Assembly (NCBI GenBank): GCA_022414725.1
Contig: CM039464.1
Location: 10,024,038 to 10,088,037 of the forward strand
Length of the DNA stretch: 64,000 nucleotides
Direction: 5' to 3'
Origin: Microglena sp. YARC
Lineage: Eukaryota; Chlorophyta; Chlorophyceae; Chlamydomonadales; Chlamydomonadaceae
How positions within the stretch are numbered: position 1 is the stretch's first letter; the number at the start of each line of letters is the position of its first letter. Shown here piece after piece: positions 1-64,000 of this stretch. The translations under genes were made by a program, and so were the position numbers. A model generated the notes under the pieces. That model did not search any database. It saw only the letters and a list, made by a program, of their open reading frames with translations, and was not told the DNA's origin.

Positions 1-507
1 CCCCAACCTCCATCCCCCACCCACCCACCCTCTAACCCCAACCCCCACCATCCAACCTCCAACCTATTCCCCCCCACCCTCTAACCCCCACCCTCCACTC
101 TCACCCCCCACCCTCCACTCTCCACCCCCCACCCTCCACCCTCTAACCCCCAACCCCGCCCTCCACTACCCACCCTCCACCCTCAACCTTCCACCCCCCG
201 ACCCTTCACCTTCCACCTCCCACCCTCAACCCTCAACCCTCTACCCTCATTCCTCTACCTTCCAACCCCTACCCTCCACCCTCTTCATCCCACCATCTAC
301 CCCCACCCTCCATCATCCACCCTCCACCATCAACACTCAACACTCTACCACCCAATTCCTACCCTCCACCCCCCACCCTCTACCCCCCAAACCTCTACCC
401 TGTACCCTCTAATCCCCAACCAACACCCTCCGCCATCCACCCCCACCCTCAACTCTATACCCTCCACCCTCCACCCTCCATCCTCCTCCTATACCCCCTA
501 CCCCCAA
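1..507. repeat. C-rich minisatellite
   Basis: Degenerate tandem repeats of CCACCCTCCACCCTCTAACC type with no G-bearing coding signal. It lies left of the first partial copy of the gene A exon, so it is probably intron or upstream sequence. Confidence 0.8.
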
Positions 508-516
508 CCCTCGCAG

Positions 517-589
517 CTGCAATCTGGAAACGGGAACAGACAATCCTATTATCCCCAAGATACCTAGTTCCAACCAATTTAAAGGAACC
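517..589 (+). repeat. Left partial copy 1 of gene A exon
   Basis: A tcgcag acceptor is followed by about 73 bases matching the first part of the exon at 1587. The peptide core NPIIPKIPSSN is preserved and the reading frame is open. The copy then breaks into the C-rich minisatellite. Confidence 0.75.
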
Positions 590-1287
590 AATACACACTC
601 CCCCATCCCCCACCCCCCCACCCTTACACAATCCCCCCATCCCCCACCCCCCACCCTTGCACACTCCCCACATCCCCCACCCCCCCACCCTTACACCCCA
701 TCCCCACACCCCACCCTTACATACTCCCCCATCCCCCACCCCCCACCCTTACACAATCCCCCCATCCCCCACCCCACCCTTACACCCCATCCCCACACCC
801 CACCCTTACATACTCCCCCATCCCCCACCCCCCACCCTTACACACTCCCCCCATCCCCCACCCCCCACCCTTACACCCCATCCCCACACCCCACCCTTAC
901 ATACTTCCCCATCCCCCACCTTACACCCCATCCCCACCCTTACATACTCCCCCATCCCCCACCCCCCACCCTTACACACTCCCCCCATCCCCCACCCACC
1001 CACCCTTACACACTCCCCCCATCCCCCACCCACCCACCCTTACACCCCATTCCCACCCCCCACCCTTACACACTCCCCCCACCCCCCACCCCTCCACCCT
1101 TACACCCCATCCCCACACCCCACCCTTACATACTCCCCATCCCCCACCCCCCACCCTTACACACTCCCCCCATCCCCACCCACCCACCCTTACACCCCAT
1201 TCCACACCCCACCCTTACACACTCCCCCCACCCCCCACCCCTCCACCCTTACACCCCATCCCCACACCCCACCCTATCCCCTTGCAT
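590..1287. repeat. CCCCCACCCTTACAC minisatellite
   Basis: Tandem units of roughly 30-60 bases built from cccccatcccccacc and acccttacac. It separates partial exon copies 1 and 2. The proline/histidine-rich open frames across it are repeat artefacts. Confidence 0.85.
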
Positions 1288-1360
1288 CTCTAATCTGGAT
1301 TGGGGAACGGACAATCCTATTATCCCCAAGATACCTAGTTCCAACAGATACAAAGGAACC
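1288..1360 (+). repeat. Left partial copy 2 of gene A exon (dead acceptor)
   Basis: Matches the first about 73 bases of the exon at 1587. The acceptor reads gcat instead of gcag, so this copy should not splice. The frame stays open (NPIIPKIPSSNRYKG). Confidence 0.75.
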
Positions 1361-1415
1361 CTTACACACTCCCCCCATCCTCCATCCCCCCCCCCCCACC
1401 CCCCCCCCCCCGCAG

Positions 1416-1537
1416 CTCTAATCTGGAATGGGGAACGGGCAATCCTATTATCCCCAAGGTACCTAGCTCCAACCGGTTCAGAGGACCCCCTACAGCCTCC
1501 TCCTCCGCGGGCAAGCTGCTGCGCCCCCTCACCACCC
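1416..1537 (+). repeat. Left partial copy 3 of gene A exon
   Basis: About 122 bases nearly identical to the exon at 1587, behind an intact ccgcag acceptor and a long C tract. The frame is open, with two or three amino-acid changes. It ends in the C-rich minisatellite. It is the longest and closest of the three left copies. Confidence 0.8.
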
Positions 1538-1586
1538 CTCCACCCTTACACCCCATCCCCATCCCCCCGCCCTCCCCCCCCCGCAG

Positions 1587-2070
1587 CTCTAATCTGGAAT
1601 GGGGAACAGACAATCCTATTATCCCCAAGGTACCTAGCTCCAACAGATTCAGAGGACCCCAAACAGCCTCCTCCTCCGCGGGCAAGCTGCTGCGCCCCCT
1701 AACCACCCAGCAGATGGAAGCGATAACAATGGCAGACCACAGCCAGGGCGATGTCAGCAGCTACGGGACCTCCCCTGTGTTATTAGACTCTCCTAGAGGC
1801 ATCCGCCTTAATACAGAGCCATCCCTAGGCGCTATGTCGAGCTCCTGGAGCCTACAAGCCGACATGGATGAATTGGACCAAGAGCCGTCCACAAGGCCAG
1901 GCAGAGCCAACTCTGGCCCAGGCCTAGCCAGCCCAAGGCAAGGCATGGCCATCCCCAAGACCAGACATGGGCAGTCCAGGACCAATCTGATAGCAGAGTC
2001 TGGCCCCATCTCCCCCACCCCACCTAAGTCCCCGTGGACAGGTTCTAAAAGCTCACCCTCAAACATACAG
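1587..2070 (+). CDS. Gene A exon a, unidentified protein
   Basis: The acceptor is cccgcag and the donor CAG|gtttgt. The 484-base exon reads open throughout in one frame (1 base plus 161 codons, ending in phase 0). The peptide starts SNLEWGTDNPIIPKVPSSN. It contains LLRPLTTQQMEAITMADHS and is otherwise rich in Ser, Pro and Gly, as in a disordered region. I recognise no domain. Three left copies repeat its 5' part, and four right copies repeat its 3' end plus donor. Its phase-0 end does not match the phase-1 start of the exon at 3830, so an exon is missing between them or the two belong to different transcripts. Confidence 0.6.
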
Positions 2071-2796
2071 GTTTGTTTAGCGTTGGAGTTGGGGCAGGGG
2101 TAGGGGCCAAATGGGCAGGGGTAGAGATAGGGGTAGGAGCCTGGTGGGCAGGGGTAGGGGCCCGGGGGGCAGGGGTAGGGGCCTGGGGGGCAGGGGCCCC
2201 ATCTCCCCACCCCCACCAAAGTCCACCTAGGCAGGCTCTCAAAGCTGACCCTCAAACGTACAGGTTTGTTTAGTGTTGTGGTTGGGGCAAGGGTAGGGGC
2301 CTGATGGGCAGGGGCATGGGTAGGATAGGGAGCCTCAAACACACAGGTTTGTTTAGTGTTGGGGTTGGGGCAGGGTTGGGGGGCTGATGTGCAGGGGCGC
2401 TGGTAGGGGTTAGAGCTTGATAGGTAGGGGTAGGGGCCTAATGGGCAGGGGCATGGGTAGGATAGGGAGCCTCAAACACACAGGTTTGTTTAGTGTTGGG
2501 GTTGGGGCAGGGTTGGGGGGCTGATGTGCAGGGGCGCTGGTAGGGGTTAGAGCTTGATAGGTAGGGGTAGGGGCCTAATGGGCAGGGGCAGAGATAGGGG
2601 TAGGAGCCTCAAACATACAGATTTGTCTAGTGTTGGGGTTGGGGCAGAGGTAGGGATAGGGGCCTGATGTGCAGGGGCGCTAGTACGGATAGGAGCTGGA
2701 TGGGCATGGTTAGGGGCATGAGTAGGGGCGCGGGTAGGGGTAGGAGCTTGGCGGGCATGGGTAGGGGCCTGGGGGGCATGGGTAGGGGATTTTTGT
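2071..2796. repeat. G-rich minisatellite with right junction copies
   Basis: Units of GGGGTAGGGGCCTGATGGGC type. Embedded at about 2199-2290, 2332-2370, 2468-2505 and 2608-2645 are copies of the upstream exon's 3' end plus donor (CTCAAACATACAG|GTTTGTTTAG). The first covers about 70 exon bases, the others only about 15. The donor of the last copy is mutated (ACAGATTT). Confidence 0.8.
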
Positions 2797-2934
2797 ACCA
2801 TCCAGGGGTAGCCAAATAGTCTAAAAGGACTTGCACAACCATGATATCAGGAAGGCTGAACCCTAACCAATCGTTTTACTGGTGGGGGGCCTAAGTTTGT
2901 GCTCCAGGGATCAATTAGTTATACGATTTAACGT
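2797..2934 (-). mobile_element. Short dispersed element, family A (old copy)
   Basis: Degenerate minus-strand copy of a roughly 170 bp element seen many times in the window. It shows the motifs tccaggggtagcc, ggacttgcacaacc and a gggcctaagtttgtgct end. Confidence 0.55.
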
Positions 2935-3829
2935 GCATGGTAAGGGGGGTGGCAAATAACTCAGCTGAAGGTGAGGCAGAGTTCATGCAACGATTCAAAT
3001 TCAAATTCAAACATGCATGGTAAGGGGCTAGGCAAGCCACTTGGAAGGAGGCGAGGCCGCACCCATGTAACAATTCAAATTTAAATTCAAACATGCAGGG
3101 TAAGGGGCCGGGCAAGCCACCTAACAAGAGGCAAGGCAGCGTCCATGTAACAATTCAAATTCGAATTCAAACCTGCAGGGTCAGGTGCCGGGCAAGCCAC
3201 TTGGCAGGAAGCGAGGCTGCACCCATGGAACATTTCAAATTAAAATTCAAACATGCAGAGTAAGGTGCCGGGCAAGCCACTTGGCAGGAGGCGAGGCAGT
3301 GTCATTGTCACAATTCAAATTCAAATTCCAATCCAAACATGCAGAGTAAGGGACCGGGCAAGCCACCTAACAGGAGGCAAGACAGCGTCCATGTAACAAT
3401 TCAAATTCAAATTCAAACCTGCAGGGTAAGGTGCCAAGCATGCCACTTGGCAGGAGGCAAGGTAGAGACATTATCACAATTAAAATTAAAATTAAAATTA
3501 AAATTAAAACCTGCAGGGTAAGGTGCCGGGCAAGCCACTTGGCAGGAGGCGAGGTAGCGTCATTATCACAATTCAAATTAAAATTCAAATTAAAACCTGC
3601 AGGGTAAGGTGCCGGGCAAGCCACTTGGCCGGAGGCGAGGTAGCGTCATTATCACAATTCAAATTAAAATTCAAATTAAAACGTGCAGGGTAAGGTGCCG
3701 GGCAAGCCACTTGGCCGGAGGCGAGGTAGCGTCATTATCACAATTCAAATTAAAATTCAAATTAAAACCTGCAGGGTAAGGTGCCGGGCAAGCCACTTGG
3801 CAGGAGGCGAGGTAGTGTCATTATCACAG
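2935..3829. repeat. 80-95 bp satellite ending in a splice acceptor
   Basis: About 11 tandem units, each with gccgggcaagccacttgg, ggaggcgagg and an AT-rich run of AATTCAAATTC. Most units end cattatcacaattc. The last ends cattatcacag and is the acceptor of the exon at 3830. The array is therefore the intron's 3' end amplified leftwards, or the acceptor arose from a satellite unit. Confidence 0.85.
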
Positions 3830-4189
3830 GCATGGACTCCTTCTCCCCAGCACAAGTAGCAGCAGCAGTAGCAGCAGGAGCAGCAGCAGGAGGAGCAGCA
3901 GCAGGAGGAGGAGCAGCAGCAGGAGGAGGAGCAGCAGCAGCAGCAGCAGTCCCCCCCAATGTGAATCGCCAGCTGCAACAGCCACCCTCCATGGCCGGGA
4001 GCAGCTATCGTCAGAGGCGATATGTCTCAGGAGAGAATGCCATCATCACTGCTTCCAGCAGCAACCAGGGATCTGGTGTTGGTGATGGTAGTGAGCTGGT
4101 GGGGGAGTTCAGTGGTAGTGACGATCGTGCCGTGGATGGGCTAATGAGTCAGCTGTGGAAATTACAGTCCAGTACAGAGGCTTCTATCG
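3830..4189 (+). CDS. Gene A exon b, Ala/Gly-rich unidentified protein
   Basis: Acceptor ttatcacag, donor TATCG|gtgagt. It enters in phase 1 and leaves in phase 1. The open frame begins MDSFSPAQV, runs through an Ala/Gly tract coded by AGCAGCAGG repeats, then a Ser-rich stretch, and ends LMSQLWKLQSSTEAS. No known domain is recognised. The low-complexity tract could vary in length between alleles. A partial right copy of its last 50 bases follows at 4416. Confidence 0.6.
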
Positions 4190-4206
4190 GTGAGTTCGAA
4201 GATATG

Positions 4207-4394
4207 TAGGGAACGGCAAATCATATAACGTTGACCAAAGACAAGTATGATATCATATGATATCATATAAAAATCATATGATTAAATATCATATGATATG
4301 ATGCCCCAGGCCAAAGTTACCTAGTCAGACCGCCGGCATCATATGATAACATATGATGACATGATATCATATGATATCATAATGCTGATCCCTA
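4207..4394 (+). mobile_element. hAT-like MITE, TAGGGAAC family
   Basis: Starts TAGGGAACGGCAAATC and ends GCTGATCCCTA, with inverted ends and an interior rich in GATATCATATGATATC. It is flanked by a perfect 8-bp target duplication, AAGATATG (4199-4206 and 4395-4402). It sits 17 bases inside the intron, just past the donor of the exon ending at 4189. It has no coding capacity. Confidence 0.9.
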
Positions 4395-4415
4395 AAGATA
4401 TGTGAAAAAGGGTTG

Positions 4416-4693
4416 GGGCTAATGAGTCAGCTGTGGAAATTACAGTCCAGTACAGGGGCATCTCTGGGTAAGTCTAAAGATGTGTAAAAAATGATAACGG
4501 CTGGAGGGGCGTGGTGGCCGGACCGTAAACCCTAAACCCTGGTGTAAAGGGACCCTCCTGTACGCCGCAGCTGGGAAAAGTCCTCATCAAAGATGTGTAA
4601 AAAAATAATATCGGCTGGAAGGGCGTGGGGGCTTAACCCTAAACCCTGACCCCCCCAACCTTGGTGTTAAGGGGACCCTTATGTGTGCCGCAG
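4416..4693 (+). repeat. Exon b right copy plus two intron units
   Basis: 4416-4467 repeats the last about 50 bases of exon b with a strong donor (GG|gtaagt). Two similar units of about 115 bp follow, each with AAAGATGTGTAAAAAA, ggctggaggggcgtgg, a CCCTAAACCCT motif and gccgcagCTGG. The final gccgcag is the acceptor used at 4694. Confidence 0.7.
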
Positions 4694-4820
4694 CTGGTGT
4701 GGGTTTATGGGACTCCCATACAGCCTCATCAGTGTCCTTCGTCATCAATACCTACGCCACCAAAACGGTGGTTGGGAGTTGTATGCCGCAGCTGGGGAAA
4801 TCCTTATCAAAGATGTGGAT
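4694..4820 (+). CDS. Gene A exon c (reading frame uncertain)
   Basis: Acceptor gtgtgccgcag, donor GAT|gtgagt. All three frames are open. The phase-1 entry set by exon b gives a peptide containing SFVINTYATKTVVGS and leaves in phase 2, matching the next candidate exon. An alternative short exon could start at 4792 behind another gccgcag and read AGEILIKDVD. A third frame contains SLISVLRHQYLRHQNGGWEL. No domain is recognised. Confidence 0.4.
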
Positions 4821-6590
4821 GTGAGTGCTTTCATTTTGTGCTAAACATGGCAGCTTCTAGAGAGCTCTCTGTATGTGTATTTGTGCTAAACATGGCAGCT
4901 TCTAGAGAGCTCTCTGTATGTGTATTTGTGCTAAACATGGCAGCTTCTAGAGAGCTCTCTGTATGTGTATTTGGGCTAAACATGGCAGCTTCTAGAGAGC
5001 TCTCTGTATGTGTATTTGTGCTATATATGGCAGCTTCGAGAGAGCTCTCTGTATGTGTATTTGTGCTAAACATGGTAGCTTCTAGAGAGCTCTCTGTATG
5101 TGTATTTGGGCTAAACATGGCAGCTTCTAGAGAGCTCTCTGTATGTGTATTTGTGCTAAACATGGCAGCTTCTAGAGAGCTCTCTGTATGTGTATTTGTG
5201 CTAAACATGGCAGCTTCTAGAGAGCTCTCTGTATGTGTATTTGTGCTAAACATGGCAGCTTCTAGAGAGCCCTCTGTATGTGTATTTGTGCTAAACATGG
5301 CAGCTTCTAGAGAGCTCTCTGTATGTGTATTTGGGCTAAACATGGCAGCTTCTAGAGAGCTCTCTGTATGTGTATTTGTGCTAAACATGGCAGCTTCTAG
5401 AGAGCTCTCTGTATGTGTATGTGTGCTAAACATGGCAGCTTCTAGAGAGCTCTCTGTATGTGTATTTGTGCTAAACATGGCAGCTTCTAGAGAGCTCTCT
5501 GTATGTGTATTTGTGCTAAACATGGCAGCTTCTAGAGAGCTCTCTGTATGTGTATTTGTGCTAAACATGGCAGCTTCTAGAGAGCTCTCTGTATGTGTAT
5601 TTGTACCAAACATGGCAGCTTCTAGAGAGCTCTCTGTATGTGTATGTATGTGTATGATCCTAGAGAGCTCTCTGTATGTGTATGTATGTGTATGATCATA
5701 GAGAGCTCTATGTATGTGTTTGTCTTTGTATGCTTCTAGAGAGCTCTCTGTATGTGTATGTATGTGTATGATCCTAGAGAGCTCTCTGTATGTGTATGTA
5801 TGTGTATGATCCTAGAGAGCTCTCTGTATGTGTATGTATGTGTATGATCCTAGAGAGCTCTCTGTATGTGTATGTATGTGTATGATCCTAGAGAGCTCTC
5901 TGTATGTATATGTATGTGTATGCTTCTAGAGAGCTTTCTGTATGTGTATGCCTTTGTATGATTCTAGAGAGCTCTCTGTATGTGTATGTATGTGTATGAT
6001 CCTAGAGAGCTCTCTGTATGTGTATGTCTTTGTATGCTTCTAGAGAGCTCTCTGTATGTGTATGTATGTGTATACTTCTAGAGAGCTCTCTGTATGTGTA
6101 TGTATGTGTATGATCCTAGAGAGCTCTCTGTATGTGTATGTATGTGTATGCTTCTAGAGAGCTCTCTGTATGTGTATGTATATGTATGATTCTAGAAAGC
6201 TCTCTGTATGTGTATGTCTTTGTATGCTTCTAGAGAGCTCTCTGTATGTGTATGTATGTGTATGATCCTAGAGAGCTCTCTGTATGTGTATGTATGTGTA
6301 TGATCCTAGAGAGCTCTCTGTATGTGTATGTATGTGTATGATCCTAGAGAGCTCTCTGTATGTGTATGTATGTGTATGCTTCTAGAGAGCTCTCTGTATG
6401 TGTATGTATGTGTATGATCCTAGAGAGCTCTCTGTATGTGTATGTATGTGTATGATTCTAGAAAACTCTCTGTATGTGTATGTATTTGTATGCTTCTAGA
6501 GAGCTCTCTGTATGTGTATGCCTTTGTATGCTTCTAGAGAGCTCTCTGTATGTATGTGTATGATTCTAGAGAGCTCTCTGAGTCAGGCGC
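4821..6590. repeat. CTAGAGAGCTCTCTGTATG satellite, two unit types
   Basis: About 17 units of 45 bp (TTCTAGAGAGCTCTCTG, GTGCTAAACATGGCAGC) run to about 5640. They are followed by about 23 units of about 38 bp in which the TAAACATGGCAGC part is replaced by TATGTATGTGTATGATC. The core AGAGAGCTCTCT is palindromic. The first unit grows out of the intron start just after the exon c donor. Confidence 0.9.
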
Positions 6591-6632
6591 ATGTGCAGGT
6601 GTTGGGGGAGTGAGCTGGAAGGTGTGTTGTTA

Positions 6633-6787
6633 CAGTCTAGGGTAGACCAAAAAGGCTAAAGGGACTTGTCCAACCGTGACAGGAAGGTCTAAAAAGAAAA
6701 ATAACTGATGAACTGACCCCCAAACACTAATTTTACTGACGGGGGGGGCTGAGTTCATGCTACAGTGATAATTTAATTATACAATTA
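6633..6787 (-). mobile_element. Short dispersed element, family A
   Basis: Minus-strand copy. It reads tctagggtagaccaaaaagg, ggacttgtccaaccgtgac, a GGGGGG tract, and ends taattatacaatta. There is no coding potential and no clear inverted ends. Confidence 0.7.
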
Positions 6788-7890
6788 TGACTAAATGCAG
6801 AGACCATGAAGAACAAGGCACATATCAAGAAGGAGGGGTCCATGACCACCACTACCATCACGATCACCTACAGCCAAGAACCCAACCCCCTTTCATATAA
6901 CCCAATCATGTGCAGAGACCATGAAGGACAAGGCCGCTATCAAGAGGGAGGGCTCCATGACCACCACCACCATCACCATCACTGTCACCTAGAGCCAAGC
7001 ACCCATATCCATTTCATAAAACAAGATACCCAATCATGTGCAGGGACCATGAAGGACAAGGCAGCTATGAAGAGGGAGGGATCCATGACCACCATCACCA
7101 TCACCGTCACCTAGAGCCAAGCACCCAAATCCATTTCATAAAACAAGAGACCCAATCATGTGCAGGGACCATTAAGGACAAGGCAGCTATGAAGAGGGAG
7201 GGATCCATGACCACCACCACCACCACCATCACCATCACCTAGAGCCAAGCACCCAAATCCATTTCATAAAACAAGAGACCCAATCATGTGCAGGGACCAT
7301 GAAGGACAAGGCAGCTATGAAGAGGGAGGGATCCATGACCACCACTACCATCACCATCACCATCACCTACAGCCATGATGAACCCAACCCCCTTTCATAA
7401 AACACAATCCTGTGCAGAGACCATGAACGAGAAGGCGGCTATGAAGAGGGAGGGCCCCATGACCACCACTACCATCACCATCACCATCACCTAGAGCCAT
7501 GAACCCAACCCCCTTTCATAAAACATAATCCATGCAGAGAACATGAGAGAGAAGCCTGCTGTCAACAAGGAGGGCTCCATGACCACCACTTCCACTACCA
7601 TTACCATCACCATCACCATTACCATCACCATTACCATCAACATCAACATCACCACCACCACCACCACCACCATCAACATCACCTAGAGCCAAGCACCCAA
7701 ATCCCTTTCATAAAACAAGATACCCGATCATGTGCAGGGACCATCAAGGACAAGGCGGAAATGAAGAATGAGGGCTCCATGACCACCATCACCATCACCA
7801 TCACCTACAGCCATGAAACCGAACCCCTTTCATAAAACAAGATACCCGATCATGTGCAGGGACCATGAAAGAGAAGGCAAGAAGGCGGCT

Positions 7891-7990
7891 ATGGTAGCTT
7901 GTCCAGTTGAGGTAGGAGACCGCTCCCCACCCGCGAACGACGGGCTCCCTTAACATCACGCCCCACCAGGCGTTATCATAACCTTTTTTT
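7891..7990 (+). mobile_element. tRNA-derived SINE, 5'-truncated
   Basis: Carries only the SINE body and tail: ATGGTAGCTTGTCCAGTTGA to GGCGTTATCATAACC plus a T run. The tRNA-like head is missing, as expected for incomplete reverse transcription. Confidence 0.8.
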
Positions 7991-8385
7991 ATAACAACCA
8001 CGAACCAACCCCCTTCATAAAACAAGATACCCAATCCTGTGCAGAGACCATGAGAGAGAAGGTAGCTGTGATGAAGGAGTGCTCCATGACCACCACTACG
8101 ATCACCATCTCTAACAGCCAGGATCCTTAACCCCTTCCATAAAACATAATACCCAATCCTGTGCAGAGACCATGAGAGAGAAGGTAGCTGTGATCAAGGA
8201 GTGATCCCTGACCACCACTACAATCACCTACAGCCACGAAATCAACCCCCTTTCATAAAACAAGATACCCAATCCTGCGCAGAGACCATGAGAGAGAAGG
8301 CAGCTGTGATGAAGTTGTGATCCATGACCACCACTACAATCACCACCACTACCACCACCTACAGCCATGAAAAAAGCCCCTTTCA

Positions 8386-8593
8386 GTGATATACAATGGT
8401 CTAGTGGTAGACCAGATCGCTTGAGGATGAAGAGTTGGGGGTTCGACTCCCCCTTTGGTCGCTCTTGGCGTTGCAGGTCGTTGTCAACCGCGATGGTAGC
8501 TTGTCCAGTTGAGGTAGGAGACCGCTCCCCACCCGCGTACGACGGGCTCCCTTAACACCACGCCCCACCAGGCGTTATCATAACCTTTTTTTT
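8386..8593 (+). mobile_element. tRNA-derived SINE, full length
   Basis: The head carries a pol III A box (TGGTCTAGTGGTAG) and a B box inside a perfect T-arm-like hairpin (GGGGGTTCGACTCCCCC). The D-arm GGTC/GACC pairs, but the anticodon and acceptor stems do not, so this is not a working tRNA. The body and tail end GGCGTTATCATAACC followed by eight T. Confidence 0.9.
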
Positions 8594-8886
8594 ATAACAG
8601 CCATGAAACCAAACCCCTTTCATAAAACATAATACCCAATCCTGCGCAGAGACCATGAGAGAGAAGGCAGCTATGATCAAGGAGTGATCAATGACCACCA
8701 CTACCATCACAATCACCTACAGCCACGAAACCAACCCCCTTCATAAAACAAGATACCCAATCCTGCGCAGAGACCATGAGAGAGAAGGCAGCTATGATCA
8801 AGGAGTGATCCATGACCACCACTACAATCACCTACAGCCACGAACCCAACCCCCTTTCATGAAACAAGATACCCAATCCTGTGCAG

Positions 8887-8985
8887 AGACCATGAGAGAG
8901 AAGGCAGCTGTCAAGAAGGAGGGCGGTGTTCAGTTGGTGAAAGAGTGGAATGGAGCTGCAGCTGCTGGACGATGCAAGTCTGTTC
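8887..8985 (+). CDS. Gene A exon d
   Basis: Acceptor tcctgtgcag, donor GTTC|gtaagt. Two frames are open. One (phase 1 in) reads TMREKAAVKKEGGVQLVKEW then an Ala-rich stretch. The other (phase 2 in and out) begins DHEREGSCQEGG and keeps phase with the candidate exons on both sides. The left array repeats its 5' half about 14 times and the right array its 3' half plus donor eight times. No domain is recognised. Confidence 0.5.
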
Positions 8986-9315
8986 GTAAGTAGCAGAATG
9001 TGGTGGTGGTGTGTAATTGCGTGTGTGTGTGTGTGTGTGTGCATAAAGAGTGGAATGGAGCTGCAGCTGCTGGACGACGCAAGTCTGTTCGTAAGTAGCA
9101 GAATGTGGTGGTGGTGTGTAATTGCGTGTGTGTGTGTGTGGAATGGAGCCACAGCTGCTGGACGACGCAAGTCTGTTCGTAAGTAGCAGAATGTGGTGGA
9201 GGTGTGTAATTGCGTGTGTGTGTGTGTGTGTGTGCATAAAGAGTGGAATAAAGCCGCAGCTGCTGGACGACGCAAGTCTGTTCGTAAGTAGCAGAATGTG
9301 GTGGTGGTGTGTAAT

Positions 9316-9350
<35 letters not shown>

Positions 9351-9955
9351 ATAAAGAGTGGAATAAAGCCGCAGCTGCTGGACGACGCAAGTCTGTTCGT
9401 AAGTAGCAGAATGTGGTGGTGGTGTGTAATTGCGTGTGTGTGTGTGTGTGTGTGTGCATAAAGAGTGGAATGGGGGCGCAGCTGCTGGATGACGCAAGTC
9501 TGTTCGTAAGTAGCAGAATGTGGTGGTGGTGTGTAATTGCGTGTGTGTGTGTGTGTGTGTGTGTGTGCATAAAGAGTGGAATGGAGCTGCAGCTGCTGGA
9601 CGACGCAAGTCTGTTCGGAAGTAGCAGAATGTGGTGGTGGTGTGTAATTGCGTGTGTGTGTGTGTGTGTGCATAAAGAGTGGAATGGAGCTGCAGCTGCT
9701 GGACGACGCAAGTCTGTTCGGAAGTAGCAGAATGTGGTGGTGGTGTGTAATTGCGTGTGTGTGTGTGTGTGTGTGTGTGCATAAAGAGTGGAATTGAGCT
9801 GCAGCTGCTGGACGACGCAAGTCTGTTCGGAAGTAGCAGAATGTGGTGGTGGTGTGTAATTGCGTGTGTGTGTGTGTGTGTGTGCATAAAGAGTGGAATG
9901 GGGGCGCAGCTGCTGGATGACACAAGTCTGTTCGTAAGTAGCAGAATGTGGTGAT
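8986..9955 (+). repeat. Right array of gene A exon d (8 copies with donor)
   Basis: Eight copies of about 100-120 bp, each with gagtggaatggagctgcagc, GACGCAAGTCTGTTC|gtaagtag and a (GT)n tract of varying length. Every copy keeps a GTAAGT or GGAAGT form of the donor. Confidence 0.9.
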
Positions 9956-10430
9956 GTGTGGGGTGGGGGGGTGGGGGGGATGAAAAGTGGGGGGAGGGTT
10001 TGGGTGTGGGTGGGGGGGAATAAGTGACTGTGTGTGGGGAGGGGGCAAGGAGATGTGAGGGGAGGGGAGGGTGTGAGTGTGGGGATTAAGTGACTTTGTG
10101 TGGGAGGGGGCGAGGGGATGAGAAGTGAAGGGGGGGGGTGGATGTGTGGGGGGGGGACTAAGTGACTGTGTGTGGGCGAGGGCGAGGGGATGAGAAGTGG
10201 GGGGAGGGGTTAGATGTGGGTGTGGGGGACTAAGTGACTGTGTGTGGGCGGGGGCGAGGGCGAGCAGAGGAGAAGTGGGGGAGGGGTTGGATGTGGGTGT
10301 GGGGGACTACATGACTGTGTGTGGGCGGGAGCGAGGTCAAGGGGATGAGAAGTAGGGGAGGGGGTTGAATGTGGGTGTGGGGGACTAAGTGACTGTGGGT
10401 GGGTGGGGGCGAGGGCGAGGGCATGAGGCA
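9956..10430. repeat. G-rich minisatellite
   Basis: About six units of about 65-80 bp built from gactaagtgactgtgtgtggg and gaggggatgagaagtgggg. No coding signal. Confidence 0.8.
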
Positions 10431-10674
10431 GGGCTCTCCTCCAGCATTCATGACCACCCATAGGCCATTTGTGTGTGTGTGTGTGTGGTGGTGGTGGTGG
10501 GGGGGGTATCCTGGCCAGGCAACACAGACCGACAAAGGTGTGGCCGAAGGCAACACGGGCAATGTACTAGTAAAAACATATAAGCATACACACCTACCTT
10601 CAGACATACATACATACACACATAAATACATACATGCATACCTCACATTTTCTCTGTTTTTTTTACCAACGCAG

Positions 10675-10743
10675 TCATGGTATATCCTCAAGCGCCACCA
10701 CCTACCAACATGTGAAAGATCTCATCACACCTCACGGAGAGAT
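10675..10743 (+). CDS. Gene A candidate exon e, cut by a SINE
   Basis: A strong acceptor (ttttttttaccaacgcag) opens a frame that, entered in phase 2 from exon d, reads HGISSSATTYQHVKDLITPH. The only donor at its end, GAT|gtaatg, lies in the tail of the inserted SINE, so the original exon may have been longer. Supported only by the acceptor and phase agreement. Confidence 0.35.
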
Positions 10744-10941
10744 GTAATGAAAACGCCTGGTGGGGCGTGATATTAAGGGAACCCGTCGTACCTGGCAGAT
10801 AACAGTCTACCACCTCGACTGGACGAGCTACCATCGCGGTTGACAACGACCTGCAACGCTCTGGGTGACTGTAGAGGGAATCGAACCCCCGACCCTACTT
10901 CATTTAAGCGATTTGGTGTACCACTAGACCAATCGTATCAC
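10744..10941 (-). mobile_element. tRNA-derived SINE, minus strand
   Basis: Plus-strand reading starts gtaatgaaaacgcctggtgg and ends with the complement of the B box (gaatcgaacccccgacc) and A box (accactagacc). Full length, about 200 bp. Confidence 0.88.
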
Positions 10942-10983
10942 TGAAACGAGCTACGGAGTGATGTATTAGTTGAGCTCCTGTGC

Positions 10984-11738
10984 ATCCTATTGGGGTGATG
11001 TACCATTGCAGTACCAGTGCATGCCATTGGGGTGATGTACCATTGCAGTACAAGTGCATCCCATTGGGGTGATGTACCATTGCAGTACAAGTGCATCCCA
11101 TTGGGGTGATGTACCATTGCAGTACCAGTGCATGCCATTGGGGTGATGTACCATTGCAGTACCAGTGCATGCCATTGGGGTGATGTACCATTGCAGTACC
11201 AGTGCCTGCCATTGGGGTGATGTACCATTGCAGTACAAGTGCATCCCATTGGGGTGATGTACCATAGCAGTACCAGTGCATGCCATTGGGGTGGTGTACC
11301 ATTGCAGTACAAGTGCATCCCATTGGGGTGATGTACCATTGCAGTGCAAGTGCATCCCATTGGGGTGATGTACCATTGCAGTACCAGTGCATGCCATTGG
11401 GGTGATGTACCATTGCAGTACCAGTGCATCCCATTGGGGTGATGTACCATTGCAGTACCAGTGCATGCCATTGGGGTGATGTACCATTGCAGTACAAGTG
11501 CATCCCATTGGGGTGATGTACCAGTGCAGTACCAGTGCATGCCATTGGGGTGATGTACCATTGCAGTACCAGTGCATCCCATTGGGGTGATGTACCATTG
11601 CAGTACCAGTGCATCCCATTGGGGTGATGTACCATTGCAGTACCAGTGCATCCCATTGGGGTGATGTACCACTGCAGTACCAGTGCATCCCATTGGGGTG
11701 ATGTACCATTGCAGTACCAGTGCATCCCATTAGAGTGA
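10984..11738. repeat. 39 bp satellite
   Basis: About 19 units of ccattggggtgatgtacc, attgcagtaccagtgcatcc. Each unit contains attgcag, an acceptor-like site. It may therefore be another left boundary array, but I could not identify the source exon. Confidence 0.9.
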
Positions 11739-11985
11739 AGTCTGAATGATGGAAACCCATGTGTTCTAGCATTGGAGTGAAGTCTGAATGATGGAAACCT
11801 ATGTGTTCTAGCATTGGAGTGAAGTCTGAATGATGGAAACCCATGTGTTCTAGCATTGGAGTGAAGTCTGAATGATGGAAACCCATGTGTTCTAGCACTG
11901 GAGTGAAGTCTGAATGATGGAAACCCATGTGTTCTAGCATTGGAGTGAAGGATGAATGATGGAAACGCATCTGAGCTAGCAGAAG
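11739..11985. repeat. 42 bp satellite
   Basis: Six units of ttggagtgaagtctgaatga, tggaaacccatgtgttctag. It directly follows the 39 bp satellite and shares its ccatt/gcatt start. Confidence 0.9.
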
Positions 11986-12540
11986 CTAGAGAACTTAGAC
12001 TTGGTTACATGGCTTAGTAACATGGCTTACAGCAGATGTTTTGGAGGAGCCCCTCTCTTATAGGATGCGGGAGCCCCCAGAGTCACCCCTTCTTGGTTGA
12101 TTTTCGTGTTATCGTGTTGTCGGCACGTAACGTTGGCCCTTGCTAGGTCGTAAACCCTGGCTTTGGTCCGCATCGAGGTCGGGTCCTATCTGTCGCTTTG
12201 ATAGTCAACCATCTCAACCGCTTTTCCGCGTCGCGTGCAATGCGCATAGAGCTTGTTCTTTTCGTCTACCATCAGCAGCATCTAGGCAGCTCCTTGTAGT
12301 GCATTTCATCAGAAATTTGTGTCGCCTATAATTTGGTAGGCGGACGGAGGGGACGATAACTAACTACCGCTCTTCTTGACTTTTCGATTCGGCCGTCTGG
12401 GGACGAAGAGAAGGGCATTCAGCTACCAGCTGTTTCTCCCATTTGGTAGCTGAGAAATGAGCGAGGGCGAGGGCTTGAGCCAGCCACTTGGCAAAGTCTT
12501 CAGATGCCAGTATTTCTGTACGGTTGTTTCCACCAAACAC
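11986..12540. other. Unique-looking stretch, no gene seen
   Basis: Mixed-composition sequence with no convincing exon. It holds a fragment of the foldback family (agcagcatctaggcagctcc near 12270-12290). Confidence 0.5.
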
Positions 12541-13554
12541 CACACCACCACACAACACACTGCACACACCACACAACACAGCACACACCAACACACACCA
12601 CACACTACACACCACACCACACAACATCGTGCACTTGGGCGTTCAGAAAGATAACACACCACACTACACACCACACACCACACCACATCGTGCACTTGGG
12701 CGTTCAGAAAGACCACGCACCAAACAACACCCCACACCTCATCGTGCACTTCTGCGTTCTGAAAGACCACACTCCACACACTACACATTGTGCACTTGGG
12801 CGTTCAGAAAGACCACACACAACACCACATCATGCACTTGGGCGTTCAGAAAGACCACACACCACACCACATCATGCACTTGGGCGTTCAGAAAGACTAC
12901 ACACCACACCACGTTGTGCACTTCCGTGTTCAGAAAGACCACACACCACACCACATCATGCACTTGGGCGTTCAGAAAGACCACACACCACACCACATCA
13001 TGCACTTGGGCGTTCAAAAAGACCACACACCACACCACATCATGCACTTGGGCGTTCAGAAAGACCACACACCACACCACATCATGCACTTGGGCATTCA
13101 GAAAGACCACACACCACATTACATCATGCACTTCGGCGTTCAGAAAGACTACACACCACACCACATCATGCACTTCCGTGTTCAGAAAGACCACACAACA
13201 CATCACACACTTCACACCATACACCACACCACACCGCCACAAATCGTGCACTTCCGTGTTCAGAAAGACCACACAACACATCACACCACACACTACACAC
13301 CACACTACACACCACACCACACCGTGCACTTCCGCGTTCAGAAAGACCAAGAAAGACCACACAACACATCGCACCACACACTACATACTATACACCACAC
13401 TACACCGTGCACTTCAGAAAGTGGTGTCGTAGTAGGGGGGGGGGAGGAAGTTTTTCTAGACCCACCTACCCACCACACCACACCACACCATTTCCACCAC
13501 CCACCACACTACGCACCGCACACTACACACCACATCGTGCACTTCCGCGTTCAG
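12541..13554. repeat. CACA-rich array of TTCAG acceptor units
   Basis: About 20 units of roughly 45 bp: gtgcacttgggcgttcag|AAAGACCACAC followed by CACACCACACCAC. Each contains a potential acceptor, gcgttcag. The array ends in the same motif at 13554, followed by different sequence. Confidence 0.85.
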
Positions 13555-13577
13555 AATGTGCGATCGTATCAGGGGGG
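13555..13577 (+). CDS. Very weak candidate micro-exon
   Basis: After the last acttccgcgttcag of the array the sequence changes to AATGTGCGATCGTATCAG and then g|gtgagg. By the boundary-array pattern seen elsewhere this could be the source exon (NVRSYQ). It is short and has no independent support. Confidence 0.15.
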
Positions 13578-14270
13578 GTGAGGAACTTCTTCTGGACCCT
13601 ACGCTCGGATTTTTCATTTGCCCCTCCCCGCCCCCCTCAAGCTTGCCCCTCCCCCGCCCCCGCCCCGCCATTTGCCCCTCCCCCGCCCCGCCCCCCCCCC
13701 AAGCTTGTGAGGCCCATATTCCCTCCACCATTATAATTAAGGGGTCTTAGTTGGGTGTATTGTGAGCATCACAACAGGCGCTATCCATGTGTGGTCTTAC
13801 ATGTGGATTTAGACAAAGTTGGGCAAGTTGTCAAGCAAACCCCCTTTCATGGCCCTGATTATGAGCTGGCCTAGCAAGTTCTTGGTGTTTGAGAATTTGA
13901 AGATGGTGTTAAGGCTATGTTGCAGTACCTTCTATGCTCTCAAGAAGTTTAGTTGGAGAAGTTTGGTTGGGCAGTTGAAGTACCTTCTATCCTCTCAAGA
14001 AGTTTGGGGTGGAGATATTGAGTTTCTGGTTTGTGCGGTGTGGTCCAACTTTCACACTTGGAGACTTGGAACATGTGGAGGTAACTTATCGAGCTCTACC
14101 TCGACACATTAACTTAATGTCAGAAAAGAGCACGGATTTGGATTGTGGGGGTCGAGATCTACCCCCTCAAAAAGTCGACTTCGATTTTTTTTTGTGGTTT
14201 CGGGGCTTACGACCCCTAATTGGGCATGCGGTAGACTAGCAACTACTTACACCCCCCCTGGATTGCAGCT
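13578..14270. other. No gene seen
   Basis: A C-rich run (about 13620-13710) is followed by ordinary sequence. A 97-codon open frame at 13819 has no splice context or recognisable motif. Confidence 0.4.
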
Positions 14271-15135
14271 GCTTTTAATGTGGCGTGTGTTCAATTGTAT
14301 TGTCATGGCATTGTATTGCTATGGTAGCTCGCATTTAATTTGGTGGTCATGGCATTGGATTGCCATGGTAGCTTGCATTCAATTTGGTGGTCATGGCATT
14401 GTATTGCCGTGGTTGCTTGCATGGTATTGCCATGGTCATGGCATTGTATTGCCATGGTAGCTCGCATTTAATTTGGTGGTCATGGCATTGTATTGCCATG
14501 GTTGTTTGCATGGTATTGCCATGGTCATGGCATTGTATTGCCTTGGTAGCTTGCATACAATTGGATGGTCATGGCATTGTATTGCCATGGTAGCTTGCAT
14601 TGAATTGCTATGGTCATGGCATTGTACTGCCATGGTGACCATAAAACATTGGGTACGAATGATATAATTGGTACGATTTTATAATTGGTACAAATGGTAT
14701 GAATTAGTACGAAGTATATAATTGGTACAAATAATACAATTGGTAGGGATTATATCATTGGTAGGGATTAGATCATTGGTACAAATGGTATGAATAAGTA
14801 CTAAATATATAATTGGTACAAATAATATAATTGGTAGGTATTATATCATTGGTAGGGATTATAACATTGGTACAAATGGTATGAATTGGTACGAATGATA
14901 TCATTATCATAAATGATATCATTGGTACAAATGATATAATTGGTTCAAATGTTATAATTGGTACAAATCAAATGAATTGGTACAAATTATATAACTGGTA
15001 CACATCATATGAATCGGTACAAATGATAGAATTGGTACAAATCATATGAATTGGTACAAATGGTATGACTTGGTACAACTGCTTTAATTTGTACAAATGA
15101 TATATTTGGTAGGAATTATATCATTAATACAAATG
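14271..15135. repeat. Two arrays: GGTCATGGCATTG and ATAATTGGTACAAATG
   Basis: 14271-14640 has about ten units of 25-55 bp with ggtcatggcattgtattgcc, atggtagcttgcat. 14641-15135 has about 25 AT-rich 16-18 bp units of attggtacaaatgatat type. Confidence 0.85.
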
Positions 15136-15990
15136 CCAAACGCTCATCTCTGATCAATATTAATATGGGGGAGATTTAGGAAGCTATATCAAGGCTGGCT
15201 GATCTTCATTGGCCCTGTATTCCATAACCCACACACCCACCCACCCACACACCCACCATAACCCACACACCCACACACCCACACACCTACACACCCATTA
15301 TATACAGGGCCTTTCCATGACCCATGGATGCTAAATGATAAAATGGATTAGTGATAAAGAGGTACTACTTCTTGCCAAATTGTCAGGGTACTACTTCTTG
15401 CCAAATTGGTCAGCGCTTAAAGCGCAAATTGACAGGGTACTACTTCTTGCCAAATTGGTCAGCGCTTAAAGCGCACAAATGTCGAATTGGTCAGCGCTTT
15501 TTATTGCAAAAAGCGCAAAAACTGCGTGTTGCGCCCACAGGGGTTTTATTAAAAGTTTGCATGAAGGGGATTACTGTTATTGTCTGATATACGTCGGACA
15601 CTGAGTCGGCATAATGCATACCGGTGCCTGGTCCCTCCAGGTCCCGAGTTGCCTGCCGCTAGGCCACAGGCTATATTAAAAGTTTGCATAAAGGGGATTG
15701 CCTATGATTGGATCTTGGATTGGAGTCTGGATCAATCGCAGTGCTGATAGTTATTATGATAGCTCTTACATGAAGGTGCTCAGTGTCAAGGGTGGTGCCA
15801 AAGGCTTTCCATAACCCAAGGATGCCCAATGATAAAATGGCATCATGATATAGAGGTTGTATCAAAAGTTTGCAGACAGGGGATCGCTTATGATTGGATC
15901 TTGGATCAATCGCAGCGCTGATGGTTATTATGATGGTTCTTGCATGAACTTGCTGAGTGTCAAGGGTGGTGTCAAATGCATTGTTAGTTT
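15136..15990. repeat. Local duplications, source unknown
   Basis: Holds a CCCACACA tract (15230-15300), three units of gtactacttcttgccaaatt with a palindromic GCGCTTAAAGCGC (15355-15480), and a 120 bp pair (15670-15800 and 15856-15978) sharing attggatcttgga and tcagtgtcaagggtggt. The pair stays open in one frame and differs by a 12-base gap, so it may derive from an exon. No protein is recognised. Confidence 0.5.
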
Positions 15991-16072
15991 ATGCATATGT
16001 GCACTTAGTTTGAATGTTGGATCTTATAGATGGTTCCGAGAAACCTCTCGGTGCGTTTTTGTTGTCGTTACT

Positions 16073-16690
16073 GTCCAGGGGTAGGCCAAATATGCTAAAG
16101 GAACTTGCCCAACCGTGACAGGGGGGGCTGCACACGCACACATACTTGAACACACACACACACATACTCAAAGAAGGCACACACACGCATGCAAACACAC
16201 ACACAAAACGAAAAAGGGCTGATGAACTGAACCAGGGTTGTTTGGGACGCTGCATCCTCCGTGGATGCCGCAAAGTCTGTTGCTTCAAAGAGTCTGTTGC
16301 GTCAAAGAGTCTGTTGCGTCAAAGAGTCTGTTGCGTCAAAGGGTCTGTTGCGTCGCAGACGCAGCTTCAGTGGGTGGTATTTGAATTTTGAATTTAAAGT
16401 GTTACATGGTTCTTCAACCAACTCAGGGCTGCTCACCGTCTGCCAATACCAAGTCCCCCCGTGCAATAGCCACGGAAACCTGGGAGCACACTACGCGGAC
16501 TAGACAGTTCAAAAACCTGTCCAGGTCAGCTTCAGTGGGTTTGTTGCGTTGCAGGACGCGGGCTAAGGTACGGTCGCGTGTCAGGGCGCAGGCTATGGAA
16601 TTGGTTGTGTCTCAAGACGCAGGCTGTATAATTGGTTGCGTCTTGGGACACAGAGCTGGGGGTCCTCCTGAACAACCTTGAACGGAATCC
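16073..16690. mobile_element. Nested short elements (families A, D, E)
   Basis: A family A piece split by a CA repeat (16073-16225) is followed by a family D copy. Family D has GGACGCTGC near its start, gttgcgtc repeats, and ends gagctgggggtcctcctg. It is interrupted by a 135 bp family E segment (about 16395-16530) that recurs at 26618-26752. Confidence 0.55.
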
Positions 16691-18771
16691 CCAAATTGTC
16701 ATTTAAACGACGGGAGCCCTGAGTTTGTGCGATAATGCGGTATAATCGGCATGAGCTGCGATATTGTTATTCATGAGGGCTACTGAAGATGAGATGCATT
16801 GTGTGGTGGACAGTCCCTTATTGTCATTGAAGACAAAAAATACTATTTGGGAAACTGGAATAGACCCTGATACGGGCAGGGCTTTATTGTATAATTAAAT
16901 TATCACTGTAGCACGAACTCAAAGCCCCCGTCACTTAAACGATTGTTTGGGGCTCAGTTCATCAGTGCTTGTTCTTTTTAAGCCCTTCCTATACGGTTGG
17001 GCAAGTCCCTTTAGCCTATTTGGCCTACCCCTGGACTGTAACATACATACATAGGGCTGTTCAGGACGCTGCGTCCTCCGTTGCAGGCGCAACGTCGAAG
17101 GACGCAACGTGGGGGGGGTCTGTTGACCAGAAGGAAGGGTCCGTTGCGTCGCAGGACGCAGGCTATACAATTTGTTGCGTCTCAGCCAGCAGAGCTGGGG
17201 GTCCTCCTGAAGTACCCTGGACACAGGTGCTTGTTGTTACAGCTTGACTAGTTTTCGGCAGTAAAATGTGTTTTAATATCAGGATGGTAATGAGCCCTAC
17301 ATCTTTTCGAGGGTGGCAATACCTTCATAGTTATGCCTTGAGGTTTAATATTGCATATTTATGCCTTGGAGTGTTCGTAAAAATGCTGTAAGAGTTGCAC
17401 AGATAAAATAGCATCCTATGTGGGATGACGATTTAACTTTTTATTGTATAATAAAATTATCCCTGTATCACGATCGGTAAAACGATTGTTTGGGGGTCAG
17501 TTCATCAACACCTTTTCTTTTTAGCCCTCCGCGTCACAGTTAGGCGAGACCCTTAAGCCTTTTTTGCCTACCCCTGGACCGTAACAATACATACATACCG
17601 TACATGCATACATTGCCCTTCCAGAGAGTCTATAATTATTTTGACTGAGCCCTAAACGATTGTTTAAAAAACTGACGTAGTAATGGAATTGGTTGTGTCT
17701 CAAGACGCAGGCTGTATAATTGGTTGCGTCTTGGGACACAGAGCTGGGGGCCCTCCTGAACAACCTTGAACGGAATCCCCAAATTGTCATTTAAACGACG
17801 GGAGCCCTGAGTTTGTGCGATAATGCGGTATAATCGGCATGAGCTGCGATATTGTTATTCATGAGGGCTACTGAAGATGAGATGCATTGTGTGGTGGACA
17901 GTCCCTTATTGTCATTGAAGACAAAAAATACTATTTGGGAAACTGGAATAGACCCTGATACGGGCAGGGCTTTATTGTATAATTAAATTATCACTGTAGC
18001 ACGAACTCAAAGCCCCCGTCACTTAAACGATTGTTTGGGGCTCAGTTCATCAGTGCTTGTTCTTTTTAAGCCCTTCCTATACGGTTGGGCAAGTCCCTTT
18101 AGCCTATTTGGCCTACCCCTGGACTGTAACATACATACATAGGGCTGTTCAGGACGCTGCGTCCTCCGTTGCAGGCGCAACGTCGAAGGACGCAACGTGG
18201 GGGGGGTCTGTTGACCAGAAGAAGGAAGGGTCCGTTGCGTCGCAGGACGCAGGCTATACAATTTGTTGCGTCTCAGCCAGCAGAGCTGGGGGTCCTCCTG
18301 AAGTACCCTGGACACAGGTGCTTGTTGTTACAGCTTGACTAGTTTTCGGCAGTAAAATGTGTTTTAATATCAGGATGGTAATGAGCCCTACATCTTTTCG
18401 AGGGTGGCAATACCTTCATAGTTATGCCTTGGGGTTTAATATTGCATATTTATGCCTTGGAGTGTTCGTAAAAATGCTGTAAGAGTCGCACAGATAAAAT
18501 AGCATCCTATGTGGGATGACGATTTAACTTTTTATTGTATAATAAAATTATCCCTGTATCACGATCGGTAAAACGATTGTTTGGGGGTCAGTTCATCAAC
18601 ACCTTTTCTTTTTAGCCCTCCGCGTCACAGTTAGGCGAGACCCTTAAGCCTTTTTTGCCTACCCCTGGACCGTAACAATACATACATACCGTACATGCAT
18701 ACATTGCCCTTCCAGAGAGTCTATAATTATTTTGACTGAGCCCTAAACGATTGTTTAAAAAACTGACGTAG
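16595..18771. repeat. 1.09 kb segmental tandem duplication
   Basis: 16595-17682 and 17683-18771 are near-identical head-to-tail copies. I found only a handful of substitutions and one 3-base insertion. Each copy holds two family A elements and one family D element (17054-17222 and 18142-18313). The near identity means the duplication is recent. It contains no gene. Confidence 0.92.
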
Positions 18772-18999
18772 TTTTCAGCAGGGGGCCTGAAGAAAGTTTT
18801 TTCTTGACCCTCCTCGAGGTGCCATAGTACTTATGTCTGTGCGCCTCACTGTTCTCTAACGAATGTAATTATAAAACATCAGGACGACAACAGACACACA
18901 GTGACGGAAAGGCAAGAAACAGTGATCTACTACGTGGTCTCGCTCTGTACTTTGTTGCACACGAGTTGGTTATGGCGGTGTGTGTGCGTGTGTGGAGGG

Positions 19000-19001
<2 letters not shown>

Positions 19002-19058
<57 letters not shown>
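19002..19058. promoter_or_regulatory. (GA)n tract upstream of FKBP start
   Basis: About 57 bases of pure GA, then a G run, ending about 45 bases before the FKBP ATG. It lies where the 5' UTR or core promoter should be. A regulatory role is inference. Confidence 0.35.
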
Positions 19059-19068
<10 letters not shown>

Positions 19069-19111
19069 TAGAAAATCCGATGTGGATCCTTAGATCCAAC
19101 ATATTAATAAA

Positions 19112-19201
19112 ATGCATAAGCTTACTCTCCTAACTCTGGTCTTGTGCGTCGCCGCTATCGCAGCCGAGGCTCCTGTCTCGGAGCTTCAGATTGAGACCAC
19201 G
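19112..19201 (+). CDS. FKBP exon 1: signal peptide
   Basis: 30 codons ending ELQIETT, donor ACG|gtagaa, phase 0. Confidence 0.9.
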
Positions 19202-22200
19202 GTAGAATTTTTAGATTGTGCTTCGCGAGGAGAAGTTGCTAGTCGGGGTGTATCTTTTGGAATTCAGCTGCTGCGCTCTCCCACATCTCTTTGAGTCCCA
19301 TTCGAAGCTATCAACTCGGTCCTTGCTGTGACGCGACCATCATGTACCTTGGCACCTCACATGCAACAGATCTGGGGATGTGAGCATTCTCGCGTTTTTA
19401 TGCGATGCGCATCAAGCTTGATCCCCCATCCTTCTGTACTTGGCGCTTACTCATGTCCATTCTTCATTTTGTTTGCAGCACATGCCCGAGTCGTGCGACA
19501 TTAAGGCCGAGGCCGGAGACAAGATCTGGGTCCATTATGGTACGCTACTCGATCCATATTAATTTCCCCCCAAGTAGCTCCAAGATAGTTAGGGATCTTA
19601 GTAGGCACAGGATTCGATTGCTTGCTGAAATATAGGTCTGGAATGGATTTTGTTACTCCGAATCATTGAGGTCGTTGATAAATCAATCCCGCAGTCGGAT
19701 CTCTCTGTAATTCGTGTGAAGTGCTGGAATCCATCAGCCCCGGTCGCATTTCCTGCATGCTGGGTCGTATTCTTCTCCCCATGCGATTGCCACCTGACGT
19801 CAGATTATATGCAGAAATCCAGACGCATGTGTCTCAGTCAAGTTTCGGTACCACAATCATTTGAGCAGCCCGCTGTCGGGATTGGCTGATCGGGACAGGA
19901 TAGGTCGGGGCAAGCAACCAACCTCTGTGTTTTGGGAGGTTGTGCGCACCTGCAAGATACTGGGGTTGAAACGCAGGTCGGCAAAACTCAGGAAAAAATC
20001 CCTCTCCGACTAAAAACACCCATCGGCTTTCTCCTCCAGTTGGATCCCTGGTCGATGGCAAGGTTTTTGATTCTTCTAGGAAGAGGGATGAGCCCATCTC
20101 CTTCAAGCTGGGAGGTGGACAAGTCATCAAGGTACGTAGGATGATGGAAGTCTCCAGTGGAAACTGGAAAAGCTAGGGTACATTTGAACTTCCTGATCAA
20201 ATACTTGATATGTACCGGATGGATAGCATGGCAGGCTTGAATGATGACCTGGATGGATGACTCTCTTGGTCGGCTTGAATAGATTGGGGGTGATATTCTT
20301 CAATGAGCACTGGCATCGATAGATTTCATATTTTCATGGCTTGCATAGTTTGCTTTGCTGTTTGTCACTCTAAATGCTACAGTTTTGGAAGATCATACAG
20401 ACTTACCGCCTGCTTTCAACCCTAGCACCAACCAACCAACCAACCAACCAACACACTGACACACTAACCGCCAGCTTTCAACCCTAGCACCAACCAACCA
20501 ACCAACACACTGACACACTAAACGCCAGCTTTCAACCCTAGCACCAACCAACCAACCAACCAACACATTGACACACTAAACGCCAGCTTTCAACCCTAGC
20601 ACCAACCAACCAACCAACCAACACACTGACACACTAACCGCCAGCTTTCAACCCTAGCACCAACCAACCAACCAACACACTGACACACTAAACGCCAGCT
20701 TTCAACCCTAGCACCAACCAACCAACCAACCAACACATTGACACACTAAACGCCAGCTTTCAACCCTAGCACCAACCAACCAACCAACCAACCAACCAAC
20801 CAACCTACTCACTTCACGTAACCACTCTCTGTTCTTCTCGTAACGACTCTGTGTCTGTATCAGGCCACTGTGTTCTTCTCGTAACCACTCTGTATCAGGC
20901 CAGAAAGCTTGCCGTGGTTTATACATTCTCTGCACTGTATGATTAGCCCTTCCTGTCACGGTTGGGCGAGTCCCTTTAGCCTATTGGTCCTTCCCCTGGA
21001 CTGTAAAACACAGAATGTATCAGCTGCTCACACCCTTACGCTGCTTTCATCATGTAACAATCCTGCTCTAACCCATGTGTTCGGTTTCATACTTTCAGGG
21101 CTGGGAGGAGGGTCTGATGGGTGCCTGCGTCGGTGAGAGGAGGACCCTGAGGATTGTGAGTATTTGAAATCTACGTATATCACTATAATGATCACTGTAG
21201 CACGAACTCAGGGCCCCCGTCGGTAAAACGATTGTCTGGGGTTCACTTCATCGATGCTTTTTCTTGTAAGCCCTTCCTATCACGGATGGGTTAGTCCCTT
21301 AAACCTTTTTGGCCCACCCCTGGACTGTAACATGCTTACACATGCACATCAGGATAATGGAACCATCATCATCACAAATGTGCAGCTGTGGCTGACCTCT
21401 AATTACGGAGAGGGTGCGACACGCAAGTAGGTGTCTCCGCAAGTTAGAAAGCATCAATAGGAAAAGGAATTCCCGTGATTCCAGTCGATTCTCAGTTCGA
21501 AGGATGGCGAGCAGCATTTCAAAATTGGGGAACAGCGGGAGTTAAATTTGAGTGTAGCCTCCATTTGCATCTGGTTGGACCTGCTCTTTGTTGCCCCCCC
21601 CCCCCCCCCCCCCCTCCCTCCACCACCACCTATTTGGCCTACCCCTGGACTGTAACATGCATACACATGCACATCAGGGTAATAGAACCATCATCATCAC
21701 AAATGTGCAGCTGTGGCTGACCTCTAAAACTGGAGTGTAGCCTCCATTTGCATCTGTTTGGACCCACTCTTGTTGCTCCCCCCACACCCCCACACCCACA
21801 CCCACACACCCACACCCACACACCCACACCCACACACCCACACCCACACACCCACACCCACACACCCACACACACACACCCACACCCACACACCCGCCGC
21901 CACCACCGCCACCACTACCTCAACCCCCTCCCCAACCTAGCCCACCCCATTACTAACTACACTCCATTTGAATGTGTTTGGACCCACTCTTGTTGCTCCC
22001 CCCACACCCACACACCCACACCCACACACCCGCCGCCACCACCGCCACCACTACCTCAACCCCCTCCCCAACCTAGCCCACCCCATTACTAACTACACTC
22101 CATTTGCATCTGTTCGGACCTGCTCTTGTTGCTCCCCTCGACTGTAGCATGCATACAACAACGTTGATTATCCCCTCCTGGCATGGTTGGGCAAGTCCCT

Positions 22201-25200
22201 TAAGCCTATTTGGTCTACCCCTCGACTGTAGCATGCATACAAATAACACTGCTGTTTTGGTATTCATGCCATACAGCAATGTGTAGCAGTGCCCATTGTT
22301 ACTTCAGTTGCTGCTGAAGTACAATTGTAACAAGGCGAAAGGGTAGAATCGATGTTATAAAGGTCTAGAGCAGCTTACCCTGCTTTCCAGCTTAAATACA
22401 ACTCAGCACATTCTAGAACCTTCAGGCCCTACATCGAAACCTCTAACGGTTCCTCCTTTGGGCCCTTGGTCTGAAATTGATCATGTACCCTGTGCATGAT
22501 CTTGCAAGAGCGCCTGTGGGCGCCCGGAGTCTGAAGCATTGGGTGACTCCTGTCGATTCCAATAATTCAAGGGCACTTTCCTTAGTGTTTTTTATCTGGA
22601 GACAGATGCATGTTTGATTTTTAACCAGCCAACTCCTCCTGTCCAGGATAGTTGTACGTGGATCCCCTAGCGATGTGGTGTGGTGGTGGTGTGTGTGTGG
22701 GTGTGGGTGTGTGGGTGCAAGTCTGTTTGTAAGTAGCAGAATGTGGTGGTGGTGTGTGTGGGGTGGGGGGTTGAGGGTGAGATTTTAGACCAGTCAACTC
22801 TTTTCGTCCAGGATAGTTGTAGTGGACCTCCCAGCGATGTGGTGTGGTGGTGGTGGTGTGTGGGTGTGGGTGGGTGGGTGGGTGCAAGTCTGTTAGTAAG
22901 TAGCAGAATGTGGTGGTGGTGTGTGGGGGGTGGGGGGTGGGGGGTGAGATTTTAGACCGGTCAACTCCTTTCGTCCAGGATAGTTGTAGTGGACCTCCCA
23001 GTGATGTGGTGTGGTGGTGGTGGTGTGTGGTTGTGTGTGTGTGTGTGTGCAAGTCTGTTTGTAAGTAGCAAAATGTGATGGTGGTGTGTGTGGAGTGGGG
23101 TGGGGTGGGGGGGTGAGATTTTAAACCAGCCAACTCCTCTCGTTCAGGATAGTTGTACGTGGATCTCCTAGCAGACATCATGGAGCATGAAATTTTTGCT
23201 AGCATATTTCTAACATGTGTTGTGATGTTTTCTGTCCTGGCACCAGTACGACAAGGCACCAGTCATGTCACTAGTATAGTAGTATGGCACCAGTATGACG
23301 TGGCACCAGTCATTGCACTAGTATGACATGGCACCAATATGACGTGGCACCAGTCATGTCACTAGTAAGGCACCTGTCATGGCACTAGTAAGACACCATG
23401 GAGCATGCAACTTTCGCTAGCATATTTATAACATGTGTGGAGATGTTTTCGCTTTACCCTCTTCTGGACCTCCCAGGGTCCTGGGGCTGAAGCCCCAAGT
23501 TCCACCCGTGTCTCTCTGTCTGTCTCCTCCTTCTCTCCGTGAGCTGTTTGAACGATTTCGACCACGTCCGCACCCAAACATTTTGCTCATAGTTGGAGTG
23601 CGCATGACTAGAGTAACCTGCATCGCAGCGGCCAAGATCCTTCGCAAAAGTTGTCGAATGCTTTGTAGCTTATCCCGCTACAAGTAGCTACTTACACTAC
23701 TACTTGTGAAACTCCCAGCCCTTCTCGCCATTTCGCCCCCTGCCCTGCCTATGACTGCTTAAGCGTTTTCCCTTGCCGCTTGCGACACGCACTTAGGACA
23801 CCATGGAGCATGAAACTTTCGCTATCATATTTCTAACATGTCTTGTGATGTTTTCTGTCCTGGCACCAGTATGACGTGGCACCAGTCATTGCACTAGTAT
23901 GACATGGCACTGGTATGACATGGCACCAGTATGACGTGGCACCAGTCATCGCACTAGTATGTAGGGACCGACACATCATACGATGCTGACCAAAAGCGAG
24001 TATGATATTGTATATAGATAGTAACTTTGGCCTAGTCAGACTGCCGGCATCATATGATATCATACTGCTGTTCCCTACTAGTATGGCACCATAGTTTTTT
24101 ATTTTGAGCTGCGAGCAGCAGCTTCTAGGCATCTCCCTGGGCCAGCTACTTGGCTAAGTCCCAAGCTTTCGACACTTCTGGACAGCGCATTCTGTCAGCT
24201 TCCAGACACACTAGGTTGCATAAGCTTTGGCTGCATAGCCAGTCAGGGTAGCTGCCCAGAAACTGCTGCTTTAAGCTGAAAAGGAAAACTCTGTATGGCA
24301 CCAGTATGACATCTGCATGACAAGGCTAGATATTCTCACGAAAACTTGCATTTCTTGCACCACTCAAGCGGCATAGACCTGGGCAAATGAAAAACCTGGA
24401 GATCCGTCTCTGAACAATCCTATCCACTCACTCATCCATGTTTCCCTCCTGTGCCCTCATCTCTATGCCCTCATCCCTGTGCCCCCCTGTGCCCTCATCC
24501 CTGAGCCCTGATTCCTGTGCCCTCATCCCTATGCCCCCCTGTACCATCATCCCTGTGCCCCCCTGTGTTCTCTTCCCTGTGCCCACATCCCTATGCCCCC
24601 CCTGAGCCCTCATCCCTGTGCCCTCATCCCTGTGCCCACATCCCTATACCCCCCCTGTGCCCTCATCCCTGTGCCCTTGTGCGTTTGCTTGTGCAGCCCC
24701 CTCATTTGGGTTATGGCGACAGCGGTGCTGGTGGAGTCATTCCAGGTAAGTTCATGTTTTATCTTCAAAAGTAATGATAACGCCTGGTGGGGCATGGTAT
24801 TAAGGGAGCCCCGTCTTGCAGCGATAGGGAACGGGCTGCTACTTTACCTGGACAAAGCTACCATGGCGGTTGACAGCGACCGCGACCGAGAACACTTAAG
24901 CGCACCCGTTGGGATTCGAACCCGGCACCTATGTTGGTCAAGGAGCTCTGCCATTGAGCCATTTGTTCAACAGAGGTAGCAGTGTATAATCTACATTTGT
25001 CTGTCAGATATCGAGCTCTGGCTGTATGGTGACGCATTACCCAGCATTGAGCTGGTCTGCGGTTCTAGCGCCGGCCAGGTTCACAAATTTCAGACTTGCC
25101 GCTTTGGAAGAGGTAAAGACCTTCATTCTGTGCTGTCGCACAGTAGTCTAAGCTCAGGTGCAGTTGCGGTCTACGAAACCAAATAAATCCAACATAGTAG

Positions 25201-26552
25201 CCGTACTCCAGTATGCACAGTGCACGCAAACGGGAGGGTTCCTTCAATATCATGTCCTGTGGCAGCTAGTTATATTTTTCAAATTGTATACCTGTGTCTA
25301 CTATCAGTAGCAGTGATATCATGTCTTGGAGTTGGTGTCCTTGTTGTTATTTTATAACCCAGCCCAGCCCATACTTAGTATTTTCAGCTATGAGCAGCAG
25401 CTTCTAGGCAGCTCCCTGGGCCAGCCACTTGGCTAAGACCTAAGATTTTGACATTTTTGGACAGCGCATTCTGTCAGCTTTCAGACGCACTAGGCTTAAG
25501 CTTTGGCTGCATAGCCAGTCAGGGGAGCTGCCTAGAAATTGCTGCTTTAAGCTGAAAAATGAAAAACTCTGACCCAGAATCACAGGCCAAGGGGAAAAGG
25601 GCCAAGTTGCAGGATTCTGTGGCAGCTCGTACTAATTTTCAAAATGTCTGCCTGTGCCTACTATCAAAAACTGTGATATCTATGTCTTTGAGTTGGTGTC
25701 CTTCTTGCTATTTTATTACTCAGTCCAAGTGCCAAGTTGCAGGGCCCACTGTAGCACAAACTCCGTCCGGGCCCCCGTCGGTAAATCGATTGTTTGGGGT
25801 TCAGTTCATCAATACTTTGTCTTTCTTAGCCCTTCTTATCACGGTTGGGCACTGTACAAGTCCTTTGAGCCTATTTGGCCTACCCCTGGACTGTACCATA
25901 CATGCAGAGCCACTGCCTCCAGGTGTTTCCATCCATGTTTTGACAGAATGACAGTCCTCGGGTGGTTACAGTTTATCACATCTTCTATTTAGCTCTGCAT
26001 ATCACGGTTGGGCAATTCCCTTTAGCCTATTTGGCCTACCCCTGGACTGTTACATGCACACACGAAAGTAATGATAACGCCTGGTAGGGCGTGGTATTAA
26101 GGGGGGGCCGTCCTATGGCAGTAGGGAACGAGCTTCTACTTACCTGGACAGAGCTACCATGGCGGTTGACAGCAACCGCGAACACTAAATCGCACCCATA
26201 AGGATTCGAACCCCACACCTCCATCATATCAACGAGCCCTACCATTGGGCCATTCCTCGAAACTGGATTAACATGCATTCAAACATGCATACACAGGGTG
26301 ATATTCAGTTCCCATTCAGCTCTATGTTGCCACAGTACAATGAATCCGCACACAGCCCCAGAATGTTGTATAGTAGCGCATAATTTCAATGGTCAAGCTT
26401 TGCTCCTCCAGGCTTGTTGCCAAAGCTTCATAGCAGTATCATGTGTCCACATGCAATGCATCCTTTTAAAAGTATTTGATGTGGGCTTGTACTTCCCAGG
26501 TGGCGCTACCTTGATCTTCGAGACTGAGCTCACGAAGGTCACCAAGAAGTAG
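19112..26552 (+). CDS. FKBP-type peptidyl-prolyl isomerase, ER/secretory type (FKBP2-like)
   Basis: Catalyses cis-trans isomerisation of prolyl bonds, here probably in the ER lumen. Six exons join with matching phases (19112-19201, 19479-19539, 20040-20131, 21099-21155, 24697-24745, 26500-26552) to a 133-residue protein. Residues 1-20 form a signal peptide ([20 protein letters not shown]). The FKBP fold follows: [47 protein letters not shown], then [11 protein letters not shown]. The active-site Tyr, Phe-Asp, Val-Ile, Trp, Tyr and Phe positions of FKBP12 are kept; the FKBP12 Phe46 position is Ile. Two Cys (CDIK and GAC) sit where FKBP2/FKBP13 has its pair. It ends TKK, without a KDEL-type signal. 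Length fits FKBP2. The start is the only ATG before the signal peptide. Confidence 0.93.
19479..19539 (+). CDS. FKBP exon 2
   Basis: Acceptor tttgtttgcag, donor TATG|gtacgc. Encodes [20 protein letters not shown] and leaves in phase 1. Confidence 0.93.
20040..20131 (+). CDS. FKBP exon 3: active-site core
   Basis: Acceptor ttctcctccag, donor AAG|gtacgt. Encodes [11 protein letters not shown] and LGGGQVIK. Confidence 0.95.
20405..20805. repeat. CCAA minisatellite in FKBP intron 3
   Basis: Seven units of 55-60 bp: cgccagctttcaaccctagc, accaaccaaccaacca, cactgacacacta. Not derived from a visible FKBP exon boundary. Confidence 0.9.
20941..21340 (+). mobile_element. Family A elements flanking FKBP exon 4
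   Basis: A partial copy at 20941-21005 and a full copy at about 21178-21340. The full copy runs from atcactgtagcacgaactc through cggtaaaacgattgt to cacccctggactgtaacatg. FKBP exon 4 lies between them. Confidence 0.8.
21099..21155 (+). CDS. FKBP exon 4
   Basis: Acceptor catactttcag, donor ATT|gtgagt. Encodes [19 protein letters not shown] (19 codons, phase 0), with the active-site Trp. Confidence 0.95.
21598..22260. repeat. C tract, CACACCC arrays and family A fragments
   Basis: A run of about 20 C (21596-21615), then about 130 bp of cacacccacac repeats. A second shorter unit repeats cctccatttgcatctgtttg, gacccactcttgttgctccc. Family A ends sit at about 21628-21660 and 22167-22240. Confidence 0.75.
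22620..23170. repeat. About 150 bp array sharing a gene A splice junction
   Basis: Four units of aactcctttcgtccaggata, gttgtagtggacctccca, GT-rich linkers and GCAAGTCTGTTTGTAAGTAG followed by CAGAATGTGGTGGTGGTGTG. The last part matches the 3' end and donor of gene A exon d at 8970-9005, although this array lies in FKBP intron 4. Confidence 0.8.
23170..23960. repeat. GGCACCAGTATGAC array and 70 bp triplicate
   Basis: Three copies of accatggagcatgaaacttt, cgctagcatatttctaacat (about 23177, 23393, 23799), two of them followed by short tandem ggcaccagtcattgcactag units. About 23455-23790 is unique-looking and holds no convincing exon. Confidence 0.75.
23962..24077 (+). mobile_element. hAT-like MITE, TAGGGAAC family (short)
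   Basis: Starts TAGGGACCGACACATC and ends GCTGTTCCCTA, 116 bp, with a perfect 8-bp target duplication CTAGTATG on both sides. Inserted in the ggcaccagt array inside FKBP intron 4. Confidence 0.92.
24096..24295. mobile_element. Foldback element, AGCAGCTTCTAGGCAGCT family
   Basis: Inverted ends: gagcagcagcttctaggcat on the left, and gctgcccagaaactgctgc with aagctgaaaa on the right. A second copy in the next intron (25377) is about 80% similar. Confidence 0.75.
24425..24670. repeat. CCCTCATCCCTGTGC array before FKBP exon 5
   Basis: About 16 units of 15 bp leading into the exon 5 acceptor region. The polypyrimidine tract upstream of the acceptor is itself a unit of this array, so the array is amplified intron 3' end. 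Confidence 0.85.
24697..24745 (+). CDS. FKBP exon 5
   Basis: Acceptor gcttgtgcag, donor CCAG|gtaagt. Encodes [16 protein letters not shown] and leaves in phase 1. Confidence 0.93.
24771..24972 (-). mobile_element. tRNA-derived SINE, minus strand
   Basis: On the minus strand it reads TGGCTCAATGGCAGAGC (A box), then GGGTTCGAATCCC (B box), then the body, ending GCGTTATCATTAC plus TTTT. Lies in FKBP intron 5. Confidence 0.9.
25377..25570. mobile_element. Foldback element, AGCAGCTTCTAGGCAGCT family
   Basis: Left end cagctatgagcagcagcttc, right end gggagctgcctagaaattgc with taagctgaaa. Inner part cattctgtcagctttcagac matches the copy at 24096. Confidence 0.78.
25742..26056 (+). mobile_element. 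Two family A elements
   Basis: A full copy at about 25742-25905 (ccactgtagcacaaactc to ctacccctggactgtacc) and a 3' part at about 25985-26056. Both lie in FKBP intron 5. Confidence 0.78.
26068..26262 (-). mobile_element. tRNA-derived SINE, minus strand
   Basis: Tail gtaatgataacgcctggtag, B box complement ggattcgaaccccac, A box complement ctaccattgggcca. Full length, inside FKBP intron 5. Confidence 0.88.
26500..26552 (+). CDS. FKBP exon 6 and stop
   Basis: Acceptor gtacttcccag. Encodes [17 protein letters not shown] and TAG. Confidence 0.95.
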
Positions 26553-27340
26553 GCGATGAAGGCAAATGAGACAACCTCCCGCTCTACCAAGATCCCTAAG
26601 ACGTTGGATTTGATTGAATTGTTACATGTTTTTTCAGCCAACTCTAGGCTGCTCACCGTCTTCCAATTCCAAGTCCCCTCTTGAAATACACACGGAAACC
26701 AGGGAGCATACTAAGCTGGTGAGATAGTTTTAAGACTTGTCTAGGTCACCTGACAAGTTGGAGCCTTGCTGCCGCAAGGTTGGATGAAGAGATTGGATCA
26801 AGTATTTAAATATGTTGCATTAAATTGATTTTTTGTAACTACCGGTACCGAGGCCAGCGAGTAGCCGCATTTCTGGCTTGAGCCATGTAACCAAGTTTAA
26901 GTGCAAGCATCTGACCGCTCCTGGCGTCTCGTTTATTGAAACTGAAATTGTGACATCCGAGTTATGTGCCACTCCCAGGACGAGAAGTTAAGGACACCAC
27001 TGCGGAAGCCGGAACTAGCAGTAGTTACCATTTGTTTTCCCCCAGGGTTTAGCTTTTTTGTCTCGTTTACAATACCTTGTCATAGGCAGGCCAGTGTTGA
27101 CAAAATACGATCCCACTCCACAACATCCGGGGGAGGGGGGGGGGGGGGGGGGGGGGGGGGGTCTTCCGACCATCCTCACAAATGGGGGACTGTTTTTTAC
27201 TATCAGTATCACGCCCTCCTCAGTTTTTCGAGGCATGACGTTTGCACTTTTGTTCCTGGTAATACAGTTTTTTAATGCCGAAGACGGCGCAGCCAAATTG
27301 CTGGCTGAAGCTATGTTGTTTGTCCTGAGTGGCCGTGTAT
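26553..27340. other. FKBP 3' flank with dispersed repeats
   Basis: No gene seen. 26618-26752 repeats the family E segment at 16395-16530 (gctgctcaccgtct, ccaagtcccc, cacggaaacc). A sequence around 26965-27030 (gaagttaaggacaccac) recurs near 54178. A G run lies at about 27130-27162. 27076-27330 resembles 28480-28800 (tccacaacatcc, gacggcg, attgctggct). Confidence 0.6.
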
Positions 27341-27349
27341 TACCTGCTT

Positions 27350-27768
27350 TATACCGCCCGGTATTTATTTTACCGTGTACCGTAGGATATATCGTACGGT
27401 ATTTTTGGGATCCATCGTACCGTAAACACGATATATCGTGTTCACCGTACGATATATCGTGTTTGGTCCCAATCGGCTTTGGCTGATTCTCGTCAGAAGC
27501 ACCTGAGTCTGGGTCAGGGGATTTAAACCGTACTATATATCACGTTATATCGTACGGTAATAGACCACGATATTACCGTGTTTTTTTATCTCCCTCAGTA
27601 TTGGTCCATTTGACTTGATTTTAAGTGTATGGACGTGTAAACGGTCCCTTGGTCTTATACTGATTTTCCCAAAAAGGGTATAAAAATACCGTACGGTATC
27701 GATACCGTACTGTATATCACGATATATTGTACGGTAATTGAAAATACCGTACGGTATTGACAGCCCTA
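27350..27768. mobile_element. Palindrome-rich ACCGTACGGTAT element
   Basis: Contains many copies of the palindrome ACCGTACGGTAT and ATATATCG, and ends attgacagccctag, a hAT-like end. I could not find the matching left end, so it is probably truncated. Confidence 0.5.
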
Positions 27769-29282
27769 GATATAAGGTTCATATCTTACTCAAATTGCAT
27801 GGGGATTTCAACAGCGTCAATTTTAAGAGTAGTAGAACACATAAATATCGTCCAATAAGCTTCAGTGGTACATCCACATGTTTGAATTTGAATTTGAAAA
27901 TGGCATTTTTTCACAAAACGACTGAAAAATCAAATTCAAACTAAAACACCTGTAATTTTTGTTAGACCCCAACTACAAGCCTGAGACTCTCAGAATCCCA
28001 AGAGGATAATGTTAAGAAGTTGTCCCCACAATCTGGTCAAGTTCAGAGTACTGCCTCCTCCTCTTCAAAGGAGAGAGTCCAGAGTTCTCTACTTCTCTCC
28101 CTCGTGCGCGGACAAGGTGTGCTTGCTAAAACAGTCACTCCCACTGTTTGGGGAGCAGATAGCCTCTCCACAATTACATGACACCCACCTGCATGGATAC
28201 CCACCTACATTCTTGTGTGTAAGTAAGTTATTATGTAACCAAGTTCAAGTTCTTGTTTGGTTTGATTAAAGATAGCAATGTGACTGTTTTTCTCATAACC
28301 ATTCTTCGTGAAATACTTTTCACAAAATCACAACTAAAAAAGTGTTCATATACCCTGCAATTCGTGTCCTCTCTAGGGGTATTAGATCGTGCTCCAGAGA
28401 TTGTATTCTGAGTACGAGCCCCCACCCTGAAATTTGTGAGCACATGCTTCATAAAATAAGCTTTCAATTTATATACCGGTATGTCACCGCCCCCTAAAAA
28501 ACACGAGGCATACGCTCTTTTGCGTAATCCTCCACACAAAAAATGAAAGAAAATAGCGATTTGTTCGCATTTACATTTTCCTGGTAATTTGTTTGTTCTA
28601 CCCAAGACGGCGGAGCAGCCATATTGCTGGCTAAAGCTATGGAACCAAGTTAGAGTTCAAGTAATCCTTTACGCCTCGTGAAAGAGTTAGACCTGTACAA
28701 ATCTCTCGTGTCGAATACATTACATTACATTGTCATCGACAGGCCATTGTTGGCCCAAGACAAGCCCGCTCCACAACATCCATAAGGGGTCTTCCAACAA
28801 ATCCCCAGAAAAAGAAAGGCAATATTGCAGCAAGCCAGCATTATTATCTGATGAGCAGTCCTAATTCCATATGATACAAACAATATATTAATTGCAGTGT
28901 ATAAAACAGTTGTTTCACTAGTTTTGTACAGTGTACTCTTCCTTAGTCGCTGATATCCTATGATGAATCTAGCTACAGTATTCTGGTCGGTGATTCAAAG
29001 ATGTTGCATTTCATGTTATCATGGTTGGCGATCAACACAGTTGCGTGCCTTGGGTGAGATTGTTTCACCCCTTCCTGATGTTCACACATTATTATATCAT
29101 CACCAAAAAGCATGCACAGGCGCAGCTGTGCGCAGATGGGGCATTATGGATGGAAGTGTGCTTTGTCTTCCACTATATTCTTATCACAGCACTTGCACAT
29201 TCTCTCCTGCCCCAGGGCATCCTTAGGCCATGACGAAACTAAAACTATAACTGAATAGGCACAGCAGCTGCATGCCAGGAAT
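27769..29282. other. Intergenic, no gene seen
   Basis: Ordinary composition without tandem arrays. Several short open frames lack splice context or conserved motifs. 28480-28800 shares blocks with 27076-27330, an old dispersed repeat. Confidence 0.5.
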
Positions 29283-29420
29283 GTTCAGGACGCTGCGTCC
29301 TCCGTCGCAGACGCAACGTCGAAGGATCCGTTGCATGGGTCTGTAACGTCGCAGGACGCAGGCTATACATTTGGTTGCGTCTCAGGCCGCAGAGCTAGCA
29401 GTCCTCCTGAAGCACCCTGC
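29283..29420. mobile_element. Family D element
   Basis: Ends are tgttcaggacgctgcgtcc and agtcctcctgaagcaccctg, imperfectly inverted. The interior has gcaggacgcaggctataca and ggttgcgtctcagg. Same family as 17054-17222. Confidence 0.7.
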
Positions 29421-29738
29421 TACATACAGCGTATGATATGCTCATACGTGCTCAAATTGGTGCCTGCCAGCCTGGAGCCTTGGTGCCTGCCTGTTCATAT
29501 GCACTCAAATCAGCACCAAACCATATTCAGATCCGCAGATTGCAAGCAGGAGTCTCTCCTATGAACACCTTGCAAAACCACAGACAAGCGGATATAGCAG
29601 AAATATGCTTTGAAAAGGCGTCCGGATATTATGTGCTTTAAACTGTCCGAAACAATCCTGCCTTGGGGACGTGCGGTCCCACCCGATCTCTCACAAACAG
29701 ACGCCCACTCCTTGGATGCTTATCCTTCAGGCCATCCT

Positions 29739-29831
29739 TCAGCAGATATTGCGGACAATGACAACAGGCATCTTGCAGTGGTGTGCCACATAGCGAGACA
29801 CAGAGCCCATGAAGAACTCCTTTATGTGACC
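29739..29831 (-). CDS. USP exon 4 and stop
   Basis: Acceptor tttttgtgcag on the minus strand. 30 codons from GHIKEFFMGS to RNIC, then TGA. Confidence 0.92.
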   Translation of the reverse strand, partial: GHIKEFFMGSVSRYVAHHCKMPVVIVRNIC

Positions 29832-30115
29832 CTGCACAAAAATATGATTGCACATGATCAGACTAGATGGGATATAATCGGATACCTAGATATTGAGGAT
29901 AACCATACGACAATGAGAGGCAATGGGAAATTGTTAGGGAACGGCGGTATGATATCATATGAGTGTGTGTGTGGTGGTGTGCGTGTGTGTGTGGTGGTGG
30001 TGGTGTGTGTGTGTGGGGGGGGGAGGATGCGTTAAAACTGAGTCTCACTCATGGCTGGGTGGTGTGTGCGTGTCCTACACATGTGTAGGGAACAGTAATA
30101 TGATATCATACGAGT

Positions 30116-30146
<31 letters not shown>

Positions 30147-32054
30147 GAGGGGGGGATGGTGTTTTTGAAACCCAGTCTCACTCATGGCTGGGTGGCGTGT
30201 GCGTGTCCTACACATGTGTAGGGAACTGCAATATGATATCATACGAGTGTGTGTGTGTGTGTGTGGGGGGGGGGGGCGTTGAAACCGAGTCTCACTCATG
30301 GCTCGGTGGCGTGTGCAGATCCTACACATGTGTAGGGAACGGCAATATGATATCACATGAGTGTGTGTGTGTGTGTGGTGGTGGTGTGTGTGTGTGTGTG
30401 TGTGGGGGGGGGGGATGGTGTGTTGAAACCCAGTCTCACTCATGGCTGGGTGGCGTGTGCAGCTCCTGCACATGTGTAGGGAACGGCAATATGACATCAT
30501 ATGAGTGTGGTGGTGGTGAGTGTGTGTGTGTGTGTGTGTGGGGGGGGGGGGGAGGGGGCGTTGAAACCGAGTCTCACTCATGGCTCGGTGGCGCGAGCAG
30601 ATCCTACACATGTGTAGGGAACGGCAATATGATATCATGTGATATCATGCCATCATATGATGCTAGCAGTCTGACTAAGCCAAAGTTACCATTTATATAC
30701 AAAATCATATGACGCAATGTGTATGATATCATACAAATGATGTTACCTTTGGTCAACATCATATGATATGCCAGTCCCTAGATATTGTAATAGAAGACGG
30801 ACATGGAACAAGGCGTCTTATAATGAAGGATCACCAACCAAGAGAAGGGATCACACAGCTAGGAGATGAAGAGACACGTCATCTTGAATCATAAAAAACT
30901 CATGTTCAGCCCCCAACCATAGAAGTTTGAAGCCAAGCATGAAGGAAAGTAGGCAGCCTCAAATTCGCTTGCTAAAAAAATAATGCCCCTCGTGGCAATT
31001 ACCCCCCCCCCCCCCCCCCCCCCGCACAAGTACATTGTAGAATTAAACAATATAGTAAAATTAAATGATCACCGTAGCACGAACTCAGAGCCCCCGTCGG
31101 TAAAACGATTGTTTGGGGTTCAGTTCATCAATGCTTTTTCGTTTTAGCCCTTCCTTTCACGGTTGGGCAAGTCCCTTTAGCCTATTTGGCCTGCCCCTGG
31201 ACTGTAACATACATACATACCCAACGTTTGCCCCTTAAGCCTATTTGGCCTACCCCTGGACTGTAACATACATACATACCCAACCTTTGCCCCTTTAGCC
31301 TATTTGGCCTACCCCTGGACTGTACCGTACATACATACCCAACGTTTGCCCCTTTAGCCTATTTGGCCTACCCCTGGACTGTAACATACATACATACCCA
31401 ACGTTTGCCCCTTTAGCCTATTTGGCCTACCCCTGGACTGTAACATACATACATACCCAACGTTTGCCCCTTGAGCCTATTTGGCCTACCCCTGGACTGT
31501 AACATACTCACATACCCAACGTTTGCCCCTTAAGCCTATTTGGCCTACCCCTGGACTGTAACATACAGACATACCCAACGTTTGCCCCTTTAGCCTATTT
31601 GACCTACCCCTGGGCTGTAACATACATACAAACATACATACAATAAGATGAACAAACAGCAGGAAAAGGGAACAGAACCAGACAAGATGCAAATGCAACT
31701 ACATACATACACCCTCGTACCTTGTCATGGCTTCCCATCAGGACACAGTTTGCGTCAAGCTCTGCTGCTTTAGCACACACTATGTGACCCACAGACTCGC
31801 TGTCAGTCTCAGACTTAACAATATGCACAATGGGGGTGGTCTCTACATCGGCCCCAAAGCGAGAGAGGAAGCGTCTGACAATGAAGTCCTCCGCCTTCCT
31901 CACAGCTGCCTCGTATTTATCACGATCGATGCCTGGGGTGTAGTCGACAGCTGGAAGGGCGTACGCGGCAGCTCCAAAGGCAATTCGAGGGATGACATGA
32001 ACGAGGTGAACCTGCGGACGATGGACGGGGTTATTAAAAAGTTCTCGTATTGGT

Positions 32055-32091
<37 letters not shown>

Positions 32092-33970
32092 CCAGAAACA
32101 ATATCTGAGCATTGAACGCGTACGGACAGCATTCTGAGCATTGAACGCACATAGACGACCAGAAACAATAATTGGGCATTGAATGCATATAGACAGCATT
32201 ATAAGCATTGAACGCATATGGACAACCAGAAACAATAATTGAGCATTTAACGCATATAGACAGCATTCTGAGCATTGAACGCACATAGACGACCAGAAAC
32301 AAGAATTGAGCATTGAACGCATGTAGACAGCATTCTGAGCATTGAATGCATGTGGAAACCAGAAACAAGAATTGAGCATTGAACGCATATATACAGCATT
32401 CTAAGCATTGAACGCACATAGACGACCAGAAACAATAATTGAGCATTGAACGCATATATACAGCATTCTAAGCATTGAACGCATATGGACAACCAGAAAC
32501 AAGAATTGAGCATTGAACGCATATATACAGCATTCTAAGCATTGAACGCACATAGACGACCAGAAACAATAATTGAGCATTGAATGCATATGTACAGCAT
32601 TCTAAGCATTGAAAGCACATAAACGACCAGAAACAAGAATTGAGCATTGAACGCATATATACAGCCTTTTAAGCATTGAACGCACATAGACGACCAGAAA
32701 CAATAATTGAGCATTGCCATGTCAACAAAGTGTTGCCCCCTGTTGAGGTGTATGAGGAATCAGTGATTGTTTAGGTTACACTTGTGCGTCCTGTCCTTCA
32801 ACACTAAAACAATGTCCTTGCTCCTCAGCAAGATCTTGAACAGGATCAGCATAAACATGTTCAGCATATCTGAAAGGGCCAATTTGATGAAAAGCTCTGT
32901 AACTCTACTGTAATCCTGTAAGGGTTAGAGTGGGCTGTCTGGCCAAGCAGTCGCCCGAGGGAATGACCAACTTGGGGGGAGCTGAATTCAGTCTTAGCAC
33001 TCAAGCCACTGTTTTTCTTTTCGGCTACCAGGAGCAGCTTTTAGGCAGCTCCCCTGGCTGGCTAATCGGCCAAACCTAGAGCGACAGTGCACTTTGAAGC
33101 TGCCGTTTTCAGCTTTCTAGCGCTGCTTACATTTTGAGGCCAAGCCCAGTGGCTGGCTCAGGGAGCTGCCTAGAAGCTGCTGCTAGTAGCTGAAAAGAAA
33201 GACAGTGACTCAAGCCTGATGGATTTGAAGATGCAGGCTCCTAGGTTACACATAGTCAGGCATGCCTAATGACATGCCCAGACAGTATGTTAGTCGCTAA
33301 CAGTAGCTTGCGGACAGGGGTTTGCTGACGTGATCTTTTAACAGCCTGCATGTGGTCCTTGCATGTACGACTGCACTGTAAATCAATGGATTATTCAGTC
33401 AGTGAAATATAGATGAGCCACCTTTCTGGGCCATCAAAGGGCTGGAATGAGAAACAAATATTTCAGACCAGAGAGATGGCAGAGCTTGAGGATGGCTGGC
33501 TGGCGCGACAGGCTGGCGTGGCATAAAAAACAGGGATCGACCCAGATCACCGTTGGCTCTGCTCCATTCAACGCTGACAAGTCCAAAAGAACAAGCACGT
33601 ATCCCATAGGCTTGCTCCGAACTTGGCCCGACTCTTGCGCATCCACATGATCAGACACATGGCCATTGCAACGGTCATGTGAACACAAAACCTATCCACA
33701 AACCATGCGAAGAATATTTAGGAAGCAAGCTTGGCGATAAACTAGGCCTCACCTCGTCTTTGTCCTTAAATAAATTCGAGAGCACCCAGTCAAAGGATTT
33801 CTGGGGGAAGGAGAAGGGAATATCTGAGTTAGCGATTCGGTTCTTACATCATGCACACAAAGACAATAAATTGGGGCGCCTCCGTGCATCAGACAGTGCA
33901 GCATGCATCCGCGGCACACCTGAGAGTCGTCCGTGTCATCTACTGGGATGAGAAGTAGCCTGGGAGCCAT
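29739..33970 (-). CDS. Universal stress protein (UspA family), single domain
   Basis: Four minus-strand exons (33970-33920, 33800-33753, 32011-31721, 29831-29739), all in phase 0, join to 160 residues. The order is that of the USP fold: strand 1 MAPRLLLIPVDDTDDSQ, helix KSFDWVLSNLFKDKDE, then VHLVHVIPRI, VVHI-like IVHIVKSETDSES, CVLMGSHDK and GHIKEFFMGSVSRYVAHHC, ending MPVVIVRNIC. USPs bind nucleotides or act in stress responses. The ATP motif G-2x-G-9x-G(S/T) is present as GSHD..GS: the second Gly is Asp, so ATP binding is uncertain. IVKSETDSES and the GS-helix region are typical of green algal and plant USPs. The start is the ATG of the first strand. Confidence 0.92.
29935..30780 (+). mobile_element. 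MITE enlarged by internal tandem copies of its left end
   Basis: The left end TAGGGAACGGC is at 29935 and the right end gccagtcccta at 30780. The flanking 8-mers gaaattgt and gatattgt match at 7 of 8, as a decayed target duplication. In between, six copies of the left end (TAGGGAAC, aatatgatatcata) alternate with (GT)n, G runs and tctcactcatggctgggtgg. Other family members are 116-190 bp. Lies in USP intron 3. Confidence 0.75.
31065..31640 (+). repeat. Family A element and array grown from its 3' end
   Basis: A full family A copy (31065-31210) is followed by seven units of about 60 bp: cccaacgtttgccccttt, agcctatttggcctacccct, ggactgtaacatacatac. The units are the element's last about 40 bases plus a linker. 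A run of about 20 C precedes it at 31003-31023. Confidence 0.88.
31721..32011 (-). CDS. USP exon 3: main part of the domain
   Basis: 97 codons from VHLVHVIPRIAFGAAAYALP to VLMGSHDK. Acceptor cgtccgcag, donor AAG|gtacga on the minus strand. Confidence 0.95.
32060..32716. repeat. (TA)n and 67 bp satellite in USP intron 2
   Basis: A TA run (32060-32088) precedes about nine units of gagcattgaacgcatata, cagcattctaagcattgaac, gcacatagacgaccagaaac. No similarity to a USP exon was seen. Confidence 0.88.
33005..33212. mobile_element. Foldback element, best-preserved copy
   Basis: About 48-base inverted ends: ctgtttttcttttcggctac, caggagcagcttttaggcag on the left; ctgcctagaagctgctgcta, gtagctgaaaagaaagacag on the right. 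About 208 bp with no coding capacity. Lies in USP intron 2. Confidence 0.88.
33753..33800 (-). CDS. USP exon 2
   Basis: 16 codons, KSFDWVLSNLFKDKDE, between ttcccccag and GAG|gtgagg on the minus strand. Supplies the first helix missing between exons 1 and 3. Confidence 0.88.
33920..33970 (-). CDS. USP exon 1 with start codon
   Basis: 17 codons MAPRLLLIPVDDTDDSQ, donor CAG|gtgtgc. Confidence 0.9.
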
Positions 33971-34449
33971 TTGTGTTTTCTACCAACTGTGCGTACGATA
34001 CAAAATGATCAATGCGCTTTAAACACTTCCTGGCGTGGCACTCTTCAGGTAACAATTGTAATCTCGGGAATTTCCCACGTGTAACTCTGACCTAGCACAA
34101 GGAAAAGCACTCTGACCTAGCACGAGGAAAAGTACAAGCAGTACAACACGAAACCACCCACGCGCACCTACCATGTGACAACGCCCTGGGAGTGCATGGC
34201 ATTTCTGCTACTATTGTGATAACGCGCTACACATTTTGGCCCTGACACTAGCGATTCAATAGTATTTCCGTTTTTGCTTCTTCTCCACCTACCCTACGCG
34301 AAACCAAGTGTTAGAAACTCCCAACCCCCTTCGTGCAACCATCCCAAGCAGTCCGCCATCTTCCCCTCCTCCTCGGCCAATCTCCGCCAGCCCTAACAAA
34401 ACACATAGACCTCACGTGGTGCTCCAGGAAGCCAATATAGCTGGACGAC
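33971..34449. promoter_or_regulatory. Possible divergent promoter region
   Basis: Array-free sequence of about 480 bases between the USP start (minus) and a candidate plus-strand ATG exon. It repeats actctgacctagcacaagga twice near 34084 and 34108. No clear TATA box was seen. The role is inferred from position only. Confidence 0.3.
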
Positions 34450-34511
34450 ATGCAGGGAGCGCTGAATTTCCTGTCCTCCTTGGTAGACCCTCGTTCATAT
34501 GACACCTCCAG
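34450..34511 (+). CDS. Candidate first exon of an unidentified plus-strand gene
   Basis: ATG followed by MQGALNFLSSLVDPRSYDTS and a good donor AG|gtgggt (phase 2). It is not in phase with the ceramide kinase exon at 36962, so it is either a separate gene, a noncoding leader or chance. Confidence 0.25.
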
Positions 34512-34559
34512 GTGGGTGATGGCTTAGGAAAGAGTATGATTAAGAGTATGATAATTGTT

Positions 34560-36160
34560 AAAGTTATATTGAAGCATGTGCATGCGCATAAGGCATGCGC
34601 ATGAGCAGATGGGCACGAGCAAGAGCAAGAACATGGGCACGAGCATGAGCATAAGCATAGGAATGGGCATGTGCGTGGGCATGGGCATGAGCACCAACAA
34701 GAGCATGAGCACGGGCATGGGCATGGGCGTGAGCATGAACATGTTCACGGGCACGAGCAAGAGCATGGGCATGAGCATGTACAAGAGCATGAGCGCGGGC
34801 ATGGGCATGGGCATGATGACAAGCATGTTCACGAGCATGAGCACGAGCATGAGCATATGCATAAGCATGAGCACGGGCATGAGCATGGGCACAAGCATGA
34901 GCACTGGCATGGGCACGAGCATGAATGTAAGAATGAGAACAAGAATGGGCACAGGCACTGGCATGGGCACGAGCATGAACGTAAGAATGAGAACAAGAAT
35001 GGGCACGAGCATGGGCATGGGCACGAGCATGAACGTAAGAATGAGAACAAGAATGGGCACGAGCATGAGCATGGGCATGAAAACAAGAACGAGAACGAGC
35101 ATGGGCATGAGCAGAAGATCGAGAACAAGCATGGGCATGAGCATTAGCATGGCGTCTTCTGATGCATGAGCATGAGCAGCATAGCATGGGCAGGATAGCA
35201 TGGGCAGGATTATGACTGTATGAGCATGAGAACGAGCACGAGCATGAGCATGAGAACAAGAACGAGAATGAGAATGAGCATAAGCTTGACGTCTTCTGAT
35301 GCATGAGCATGAGCAGCATAGCATGGGCAGGATAGCATGGACAGGATTATGACTGTATGAGCATGAGAACGAGCACGAGCATGAGCATGAGAACAAGAAC
35401 GAGAATGAGCATGAGCATAAGCTTGACGTCTTCTGATGCATGAGCATGAGCAGCATAGCATGGGCAGGATAGCATGGGCAGGATTATGACTGTATGAGCA
35501 TGAGAACGAGCACGAGCATGAGAACAAGAACGAGAATGAGCATGAGCATAAGCTTGACGTCTTCTGATGCATGAGCATGAGCAGCATAGCATGGGCAGGA
35601 TAGCATGGGCAGAATTATGACTGTATGAGCATGAGAACGAGCACGAGCATGAGCATGAGAACGAGCATGAGCATGAGCATGAGAACAAGAACGAGAATGA
35701 GCATGAGCATAAGCTTGACGACTGTTGATGCATGAGCATGAGCAGCATAGCATGGACAGGATAGCATGGGCAGGATTATGACTGCATGAGCATGAGAACG
35801 AGCACGAGCATGAGCATGAGAACAAGAACGAGAACGAGCATGAGCATAAGCTTGACGTCTTCTGATGCATGAGCATGAGCAGCATAGCATGGGCAGGATA
35901 GCATGGGCAGGATTATGACTGTATGAGCATGAGAACGAGCACGAGCACGAGCATGAGAACAAGAACGAGAATGAGCATGAGCATAAGCTTGACGTCTTCT
36001 GATGCATGAGCATGAGCAGCATAGCATGGGCAGGATAGCATGGACAGGATTATGACTGTATGAGCATGAGAACGAGCTCAAGCATGAGCATGAGAACGAG
36101 CATGAGCATGAGCAGAAGCTTGACGTCTGTTGATGCATGAGCATGAGCAGCATAGCATGG
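34560..36160. repeat. GAGCATGAGCATGGGC repeat with 131-159 bp higher-order units
   Basis: 34560-35150 is hexamer-like gcatgagcacgagc sequence. 35155-36160 holds about eight higher-order units, each with gcttgacgtcttctgatgca, tgagcatgagcagcatagca, tgggcaggattatgactgta. The Ala/His and Ser/Cys-rich open frames on both strands are repeat products. Confidence 0.9.
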
Positions 36161-36373
36161 GCAGGATGACACGAACAACACGAATGACGTTGTTGGCCGT
36201 GCTTGGAAGTAGTGAAGATCCAAACAGGCTAAAGCAGCTAGGCCCACATGAACAACAAGAATGACGTTGTTGGCCGTACTTGGAAGTAGTGAAGATCCAA
36301 ACAGGCTAAAGCAGCTAGGCCCACATGGACAACAAGAATGACGTTGTTGGCCGTACTTGGAAGCAATTAAGAT
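36160..36373. repeat. Three 68 bp units
   Basis: Units of atgacgttgttggccgtgct, tggaagtagtgaagatcca, aacaggctaaagcagctagg. Lies between the satellite and the first ceramide kinase exon copies. Confidence 0.9.
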
Positions 36374-36374
36374 C

Positions 36375-36961
36375 AAGCGATGTACAAGGAGGGTAATGCT
36401 GCACAGAGTGGCAGGGCGAGTGGGTCGGTGGGCAGGCGGGTGGTGGGTGGGCCAAGTGGCTGGGTGGCTGGGCTGGTGGCTGCGTGGGTGGCTGAGTGGG
36501 TAGGTGGGCAGGTGTGTGGGTTGGTGGTGGGCAGGTGGGTGGGTGGGTATGAAGAGTGGGTGGGCCGGGGGCTAACGACTCTACTACCACACTGGCCGGC
36601 CAACCTCATTGTGGCATTCAAAGCATGCGGCAAAAGGAGGGTAATACTGCACAGAGTGACTGCCCCGAGTGGGTGGGTGGGCTGGTGGCTGAGTGGGTGG
36701 GTGGGCAGGTGGCTATGTGGGTGGGTGGGAAGGTGGGTGAGTTGGTGTGTGGGCTGAGTGGCTTGGTGGGTGGGCAGGTGGCTGAGTGGGTAGGTGGGTA
36801 GGTGGGTGGTGGGTGGGTGGGCAGGTGGCTGAGTGGGTGGGTGGGCAGGCGGGTGGCTGTGTGGGTGGGCAGGTGGCTAAGTGGGTGGGTGGGCAGGTGG
36901 GTGGGTGGGCCGAGTGGGTGGATGGGTGGTTGGGTAGGGAGAGTGGGTGGGCCATGGGCTA
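36375..36961 (+). repeat. Left copies of ceramide kinase exon 1 in GGTGGGTGGGC repeats
   Basis: About 36375-36425 and 36571-36680 repeat parts of the exon at 36962 (gactctactaccacactggc, ggcaaaaggagggtaatact). In the longer copy the start codon position reads ACG. The rest is degenerate gtgggtgggcaggtggct. Confidence 0.7.
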
Positions 36962-37061
36962 ATGACTCTACTACCGCACTGGCCGGACAACCTCATTCTG
37001 ACATTCGAATCACGTGGCAAAAGGAGGGCGTCTCTATTCCGCTGGCAGCGCAATCTCATTG
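36962..37061 (+). CDS. Ceramide kinase exon 1 (candidate start)
   Basis: ATG opens MTLLPHWPDNLILTFESRG and ends RWQRNLI, donor ATTG|gtgtag, phase 1. The next exon fits in phase. Support comes from its own left copies and the junction array on its right. No transcription start is visible, and an upstream exon entering through an AG near 36937-36943 is possible. Confidence 0.5.
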
Positions 37062-38384
37062 GTGTAGTGCTGACCTCATGAATGTAGTGCTGACCTCATG
37101 GTTGTAGTGCTGACCTCATTGGTGTAGTGCTGACTCATGAATGTAGTGCCGACCTCATGGGTGTAGTGCTGACCTCATTGGTGTAGTGCTGTCCTCATTG
37201 GTGTACTGCTGACCTCATCAGTGTAGTGCTGACCTCATTGGTGTAGTGCTGACCTCATCAGTGTAGTGCTGACCTCATTGGTGTAGTGCTGACCTCATTG
37301 GTGTAGTGCTGACCTCATTGGTGTAGTGTTGTCCTCATTGGTGTAGTGCTGGCCAACTCAAAATTGTCCCCATGCTTTTCTCTTTACCAAGCCGTATATC
37401 AACCCTGTAGGTCTGGCAACTTTTCTTGTCCTAACTCAGATTTGAACTTGAACTTGAACTTGAATTTGAAATCTACTAACCTACAGATCTGTCAACCTTT
37501 CTGGTTCTAAGTTAGATTTGAACTTGAACTTGAATTTGAAATCTATTAACCTGAAGATCTTGCAACCTTTCTGGTCACAACTCAGATTTGAACTTGAATT
37601 TGAAATCTATTAACCTGCAGATCTGGCAACCTTTCTGGTTCTAAGTTATATTTGAACTTGAACTTGAATTTGAAATCTATTAACCTGAAGATCTTGCAAC
37701 CTTTCTGGTCACAACTCAGATTTGAACTTGAATTTGAAATCTATTAACCTGCAGATCTGGTAACCTTTCTGGTTCTAAGTTATATTTGAACTTGAACTTG
37801 AATTTGAAATCTATTAACCTGAAGATCTTGCAACCTTACTGGTCACAACTTAAATTTGAACTTGAATTTGAAATCTATTAACCTGCAGATCTGGCAACCT
37901 TTCTGGTTCTAACTTAGATTTGATCTTGAACTTGAATTTGAAATCTATTAACCTGAAGATCTTGCAACCTTTCTGGTCACAACTTAGAGTGGAACTTGAA
38001 TTTGAAAAATATTCACCTGCAGATCTGGCAACCTTCTGGTCCTAACTTAGATTTGAACTTGAACTTGAATTTGAAATCCATTCACCTGCAGATCTGGCAA
38101 CCTTTCCGGTCCTAACTTAGATTTGAACTTGAACTTGAATTTGAAATCCATTCACCTGCAGATCTGGCAACCTTTCTGGTCCTAACTTAGATTTGAACTT
38201 GAACTTGAATTTGAAATCTATTCACCTGCAGATCTGGCAACCTTTCTGGTCCTAATTAAGATTTGAACTTGAACTTCAAATTTGAAATCTATCACCTGCA
38301 GATCTGGCAACCTTTCCGGTCCTTCTCCCAGTCAAATAGCTGAAGAAGGTAAGCGCAATGATATGGTCATGTTTCAAACGCCTG

Positions 38385-38416
<32 letters not shown>

Positions 38417-40371
38417 ATGTTGGTGATGGTGGTGGTGATGATGATGGTGATGATGATGATGATGATGATGATGGTCATTTTTCCTGGTTTACTACTGGAC
38501 TTCAAATGTGCCCGCAGCCTGATGAAGTCAAGGGGGGATTATAACATCACGGAACATTTAGGTGCCAAACTGTCTAATGGCAGCTTGCAGGGAGGTCCCC
38601 TAGCTGAGTGCTCCCTATTTTGACTTCTAGGCCCCACCCCACCCCATCCTATCCCTCCCCACCCAAGCAAAAAAACAAAACCAAAACTAAACACCTCCAT
38701 AATTGACCCACCCACCCCTCCCCACTCAACAGAAAACCCAAACCAAATACCTCAATCCCCAACCCACCCACCCCACTATCCCACCCCACCCACCCCACCC
38801 CACCCCACCCCACCCCACCCCACCCCACCTCACCTCACCTCACCCCATCCCACCCCACCCCACCTCCACACCCTCCACCCCTAAAACCTAAACCCAACAG
38901 TATTGCAGGAGGTCCCAGAGAAAGCAGCTACATTATGGCACGATGTTCAGAAAGTGCTTGCCACTCTCACGCCACCACACCCCACCTCACCCCACACCAG
39001 ACCACCTCCATACCCTCCACCCCGCCCCACCTCCATACCCTCAACCCCACCCCACCTCCACACCCTCCACCCCACCCCACCTCCATACCCTCCACCTTTA
39101 CCCAACACAACACAACACAACACAACACAACACAACACAACACAACACAACACAACCTAACCCAACCCAACCCAACCCAACCCAACCCACCTCCATACAT
39201 ACCCTCCACCCCACCCTACCTCCATACCCTCCACCACACCCCACCCCACCTCACCCCACCTCACACCACCTCACTTCACACCACACCACACCACACCACA
39301 CCACACCACACCACACCACACCAACCCACCCAACCTCCACACCCTCCACCCCCAAACCCAACACTATTGCAGGAGGTCCAAGAAAAAGCGGCTGTGTCCT
39401 GGCACGATGGTCAGAAAGTACTTGCCACTCTCACACCAAACCAACCCACCTCACCCCACCCCACCCCACACCACACCACACCACACCACACCACACCACC
39501 TCAATACCCTCCACCCCGCCCCACCTCCATACCCTCAACCACACCCCACCTCCACACCCCTCCACCCCACCCCACCTCAATACCCTCCACACCACACCAC
39601 TTCATACCCTCCACCTTTACCCATCCCAACCCAACCAACCCAACCACCTCCATACCCTCCACCCCACCCTACCTCCATACCCTCCACACACACCACACCA
39701 CACCACACCACACCACACCACACCACACCACACCACACCACACCACACCACACCACCTCCATACCCTCCACCCCAAACCACACCACACCAACCCAACCCA
39801 ACCCACCTCCATACCCTCCACCCCATACCCTCCGCCCCAAACCTCCACACCCTCCACCCCCCAAAAAGTATTGCAGGACGTACCAGAAAAAGAAGCTGTG
39901 TTCCGGCACGATGGTCAGAAAGTGCTTGCCACTCTCACGCCAACCCACACCACACCACACCACACCTGACCTCACCCCAACCCAACCCAACCCAACCCAA
40001 CCCAACCCAACCCAACCCAACCCAACTCCACACCCTCCACCTTCACACCCTCCACCCCTAAACCCGACAGTATTGCAGGAGGTACCAGAAAAAGAAGCTG
40101 TGTTCTGGCACCATGGTCAGAAAGTGCTTGCCACTCTCACGCCAACCTTCATTCAGCTGGTAACCGTCGAAAAGCATGGGGTCGAATCTGTTACGTGGAA
40201 AAGTGAGTTTCTCAGTGTGGTGTGGGTGTAGGTGTGTGTGTGTGTGTGTGTGTGTGGGGGGGGGGGTCACCAGAAAGTGCTTGTGACTCTCACGCCAACC
40301 TTCATTCAGCTGGTAACCGTCGAAAAGCATGGAGTCAAATCTGTTACGTGGAAAAGTGAGTTTCTCAGTGT

Positions 40372-40409
<38 letters not shown>

Positions 40410-40523
40410 GGGGGGTCACCAGAAAGTGCTTGTGACTCTCACGCCAACCTTCATTCAGCTGGTAACCGTCGAAAAGCATGGGGTTGGATCTGTTACGTGG
40501 AAAAGTGAGTTTCTTTGTGTGGT

Positions 40524-40554
<31 letters not shown>

Positions 40555-41414
40555 GGGGTCACCAGAAAGTGCTTGTGACTCTCACGCCATCCTTCATTCA
40601 GCTGGTAACTGTCGAAAAGTATGGTCGAATCTGTTACGTGGAAAAGTGAGTTTCTCAGTGTGGTGTGGGTGTAGGTGTGGGTGTGTGGGTGGGGGTGGGT
40701 GGGTGGTGGGGGTGGGGGTGGGGGGTCACCAGAAAGTGCTTGTGACTCTCACGCCAACCTTCATTCAGCTGGTAACCGTCGAAAAGTATGGGGTCGAATC
40801 TGTTACGTGGAAAAGTGAGTTTCTCAGTGTGGTGTGTGTGTAGGTGTGTGTGTGGGGGGGAGGGGGGGTGGGGTGGGTGGGGGTCACCAGAAAGTGCTTG
40901 TGACTCTCACGCCAACCTTCATTCAGCTGGTAACCGTCAAAAAGCATGGGGTCGAATCTGTTACGTGGAAAAGTGAGTTTCTCAGTGTGGTGTGTGTGTA
41001 GGTGTGTGTGTGTGTGTGTGTGGGGGGGGGGGGGGGGTCACCAGAAAGTGCTTGTGACTCTCACGCCAACCTTCATTCAGCTGGTAACCATCGAAAAGCA
41101 TGGGGTTGGATCTGTTACGTGGAAAAGTGAGTTTCTCAGTGTGGTGTGGGTGTTAGTGTGTGTGTGTGTGTGTGTGGGGTGGGGGTGTGGGGGGGGGGTC
41201 ACCAGAAAGTGCTTGTGACTCTCACGCCAACCTTCATTCAGCTGGTAACCGTCGAAAAACATGGGGTCGAATCTGTTACGTGGAAAAGTGTGTTGCTCAA
41301 AACATGTGGTGTGGGTGTGGGTGTGTGGGTGTTGGTGTGGGTGTGGGTGTTGGTGTTGATGTGGGTGTGGGTTTATGTGTTGGTGTTGGTGTGGGTGTGG
41401 GTGTGGGTGTTTTC

Positions 41415-41448
<34 letters not shown>

Positions 41449-44400
41449 GTGGGTCACCAGAAAGTGCTTGCGACTCTCACTCAGACCTTTAATCACCTGG
41501 TCAACAAAAAATCTTGAATCTGTTATGTGGAAAATCTGTGGTTGAATCTGTTATGTGGTTGATCTGTGGTTGAATCTGTTATGTGGTTGATATGTGGTTG
41601 AATCTGTTATGTGGTTGATATGTGGTTGAATCTGTTATGTGGAAAAGTAAATTGCTCAAAACACTCCGTGTGGTGTGGGTGTTGTTGTTAGTGTGGGTGT
41701 GTGGGTGTGGGCGTGGACGTTGGTGTTGGTGTGGGTGTGGGTGTTGGTGTGGGTGTGTGTGGGGGTCACCAGAAAATGCTTTCAACTCCCACCCCAACCT
41801 TCATTCGCCTGGTAACGGTCGAAAAGCATGCGGTTGGATCTGGTACATGGAAAAGTGAATTGCTCAAAACACTCCGTGTGATGTAGGTGTTTGTGTTAGT
41901 GTGGGTGTGGGTGTGGGCGTTGGTGTGGGTGTGTGTGGGGGTCACCAGAAAATGCTTTCAACTCCCACCCCAACCTTCATTCGCCTGGTAACGGTCGAAA
42001 AGCATGCGGTCGGATCTGGTACGTGGAAAAGTGAATTGCTCAAAACACTCCGTGTGATGTAGGTGTTTGTGTTAGTGTGGGTGTGGCGTTGGTGTGGGTG
42101 TGTGTGGGGGTCACCAGAAAATGCTTTCAACTCCACCCAACCTTCATTCGCCTGGTAACGGTCGAAAAGCATGCGGTCGGATCTGGTACGTGGAAAAGTG
42201 AATTGCTCAAAACACTCCGTGTGGTGTAGGTGTTTGTGTTAGTGTGGGTGTGGGTGTGGGCGTTGGTGTGGGTGTGTGTGGGGGTCACCAGAAAATGCTT
42301 TCAACTCCCACCCCAACCTTCATTCGCCTGGTAACGGTCGAAAAGCATGCGGTCGGATCTGGTACGTGGAAAAGTGAATTGCTCAAAACACTCCGTGTGA
42401 TGTAGGTGTTTGTGTTAGTGTGGGTGTGGGCGTTGGTGTGGGTGTGGGTGGGGGTCACCAGAAAATGCTTTCAACTCCCACCCCAACCTTCATTCGCCTG
42501 GTAACGGTCGAAAAGCATGCGGTCGGATCTGGTACGTGGAAAAGTGAATTGCTCAAAACACTCCGTGTGGTGTAGGTGTTTGTGTTAGTGTGGGTGTGGG
42601 TGTGGGTGTTGGTGTGGGTGTGTGTGGGGGTCACCAGAAAATGCTTTCAACTCCCACCCCAACCTTCATTCGCCTGGTAACGGTCGAAAAGCATGCGGTC
42701 GGATCTGGTACGTGGAAAAGTGAATTGCTCAAAACACTCCGTGTGGTGTAGGTGTTTGTGTTAGTTTGGGTGTGGGCGTTGGTGTGGGTGTGGGTGGGGG
42801 TCACCAGAAAATGCTTTCAACTCCCACCCCAACCTTCATTCGCCTGGTAACGGTCGAAAAGCATGCGGTCGGATCTGGTACGTGGAAAAGTGAATTGCTC
42901 AAAACACTCCGTGTGGTGTGGGTGTTGGTGTTAGTGTGTGTGTGTGTGGGCGTTGGTGCTGGCGTTGGTGTGGGTGTGTGCCTTGGTGTGGGTGTGTGCC
43001 TTGGTGTGGGTGTTGGTGTGGGTGTGGGTGGGGGTCACCAGAAAGTGCTTTCGACTCCCACCCCAACCTTCATTCGCCTGGTAACGGTCGAAAAGCATGC
43101 GGTCGGATCTTGTACGTGGAAAAGTAAGTTGCTCAAAACATTCCGTGTGGTGTGGGTGTGGGTGTGTGTATTGGTGTGTGGGTGTGGGCGTTGGTGTGGG
43201 TGTTTTTGTGTGTGTGTGTGTGTGTGTGTGTAGGGGGGGGGTTACCAGAAAGTGCTTGCGACTCTCACTCCAACCTCCATACAGCTGATGACCGTCGGCA
43301 AGCATGGGGGCGGGTCTGTTACGTGAAAAAGTGAGTTACTCAGTGTGGTGTGGTGATTTAGGGTCCAGGGTTTGGCTGACCAGCCCGTTTGCTTGCACTG
43401 GGGCCAACCACCAGCTTGGAAGCCTCTTAGGGATTTGTTTTCAACTCTGAAAGTTTTTTTTTCTAGCTTACTAGTTTTAGGCCTCCTCCAGGGACAGCTT
43501 TTTATAGCTTTTAAACGTCCACAATTCCAACTCCCATCTGAATCGGACACCATATCAAAGGTGCGGTCCAAAATCTGTCTTTCTGCCCCCCCCCTGGCTT
43601 TTACTACCTACTTTACCTTTAATAGCTCTTTAGCGCCATTTATGGAAGACATGCCCTGTTTTTTTACATTTGTTTAGCAATAAATTCGTCAAAACGGGTT
43701 AAAAACTAGCAATCGCTACATATAGCGGAACAAGTTCGATGCAGCGTCGCCTGCGACGCTAAAAATTGGCGGAGAGTGATCGCGAGTACCTCGTGATGAA
43801 GTCCTTTTTAACTGACTCCAACTGACTGTACCTTCTTCGCTCTGTTCAGCACCTCGTGATGAAGACCTGTTTATCTGAATCCAACTGACTGTACCTTTTT
43901 TGCTCTGTGCAGTACCTCGTGATGAGGTCCTGTTTAACTGACTCCAACAGACTGTACCTTTTTCGCTCTGTGCAGTACCTCGTGATGAAGTCCTGTCTGC
44001 CCAAGTGTTGACCTCCCCCCGAGATGATCAATCGGTAGGGAACGGCAACTAATATAAGTGTTTGAAAAACTAGTATTAACTCATATTATTACGGTCTAAA
44101 AAATAATAGTTTTTCAAAACATTTTAAATTCTGGTGAGACGGCTCGTTCGACTAATATTACATAATATCATATAATATAATATTATTTATTCACTAATAT
44201 TATATACGATAGCTGACCCCCATCAATCGGTGAGGTGAGTTGTTTTTTCCGTTTAGAAAGGGGGTCTTCAGGTAGTGATCAGGGATTTAGTTTCTTTCAA
44301 GATTGGGCTCCTGGTAGCGATTTGGGCAGGCGGACAGAAGGGCGGGCCCAGTGGGCGGATGGGGATCTGTGGGCAGGGCAGAAATTCGAGTCCCGTGGTA

Positions 44401-45199
44401 GTGGAAGGTTTGGCAAAAACAGGGTCCCAGGTAGCGATCGCTACTGGTAGGGAGGGGACAAAGCACTGGGTAAGCGAACACTATGCATTGATCCTTTTTT
44501 GGGGTAATTGCAGCAGCTTCCACCCAGCTCCATTAAACAGGCACTGTATCAAGCCCAAAGATTACAGCATTGGAATGCCTGTAATGCCAGCCTTCAGGCG
44601 TACTAGCTAGCTTCGGGTTAGGCCCAAGGGTGGGTGAAAGGAGCTGCCTAGAAGCTGCTACGCATAGCCCCAAAACAAAGGTGAAAGGAGCTACCTAGAA
44701 GCTGCTACAGGTAGCCCCAAAACAAATGTGAAAGGAGCTGCCTAGAAGCTGCTATGCATAGCCCCAAAACAAAGGTGAAAGGAGCTGCCTAGAATGTGCT
44801 ACGCGTAGCCCCAAAACAAAGGTGAAAGGAGCTGCCATGTAGCTGCTATGCGTAGCCCCCCCAAAGTTATAAGGTGCTGTCTAGAAGATGCTACGCGTAG
44901 CCTCCCCCAAAAGTTGAAAGGAGTTTCCTATGAGCTGCTACGTGTAGCCCCCCCTTCAAGCAGTGATGAGGTACCTACACAGTGCTGACAGGAGTTGTGT
45001 GTACTGCCTGCACAGTCATAACTTAAGCACTGGACATGAGGTACCTACGTAGTGCTGACAGGAGTTGTATGTACCGCCTGTACAGTCATACATTTGTAAG
45101 GATCTATGTCAACAGCCTGTACAGTCATACAAGTGAGTGCCATTCTTCTGAACTGCATAAGTGATTGTATATCTGAAAAACAATAACAACAATAACGGC

Positions 45200-45254
<55 letters not shown>

Positions 45255-45439
45255 AGAGCAACAACTAAAAGAATAAGAAAAACAGGAACAATAACAACAA
45301 CAACAACACCAACAACAATGAGAGCAACAACTAAAAGAATAAAAAGAACAGGAACAAGAACAACAGCAACAACAACTACAACAACAACAATAACAACAAC
45401 AACAACAACGAGAGCAACATCTAAAAGAATAAGAAGAAG

Positions 45440-45473
<34 letters not shown>

Positions 45474-45658
45474 ATAGCAACAAGTAAAAGAATAAGAAGA
45501 ACAGGAACAATAACACCAACACCACCACCACCACCAACAACAACAATAACAATAACAACAACAATGAGAGCAACAACTAAAAGAATAAGAAGAACAGGAA
45601 CAATAACAACAACAACAACAACAACAACAACAAAAAGAATAAGAAGAACAGGAACAAA

Positions 45659-45720
<62 letters not shown>

Positions 45721-45776
45721 AGAGCAACAACTAAAAGACTAAGAAGAACAAGAACAATAACAATAACAATAACAAT

Positions 45777-45819
<43 letters not shown>

Positions 45820-46402
45820 AGAGCAACAACTAAAAGACTAAGAAGAACAGGAACAATAACAATAACAATAACAACAACAACAATAATAACAACAACAGCA
45901 GCACCAACAACAACAGCACCACCAACAACAACAGCACCAACAACACCAACACTAGCACCAACACCTGTATGTGTGCAGAATGAGTGTTCATCCTGGAAAA
46001 TAGAAACATCACAGCAGGTCATCGGCTTTGGCGCACGCTCTGTTGTCCTGGTGAGTGGTATGAATGTGCATTGTGGAAATAGTGCTGGTGCTGGTGATGA
46101 TGGTAGAGACACTGGTGATGGTGGAGGTGATGATGATGATGATGATAGTGGTGATGATGGTTGTGATGATGATGGTGATAGTGGTGATGGTGCTGGTGAT
46201 GATGATTATGGTAGTGGTGGTGGTGATGATGATGGTGGCAACGGTGGTGGTGGTGATAGTGGTGGTTATGGTGGTGGTGGTGGTGGTGATAGTGGTAGTG
46301 GTGATGTGGTGATGATGATGGTGGCAATGGTGGTGGTGACACTGGTGGTGGTGGTATTGATGTGCATTGTGACACTGGTGATGGTGGTGGTGGTGGTGAT
46401 GA

Positions 46403-46434
<32 letters not shown>

Positions 46435-46955
46435 ATGATGGTGGTGGTGGTGGTGGTCATGGTGATGGTGGTGGTAATGACGATGATGGTGGTGGTGATG
46501 ATGGTGGTGGTGGTGGTGATGATGGTGGTAGTGGTGGTGGTGGTGGTGATGATGATGGTGGTGGTGGTGGTGGTGGTCATGGTGATGGTGGTGGTGGTGG
46601 TGATGATGGTGCTGGTGGCGGTGGTGATGATGGTGGTGGTCATGGTGATGGTGGTGTTGGTGGTGATGATGTTGGTGATGATGATGGTGTTGTTGTTGGT
46701 GGTGATGATGGAGGTGGTGGTAATGATGGTTGTGACGGTGGTAGTGGTGCATATTCGGATTCCTTTTGAAATTCTATGACATGTGTAGTACTAAGAAAAT
46801 CGTGTTTGGCCGACATATAAGCATGGTAAATTGCGGTACAAAGTACGAAAAGACCTGAGAAAAGACAGTTGAGACGAAAAACAACAATTCTCGGCAGATT
46901 CTCCATTTTTTTTATATATATATATATATATAAAATATATATATTATATATATAT

Positions 46956-46987
<32 letters not shown>

Positions 46988-47627
46988 CATATATATATGC
47001 ACACACCCACAAACGGCCGCTTGATCGCTCCCTGTCATATATATGCACAATCGTTCAATCACTTCCTGTCATGTCTGTGTCCCTGTGTCTTTGCAGGAGT
47101 TGGGGTTAGTGGTGCAGTCAGTGGGGCGCAAGGACGCAGGCAACCCCGTGGAGTGGTGCTTGGTGGAGCACCGACTGTACAGCCACAGCTTGGACGTGAG
47201 CCAAGAATGGGTAGACGCCATTCAATCAGGCGCACGCAATATTCTTCAGAGGTACGCTTGGCTTGGCTTGGGTTGGCTTGGCTTGGCATCAAATGTACCT
47301 TGCCACACACACACACACACACACAACCAACTTTACAGCCACAGCCTGGACGTGAGCCAAGAATGGGTAGACGCCATTCAATCAGGCGCACGCAATATCC
47401 TTCAGAGGTACGCTTGGCTTGGCTTGGCTTGGGTCGGGTCGGGTTAGGGTCGGGTTCAGTTGTGTTGTGTAGGGTTCGGTCAGGTTGGGTCTGGTTGGCT
47501 TGGCTTGGCTCGGGTCGGGTCGGGTCGGGTTCAGTCGTGTTGGGTTGGGTTGGATCGGATTGGGTTGGGTCTGGTTGGCTTGGCTTGGCTTGGTTGGGCT
47601 GGGTTGGGTTGGCTTGTACCCTGCCCG

Positions 47628-47678
<51 letters not shown>

Positions 47679-47854
47679 AAATAAATAAATACATGAATGA
47701 ACACACAAGGAACACACAATCAAATGAATAAATGCATGTTACGTCTTATGGCAAGGCGTTAAGTTGAGAAGGCTAGTTCACTTGGTTGTTAATCAGGCAC
47801 ATGCAATATCCCTCATACATACGCTTGGTGACATGACTTCTACCCCGACCACTC

Positions 47855-47885
<31 letters not shown>

Positions 47886-47923
47886 ACACACACACGTGCA
47901 CAAACACACACACACACGCACAC

Positions 47924-47980
<57 letters not shown>

Positions 47981-48017
47981 ACACACGGCACGTACACACA
48001 CGTGCACAAACACACAC

Positions 48018-48089
<72 letters not shown>

Positions 48090-50814
48090 ACACACACACA
48101 CAAATAAATGAAAGAATAAGTAATTATTAAGCCTTAGGTACGCTTGGTGGCATGCAGGGTCATTCAATCGGGTCGGTTTGGTGAGGTTATACAGGATTTG
48201 GCGGGTCTGGCGAGGTTTGGTGAGGTTTGACGGCTTTGGCAAGGCTTGGGGAGGTTTGACGGGGTTTGGCGAGGTATTGTGAGGTTTGACGGGGTTTGGA
48301 GAGGTTTGGTGAGGTTTGACGGGGTTTGGAGAGGTTTGGTGAGGTTTGACGGGTTTGGCGAGGTATGGTGAGGTTTTACGGGGTTTGGCGAGATTTGGTG
48401 AGGTTTTACGGGTTGGGTCAGCTTTGTTTTTTGTGCGACGCATCGTAAATTGAACGAATCGGTGCGACGCCAGTGAGACACTCAGGTGTGAAAGGTTTGC
48501 CGGAAATGGGACTCATGCTGTGACAATTGCGACGATTGCGAGGTGAAATTGTTTGGCAGGATCAGTCTGGCCAAAGTAGTCCCCCTTGCCCCCATCCACC
48601 CTATCCTCCCATGCCTATCTCTATCTTCCCCCTCCCCCTCCCCCCCCCCTCCTCCCCCCCCTCCTCCCCGTCACCCCCTCCTCTATATCACTCTCCCCCT
48701 TCAGCCCCCCTCCACTCCCCCCTCCCATCCCACCGTCCCCTTGCCCCATCCACCCCCTCCTCCCATACCTTTCTCTATCATGCCCCCTTCCCACCTCCCC
48801 TCTCCCCTCCTCCCCCTCCTTCACCCCCCCCCCCCCCCCCCCCCTTCACCCCGTCCTCTATTTCCCTCTCCCCCTTCAGCCCCCTCCACTCCCCCCCCCC
48901 CATCTCACCGTCCCCCTTGCCCCCATCCCACCCATCCTCCCATACTTTCTCTATCATGCCCTTCCCCCCTCCCCCCCTCTCCCCCCTCATTCCCTCTTCC
49001 TCTTCCTCCCCCCTTTCACTCCCCTCCCCCCCATCCCCCGGCCCCCTGTCCCCTCATCCCTCTGCCCCGCGGCCCCCTTCCCCGTCCCTCCCCTCCCTTC
49101 TTTCCCCTTCCCCCCCATCCCACCGCCCCCCTTTTCCTCCTCACCGCCCTTCCCTCCCCTCTCCCCCCCATCCCCCCGCCCCCGCCACCCTTTCACTCCC
49201 TCCCTCCCCCCCCTTCCCTCCCCTCTCCCCCATCCACCGCCCCCGCCACCCTTTTCCCTCCCCCCCTTCCCTCCCTCCCCCCCATCCTACCGCCCCCTGG
49301 CCCCCTCTCCCAGATAGACACATGTTGTGTGGATGGATGGTTGGATGAATGGATGGTTGGATGGATGGATGGATGGATAGATGGATGCATGCTACAGTCC
49401 AAGGGTAGGCCAAAAAGGCTGAAGGCACTTGCCCAACCGTGACAGGAAAGGTTAAAAAGAAAAAGTATTGATGAACTGAACCCCCAAAAGATAGGCACAT
49501 CCCCCAGTCCGGGGCACCTCCTGCCTCCGTCCCTCATCCTCTACCCCAACCTCAAACCCAAACCAAACCCTCAAACCAAGCCCCAATACAAACCCCAAAC
49601 CAAACCATAAATACAAACCAAACCAAACGCAACTTGCTCATCTTCACCAACCCCATGAGTAGTATGCAAAAACAAAAACCAAACCAACCCATCCCAAACC
49701 AAACCCAACTAACACACACCCTAACCCCACTCCACCATTGCATGCCTGCAGGCCTCGCAACTTGCTCATCTTCATCAACCCCGTGAGTGGTACGCGAAAA
49801 TGCCTCAAACTGTGGGAGCTTTCAGTTCAGCCGATGCTTGAGCGCGCGGAAGTGAAGTTCACAGTTGTCGAGACCATGCGACAGGTAAGCAAGAATGCGG
49901 CAAGCTGTGGGAGTGTTCAGTTCACGATTTTCGAGACCATGTGACAGGTAAGCATGGATCTGGTAAGCCGTGGGAGTGTTCAGTACAAGGATGTCGAGAC
50001 CATGCAACAGGTAAGCAAGAATGCAGCAGGCTGTGGATGTGTTCAGTACACGGTTGTCGAGACCATGCGACAGGTAAGCAAGAATGCGGCAAGCTGTGGG
50101 AGTGTTCAGTCCAGGCCATGCTTGAGCACGCTGAAGTGAAGTTCACAGTTGTCGAGACCATGGGACAGGTGAGCGCTAATGATGATGATGAGGAAGAGGA
50201 GGAGGAGGTGGAGGCGGAGGATGATAATGATGATGCTGATGCTAATTTTGGTTGTGGTGGTGATGATGATGGTTATATTGGTGGTGATGATGATGATGAT
50301 GATGATGATGTTAGTGGTGATGGGGAGGAGTAGGAGGATGGTGATGATGATGATGATGATGAGGAGGAGGAGGAGGAGGATGATAATGATCATGTTGATG
50401 TTGCTGCTGATGTTACTGATGCTGATGATAATGTTGCTGCTGCTGCTGATGATGATAATGTTGGTTGTGGTGGTGATGCTCATGATGATAATGTTGGTGG
50501 TGATGATGATGGTGTTGGTGGTGATGGGGAGGAGGAGGTGGAGGATGGCTGTGATAATGATGATGATGAAGAAGATAATGATGGTGATGATGGTGGTGGT
50601 GGTGGTTGCGTCGGTCGTGGTGGTGAGGATGATGATGATTGTAGTGTTGGTGGTGATGATGATGATGATGATGGTGGTGGAGGTGATGATAAGGATGATG
50701 ATGAGGATGATGGTGGTGGTGGTGATAATGATGATGATGATGATAAGAAGAAGATGGAGGAGGAGGAAGATGATGGTGGTGGTGGTGGTGGTGGTTATGA
50801 TGATGATGATGTTT

Positions 50815-50847
<33 letters not shown>

Positions 50848-53800
50848 TCATTTTTCTTGGTGTCGTACTGGACTCCAAATGTACCTGCTGCTTGACAGAT
50901 TCAAGTGGGACTTATATGGGGAATTATAATGCGGCAGGCTGTGGGAGCGTTCAGTACGGCCCATGGTTGAGTGGGCTGAAGTACAGTTCATGCTTGAGTG
51001 CGCTGAAGTACAGTTCATGCTTCAGTACGCTGAAGTACAGTTCACGCTTGAGTGCGCTGATGTACAGTTCATGCTTGAGTGCCCTGAAGTACAGTTCATG
51101 CTTGAGTGCGCTGAAGTACAGTTCATGCTTGAGTGCCCTGAAGTACAGTTTACGTTTGAGTGTGCTGAAGTACAGTTCACGCTCGAGTGCGCTGAAGTAC
51201 AGTTCATGCTTCAGTACGCTGAAGTACAGTTCACGCTTGAGTGCGCTGAAGTACAGTTCACGCTTGAGTGCAATGAAGTACAGTTCATGCTTGAGTGCCC
51301 TGAAGTACAGTTCACTTTTGAATGTGCTGAAGTACAGTTCACGCTCGAGTGCGCTGAAGTACAGTTCATGCTTCAGTACGCTAAAGTACAGTTCACGCTT
51401 GAGTGTGCTGATGTACAGTTCATGCTTTAGTGCCCTGAAGTACAATGCACGCTTGAGTGTGCTGAAGTACAGTTCACGCTCGAGTGCCCTGAAGTACAGT
51501 TCATGCTTGAGTGCGCTTGAGGACAGTTCATGCTTGAGTGCGCTAAAGTACAGTTCACGCTTGAGTGTGCTGAAGTACAGTGCACGTTTGATTGCGCCCA
51601 AAGTACAGTTCACGCCTGAGTGCACTGAAGTACAGTTCACGGTTGTCGAGACCACAAGGCAGGTAAGCATGAATGCGGCAGGCTACCAGAGCAGGTAGAT
51701 AACCCCCGCCAGGATCTTCCAGCCTCCTTCCTACTTGGCCAACCAGCCAACCAACTAACTATCCAACCAATCAACCAAGAAGCAAATTACCCAATTAACC
51801 AACCAACCAGCCAACCAACCAACCAACCAACCTACCAACCAACCAACTATGTCCACAGGACCACGCCAGAGATATTGTAACGGCCATGGATGAGGCTCAG
51901 ATGGCCAATTACCAAGGCATTATTGCGGTACGTTCTGTTTTTTTGAGGTGAGGGGCATTGTTGGGGTACGTTCTGTTTTTGGGGGGGGGCGTGGCATTGT
52001 TGCGGTACACTTTGTTTCTTTTCGGGGCGTGGCATTGTTGCTGTACACTTTGTTTCTTTTCGGGGCGTGGCATTGTTGCGGTACACTTTGTTTCTTTTCG
52101 GGGCGTGGCAGTGTTGCGGTACACTTTGTTTCTTTTCGGGGCGTGGCATTGTTGCGGTACACTCTGTTCCTTTTCGGGGCGTGGCATTGTTGCGGTACAC
52201 TTTGTTTCATTTCGGGGCGTGGCAGTGTTGTGGTACACTTTATTTCTTTTTGGGGCGTGGCATTGTTGCGGTACACTCTGTTTCTTTTGGGGGGCGTGGC
52301 GTTGTTGCGGTACACTTTGTTTCTTTTCGGGCGTGGCAGTGTTGTGGTACACTTTATTTCTTTTTGGGGCGTGGCATTGTTGCGGTACACTCTGTTTCTT
52401 TTGGGGGGCGTGGCGTTGTTGCGGTACACTTTGTTTCTTTTCGGGGCGTGGTAGTGTTGTTGGTACACTTTATTTCTTTTGGGGCGTGGCATTGTTGCGG
52501 TACACTCTGTTTCTTTTGGGGGCGTGGCGTTGTTGCGGTACAACTTTGTTTCTTTTCGGGGCGTGGCAGTGTTGTGGTACACTTTATTTCTTTTTGGGGC
52601 GTGGCATTGTTGCGGTACACTCTGTTTCTTTTGGGGGGCGTGGCGTTGTTGCGGTACACTTTGTTTCTTTTCGGGGCGTGGCAGTGTTGTGGTACACTTT
52701 ATTTCTTTTGGGGGCGTGGCATTGTTGTGGTACACTCTGTTCCTTTTGGGGGGCGTGGCGTTGTTGCGGTACACTCTGTTCCTTTGGGGGCGTGGCATTG
52801 TTGCGGTACACTCTGTTCCTTTGGGGGCGTGGCATTGTTGCGGTACACTCTGTTCCTTTAGGGGCGTGGCATTGTTGCGGTACACTCTGTTCCTTTTGGG
52901 GGGCGTGGCATTGTTGCGGTACATTCTGTTCCTTTGGGGGCGTGGCGTTTTTGCGGTACACTCTGTTCCTTTAGGGGCGTGGCATTGTTGCGGTACACTC
53001 TTTTCCTTTGGGGGCGTGGCATTGTTGCGGTACACTCTGTTCCTTTGGGGGGGCGTGGCGTTGTTTGCGGTATGTTCTGTTCCTTTGGGGGCGTGGCATT
53101 TGTTGCGGTACACTCTGTTCCTTTGGGGGCGTGGCCGTGTTGTGGTACGTTCTGTTTCTTTTAGGGGCGTGGCGTTGTTGCGGTACGTTCTGTTTCTTTT
53201 AGGGGCGTGGCGTTGTTGCGGTATGTTCTGTTTCTTTTGGGGGGCGTGGCGTTGTTGCGGTACGCTCTGTTTCTTTTGGTCGGGAAGCAAACGTTTTATT
53301 TACTTTTTATAAGCCGTATAGATGTATAAACGTATGCATATAAGCGTTTAAAGACGTATATGAAAAGTAGGCACTTCTTGAGAAAATACATTTACATGGG
53401 TTTAAAGGTATTGCCGCGTACCTAATTTCATTTGCATCACATATCAACTCTCAGGAAATAGCAGGTATGAAAAAAAAAAAAAAATATATAATATGTATAT
53501 AAATTTCATTTGCATCACATATCAACTCTCAGGAAAATAATCTGGCAAGTTTAGGTTGTCCAAATCTCAGAAAAGAAATCACGACCAGAAAGCGCGTCGA
53601 CCAAGAAGCGCGGTGCCAATCTGAGGGAGCCATTAAATGCCAGTTGGTCTATTATATAACTGTTGAAGTGTATAATAATATAAGTACATAACGGTATTGC
53701 AATATTATCCATGTTCACATTGCACTAGGCTTGCACCATTAATCCTTAAAGCCCACGTAGGAGCACAGCTAGTGGAATGGAAGGCTAGGTGGCGCTCTGA

Positions 53801-56800
53801 TATGTGTGCCATCCTGGCTATCTAGATCAACCTTTAGGCCCAATGTTTATAAAATGGTGCATGGGAATGGTGATTTGTATGACATATTGTGATAGAGGAG
53901 GTCAAAAGCTTTCCGATGAGCTATATAATTTCAAATATAGTGAAAACCAAGAAAGTTAAGTGCAGGGACGTGTGGTGTACTTCTCGAAGTACAGACAATA
54001 CATTTTTATACGACGTATATAAGGTCGATTTGAGAAAAACTATACGGCGTCTTTATACGTATAATCGTATATTATACGTTAATATGTCGGCCTAGCCCTA
54101 GACATATTCAACCAACCAATTGAAATTGAAATTGAAATTGAAATTCTTACATCCGTGTAATACCGTTACTCACAGGACGTGAAGTTAAGGACACCGTAGC
54201 GTAAGCCGGAGCTAACTATAGTCACCGAACCAACCAATGCTCTTGTGGTCCCTACAAAATTCAAGACGGCACAGAAAATAACAACAGCCATTCAGGGCAG
54301 ATGCAAAAACAATTCCTCTTTTCAGGGTCTTGGGACATCATCCCTCTTCCGCCACCAACTCACCGCCACCAACTTACCGCCACCAACTTACCGCCACCAA
54401 CTTACCGCCACCAACTTACCGCCACCAACTTACAATGAAGTTGCACATGGTCTCCCAACTTACAATGAAGTTGCACATGGTCTCATATGCCTGCTCCCAC
54501 TATGCTGTGGGAGCAGGCATATGCTGTGGGAGCAGGCATATGAGACAGGATGCTCAGCTCTGCCCCCACTATATATGTGTAGGGATAGGCGATATGTTAT
54601 TATATGATATCATGTCATCATACGATATCATATGATATCATATGATGCCGGTGGTCTGACTAGGTAACTTTGGCCTGGGCCATCATATCATATGACTTTT
54701 GTATGATATCATACGATATCATACTCGTCTTTGGTCAACATCATATGATTTGCCGTTCCCTATATATGTGTCTCATTTGCCTGCTCCCACTACATATATA
54801 TACGTTTCTATGTCGGCCCAACCCTACTTATAATCGCTTGGGCTGGTTATATGTCATTTGAGATAACTGTATTATGCTGTGCCAGTTATGCACTATTTGA
54901 AGGGTTCTGCCTGCAGGGGCATGGTAGTGAATAACAACCCACCACTGTTGTCGAACTGGAGTGTAGTAAAGCAGTGCTTGGGCTGGCTGTTCATGATGTG
55001 TTCGTTGCAGGTCGTCGTCAACCGCGATGGTAGCTTGTCCAGTTGAGGTAGGAGACCGCTCCCCACCGGCGTACGACGGGCTCCCTTAACACCACGCCCC
55101 ACCAGGCGTTATCATTACCTTTATGATGTGTTAATTGCCCAACCCTACATTATATATTTTATGTATTGATGTTTTGTATATCATTGATGTATTAGATGCT
55201 GACGGGACGCATGAAGCATTGCTTAAAGTCGGGGTCGGCGGTGAACTCAACATGCAAATATGATGGGATTTGAATTTTAATTTTAATTTGATTTGATTTG
55301 AAATATAGTTCACCTGTGCATGCAGATTGGAGGCGATGGTCTGTTCCAAGAGATTCTGACCGGACTTATGAAGCATCGCTTGAAGTGGGGGTCAGCGGTG
55401 AACTCCCCATCTCACACCATCCGTCTTGGCCACATACCTGGGGGATCCACAGATGCATGTGCTTATTCGTGAGTAGAGGGGGTGGGAGTGGCGTGTAGGT
55501 GGTGTGTGAGTGGTGTGGTGTGGTGGGGGTGGGGTAATGGGGGAGGGGAGCGGTGGTGGTGGCTGGTTTAGTGGTGGTAGTGTGGTGGAAGGTGGTGAGT
55601 AGTGGGTTACACCATTCGTCTTGGCCACATACCTGGGGGATCCACAGATGCATGTGCTTATTCGTGAGTAGTGGGGGAAGTGGTGGTATGGGTGGGTGGC
55701 TGGCAGGCTGGCTGACTGGAGTAGTGGTGGTAGTGTGGCGGAGTAAAGAGGAATCAATTCTGGGCCACATATCTGGGGGATCCACAGATGCATGTGCATA
55801 CTTGTGAGTAGTGGTGTGTGGGGGGGTAGGTGGTGTGTGTGTGGTGGTGGTGGTAGGGGGGTTGGGAGTGGCGGTATGTATGTGTGAGTGGGTGGGGGGG
55901 TAGGTGAGTGGCTGACTGGAGTTGTGGGGGTAGAGTGGTGGAGAGAAGAGAAATGAAGTATGGGCCACATACCTGTGGGATCCGCAGATGCATGTGCATA
56001 TTTGTGAGTAGTGGTGGTAGTGGGGTGGTGGGTGGTGGTGGGTGTGTGTGTGTGTGTGGGGGGGGGGGGCAGTGGGTTGGGGGCTTGTGGTGGTGGTGGT
56101 GGTGGTGGTGGTGGGGGGGGGAGGAACAATGGCAAATAAGAGAAATCAAGTATGGGCCACATACCTGTGGGATCCACAGATGCATGTGCATACTTGTGAG
56201 CAGGGTGGGTGGGAGTGGTGTGTGTGGGGGGGGGGGGGGGGGGGGGAGGGACAATGGCAAAAAAAGAGAAATCAAGTCTGGGCTACAACCACCACCCACC
56301 CCCCACCACCCACCTACCCCACACACACACCCAGTCTACACGGCACTCATTCTGTAGAAGTGGCAGTCATGCACACCCACCAACCACCACTCACCGCCCA
56401 CCACCCGTTAACCCACCACCACACCTCACTACCACCACCACCACACACCACACACACCACATCACCCACCACACACACACCACCACCACCACACACCACA
56501 CACACAGCACCACCACACCTCACCCCCCACCCCCCCCCCCCTCCCAGTCTACACGGCACTCGTTCCGTAGAAGTGGCCGTCATGCACATCTTGTTGGGGA
56601 CCCCTCTCTTTGGACGTGTCCAGTGTGTGTGCTCCTGGTGATCATCACAACCCACCACCACCACACCTCACCCACCACCACCACACACCACCCACCCACC
56701 ACCACCACGTATCACCCCCCTCCCAGCTTACACGGCACTCGTTCTGTAGAAGTGGTACCCACCCACCATAACCACCCCTCTCCCAGTTTACACGGCACTC

Positions 56801-58914
56801 GTTCCGTAGAAGTGGCAGTCATGCACTCCCACCACTCACCACCCACCACACCTCACCCGCCACCCACCATTCACCACCCTCCCAGTCTACACGGCACTTG
56901 TTTGTAAAAGTGGCCGTCATGCCATCTTGTTGGGACCGCCTCTCTTTGGACGTGTCCAGTGTGTGTGCTCCTGGTGATCACCACCACCCACCACCACCCT
57001 CCCAGTTTACACGGCACTTGTTCATTAGAAGTGGCAGCCACCCACCACCCACCACCACCACCCTCCACCCTCCCAGTCTACACGGCACTTGTTCTGTAGA
57101 AGTGGCCGTCATGCACATCTTGTTGGGGGACCGCTCTCTTTGGACGTGTCCAGTGTGTGTTGCTCTGGTGATCACCACACCACCACCACCTCCCAGTTTA
57201 CACGGCACTTGTTCGTTAGAAGTGGCAGCCACCCAACCACCCACCACCCACCACCACCACCACCCCTCACCTCCACCCTCCCAGTCTACACGGCACTTGT
57301 TCTGTATAAGTGGCCGTCATGCACATCTTGTTGGGGGACCGCCTCTCTCTTGACGTGTCTAGTGTGTGTGCTCCTGGTGATCACCACCACCCACCACCAC
57401 CCTCCCAGTTTACACGGCACTTGTTCATTAGAAGTGGCAGCCACCCACCACCCACCACCACCACCCACCACCCTCCCAGTCTACACGGCACTCGTTCCGT
57501 AGAAGTGGCCGTCATGCACATCTTGTTGGGGGACCGCCTCTCTCTGGACGTGTCTAGCGTGTGTGCTCCTGGTGATCCAGACGTGAAGTACTTTGTGTGC
57601 CAAGCCGCTTATGGATTCCTTGGGGACGTCCTGAGAATGAGTGAGGGCATGCGAGCTGTGGGCCCTTCCAGGTGGGGCTTGCTTTATTTTATTATGTATT
57701 TATTTTTTATTTATTGTATTTTCCAAGCTGCCCAGTGTTCCAGGTGGGTGGTGGGTACGTCCTACAAATAAGTGAGGGTATGCGAGCTGTGGGACCTTCC
57801 AGGTGGGGCTTGCTTGCTTTATTTTTTATTTAGTTGTTATGTATTTATTTGTTTTGTTTTGTTTATGTATTTATTTATTTATTTATTTTATTTATTTATT
57901 TATCTCCATCGGTGCCTAATTATTGCCTTTTGGGGACAGATAGTTTTGACACATGGACTCCAGTCCAGTGAAAAACAAATAAATGCTACAAAGTTGCTTA
58001 ACCACATTACCTCAACAAATAAATACTTGGATTTGGGTATGCCCAGGGTTTGTGAACCAGATGAAGTAAAACCTTTTTTTCACTATGGGGTTCCCTAATT
58101 CAGGACAGATTTTACACAAATGTGGGACGGAGCCAAACGCAGTCAATTTTTTTTTTTGAAAATTTAATTAGGTAGGCCTGTTTTTCACATCTTCCCTTAC
58201 AAGTCATTTTCACAGCAGGTTGTGGAAGGTACTGTGCAGGCAGTACAGGCTGTACAAGGCCAAAAATCACTGAGTATTTGCACGTTTTGGGCCAATTTAG
58301 GAGTCCCTAATTATGTTACAAGCTGCACAGCCGCAACAGCATCGTTTTGTGTCTTCGTCTTTTCAGCAAAGGGTGTGAAATCACTTTTCGAACATTTTTG
58401 AAGTTCCAAATTTCAAATTTCAAATCCAACTTTCAAAAAATATTAAAAAAACAAACTTCTTTTTCTTTTTGCATGAATCATCCACATCTGAAGTTAGATT
58501 TTGATTTGGGATTTTTCCAGGTATAGGCCGAAATGCCAGGTGGAATTGCTATTGCAGTTCACTCAGAAGTCGAGGCTAAAGCGCAGCCTCCGACCTTGCG
58601 GTAGGGGCTAGATATGCCTTTCCTCCCGCAGAAACTTGATTCGCCATAGCTCGCGCGACCTCGTATTTGACGCAGATTGAGTATGTCCCAAAATATTTCG
58701 TACATCTCGTGTACTGCCAACTGCCTGCCGGCCTGGGCTGCTCGCAATTGAATGCCCATCGGAACAAAAAATAGCCGCGCGTCTAGCTGAAACACTCACG
58801 AGAAACGCTATCTACTCAGATTTTGATTCCGAGCATTTTGGGGTGTGTACGGCTCTGTCCCACACTCTTGTCCCGAATTAGGGCGTTTGGGGGATTAGGC
58901 ACTTATGGAGATAT

Positions 58915-58990
<76 letters not shown>

Positions 58991-61900
58991 TGCTGTGTGA
59001 CCTGGTGACCCAGACATGATCACAATATCACACTTACGCACTATCACACATCTCCAGAGGGGCGCAAGGGTATCCGTGACAAAACCATCAAATCCGCAAA
59101 ATTGAAAATTGGAAATTGAAAATCCGCAAAATTGTAAATTGGAAATCTGCAAAATTGAAAATTGGAAATAAGCACGAGCTGCCACAAGACGTGCCACAAG
59201 ATTTAGGGAACCCACCCGTTTGCATGCATTTGTACATACTGGAGAATGGCTACCATATTGTTTTTATCTGGTCTTGCTGACCCTCTGCGCCTGAGCTTGG
59301 ACTACCCTGCGACTGCACAAAGGGTCAAATCGGTGCACACTTATTTTCCGAACTTCCAGGCGGGCCCTTAGGTTTTAGGTCTTAGGTTTTAAGTTGTAGG
59401 GTTTAGGGTAGGGTTTAATATGGCTTTAGAAAAATATTGTGCGCTGTGGGTCCTTCCAGATTGGGCTGGCTTGTGCTTCTGACTTTTGGGGTTATGCGCA
59501 GCAGCTTCTAGGCAGCTTCCTTCCAGATTGGACTGGCTTGCACTGTTTCTTTTGGGGGCTACGCGTAGCAGCTTCTAGGCAGCTTCTTCCAGATTGGAAC
59601 TGGCTTGCAACTGTTTCTTTTGGGGGCTACGCGTAGCAGCTTCTAGGCAGCTTCCTTCCAGATTGGACTGGCTTGCACTGTTTCTTTTGGGGGCTACGCG
59701 TAGCAGCTTCTAGGCAGCTTCCTTCCAGATTGGACTGGCTTGCACTGTTTCTTTTGGGGGCTAAGCGTAGCAGCTTCTAGGCAGCTTCCTTCCAGATTGG
59801 ACTGGCTTGCACTGTTTCTTTTGGGGGCTACGCGTAGCAACTTCTAGGCAGCTTCCTTCCAGATTGGACTGGCTTGCACTGTTTCTTTTGGGGGCTACGC
59901 GTAGCAACTTCTAGGCAGCTTCCTTCCGGATTGGATAGGTTTGAGCTGTTTTTTGGGGGGGGGGCTATGCGCAGCAGCTTCCAGGCAGCTTCCTTCCTGT
60001 GTCCCTGGGCCAACCTGAAGCTAGGTAGTGCAAAAATAATGATAGCGCCTGGTGGGGCGTGGTATTAAGGGAGCCCCGTCTTACTAAGGGGGCTGCTACT
60101 TTTACCTGACAAAAAGTAATGATAACTCCTGGTGGGCGTGGTAGTAAGGGAGCCCCGTCTTACAGCGGTACAGAGCGGGCTGCTACTTTACATGGACAAA
60201 GCTATCATGGTGGTTGAAGTCGACCGCGAACACTAAAGCACATCCGTAGGGATTTGAACCCCGCACCTTCCTATTTCAACGACCTCTATCATTGAGCCAT
60301 TCGTCGGTACTAGAAGTATTTGAGATATTGACTTCGTAGGGATTTGAACCCCGCACCTTCCTATTTCAGCGACCTCTATCATTGAGCCATTCGTCGGTTC
60401 TAGAAGTATTTGAGATATTGACTTCGTAGGGATTTGAACCCCGCACCTTCCTATTTCAACGACCTCTACCATTGAGCCATTCGTCCGTACTATAAGTATT
60501 TGAGATATTGACTTCGTAGGGATTTGAACCCCGCACCTTCCTATTTCAACGACCTCTACCATTGAGCCATTCGTCGGTACTAGAAGTATTTGAGATATTG
60601 ACTTCGTAGGGATTTGAACCCCGCACCTTCCTATTTCAACGACCTCTGCCATTGAGCCATTCGTCGGTACTAGAAGTATTTGAGATATTGACTTCGTAGG
60701 GATTTGAACCCCGCACCTTCCTATTTCAACGACCTCTACCATTGAGCCATTTGTCGGTACTAGAAGTATTTGAGATATTGACTTCGTAGGGATTTGAACC
60801 CCGCACCTTCCTATTTCAACGACCTCTACCATTGAGCCATTCGTCGGTACTAGAAGTATTTGAGATATTGACTTCGTAGGGATTTGAACCCCGCACCTTC
60901 CTATTTCAATGACCTCTACCATTGAGCCATTCGTCGGTACTAGAAGTATTTGAGATATTGACTTCGTAGGGATTTGAACCCCGCACCTTCCTATTTCAAC
61001 GACCTCTACCATTGAGCCATTCGTCGGTACTAGAAGTATTTGAGATATTGACTTCGTAGGGATTGAACCCCGCACCTTCCTATTTCAACGACCTCTACCA
61101 GAGCCATTCGTCGGTAAGAAGTATGAGATATTGACTTCGTAGGGATTTGAACCCCGCACCTTCTATTTCAACGACTCTACCATTGAGCCATTCGTCGGTA
61201 CTAGAAGTTGAGATATTGACTTGTAGGAGTTTAGTTGAGGGATCCGATTGCACCCACCACTCACCATCCACCACCCACCACTCACCACCCCACCACCCAC
61301 ACTCACCACCACCCACCACCCTAGGTATGACCTGGCTGGGGCATAGCACCCAATCCCTACCCACTGAACCCCACACCCCACACCCCACCCAACCCTCCCC
61401 ACACCACCCAACACTCACACCCAACACTCACCACCAACACCCAACACCCTAGATATATGACTGGCTGGGGCATAACACACGATCCCTACCCCACTGAACC
61501 TCACCCCACACCCCACCCCAACCCTCCCCACCACCCCTCACCACCCCAACACCACCCATCTAATTCCTTCAACTCAACTCCTACAAGGTCATTCTCTCAA
61601 ATACCCCCAGCTCTTCTCCTATCATGTTTGCTCATATGTATCAAACCCACCACCCACCACTCACCACTCACCACCCACCACCCTAGGTATGACCTGGCTG
61701 GTGCGCTCAAATTCCTTCAACTCAACTTCTACAAGGTCATTATCTCAAATACCTCCAGCTCTCCTCCTAACTTTTTTTCTCATCTGTATCAAACCACCAC
61801 CCCACCACCTCCCCACCCCACACCACCCCTCCCCACCCCACCCACAACCCACCACCCACCACCCTAGGTTTGACCTGGCTGGGGCCTTGCACCCGATCCT

Positions 61901-62478
61901 TCCCCACTGAAATCCACCCCACACACCACTGAACCCCTCCCACCCCTCCCCACCACCACCCACCACCTACCACCTACCACCCACCACCCTAGGTATGACC
62001 TAGCTGGGGCCTTGCACCCGATCCCTACCCCACTGAACCTCACCCCACAACCCACTCCACCCCTTCCCACATACCACCCACCACCCTAGGTATGACCTGG
62101 CTGGTGCGCTCAAATTCCTTCAACTCAACTCCTACAAAGTCATTATATCTACCTCCAGCTCTTCTCCTATCATGTTTGCTCATATGTATCAAACCCACCA
62201 CCCACCACCCACCACCCTAGGTATGACCTGGCTGGTGCGCTCAAATTCCTTCACCTCAACTCCTACAAGGCCATTATCTCAAATACCTCCAGCTCTTCTC
62301 CTATCATGTTTTGCTCATATGTATCAAGCCCACCACCCACCACCCACCACCCACCACCCACCACCCTAGGTATGACCTGGCTGGTGCGCTCAAATTCCTT
62401 CAACTCAACTCCTACGAGGTCAACATTGCCTACCAGTTGGCCGAACCTTCAGAAGCTCTTCACCAGCCTCATGGAAAG
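36962..62478 (+). CDS. Ceramide kinase, 3'-incomplete (DAGK catalytic family)
   Basis: Phosphorylates ceramide to ceramide 1-phosphate. Ten phase-matched exons (36962-37061, 40071-40202, 43976-44034, 45979-46050, 47097-47251, 49752-49884, 51859-51927, 55326-55468, 57480-57671, 62370-62478) give about 388 residues. Residues about 45-170 fit the PH-like region that precedes the kinase domain in CERK. Kinase motifs follow: NLLIFINPVSGTRKC, then IGGDGLFQEILTGLMKHR, RLGHIPGGSTDACAYS, VAVMHILLGDRLSLDVSSV and YDLAGALKFLQLNSYE. PGGSTD and the HILLGD..DVSS block favour CERK over sphingosine or diacylglycerol kinase. The first nucleotide-loop motif lacks its usual Gly after NPVSG. The C-terminal third lies beyond the window. 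The start at 36962 is the weakest part. Confidence 0.88.
37062..37360 (+). repeat. Exon 1 junction minisatellite
   Basis: About 15 units of 19-20 bp, tgacctcattggtgtagtgc, matching the exon 1 end and donor (AATCTCATTG|GTGTAGTGC). Confidence 0.85.
37430..38330. repeat. 74-80 bp TTGAACTTGAA satellite
   Basis: About 12 units of gatttgaacttgaacttgaa, atctattaacctgcagatct, ggcaacctttctggt. No exon similarity seen. Confidence 0.9.
38380..38625 (+). repeat. GATGATG microsatellite and dispersed segment
   Basis: A GCT/GAT tract is followed by catttttcctggtttactac, tggacttcaaatgtgccc. The same segment, again behind a GAT tract, occurs at about 50848-50935. Confidence 0.7.
38640..40070 (+). repeat. 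CACCCCA repeats with three left copies of exon 2
   Basis: Copies of the exon 2 start at 38901-38974, 39364-39436 and 39869-39944 (TATTGCAGGAGGT to CTTGCCACTCTCACG). Their acceptors read caacag (intact), caacac (dead) and aaaaag. The linkers are ccacaccacacc and ccatacccaccc types. Confidence 0.88.
40071..40202 (+). CDS. Ceramide kinase exon 2: PH-like region
   Basis: Acceptor cccgacag, donor AAAA|gtgagt. Phase 1 in and out. Reads LQEVPEKEAVFWHHG, then KVLATLTPTFIQLVTVEKHG and VESVTWK. Confidence 0.75.
40203..43345 (+). repeat. 17 cassette-like right copies of exon 2
   Basis: Each copy begins after tcaccag or taccag with AAAGTGCTT and ends ACGTGGAAAA|gtgag, about 82 bases, separated by GT/GGGTGT linkers. 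Copies 1-8 (to about 41480) are close to the exon. Copies 9-16 form a second type (AAAATGCTTTCAACTCCCAC, gctcaaaacactccgtgtg). Copy 17 is near the first type again. The frame stays open in almost all of them. Confidence 0.92.
43786..43975 (+). repeat. Three left copies of exon 3
   Basis: Units of 63-65 bp: TACCTCGTGATGAAGTCCTG, ttaactgactccaactgact, gtacctttttcgctctgtgcag. Each ends in a good acceptor; the last is the one used at 43976. Confidence 0.88.
43976..44034 (+). CDS. Ceramide kinase exon 3
   Basis: Acceptor cgctctgtgcag. Reads IPRDEVLSAQVLTSPRDDQS in phase and leaves in phase 0. A MITE is inserted exactly at its donor (see next entry). Confidence 0.7.
44036..44222 (+). mobile_element. 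hAT-like MITE inserted at the exon 3 donor
   Basis: Starts TAGGGAACGGCAAC and ends gctgacccca-like. The 8-bp target duplication is TCAATCGG (44028-44035 and 44223-44230). The left copy plus the MITE gives CAATCG|gtaggg. The right copy keeps the probable original donor CAATCG|gtgagg at 44229. The interior (tttgaaaaactagtattaac) differs from other members. Confidence 0.88.
44270..44460. other. Short unique stretch in intron 3
   Basis: Contains three ggtagcgat motifs (44310, 44426 and nearby) but no exon with matching phase. Nothing is recognised. Confidence 0.4.
44505..44950. repeat. Foldback element and minisatellite grown from its end
   Basis: A foldback copy (about 44508-44665) is followed by about five units of 60 bp with aaaggagctgcctagaagct and gctacgcgtagccccaaaac. 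The unit contains the element's terminal motif. Confidence 0.8.
44960..45130. repeat. Three copies of GAGGTACCTACGTAGTGC
   Basis: Short repeats of gaggtacctacacagtgct, gacaggagttgtgtgtac, tgcctgcacagtcata ahead of the AAC tracts. Confidence 0.7.
45180..45960. repeat. AAC trinucleotide array with embedded 40-mer
   Basis: Long (AAC)n tracts are interrupted about seven times by atgagagcaacaactaaaag, aataagaagaacaggaacaa. Translations rich in Thr, Asn or Val are artefacts. Lies left of exon 4. Confidence 0.92.
45979..46050 (+). CDS. Ceramide kinase exon 4: PH-like region
   Basis: Acceptor tatgtgtgcag, donor CTG|gtgagt, phase 0 in and out. Reads NECSSWKIETSQQVIGFGAR then SVVL. Confidence 0.8.
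46060..46745. repeat. GGTGATGATGGT array right of exon 4
   Basis: A GGTGAT-type array in which tgtgcattgtg from the intron start recurs (about 46070 and 46363). The Val/Met and Asp/Gly translations are artefacts. Confidence 0.9.
46905..47000. repeat. (TA)n microsatellite
   Basis: About 90 bases of TATATA with short breaks, ahead of exon 5. Confidence 0.95.
47097..47251 (+). CDS. Ceramide kinase exon 5: end of PH-like region
   Basis: Acceptor tgtctttgcag, donor CAGAG|gtacgc, phase 0 in, phase 2 out. Begins ELGLVVQSVGRKDAGN, then VEWCLVEHRLYSHSLDVS, and ends with the amphipathic WVDAIQSGARNILQ that closes PH domains. Confidence 0.88.
47252..48115 (+). repeat. Right copies of exon 5 with GGCTTGG and (CA)n repeats
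   Basis: 47331-47407 repeats the last about 77 bases of exon 5 with the donor CAGAG|gtacgc. A shorter copy lies at 47791-47828 (aatcaggcacatgcaatatc). Between and after them are gtcgggtcgggttggg repeats (47410-47620) and two CA microsatellites (47628-47680, 47855-48103). Confidence 0.88.
48165..48420. repeat. 26 bp GAGGTTTGACGGGGTTTGGC minisatellite
   Basis: About nine units of ggtgaggtttgacggggtttggc. Confidence 0.9.
48570..49390. repeat. C-rich CCCTCCCC tract and (GGAT)n
   Basis: About 740 bases of pyrimidine-rich degenerate repeats with recurring cccccatcccaccgccccc, then about 70 bases of ggatggatggat. The Pro/Ser open frames are artefacts. Confidence 0.88.
49393..49490 (-). mobile_element. 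Family A element, minus strand, truncated
   Basis: Reads ctacagtccaagggtaggcc, gcacttgcccaaccgtgaca, gatgaactgaacccccaaa. Confidence 0.8.
49540..49751 (+). repeat. CCAAACC repeats with a left copy of exon 6
   Basis: 49628-49671 repeats the start of exon 6 (cgcaacttgctcatcttcac, caaccccatgagtagta). The rest is aaccaaacccaaacc. Confidence 0.8.
49752..49884 (+). CDS. Ceramide kinase exon 6: first nucleotide-binding motif
   Basis: Acceptor atgcctgcag, donor CAG|gtaagc, phase 2 in, phase 0 out. Reads RPRNLLIFINPVSGTRKC then LERAEVKFTVVETMRQ. The Gly-rich turn after NPVSG is replaced by TRKC. Confidence 0.9.
49885..50178 (+). repeat. Four right copies of exon 6
   Basis: Units of about 64-90 bp with gcaagctgtgggagtgttca and tgtcgagaccatgcgacag|gtaagc. 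The first three lack the middle of the exon, which the fourth keeps. Donors stay intact, though the third has gcaacag. Confidence 0.88.
50179..50935. repeat. GATGATGATG array and dispersed segment
   Basis: GAT/GGT/GAG tracts to about 50847, then catttttcttggtgtcgtac, tggactccaaatgtacctgc, the same segment as at 38475-38555. Confidence 0.85.
50936..51665 (+). repeat. 27 bp minisatellite made from exon 6 sequence
   Basis: About 25 units of catgcttgagtgcgctgaag, tacagtt. They match the exon 6 stretch coding LERAEVKFTV. The array begins with a copy of the exon's aagctgtgggagtgttcagt and ends with its gttgtcgagacc..caggtaagc, so it is a right copy whose middle was amplified. Confidence 0.9.
51720..51850. 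repeat. CCAACCAA tract
   Basis: Degenerate ccaaccaaccaacc leading to the exon 7 acceptor. Confidence 0.85.
51859..51927 (+). CDS. Ceramide kinase exon 7
   Basis: Acceptor tatgtccacag, donor GCG|gtacgt, phase 0. Reads DHARDIVTAMDEAQMANYQG then IIA, the helix and strand before the GGDG motif. Confidence 0.88.
51928..53285 (+). repeat. Exon 7 junction minisatellite, about 1.35 kb
   Basis: About 33 units of 36-46 bp: ggggcgtggcattgttgcg|gtacactttgtttcttttc. The core GGCATT(A/G)TTGCG|GTAC is the exon 7 end and donor. The minus-strand Asn/Thr/Pro-rich open frame is an artefact. Confidence 0.93.
53290..54110. other. AT-rich intron part, possible old element
   Basis: Contains cgtatagatgtataaacgta on the left and tacgttaatatgtcggccta with gcccta on the right. 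The tatgtcggcc motif recurs near 54805. 53445-53535 holds two copies of atttgcatcacatatcaact. No exon seen. Confidence 0.45.
54345..54541. repeat. CACCAACTTACCGC repeats and a hairpin
   Basis: Six units of accgccaccaactt. The next 60 bases hold two copies of acttacaatgaagttgcaca. Then comes a perfect 16-base inverted repeat, atatgcctgctcccac (54485-54500) with gtgggagcaggcatat (54507-54522), the right arm repeated once more at 54526. Confidence 0.8.
54580..54762 (+). mobile_element. hAT-like MITE, TAGGGAAC family
   Basis: Starts TAGGGATAGGCGATATG, ends tttgccgttcccta, with a perfect 8-bp target duplication TATATGTG on both sides. Interior ggtaactttggcctgggcc is shared with the copies at 4207 and 23962. 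Confidence 0.92.
55003..55122 (+). mobile_element. tRNA-derived SINE, 5'-truncated, with target duplication
   Basis: Body gtcaaccgcgatggtagctt to tail ggcgttatcattacctt. Flanked by a perfect 10-bp direct repeat, ATGATGTGTT (54993-55002, 55123-55132). The truncated head plus duplication indicates LINE-type integration. Confidence 0.9.
55195..55253 (+). repeat. Left copy of exon 8 (internal part)
   Basis: gctgacgggacgcatgaagc, attgcttaaagtcggggtcg matches the middle of exon 8. This copy lacks the acceptor end. Confidence 0.8.
55326..55468 (+). CDS. Ceramide kinase exon 8: GGDG motif
   Basis: Acceptor gcatgcag, donor TTC|gtgagt, phase 0 in, phase 2 out. Reads IGGDGLFQEILTGLMKHR, then SHTIRLGHIPGGSTDACAY. 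GGDG is the nucleotide-binding signature of the family; PGGSTD is the CERK form of the second motif. Confidence 0.95.
55469..56322 (+). repeat. Four right copies of exon 8 in GGTGGTG repeats
   Basis: Copies at about 55606-55670, 55758-55809, 55960-56012 and 56152-56203 (ggccacatacctgggggatc, cacagatgcatgtgc) each end in a gtgag donor. Linkers are ggtggtgtgtgggg. Confidence 0.9.
56323..57479 (+). repeat. Ten left copies of exon 9, alternating long and short
   Basis: Copies start at about 56335, 56547, 56728, 56786, 56885, 57005, 57080, 57196, 57285 and 57409, each behind a ccctcccag-type acceptor. From 56885 on, long copies (about 100 bases, to ctcctggtgatcacc) alternate with short ones (about 36 bases, gtttacacggcacttgttc, agaagtggcagcc), separated by ccaccacccaccacc. 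Confidence 0.92.
57480..57671 (+). CDS. Ceramide kinase exon 9
   Basis: Acceptor accctcccag, donor CCAG|gtgggg, phase 2 in and out. Begins LHGTRSVEVAVMHILLGDRL, then DVSSV, a FVCQAAYGFLGDVLRMSE stretch and GPSR. Confidence 0.95.
57730..57910 (+). repeat. Right copy of exon 9 and TTTATTTA repeats
   Basis: 57745-57810 repeats the exon 9 end and donor (cgtcctacaaataagtgagg, gtatgcgagctgtgggacct, tccag|gtgggg). A TTTAT-rich tract follows. Confidence 0.85.
58093..58883. mobile_element. Element with inverted ends CCCTAATTC..GGACA
   Basis: Left end ccctaattcaggacag, with gtgggacggagcc about 30 bases inside. The right end is its inverse complement with changes (ggctctgtcccacac, tgtcccgaattaggg). 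About 790 bp. Minus-strand open frames near 58560-58800 show no transposase motif. Confidence 0.55.
58915..59175. repeat. (TTTA)n and AAAATTGGAAATTG repeats
   Basis: 58915-58990 is nearly pure TTTA. 59095-59170 has three units of ccgcaaaattgaaaattgga. Confidence 0.9.
59360..59415. repeat. Degenerate TTTAGGG-like stretch
   Basis: taggttttaggtcttaggtt, then gtagggtttagggtaggg. Resembles decayed plant-type telomere repeats inside an intron. Confidence 0.5.
59450..60020. repeat. 60 bp minisatellite from a foldback-element end
   Basis: Eight units of gggggctacgcgtagcagct, tctaggcagcttccttccag, attggactggcttgcactgt. The agcagcttctaggcagct part is the end of the foldback family. The last unit continues into tgtgtccctgggccaacctg as the full element would. 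Confidence 0.88.
60035..60310 (-). mobile_element. tRNA-derived SINE with duplicated tail
   Basis: Two tail pieces (gatagcgcctggtggggcgt at 60041, gataactcctggtgggcgtg at 60122) lead into a full body and head on the minus strand. The head is the first unit of the array that follows. Confidence 0.8.
60243..61230 (-). repeat. 11-unit array of the SINE's tRNA-like head
   Basis: Exact 90 bp period through most of the array. Each unit, read on the minus strand, has an A box (TGGCTCAATGGTAGAGG) and a B box (GGTTCAAATCC) about 30 bases apart, then actagaagtatttgag-type linker. The two rightmost units are deletion-ridden. The 280-codon minus-strand open frame exists only because 90 is divisible by three. 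Confidence 0.93.
61250..62369 (+). repeat. Left copies of exon 10 in CCACCACCCA repeats
   Basis: Copies begin at about 61324, 61452, 61686, 61866, 61991, 62089 and 62219 behind ccaccctag acceptors. Long copies continue gctcaaattccttcaactca with actcctacaaggtca. Short ones diverge after ctggctggggc. A partial copy without acceptor lies near 61560. Confidence 0.9.
62370..62478 (+). CDS. Ceramide kinase exon 10
   Basis: Acceptor caccctag, donor AAG|gtgagc, phase 2 in, phase 0 out. Reads YDLAGALKFLQLNSYEVNIA, then YQLAEPSEALHQPHGK. Confidence 0.92.
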
Positions 62479-62499
62479 GTGAGCTCACAAGCACATCAA

Positions 62500-62565
62500 T
62501 AAATACATAAATACATAAAGAAATGTAAATAAATACATAAATAAATTAAACATGAATAAATAAAT

Positions 62566-62626
<61 letters not shown>

Positions 62627-62750
62627 AATACATAAATGGTATGCCTTATTACGAGGTGAATATAGCCTACTGAATATAGCCCCTGTTGGCCGCGCCGTCA
62701 GAAGCTTGTCACCAGCCTCATGGGAATGTGAGCTCACAAGCGCATATATG
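62500..62750 (+). repeat. AAATACATAAAT, (CAGA)n and a right copy of exon 10
   Basis: A CAGA run of about 60 bases at 62566-62625. 62650-62727 repeats the 3' half of exon 10 with donor aat|gtgagctcacaag. Confidence 0.88.
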
Positions 62751-62754
62751 AATA

Positions 62755-64000
62755 AGTGTAGGGCTAGCGGTGCAAGTGTGACCTGTCACCATCACCCTTT
62801 CAGATCAGTGTAGGGCTAGCGGTGCAAGTGTGACCTGTCACCATCACCCTTTCAGATCAGTGTAGGGCTAGCGGTGCAAGTGTGACCTGTCACATCATCC
62901 TTCAGATCAGTGTAGGGCTAGCGGTGCAAGTGTGACCTGTCACCATCACCCTTCCAGATCAGTGTAGGGCTAGCGGTGCAAGTTTGACCTGTCACCATCA
63001 CCCTTTCAGATCAGTGTAGGGCTAGGGTGCAGGTGTGACTGTCACATCACCCTTTCAGATCAGTGTAGGGCTAGCGGTGCAAGTGTGACCTGTCACATCA
63101 CCCTTCAGATCAGTGTAGGGCTAGCGGTGCAAGTGTGACCTGTCACATCAGCCTGCAAGTCCGTCACCATCACCCTTTCAGATCAGTGTAGTAGGGTGCA
63201 AGTGTGACCTGTCGATCAGTGTAGGGCTAGCGGTGCAAGTGTGACCTGTCCATCACAGATCAGTGAGGGCTAGCACCATCATTTCAGTCAGTGTAGGGGC
63301 TAGCGGTGCAAGTGTGACCTGTCGATCACCCAGGTGTGGGCTAGCGGTGCAAGTGTGACTGTCACCATCACCATCAGATCCCAGTGTAGGGCTAGCGGTG
63401 CAAGTGTGACCTGTCACCATCACCCTTCAGATAGTGTAGGGCTAGCGGTGCAAAGTGTGACCTGTCACATCACTTTCAGATCAGTGTAGGGCTAGCGGTG
63501 CAAGTTGACATGTCACCATCACCCTTTCAGATCAGTGTAGGGCTAGCGGTGCAAGTGTGACCTGTCACCATCACCCTTCCAGATCAGTGTAGGGCTAGCA
63601 GTGCAAGTGTGACCTGTCACCATCACCCTTTCAGATCAGTGTAGGGCTAGCGGTGCAAGTGTGACCTGTCACCATCACCCTTTTCAGATCAGTGTAGGCT
63701 AGCGGTGCAAGTGTGACCTGTCACCATCACCCTTTCAGATCAGTGTAGGGCTAGCGGTGCAAGTGTGACCTGTCACCATCACCCTTTAGATCAGTGTAGG
63801 CTAGCGGTGCAAGTTTGACCTGTCACCATCACCCTTTCAGATCAGTGTAGGGCTACGGTGCAAGTGTGACCTGTCACCATCACCCTTCAGATCAGTGTAG
63901 GGCTAGCGGTGCAAGTGTGACCTGTCACCATCACCCTTTCAGATCAGTGTAGGGCTAGCGGTGCAAGTGTTGACCTGTCACCATCACCCTTTCAGATCTA
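62755..64000 (+). repeat. 51 bp array of an acceptor, probably for exon 11
   Basis: About two dozen units of tgtagggctagcggtgcaag, tgtgacctgtcaccatcacc, ctttcag|atcag. Each ends in a good pyrimidine-rich acceptor. Units at 63130-63380 carry deletions. The array runs off the window; by the pattern in this gene the source exon should lie just to the right. Confidence 0.9.

Follow-up and report, generated by a model that had tools for sequence, protein, structure and literature searches.

How do the introns of one gene come to be filled with partial copies of that gene's own exon edges, with each exon itself left single? The question arises in a 64,000-nucleotide stretch of DNA from Microglena sp. 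YARC ('the window', meaning here the whole stretch that was analysed), in which the introns of a lipid-kinase gene are swollen by side-by-side copying that has left dozens of decoy splice sites. The reading favored here, with a probability of nearly four in five (about 0.78), is that blind, repeated tandem duplication crossing the exon edges grew the introns, and that copies of whole exons were selected out.

By its domain and its homologs the gene is ceramide-kinase-like, with phosphorylation of ceramide as its predicted activity. The joined translation of exons E2 and E5-E10 matches Pfam DAGK_cat (3.3e-24); among 11 homologs, the top one of which is 51% identical across 85% of the query, two are named ceramide kinase (P0004 and P0005) and one 'DAGKc domain-containing', the two top-ranked carry uninformative names, and diacylglycerol kinase appears as one weak match. 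Nine exons on the plus strand (E2-E10) share a single frame, which all eight joins preserve. Searches with the homologs (tblastn) back E5 (47097-47251, to P0001 and P0002), E6 (49752-49884), E7 (51859-51927), E8 (55326-55468), E9 (57480-57671) and E10 (62370-62478, which starts GTATGA, so that its acceptor reads AG|GTATGA). The start of E9 is present twice, by eye, in P0002, a second ceramide-kinase-like protein. Exons E2, E3 and E4 were placed by frame and splice sites, the first two additionally by likeness, judged by eye, to P0001: E2 (40079-40202) is an in-frame ORF running from acceptor to donor that resembles the start of P0001 and joins in frame to E3 (43976-44034), and E4 (45979-46050; ORF NECSSWKIETSQQVIGFGARSVVL, phase 0-0), which is without homology support, was noticed because of the C/A-to-G/T switch in composition described below. 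Two further features proposed in the earlier note were not confirmed: at its exon E1, credited with 2 left and about 15 right copies, the homologs map nothing by tblastn, and the array assigned to a probable E11, an exon that would fall outside the window, was seen by eye only. Scans for tRNAs and Rfam families gave no match, and Pfam searches with ten other ORFs yielded weak matches only, all below the cut-off.

Copies of these exons were collected by blastn on the same strand within 6.5 kb of each exon, dropping matches that covered under 12 exon bases or were half-overlapped by a better match, and tallying separately those more than 6500 bases away; a copy is called 'edge-bearing' where its alignment extends beyond the exon end. 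(E4 was off by one base in this census and in the repeat-coverage, pairing, breakpoint and crude motif-count runs, an error whose effect should be small; the splice-site scores given below use the corrected exon.) All of the copies now listed lie on the plus strand. To the left of E2, three copies (38897-39945; 88-96% identity), embedded in C/A-rich repeats, carry the acceptor and the exon from base 1 to base 66-69; to its right, amid G/T-rich repeats, 17 copies and one partial copy (40271-43342; blastn and TRF) start at base 40 of the exon or further on and continue through its end into the donor side. E3 has three left copies of its acceptor side and first 19-21 bases (43785-43933), the outermost without a usable acceptor. 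E5 has two right copies of its last part and donor side (47326-47828), the outer one lacking an intact GT. E6 has one left copy of bases 5-49, without the acceptor (49628-49672), and on its right (49885-51674; blastn and TRF) three copies with the donor side, 13 internal pieces of a minisatellite (27-bp unit, from exon bases about 73-116) and one match overlapping the exon end. The array to the right of E7 (51916-53276) repeats a 38-bp unit made of the last E7 bases and the donor side, with 35.8 copies by TRF and 13 listed by blastn. E8 has one internal left copy (bases 26-85; 55194-55253) and four right copies of its last part and donor side (55609-56203). E9 has nine left copies with the acceptor and the first 29-41 or 98 bases (56324-57382) and two right copies, one of the last part and donor (57752-57814) and one more distant (59438-59471; 82%, GT not intact). 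E10 has six acceptor-bearing left copies and one internal (61313-62273), and one right copy of its last part and donor side (62673-62739). The counts made earlier by eye hold up well: those to the left of E2, E3, E6 and E8 and to the right of E5, E8 and E10 are the same, that to the right of E2 differs by the partial copy, and those to the left of E9 (10 noted) and E10 (7) and to the right of E7 (about 33) are close. For E6 the minisatellite stood, with three donor-side copies rather than four, and to the right of E9 there are two copies rather than one. The pattern was also said to be gene-wide; it touches eight of the nine exons, whereas E4 yielded no copy within 6.5 kb, and the introns E3-E4 and E4-E5 hold no exon-bearing array.

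The claim that acceptors and exon starts are copied leftward and exon ends and donors rightward is borne out without exception: all 63 edge-bearing copies of the nine exons have this polarity, with none reversed and none containing a whole exon. The remaining copies are 17 internal ones (3 left, 14 right) and the one overlapping an exon. The same two-sided polarity is found at two candidate exons of a second gene on the plus strand, each recognized by an ORF and splice sites and selected for showing arrays: X (1587-2070), with three left copies (508-1537) and four right copies (2195-2630), and Y (8887-8985), with 14 left copies (6796-8805) and nine right copies (9045-9945). With X and Y added, left copies that include the acceptor side number 38 and right copies that include the donor side 55, and all 93 lie near their exon on the same strand; the exceptions to this local, same-strand rule are three distant same-strand pieces of Y and three opposite-strand matches, one near and two distant. 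By our grouping, the copies trace back to roughly 23 different breakpoints in the exons, 9 on the left and 14 on the right.

Ordinary intron DNA in this gene behaves differently. Of 105 random intron segments that pass a complexity filter and have edge-bearing copies, 67 also show whole copies and 56 show reversed ones, as against none of eight exons for either. In this comparison the 900 segments overlap one another, the complexity cut (0.75, below which three of the nine exons fall) was set after the exons had been viewed, and the eight exons, all from a single gene, do not count as independent trials. Where random segments lack whole copies, polarity is pure in 29 of 38; purity therefore mostly follows from the absence of whole copies, since, if no copy contains the whole exon, surplus copies hold its left edge leftward and its right edge rightward. 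The thought that pure polarity is a mere tautology of tandem duplication was rejected: a single-event simulation yields polarity by construction, but the random segments contradict it. Because those segments hold whole and reversed copies and the exons neither, we infer blind tandem duplication followed by selection, the latter from an absence; short duplication units could also account in part for the missing whole copies.

Had the duplications started preferentially at exon-intron junctions (for instance through R-loops, splicing intermediates or AGGT motifs), edge copies would be expected much as they are found, at eight of nine exons and on both sides of E2, E9, E10, X and Y. The background level of repetition makes such targeting highly unlikely. 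Of 25459 intron positions, 67% fall within local direct repeats, whereas two Markov controls give 0.3-0.5%, and exon-bearing arrays, with extents drawn by hand from the copy census, make up 45% of the intron DNA from E2 to E10. Of the 18 junctions, 11 lie inside local repeats, where rotations give a mean of 11.9 (sd 2.2) and reach 11 or more in 6888 of 9195 cases, and in the Usp-like gene, which occupies a less repetitive stretch (29.7-34.0 kb), none of six does. At the scale of the window, a special role for splice boundaries as duplication targets is thus not supported. Inspection of the junctions had also suggested that exon breakpoints fall at C/A- or G/T-rich microhomology, and this tested negative: of 20000 random placements, 12835 and 16660 reached the difference for straddling sequence, and 9451 and 7838 that for inside sequence. 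Repeat-rich DNA is error-prone in assemblies, and short-repeat reads might have been joined into false array copies; this explanation is very improbable, as it would not spare whole exons while random intron segments show whole copies, and as breakpoints vary between exons and array copies differ, with subfamilies. In the five arrays measured (17 of 18 copies for E2 right, 12 of 14 for Y left, 9 of 9 for Y right, 4 of 9 for E9 left and 3 of 7 for E10 left), all-pairs mean identities are 0.80-0.96; in the outer E2 family six of eight neighbor pairs are 0.98-1.00 alike, whereas copies are about 0.87 like the exon, which indicates that amplification continues away from the exon. Tandem duplication is also a published source of new introns (PMC4974935 and PMC2891723, in the portions cited), and the copies might be remnants of the birth of these introns from duplicated exon pieces holding AGGT; yet most copies join an existing intronic flank to the exon edge, so the boundary predates the copying, which leaves this account very improbable.

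Tandem duplication filtered by selection may then have worked as follows. A duplication that began in the upstream intron and ended within the exon would add an acceptor and the exon's first part on the left, and one from the exon's interior into the downstream intron would add its last part and a donor on the right. That duplications run from intron into exon and leave the intact exon in the middle, as had been proposed, accords well with copies that are local, same-strand and boundary-crossing; being local and same-strand, they point to tandem duplication rather than dispersed copying. Later slippage or unequal exchange could build arrays out of these copies, including at a distance from the exon. 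Duplications that took in an entire exon together with its two splice sites would be eliminated, because the copy would otherwise be spliced into the mRNA. The end state would be a single intact exon with one-sided decoys alongside, in which a working protein would require the innermost acceptor-donor pair, a use of sites that fits exon definition.

That the copying multiplies splice sites is plain from the copies themselves: counting X and Y and allowing a 2-base shift, 36 of the 38 left copies retain an intact AG and 49 of the 55 right copies an intact GT, and 33 of 38 left acceptors and 29 of 55 right donors score at or above the lower quartile of real sites. Partners seem scarcer. At the lower-quartile threshold, a donor lies 20-250 bases past 11 of 38 left copies (0.48 at random intron positions; four of six for the E10 left copies), and an acceptor before 4 of 55 right copies (0.41 at random positions), counts that are suggestive only, since array copies are non-independent. 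In a cruder count over the 500 bases on each side of 11 exons, strong donor motifs number 1 on the acceptor side and 22 on the donor side; acceptor-like motifs are not rarer on the donor side (60, against 57 on the acceptor side), which speaks against the donor-side half of a shielding idea. That idea, possible and at present rather doubtful, is that this genome puts exon definition to a natural test: decoys would be tolerated because acceptor decoys sit in donor-poor C/A-rich DNA and donor decoys in acceptor-poor G/T-rich DNA, so that few have a partner at exon distance, and the C/A-to-G/T switch would serve throughout the genome as a splicing code under which introns can lengthen by tandem duplication. 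Were it so, dozens of decoys, many of them near-perfect, would surround exons whose correct protein requires the innermost pair every time.

The switch itself is strong. Across 14 exons (a set that leaves out U1 of the Usp-like gene, where the sign is opposite) the G+T difference is 0.27-0.30, equalled in only 3 to 31 of 5525 rotations, all of them shifts of at most 400 bases, and in none of 5366 beyond that; the two ends of the introns accordingly have opposite repeat composition. Duplication alone does not account for it. One could suppose that the arrays were retained because G/T-rich 5' and C/A-rich 3' intron halves pair in the transcript and unite the splice sites, for which there is a zebrafish precedent in dinucleotide repeats (PMC9198270, as excerpted) and an encouraging case in E8-E9, the strongest matched pair of intron ends (-137 with 150-nt ends, -315 with 400-nt ends). 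The E8 donor side, however, pairs as strongly with the E10 acceptor side (-137 and -320), and the two ends of an intron show no preference for each other over the ends of other introns: of 40320 permutations, 21614 and 24134 give pairing at least as strong. The idea of intron-specific pairing was therefore dropped, and retention of the arrays for this reason is unlikely.

If blind duplication with selection is right, it offers a possible route to long introns in a repeat-rich genome, in which duplication strikes anywhere and is filtered by the requirement for a single exon; the signature of that filter (pure polarity and zero whole-exon copies) requires no RNA data and could be looked for in any genome. 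Thanks to the decoys, this organism also lends itself to testing exon definition against intron definition: were splicing simply to take the first acceptor after a donor, it would choose the outermost left copy and break the protein. Distinct from this signature is a second regularity, the switch in composition across exons, which may aid gene finding in such genomes.

How far is any of this already known? Introner elements are single sequence families spread over many introns of different genes; within the window, the exon-bearing arrays are instead private to their own exon, apart from some weak matches on the minus strand and three pieces, at 22.7-23.1 kb, of the end of Y. A 1995 paper on the gene IFI6 reportedly describes an array whose units hold donor sites, as those of the E7 array do here, in a single array at a single boundary. 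The earlier statement that no named mechanism predicts the pattern was too strong, given two precedents. In the potato RdRp gene, according to the cited part of PMC4974935, a tandem duplication crossing an intron-exon boundary created a new intron, from a unit that spans the acceptor and exon start with their splicing signals, as the left copies do here; that was a single duplication, whereas arrays at many exons here, on one side or on both, enlarge existing introns. Human paralogs have internal tandem repeats at exon-intron boundaries that are able to alter splicing (PMC2812944), but these concern variation among paralogs, and two-sided polarity within one gene is not described in the cited text. 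In zebrafish, dinucleotide repeats at opposite intron boundaries pair and mediate U2AF2-free splicing (Lin et al. 2016, as summarized in PMC9198270); complementary end composition is common to both systems, but here the ends are unmatched intron by intron. Dual-specific splice sites occur in tandem-repeat genes (excerpt of PMC10809524), and the E10 acceptor AG|GTATGA is copied in its left array, so that those copies could act as both acceptor and donor, although E10 is the sole GT-starting exon among the nine of this gene. Single boundary-crossing duplications have thus already been published; the scale, the two-sidedness and the C/A-to-G/T switch across exons appear to be new.

With eleven exons (the nine in-frame exons of the ceramide-kinase-like gene, from E2 at 40079-40202 to E10 at 62370-62478 on the plus strand, together with X at 1587-2070 and Y at 8887-8985), each extended by 12 flanking bases, as queries, a search of the window recovered same-strand copies close to the query exon, in total 38 left copies that run past the acceptor and 55 right copies that run past the donor. 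X and Y are plus-strand candidates defined by an open reading frame and splice sites, and were picked for showing arrays. Across these eleven exons the donor side was found on 0 of the 38 left copies and the acceptor side on 0 of the 55 right copies; this agrees with the earlier note, by which, for most exons, left copies hold the acceptor plus the exon start and right copies the exon end plus the donor. An intact AG is kept by 36 of the left copies and an intact GT by 49 of the right ones. Internal copies number 3 on the left and 14 on the right (one more overlaps the end of E6), and the other matches consist of three distant same-strand pieces of Y, two distant minus-strand matches and one near minus-strand match at E10 (76%). 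Those three pieces of Y, which comprise its end and donor, lie at 22716-23070, about 13 kb from the exon.

Most copies on a given side share a few exon breakpoints, of which there are about 23 in all: left copies end near base 69 of E2 and base 38 of Y, and right copies start at base 40 and near base 54, respectively. Exon-bearing arrays, their extents drawn by hand, occupy 45% of the E2-E10 introns (9528 of 21344 bases), ranging from none in introns E3-E4 and E4-E5 to 94% in E8-E9.

The ceramide-kinase-like protein is the translation of exons joined in frame within the window, and the analysis covers one window and one main gene, using sequence data alone. When joined and translated, E2 and E5-E10 hit Pfam DAGK_cat (3.3e-24), and the closest of 11 homologs shows 51% identity at 85% query coverage; two of the 11 carry the name ceramide kinase, one is labelled DAGKc domain-containing and one diacylglycerol kinase (a weak match), and the best two bear uninformative names. 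E5 to E10 were located by tblastn of the homologs, and E2 and E3 by frame, splice sites and by-eye likeness to P0001, a homologous protein. E4 (72 bases, phase 0-0, good splice sites, without homology support) was spotted because the composition profile flagged its place. Neither E1 nor E11, two further exons named in the earlier note (E11 as the probable source of an array), could be supported.

Are splice boundaries preferred targets of duplication? In the region 36.4-64 kb, a 40-mer was scored as repeated if its partner lay no more than 6 kb away. By this measure 67% of the 25459 40-mers from introns were repeated (0.3-0.5% in two local Markov controls), as were 56% of 705 exon-interior windows. 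Junctions were repeated in 11 of 18 cases, against 11.9 +/- 2.2 when they were rotated around the region; boundaries are therefore copied about as frequently as any other sequence. All four junctions of X and Y were repeated, but both exons had been selected for arrays. At the Usp-like (universal-stress-protein-like) gene (29739-33970, minus strand), 0 of 6 junctions had edge copies, with a local repeat density of 0.31-0.50 per bin.

A simulated single tandem duplication across one junction yields only the observed polarity, by construction; unlike such an event, however, the arrays here are layered. Among 180 random exon-length intron segments, copies occurred in 157, whole copies in 116 and reversed copies in 107, and 900 further segments gave edge-bearing copies in 724, whole copies in 554 and reversed copies in 507. 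For the 163 of these 900 with complexity of at least 0.75, the counts were 105 edge-bearing, 67 whole, 56 reversed and 29 neither (77, 53, 42 and 19 at a cut of 0.80). Eight of the nine exons of the ceramide-kinase-like gene have copies, none of them whole and none reversed; the earlier note, too, had seen no clear case of reversed polarity. Where whole copies were missing from a complex segment (38 cases), polarity was pure in 29, and the absence of whole copies therefore accounts for most of it. Such an absence would be most simply explained by selection against duplicates of an entire exon, which, complete with acceptor and donor, would be taken into the mRNA. At the segment chance of 67/105, the odds that all eight exons lack a whole copy are roughly 3 in 10000, a rough figure because exons of the same gene are partly dependent, the segments overlap and three of the nine exons fall below complexity 0.75.

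The right array of E2 retains some of its history. Identity to the exon is 93-97% for the inner seven copies and 85-87% for the outer family, yet within the outer family neighbouring copies are alike at 98-100% in six of eight pairs (the last two pairs at 95% and 79%); copying therefore goes on within the intron, away from the exon. No clear identity gradient was found in the measured copies of Y, E9 and E10 (a subset for E9 and E10). A 67-bp array at 59451-59997, whose unit holds CTTCCAGATTGG and by eye resembles the end of E9 with the donor GT lost, may represent an old array on the right of that exon. Upstream of a candidate exon (about 38297-38348), 70-bp units containing CTGCAG/ATCTGG.. 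form an array (37404-38348) that would be another left array if this exon is real. The sequence AG/GTATGA stands at the E10 acceptor (62370) and in all but one of the six left copies of E10 (61325-62221), the sixth having AG/GTTTGA; given these starts, they could be usable as dual or recursive splice sites.

Composition switches from C/A-rich to G/T-rich across exons and reverts inside introns (36375-64000, and likewise at X, near 1.6 kb, and Y, near 8.9 kb). For the nine exons, the 200 bases upstream of acceptors are 64% A+C and the 200 downstream of donors 62% G+T. The G+T difference, donor minus acceptor side, is 0.27 to 0.30, also with splice sites excluded; it was reached by 3 to 31 of 5525 rotations, every one shifted by at most 400 bases, and by 0 of 5366 larger shifts. 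The sign is the same in 12 of 14 exons of the window (E3 is slightly opposite, E10 zero and E5 near zero); U1, an exon of the Usp-like gene with the opposite sign, was omitted from the 14. A bridging RNA structure would predict matched ends for each intron, a prediction that failed; the strongest matched end pair is E8-E9, and the E8 donor side pairs equally well with the E10 acceptor side. One hypothesis is that the switch DNA holds few partner sites for decoys, so that exon definition could pass over them. Counting motifs more crudely favours such scarcity for donors, not for acceptors.

Elsewhere in the window, at 60245-61227, a 90-bp unit is repeated about 11 times in an array, and its complement by eye resembles a tRNA; ARAGORN and Rfam gave no hit there. 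A dispersed element recognised by eye, GATGGTAGCTTGTCCAGTTGAGGTAGGAGACCGC.., occurs at 7890-7990, 8480-8590 and 55010-55115, the 8480 copy lying behind a stretch that looks tRNA-like. A direct duplication is suggested by near-identical open reading frames at 16934-17236 and 18022-18327, roughly 1.09 kb from each other. Four exons of the Usp-like gene match the homologous protein P0012 at 97-100%, so that P0012 is likely to belong to the same species or one very close to it; green algae are among the relatives of P0012, which makes a green alga the probable source of the window. P0002, a homologous protein whose source name follows the same style as that of P0012 and in which the start of E9 occurs twice by eye, is probably the product of another ceramide-kinase-like gene in the species of P0012.

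A minisatellite containing several donor sites was reportedly described by Turri in 1995. Among the literature matches listed, whose coverage leaves out most subscription journals, titles and abstract openings gave no precedent for the gene-wide two-sided pattern, nor for such a composition switch. Related cases are on record: in the potato RdRp gene a new intron arose via a tandem duplication spanning an intron-exon boundary (PMC4974935), human paralogs have been altered by tandem repeats at exon-intron boundaries (PMC2812944), and zebrafish introns are described as carrying repeats at both ends (cited in PMC9198270).
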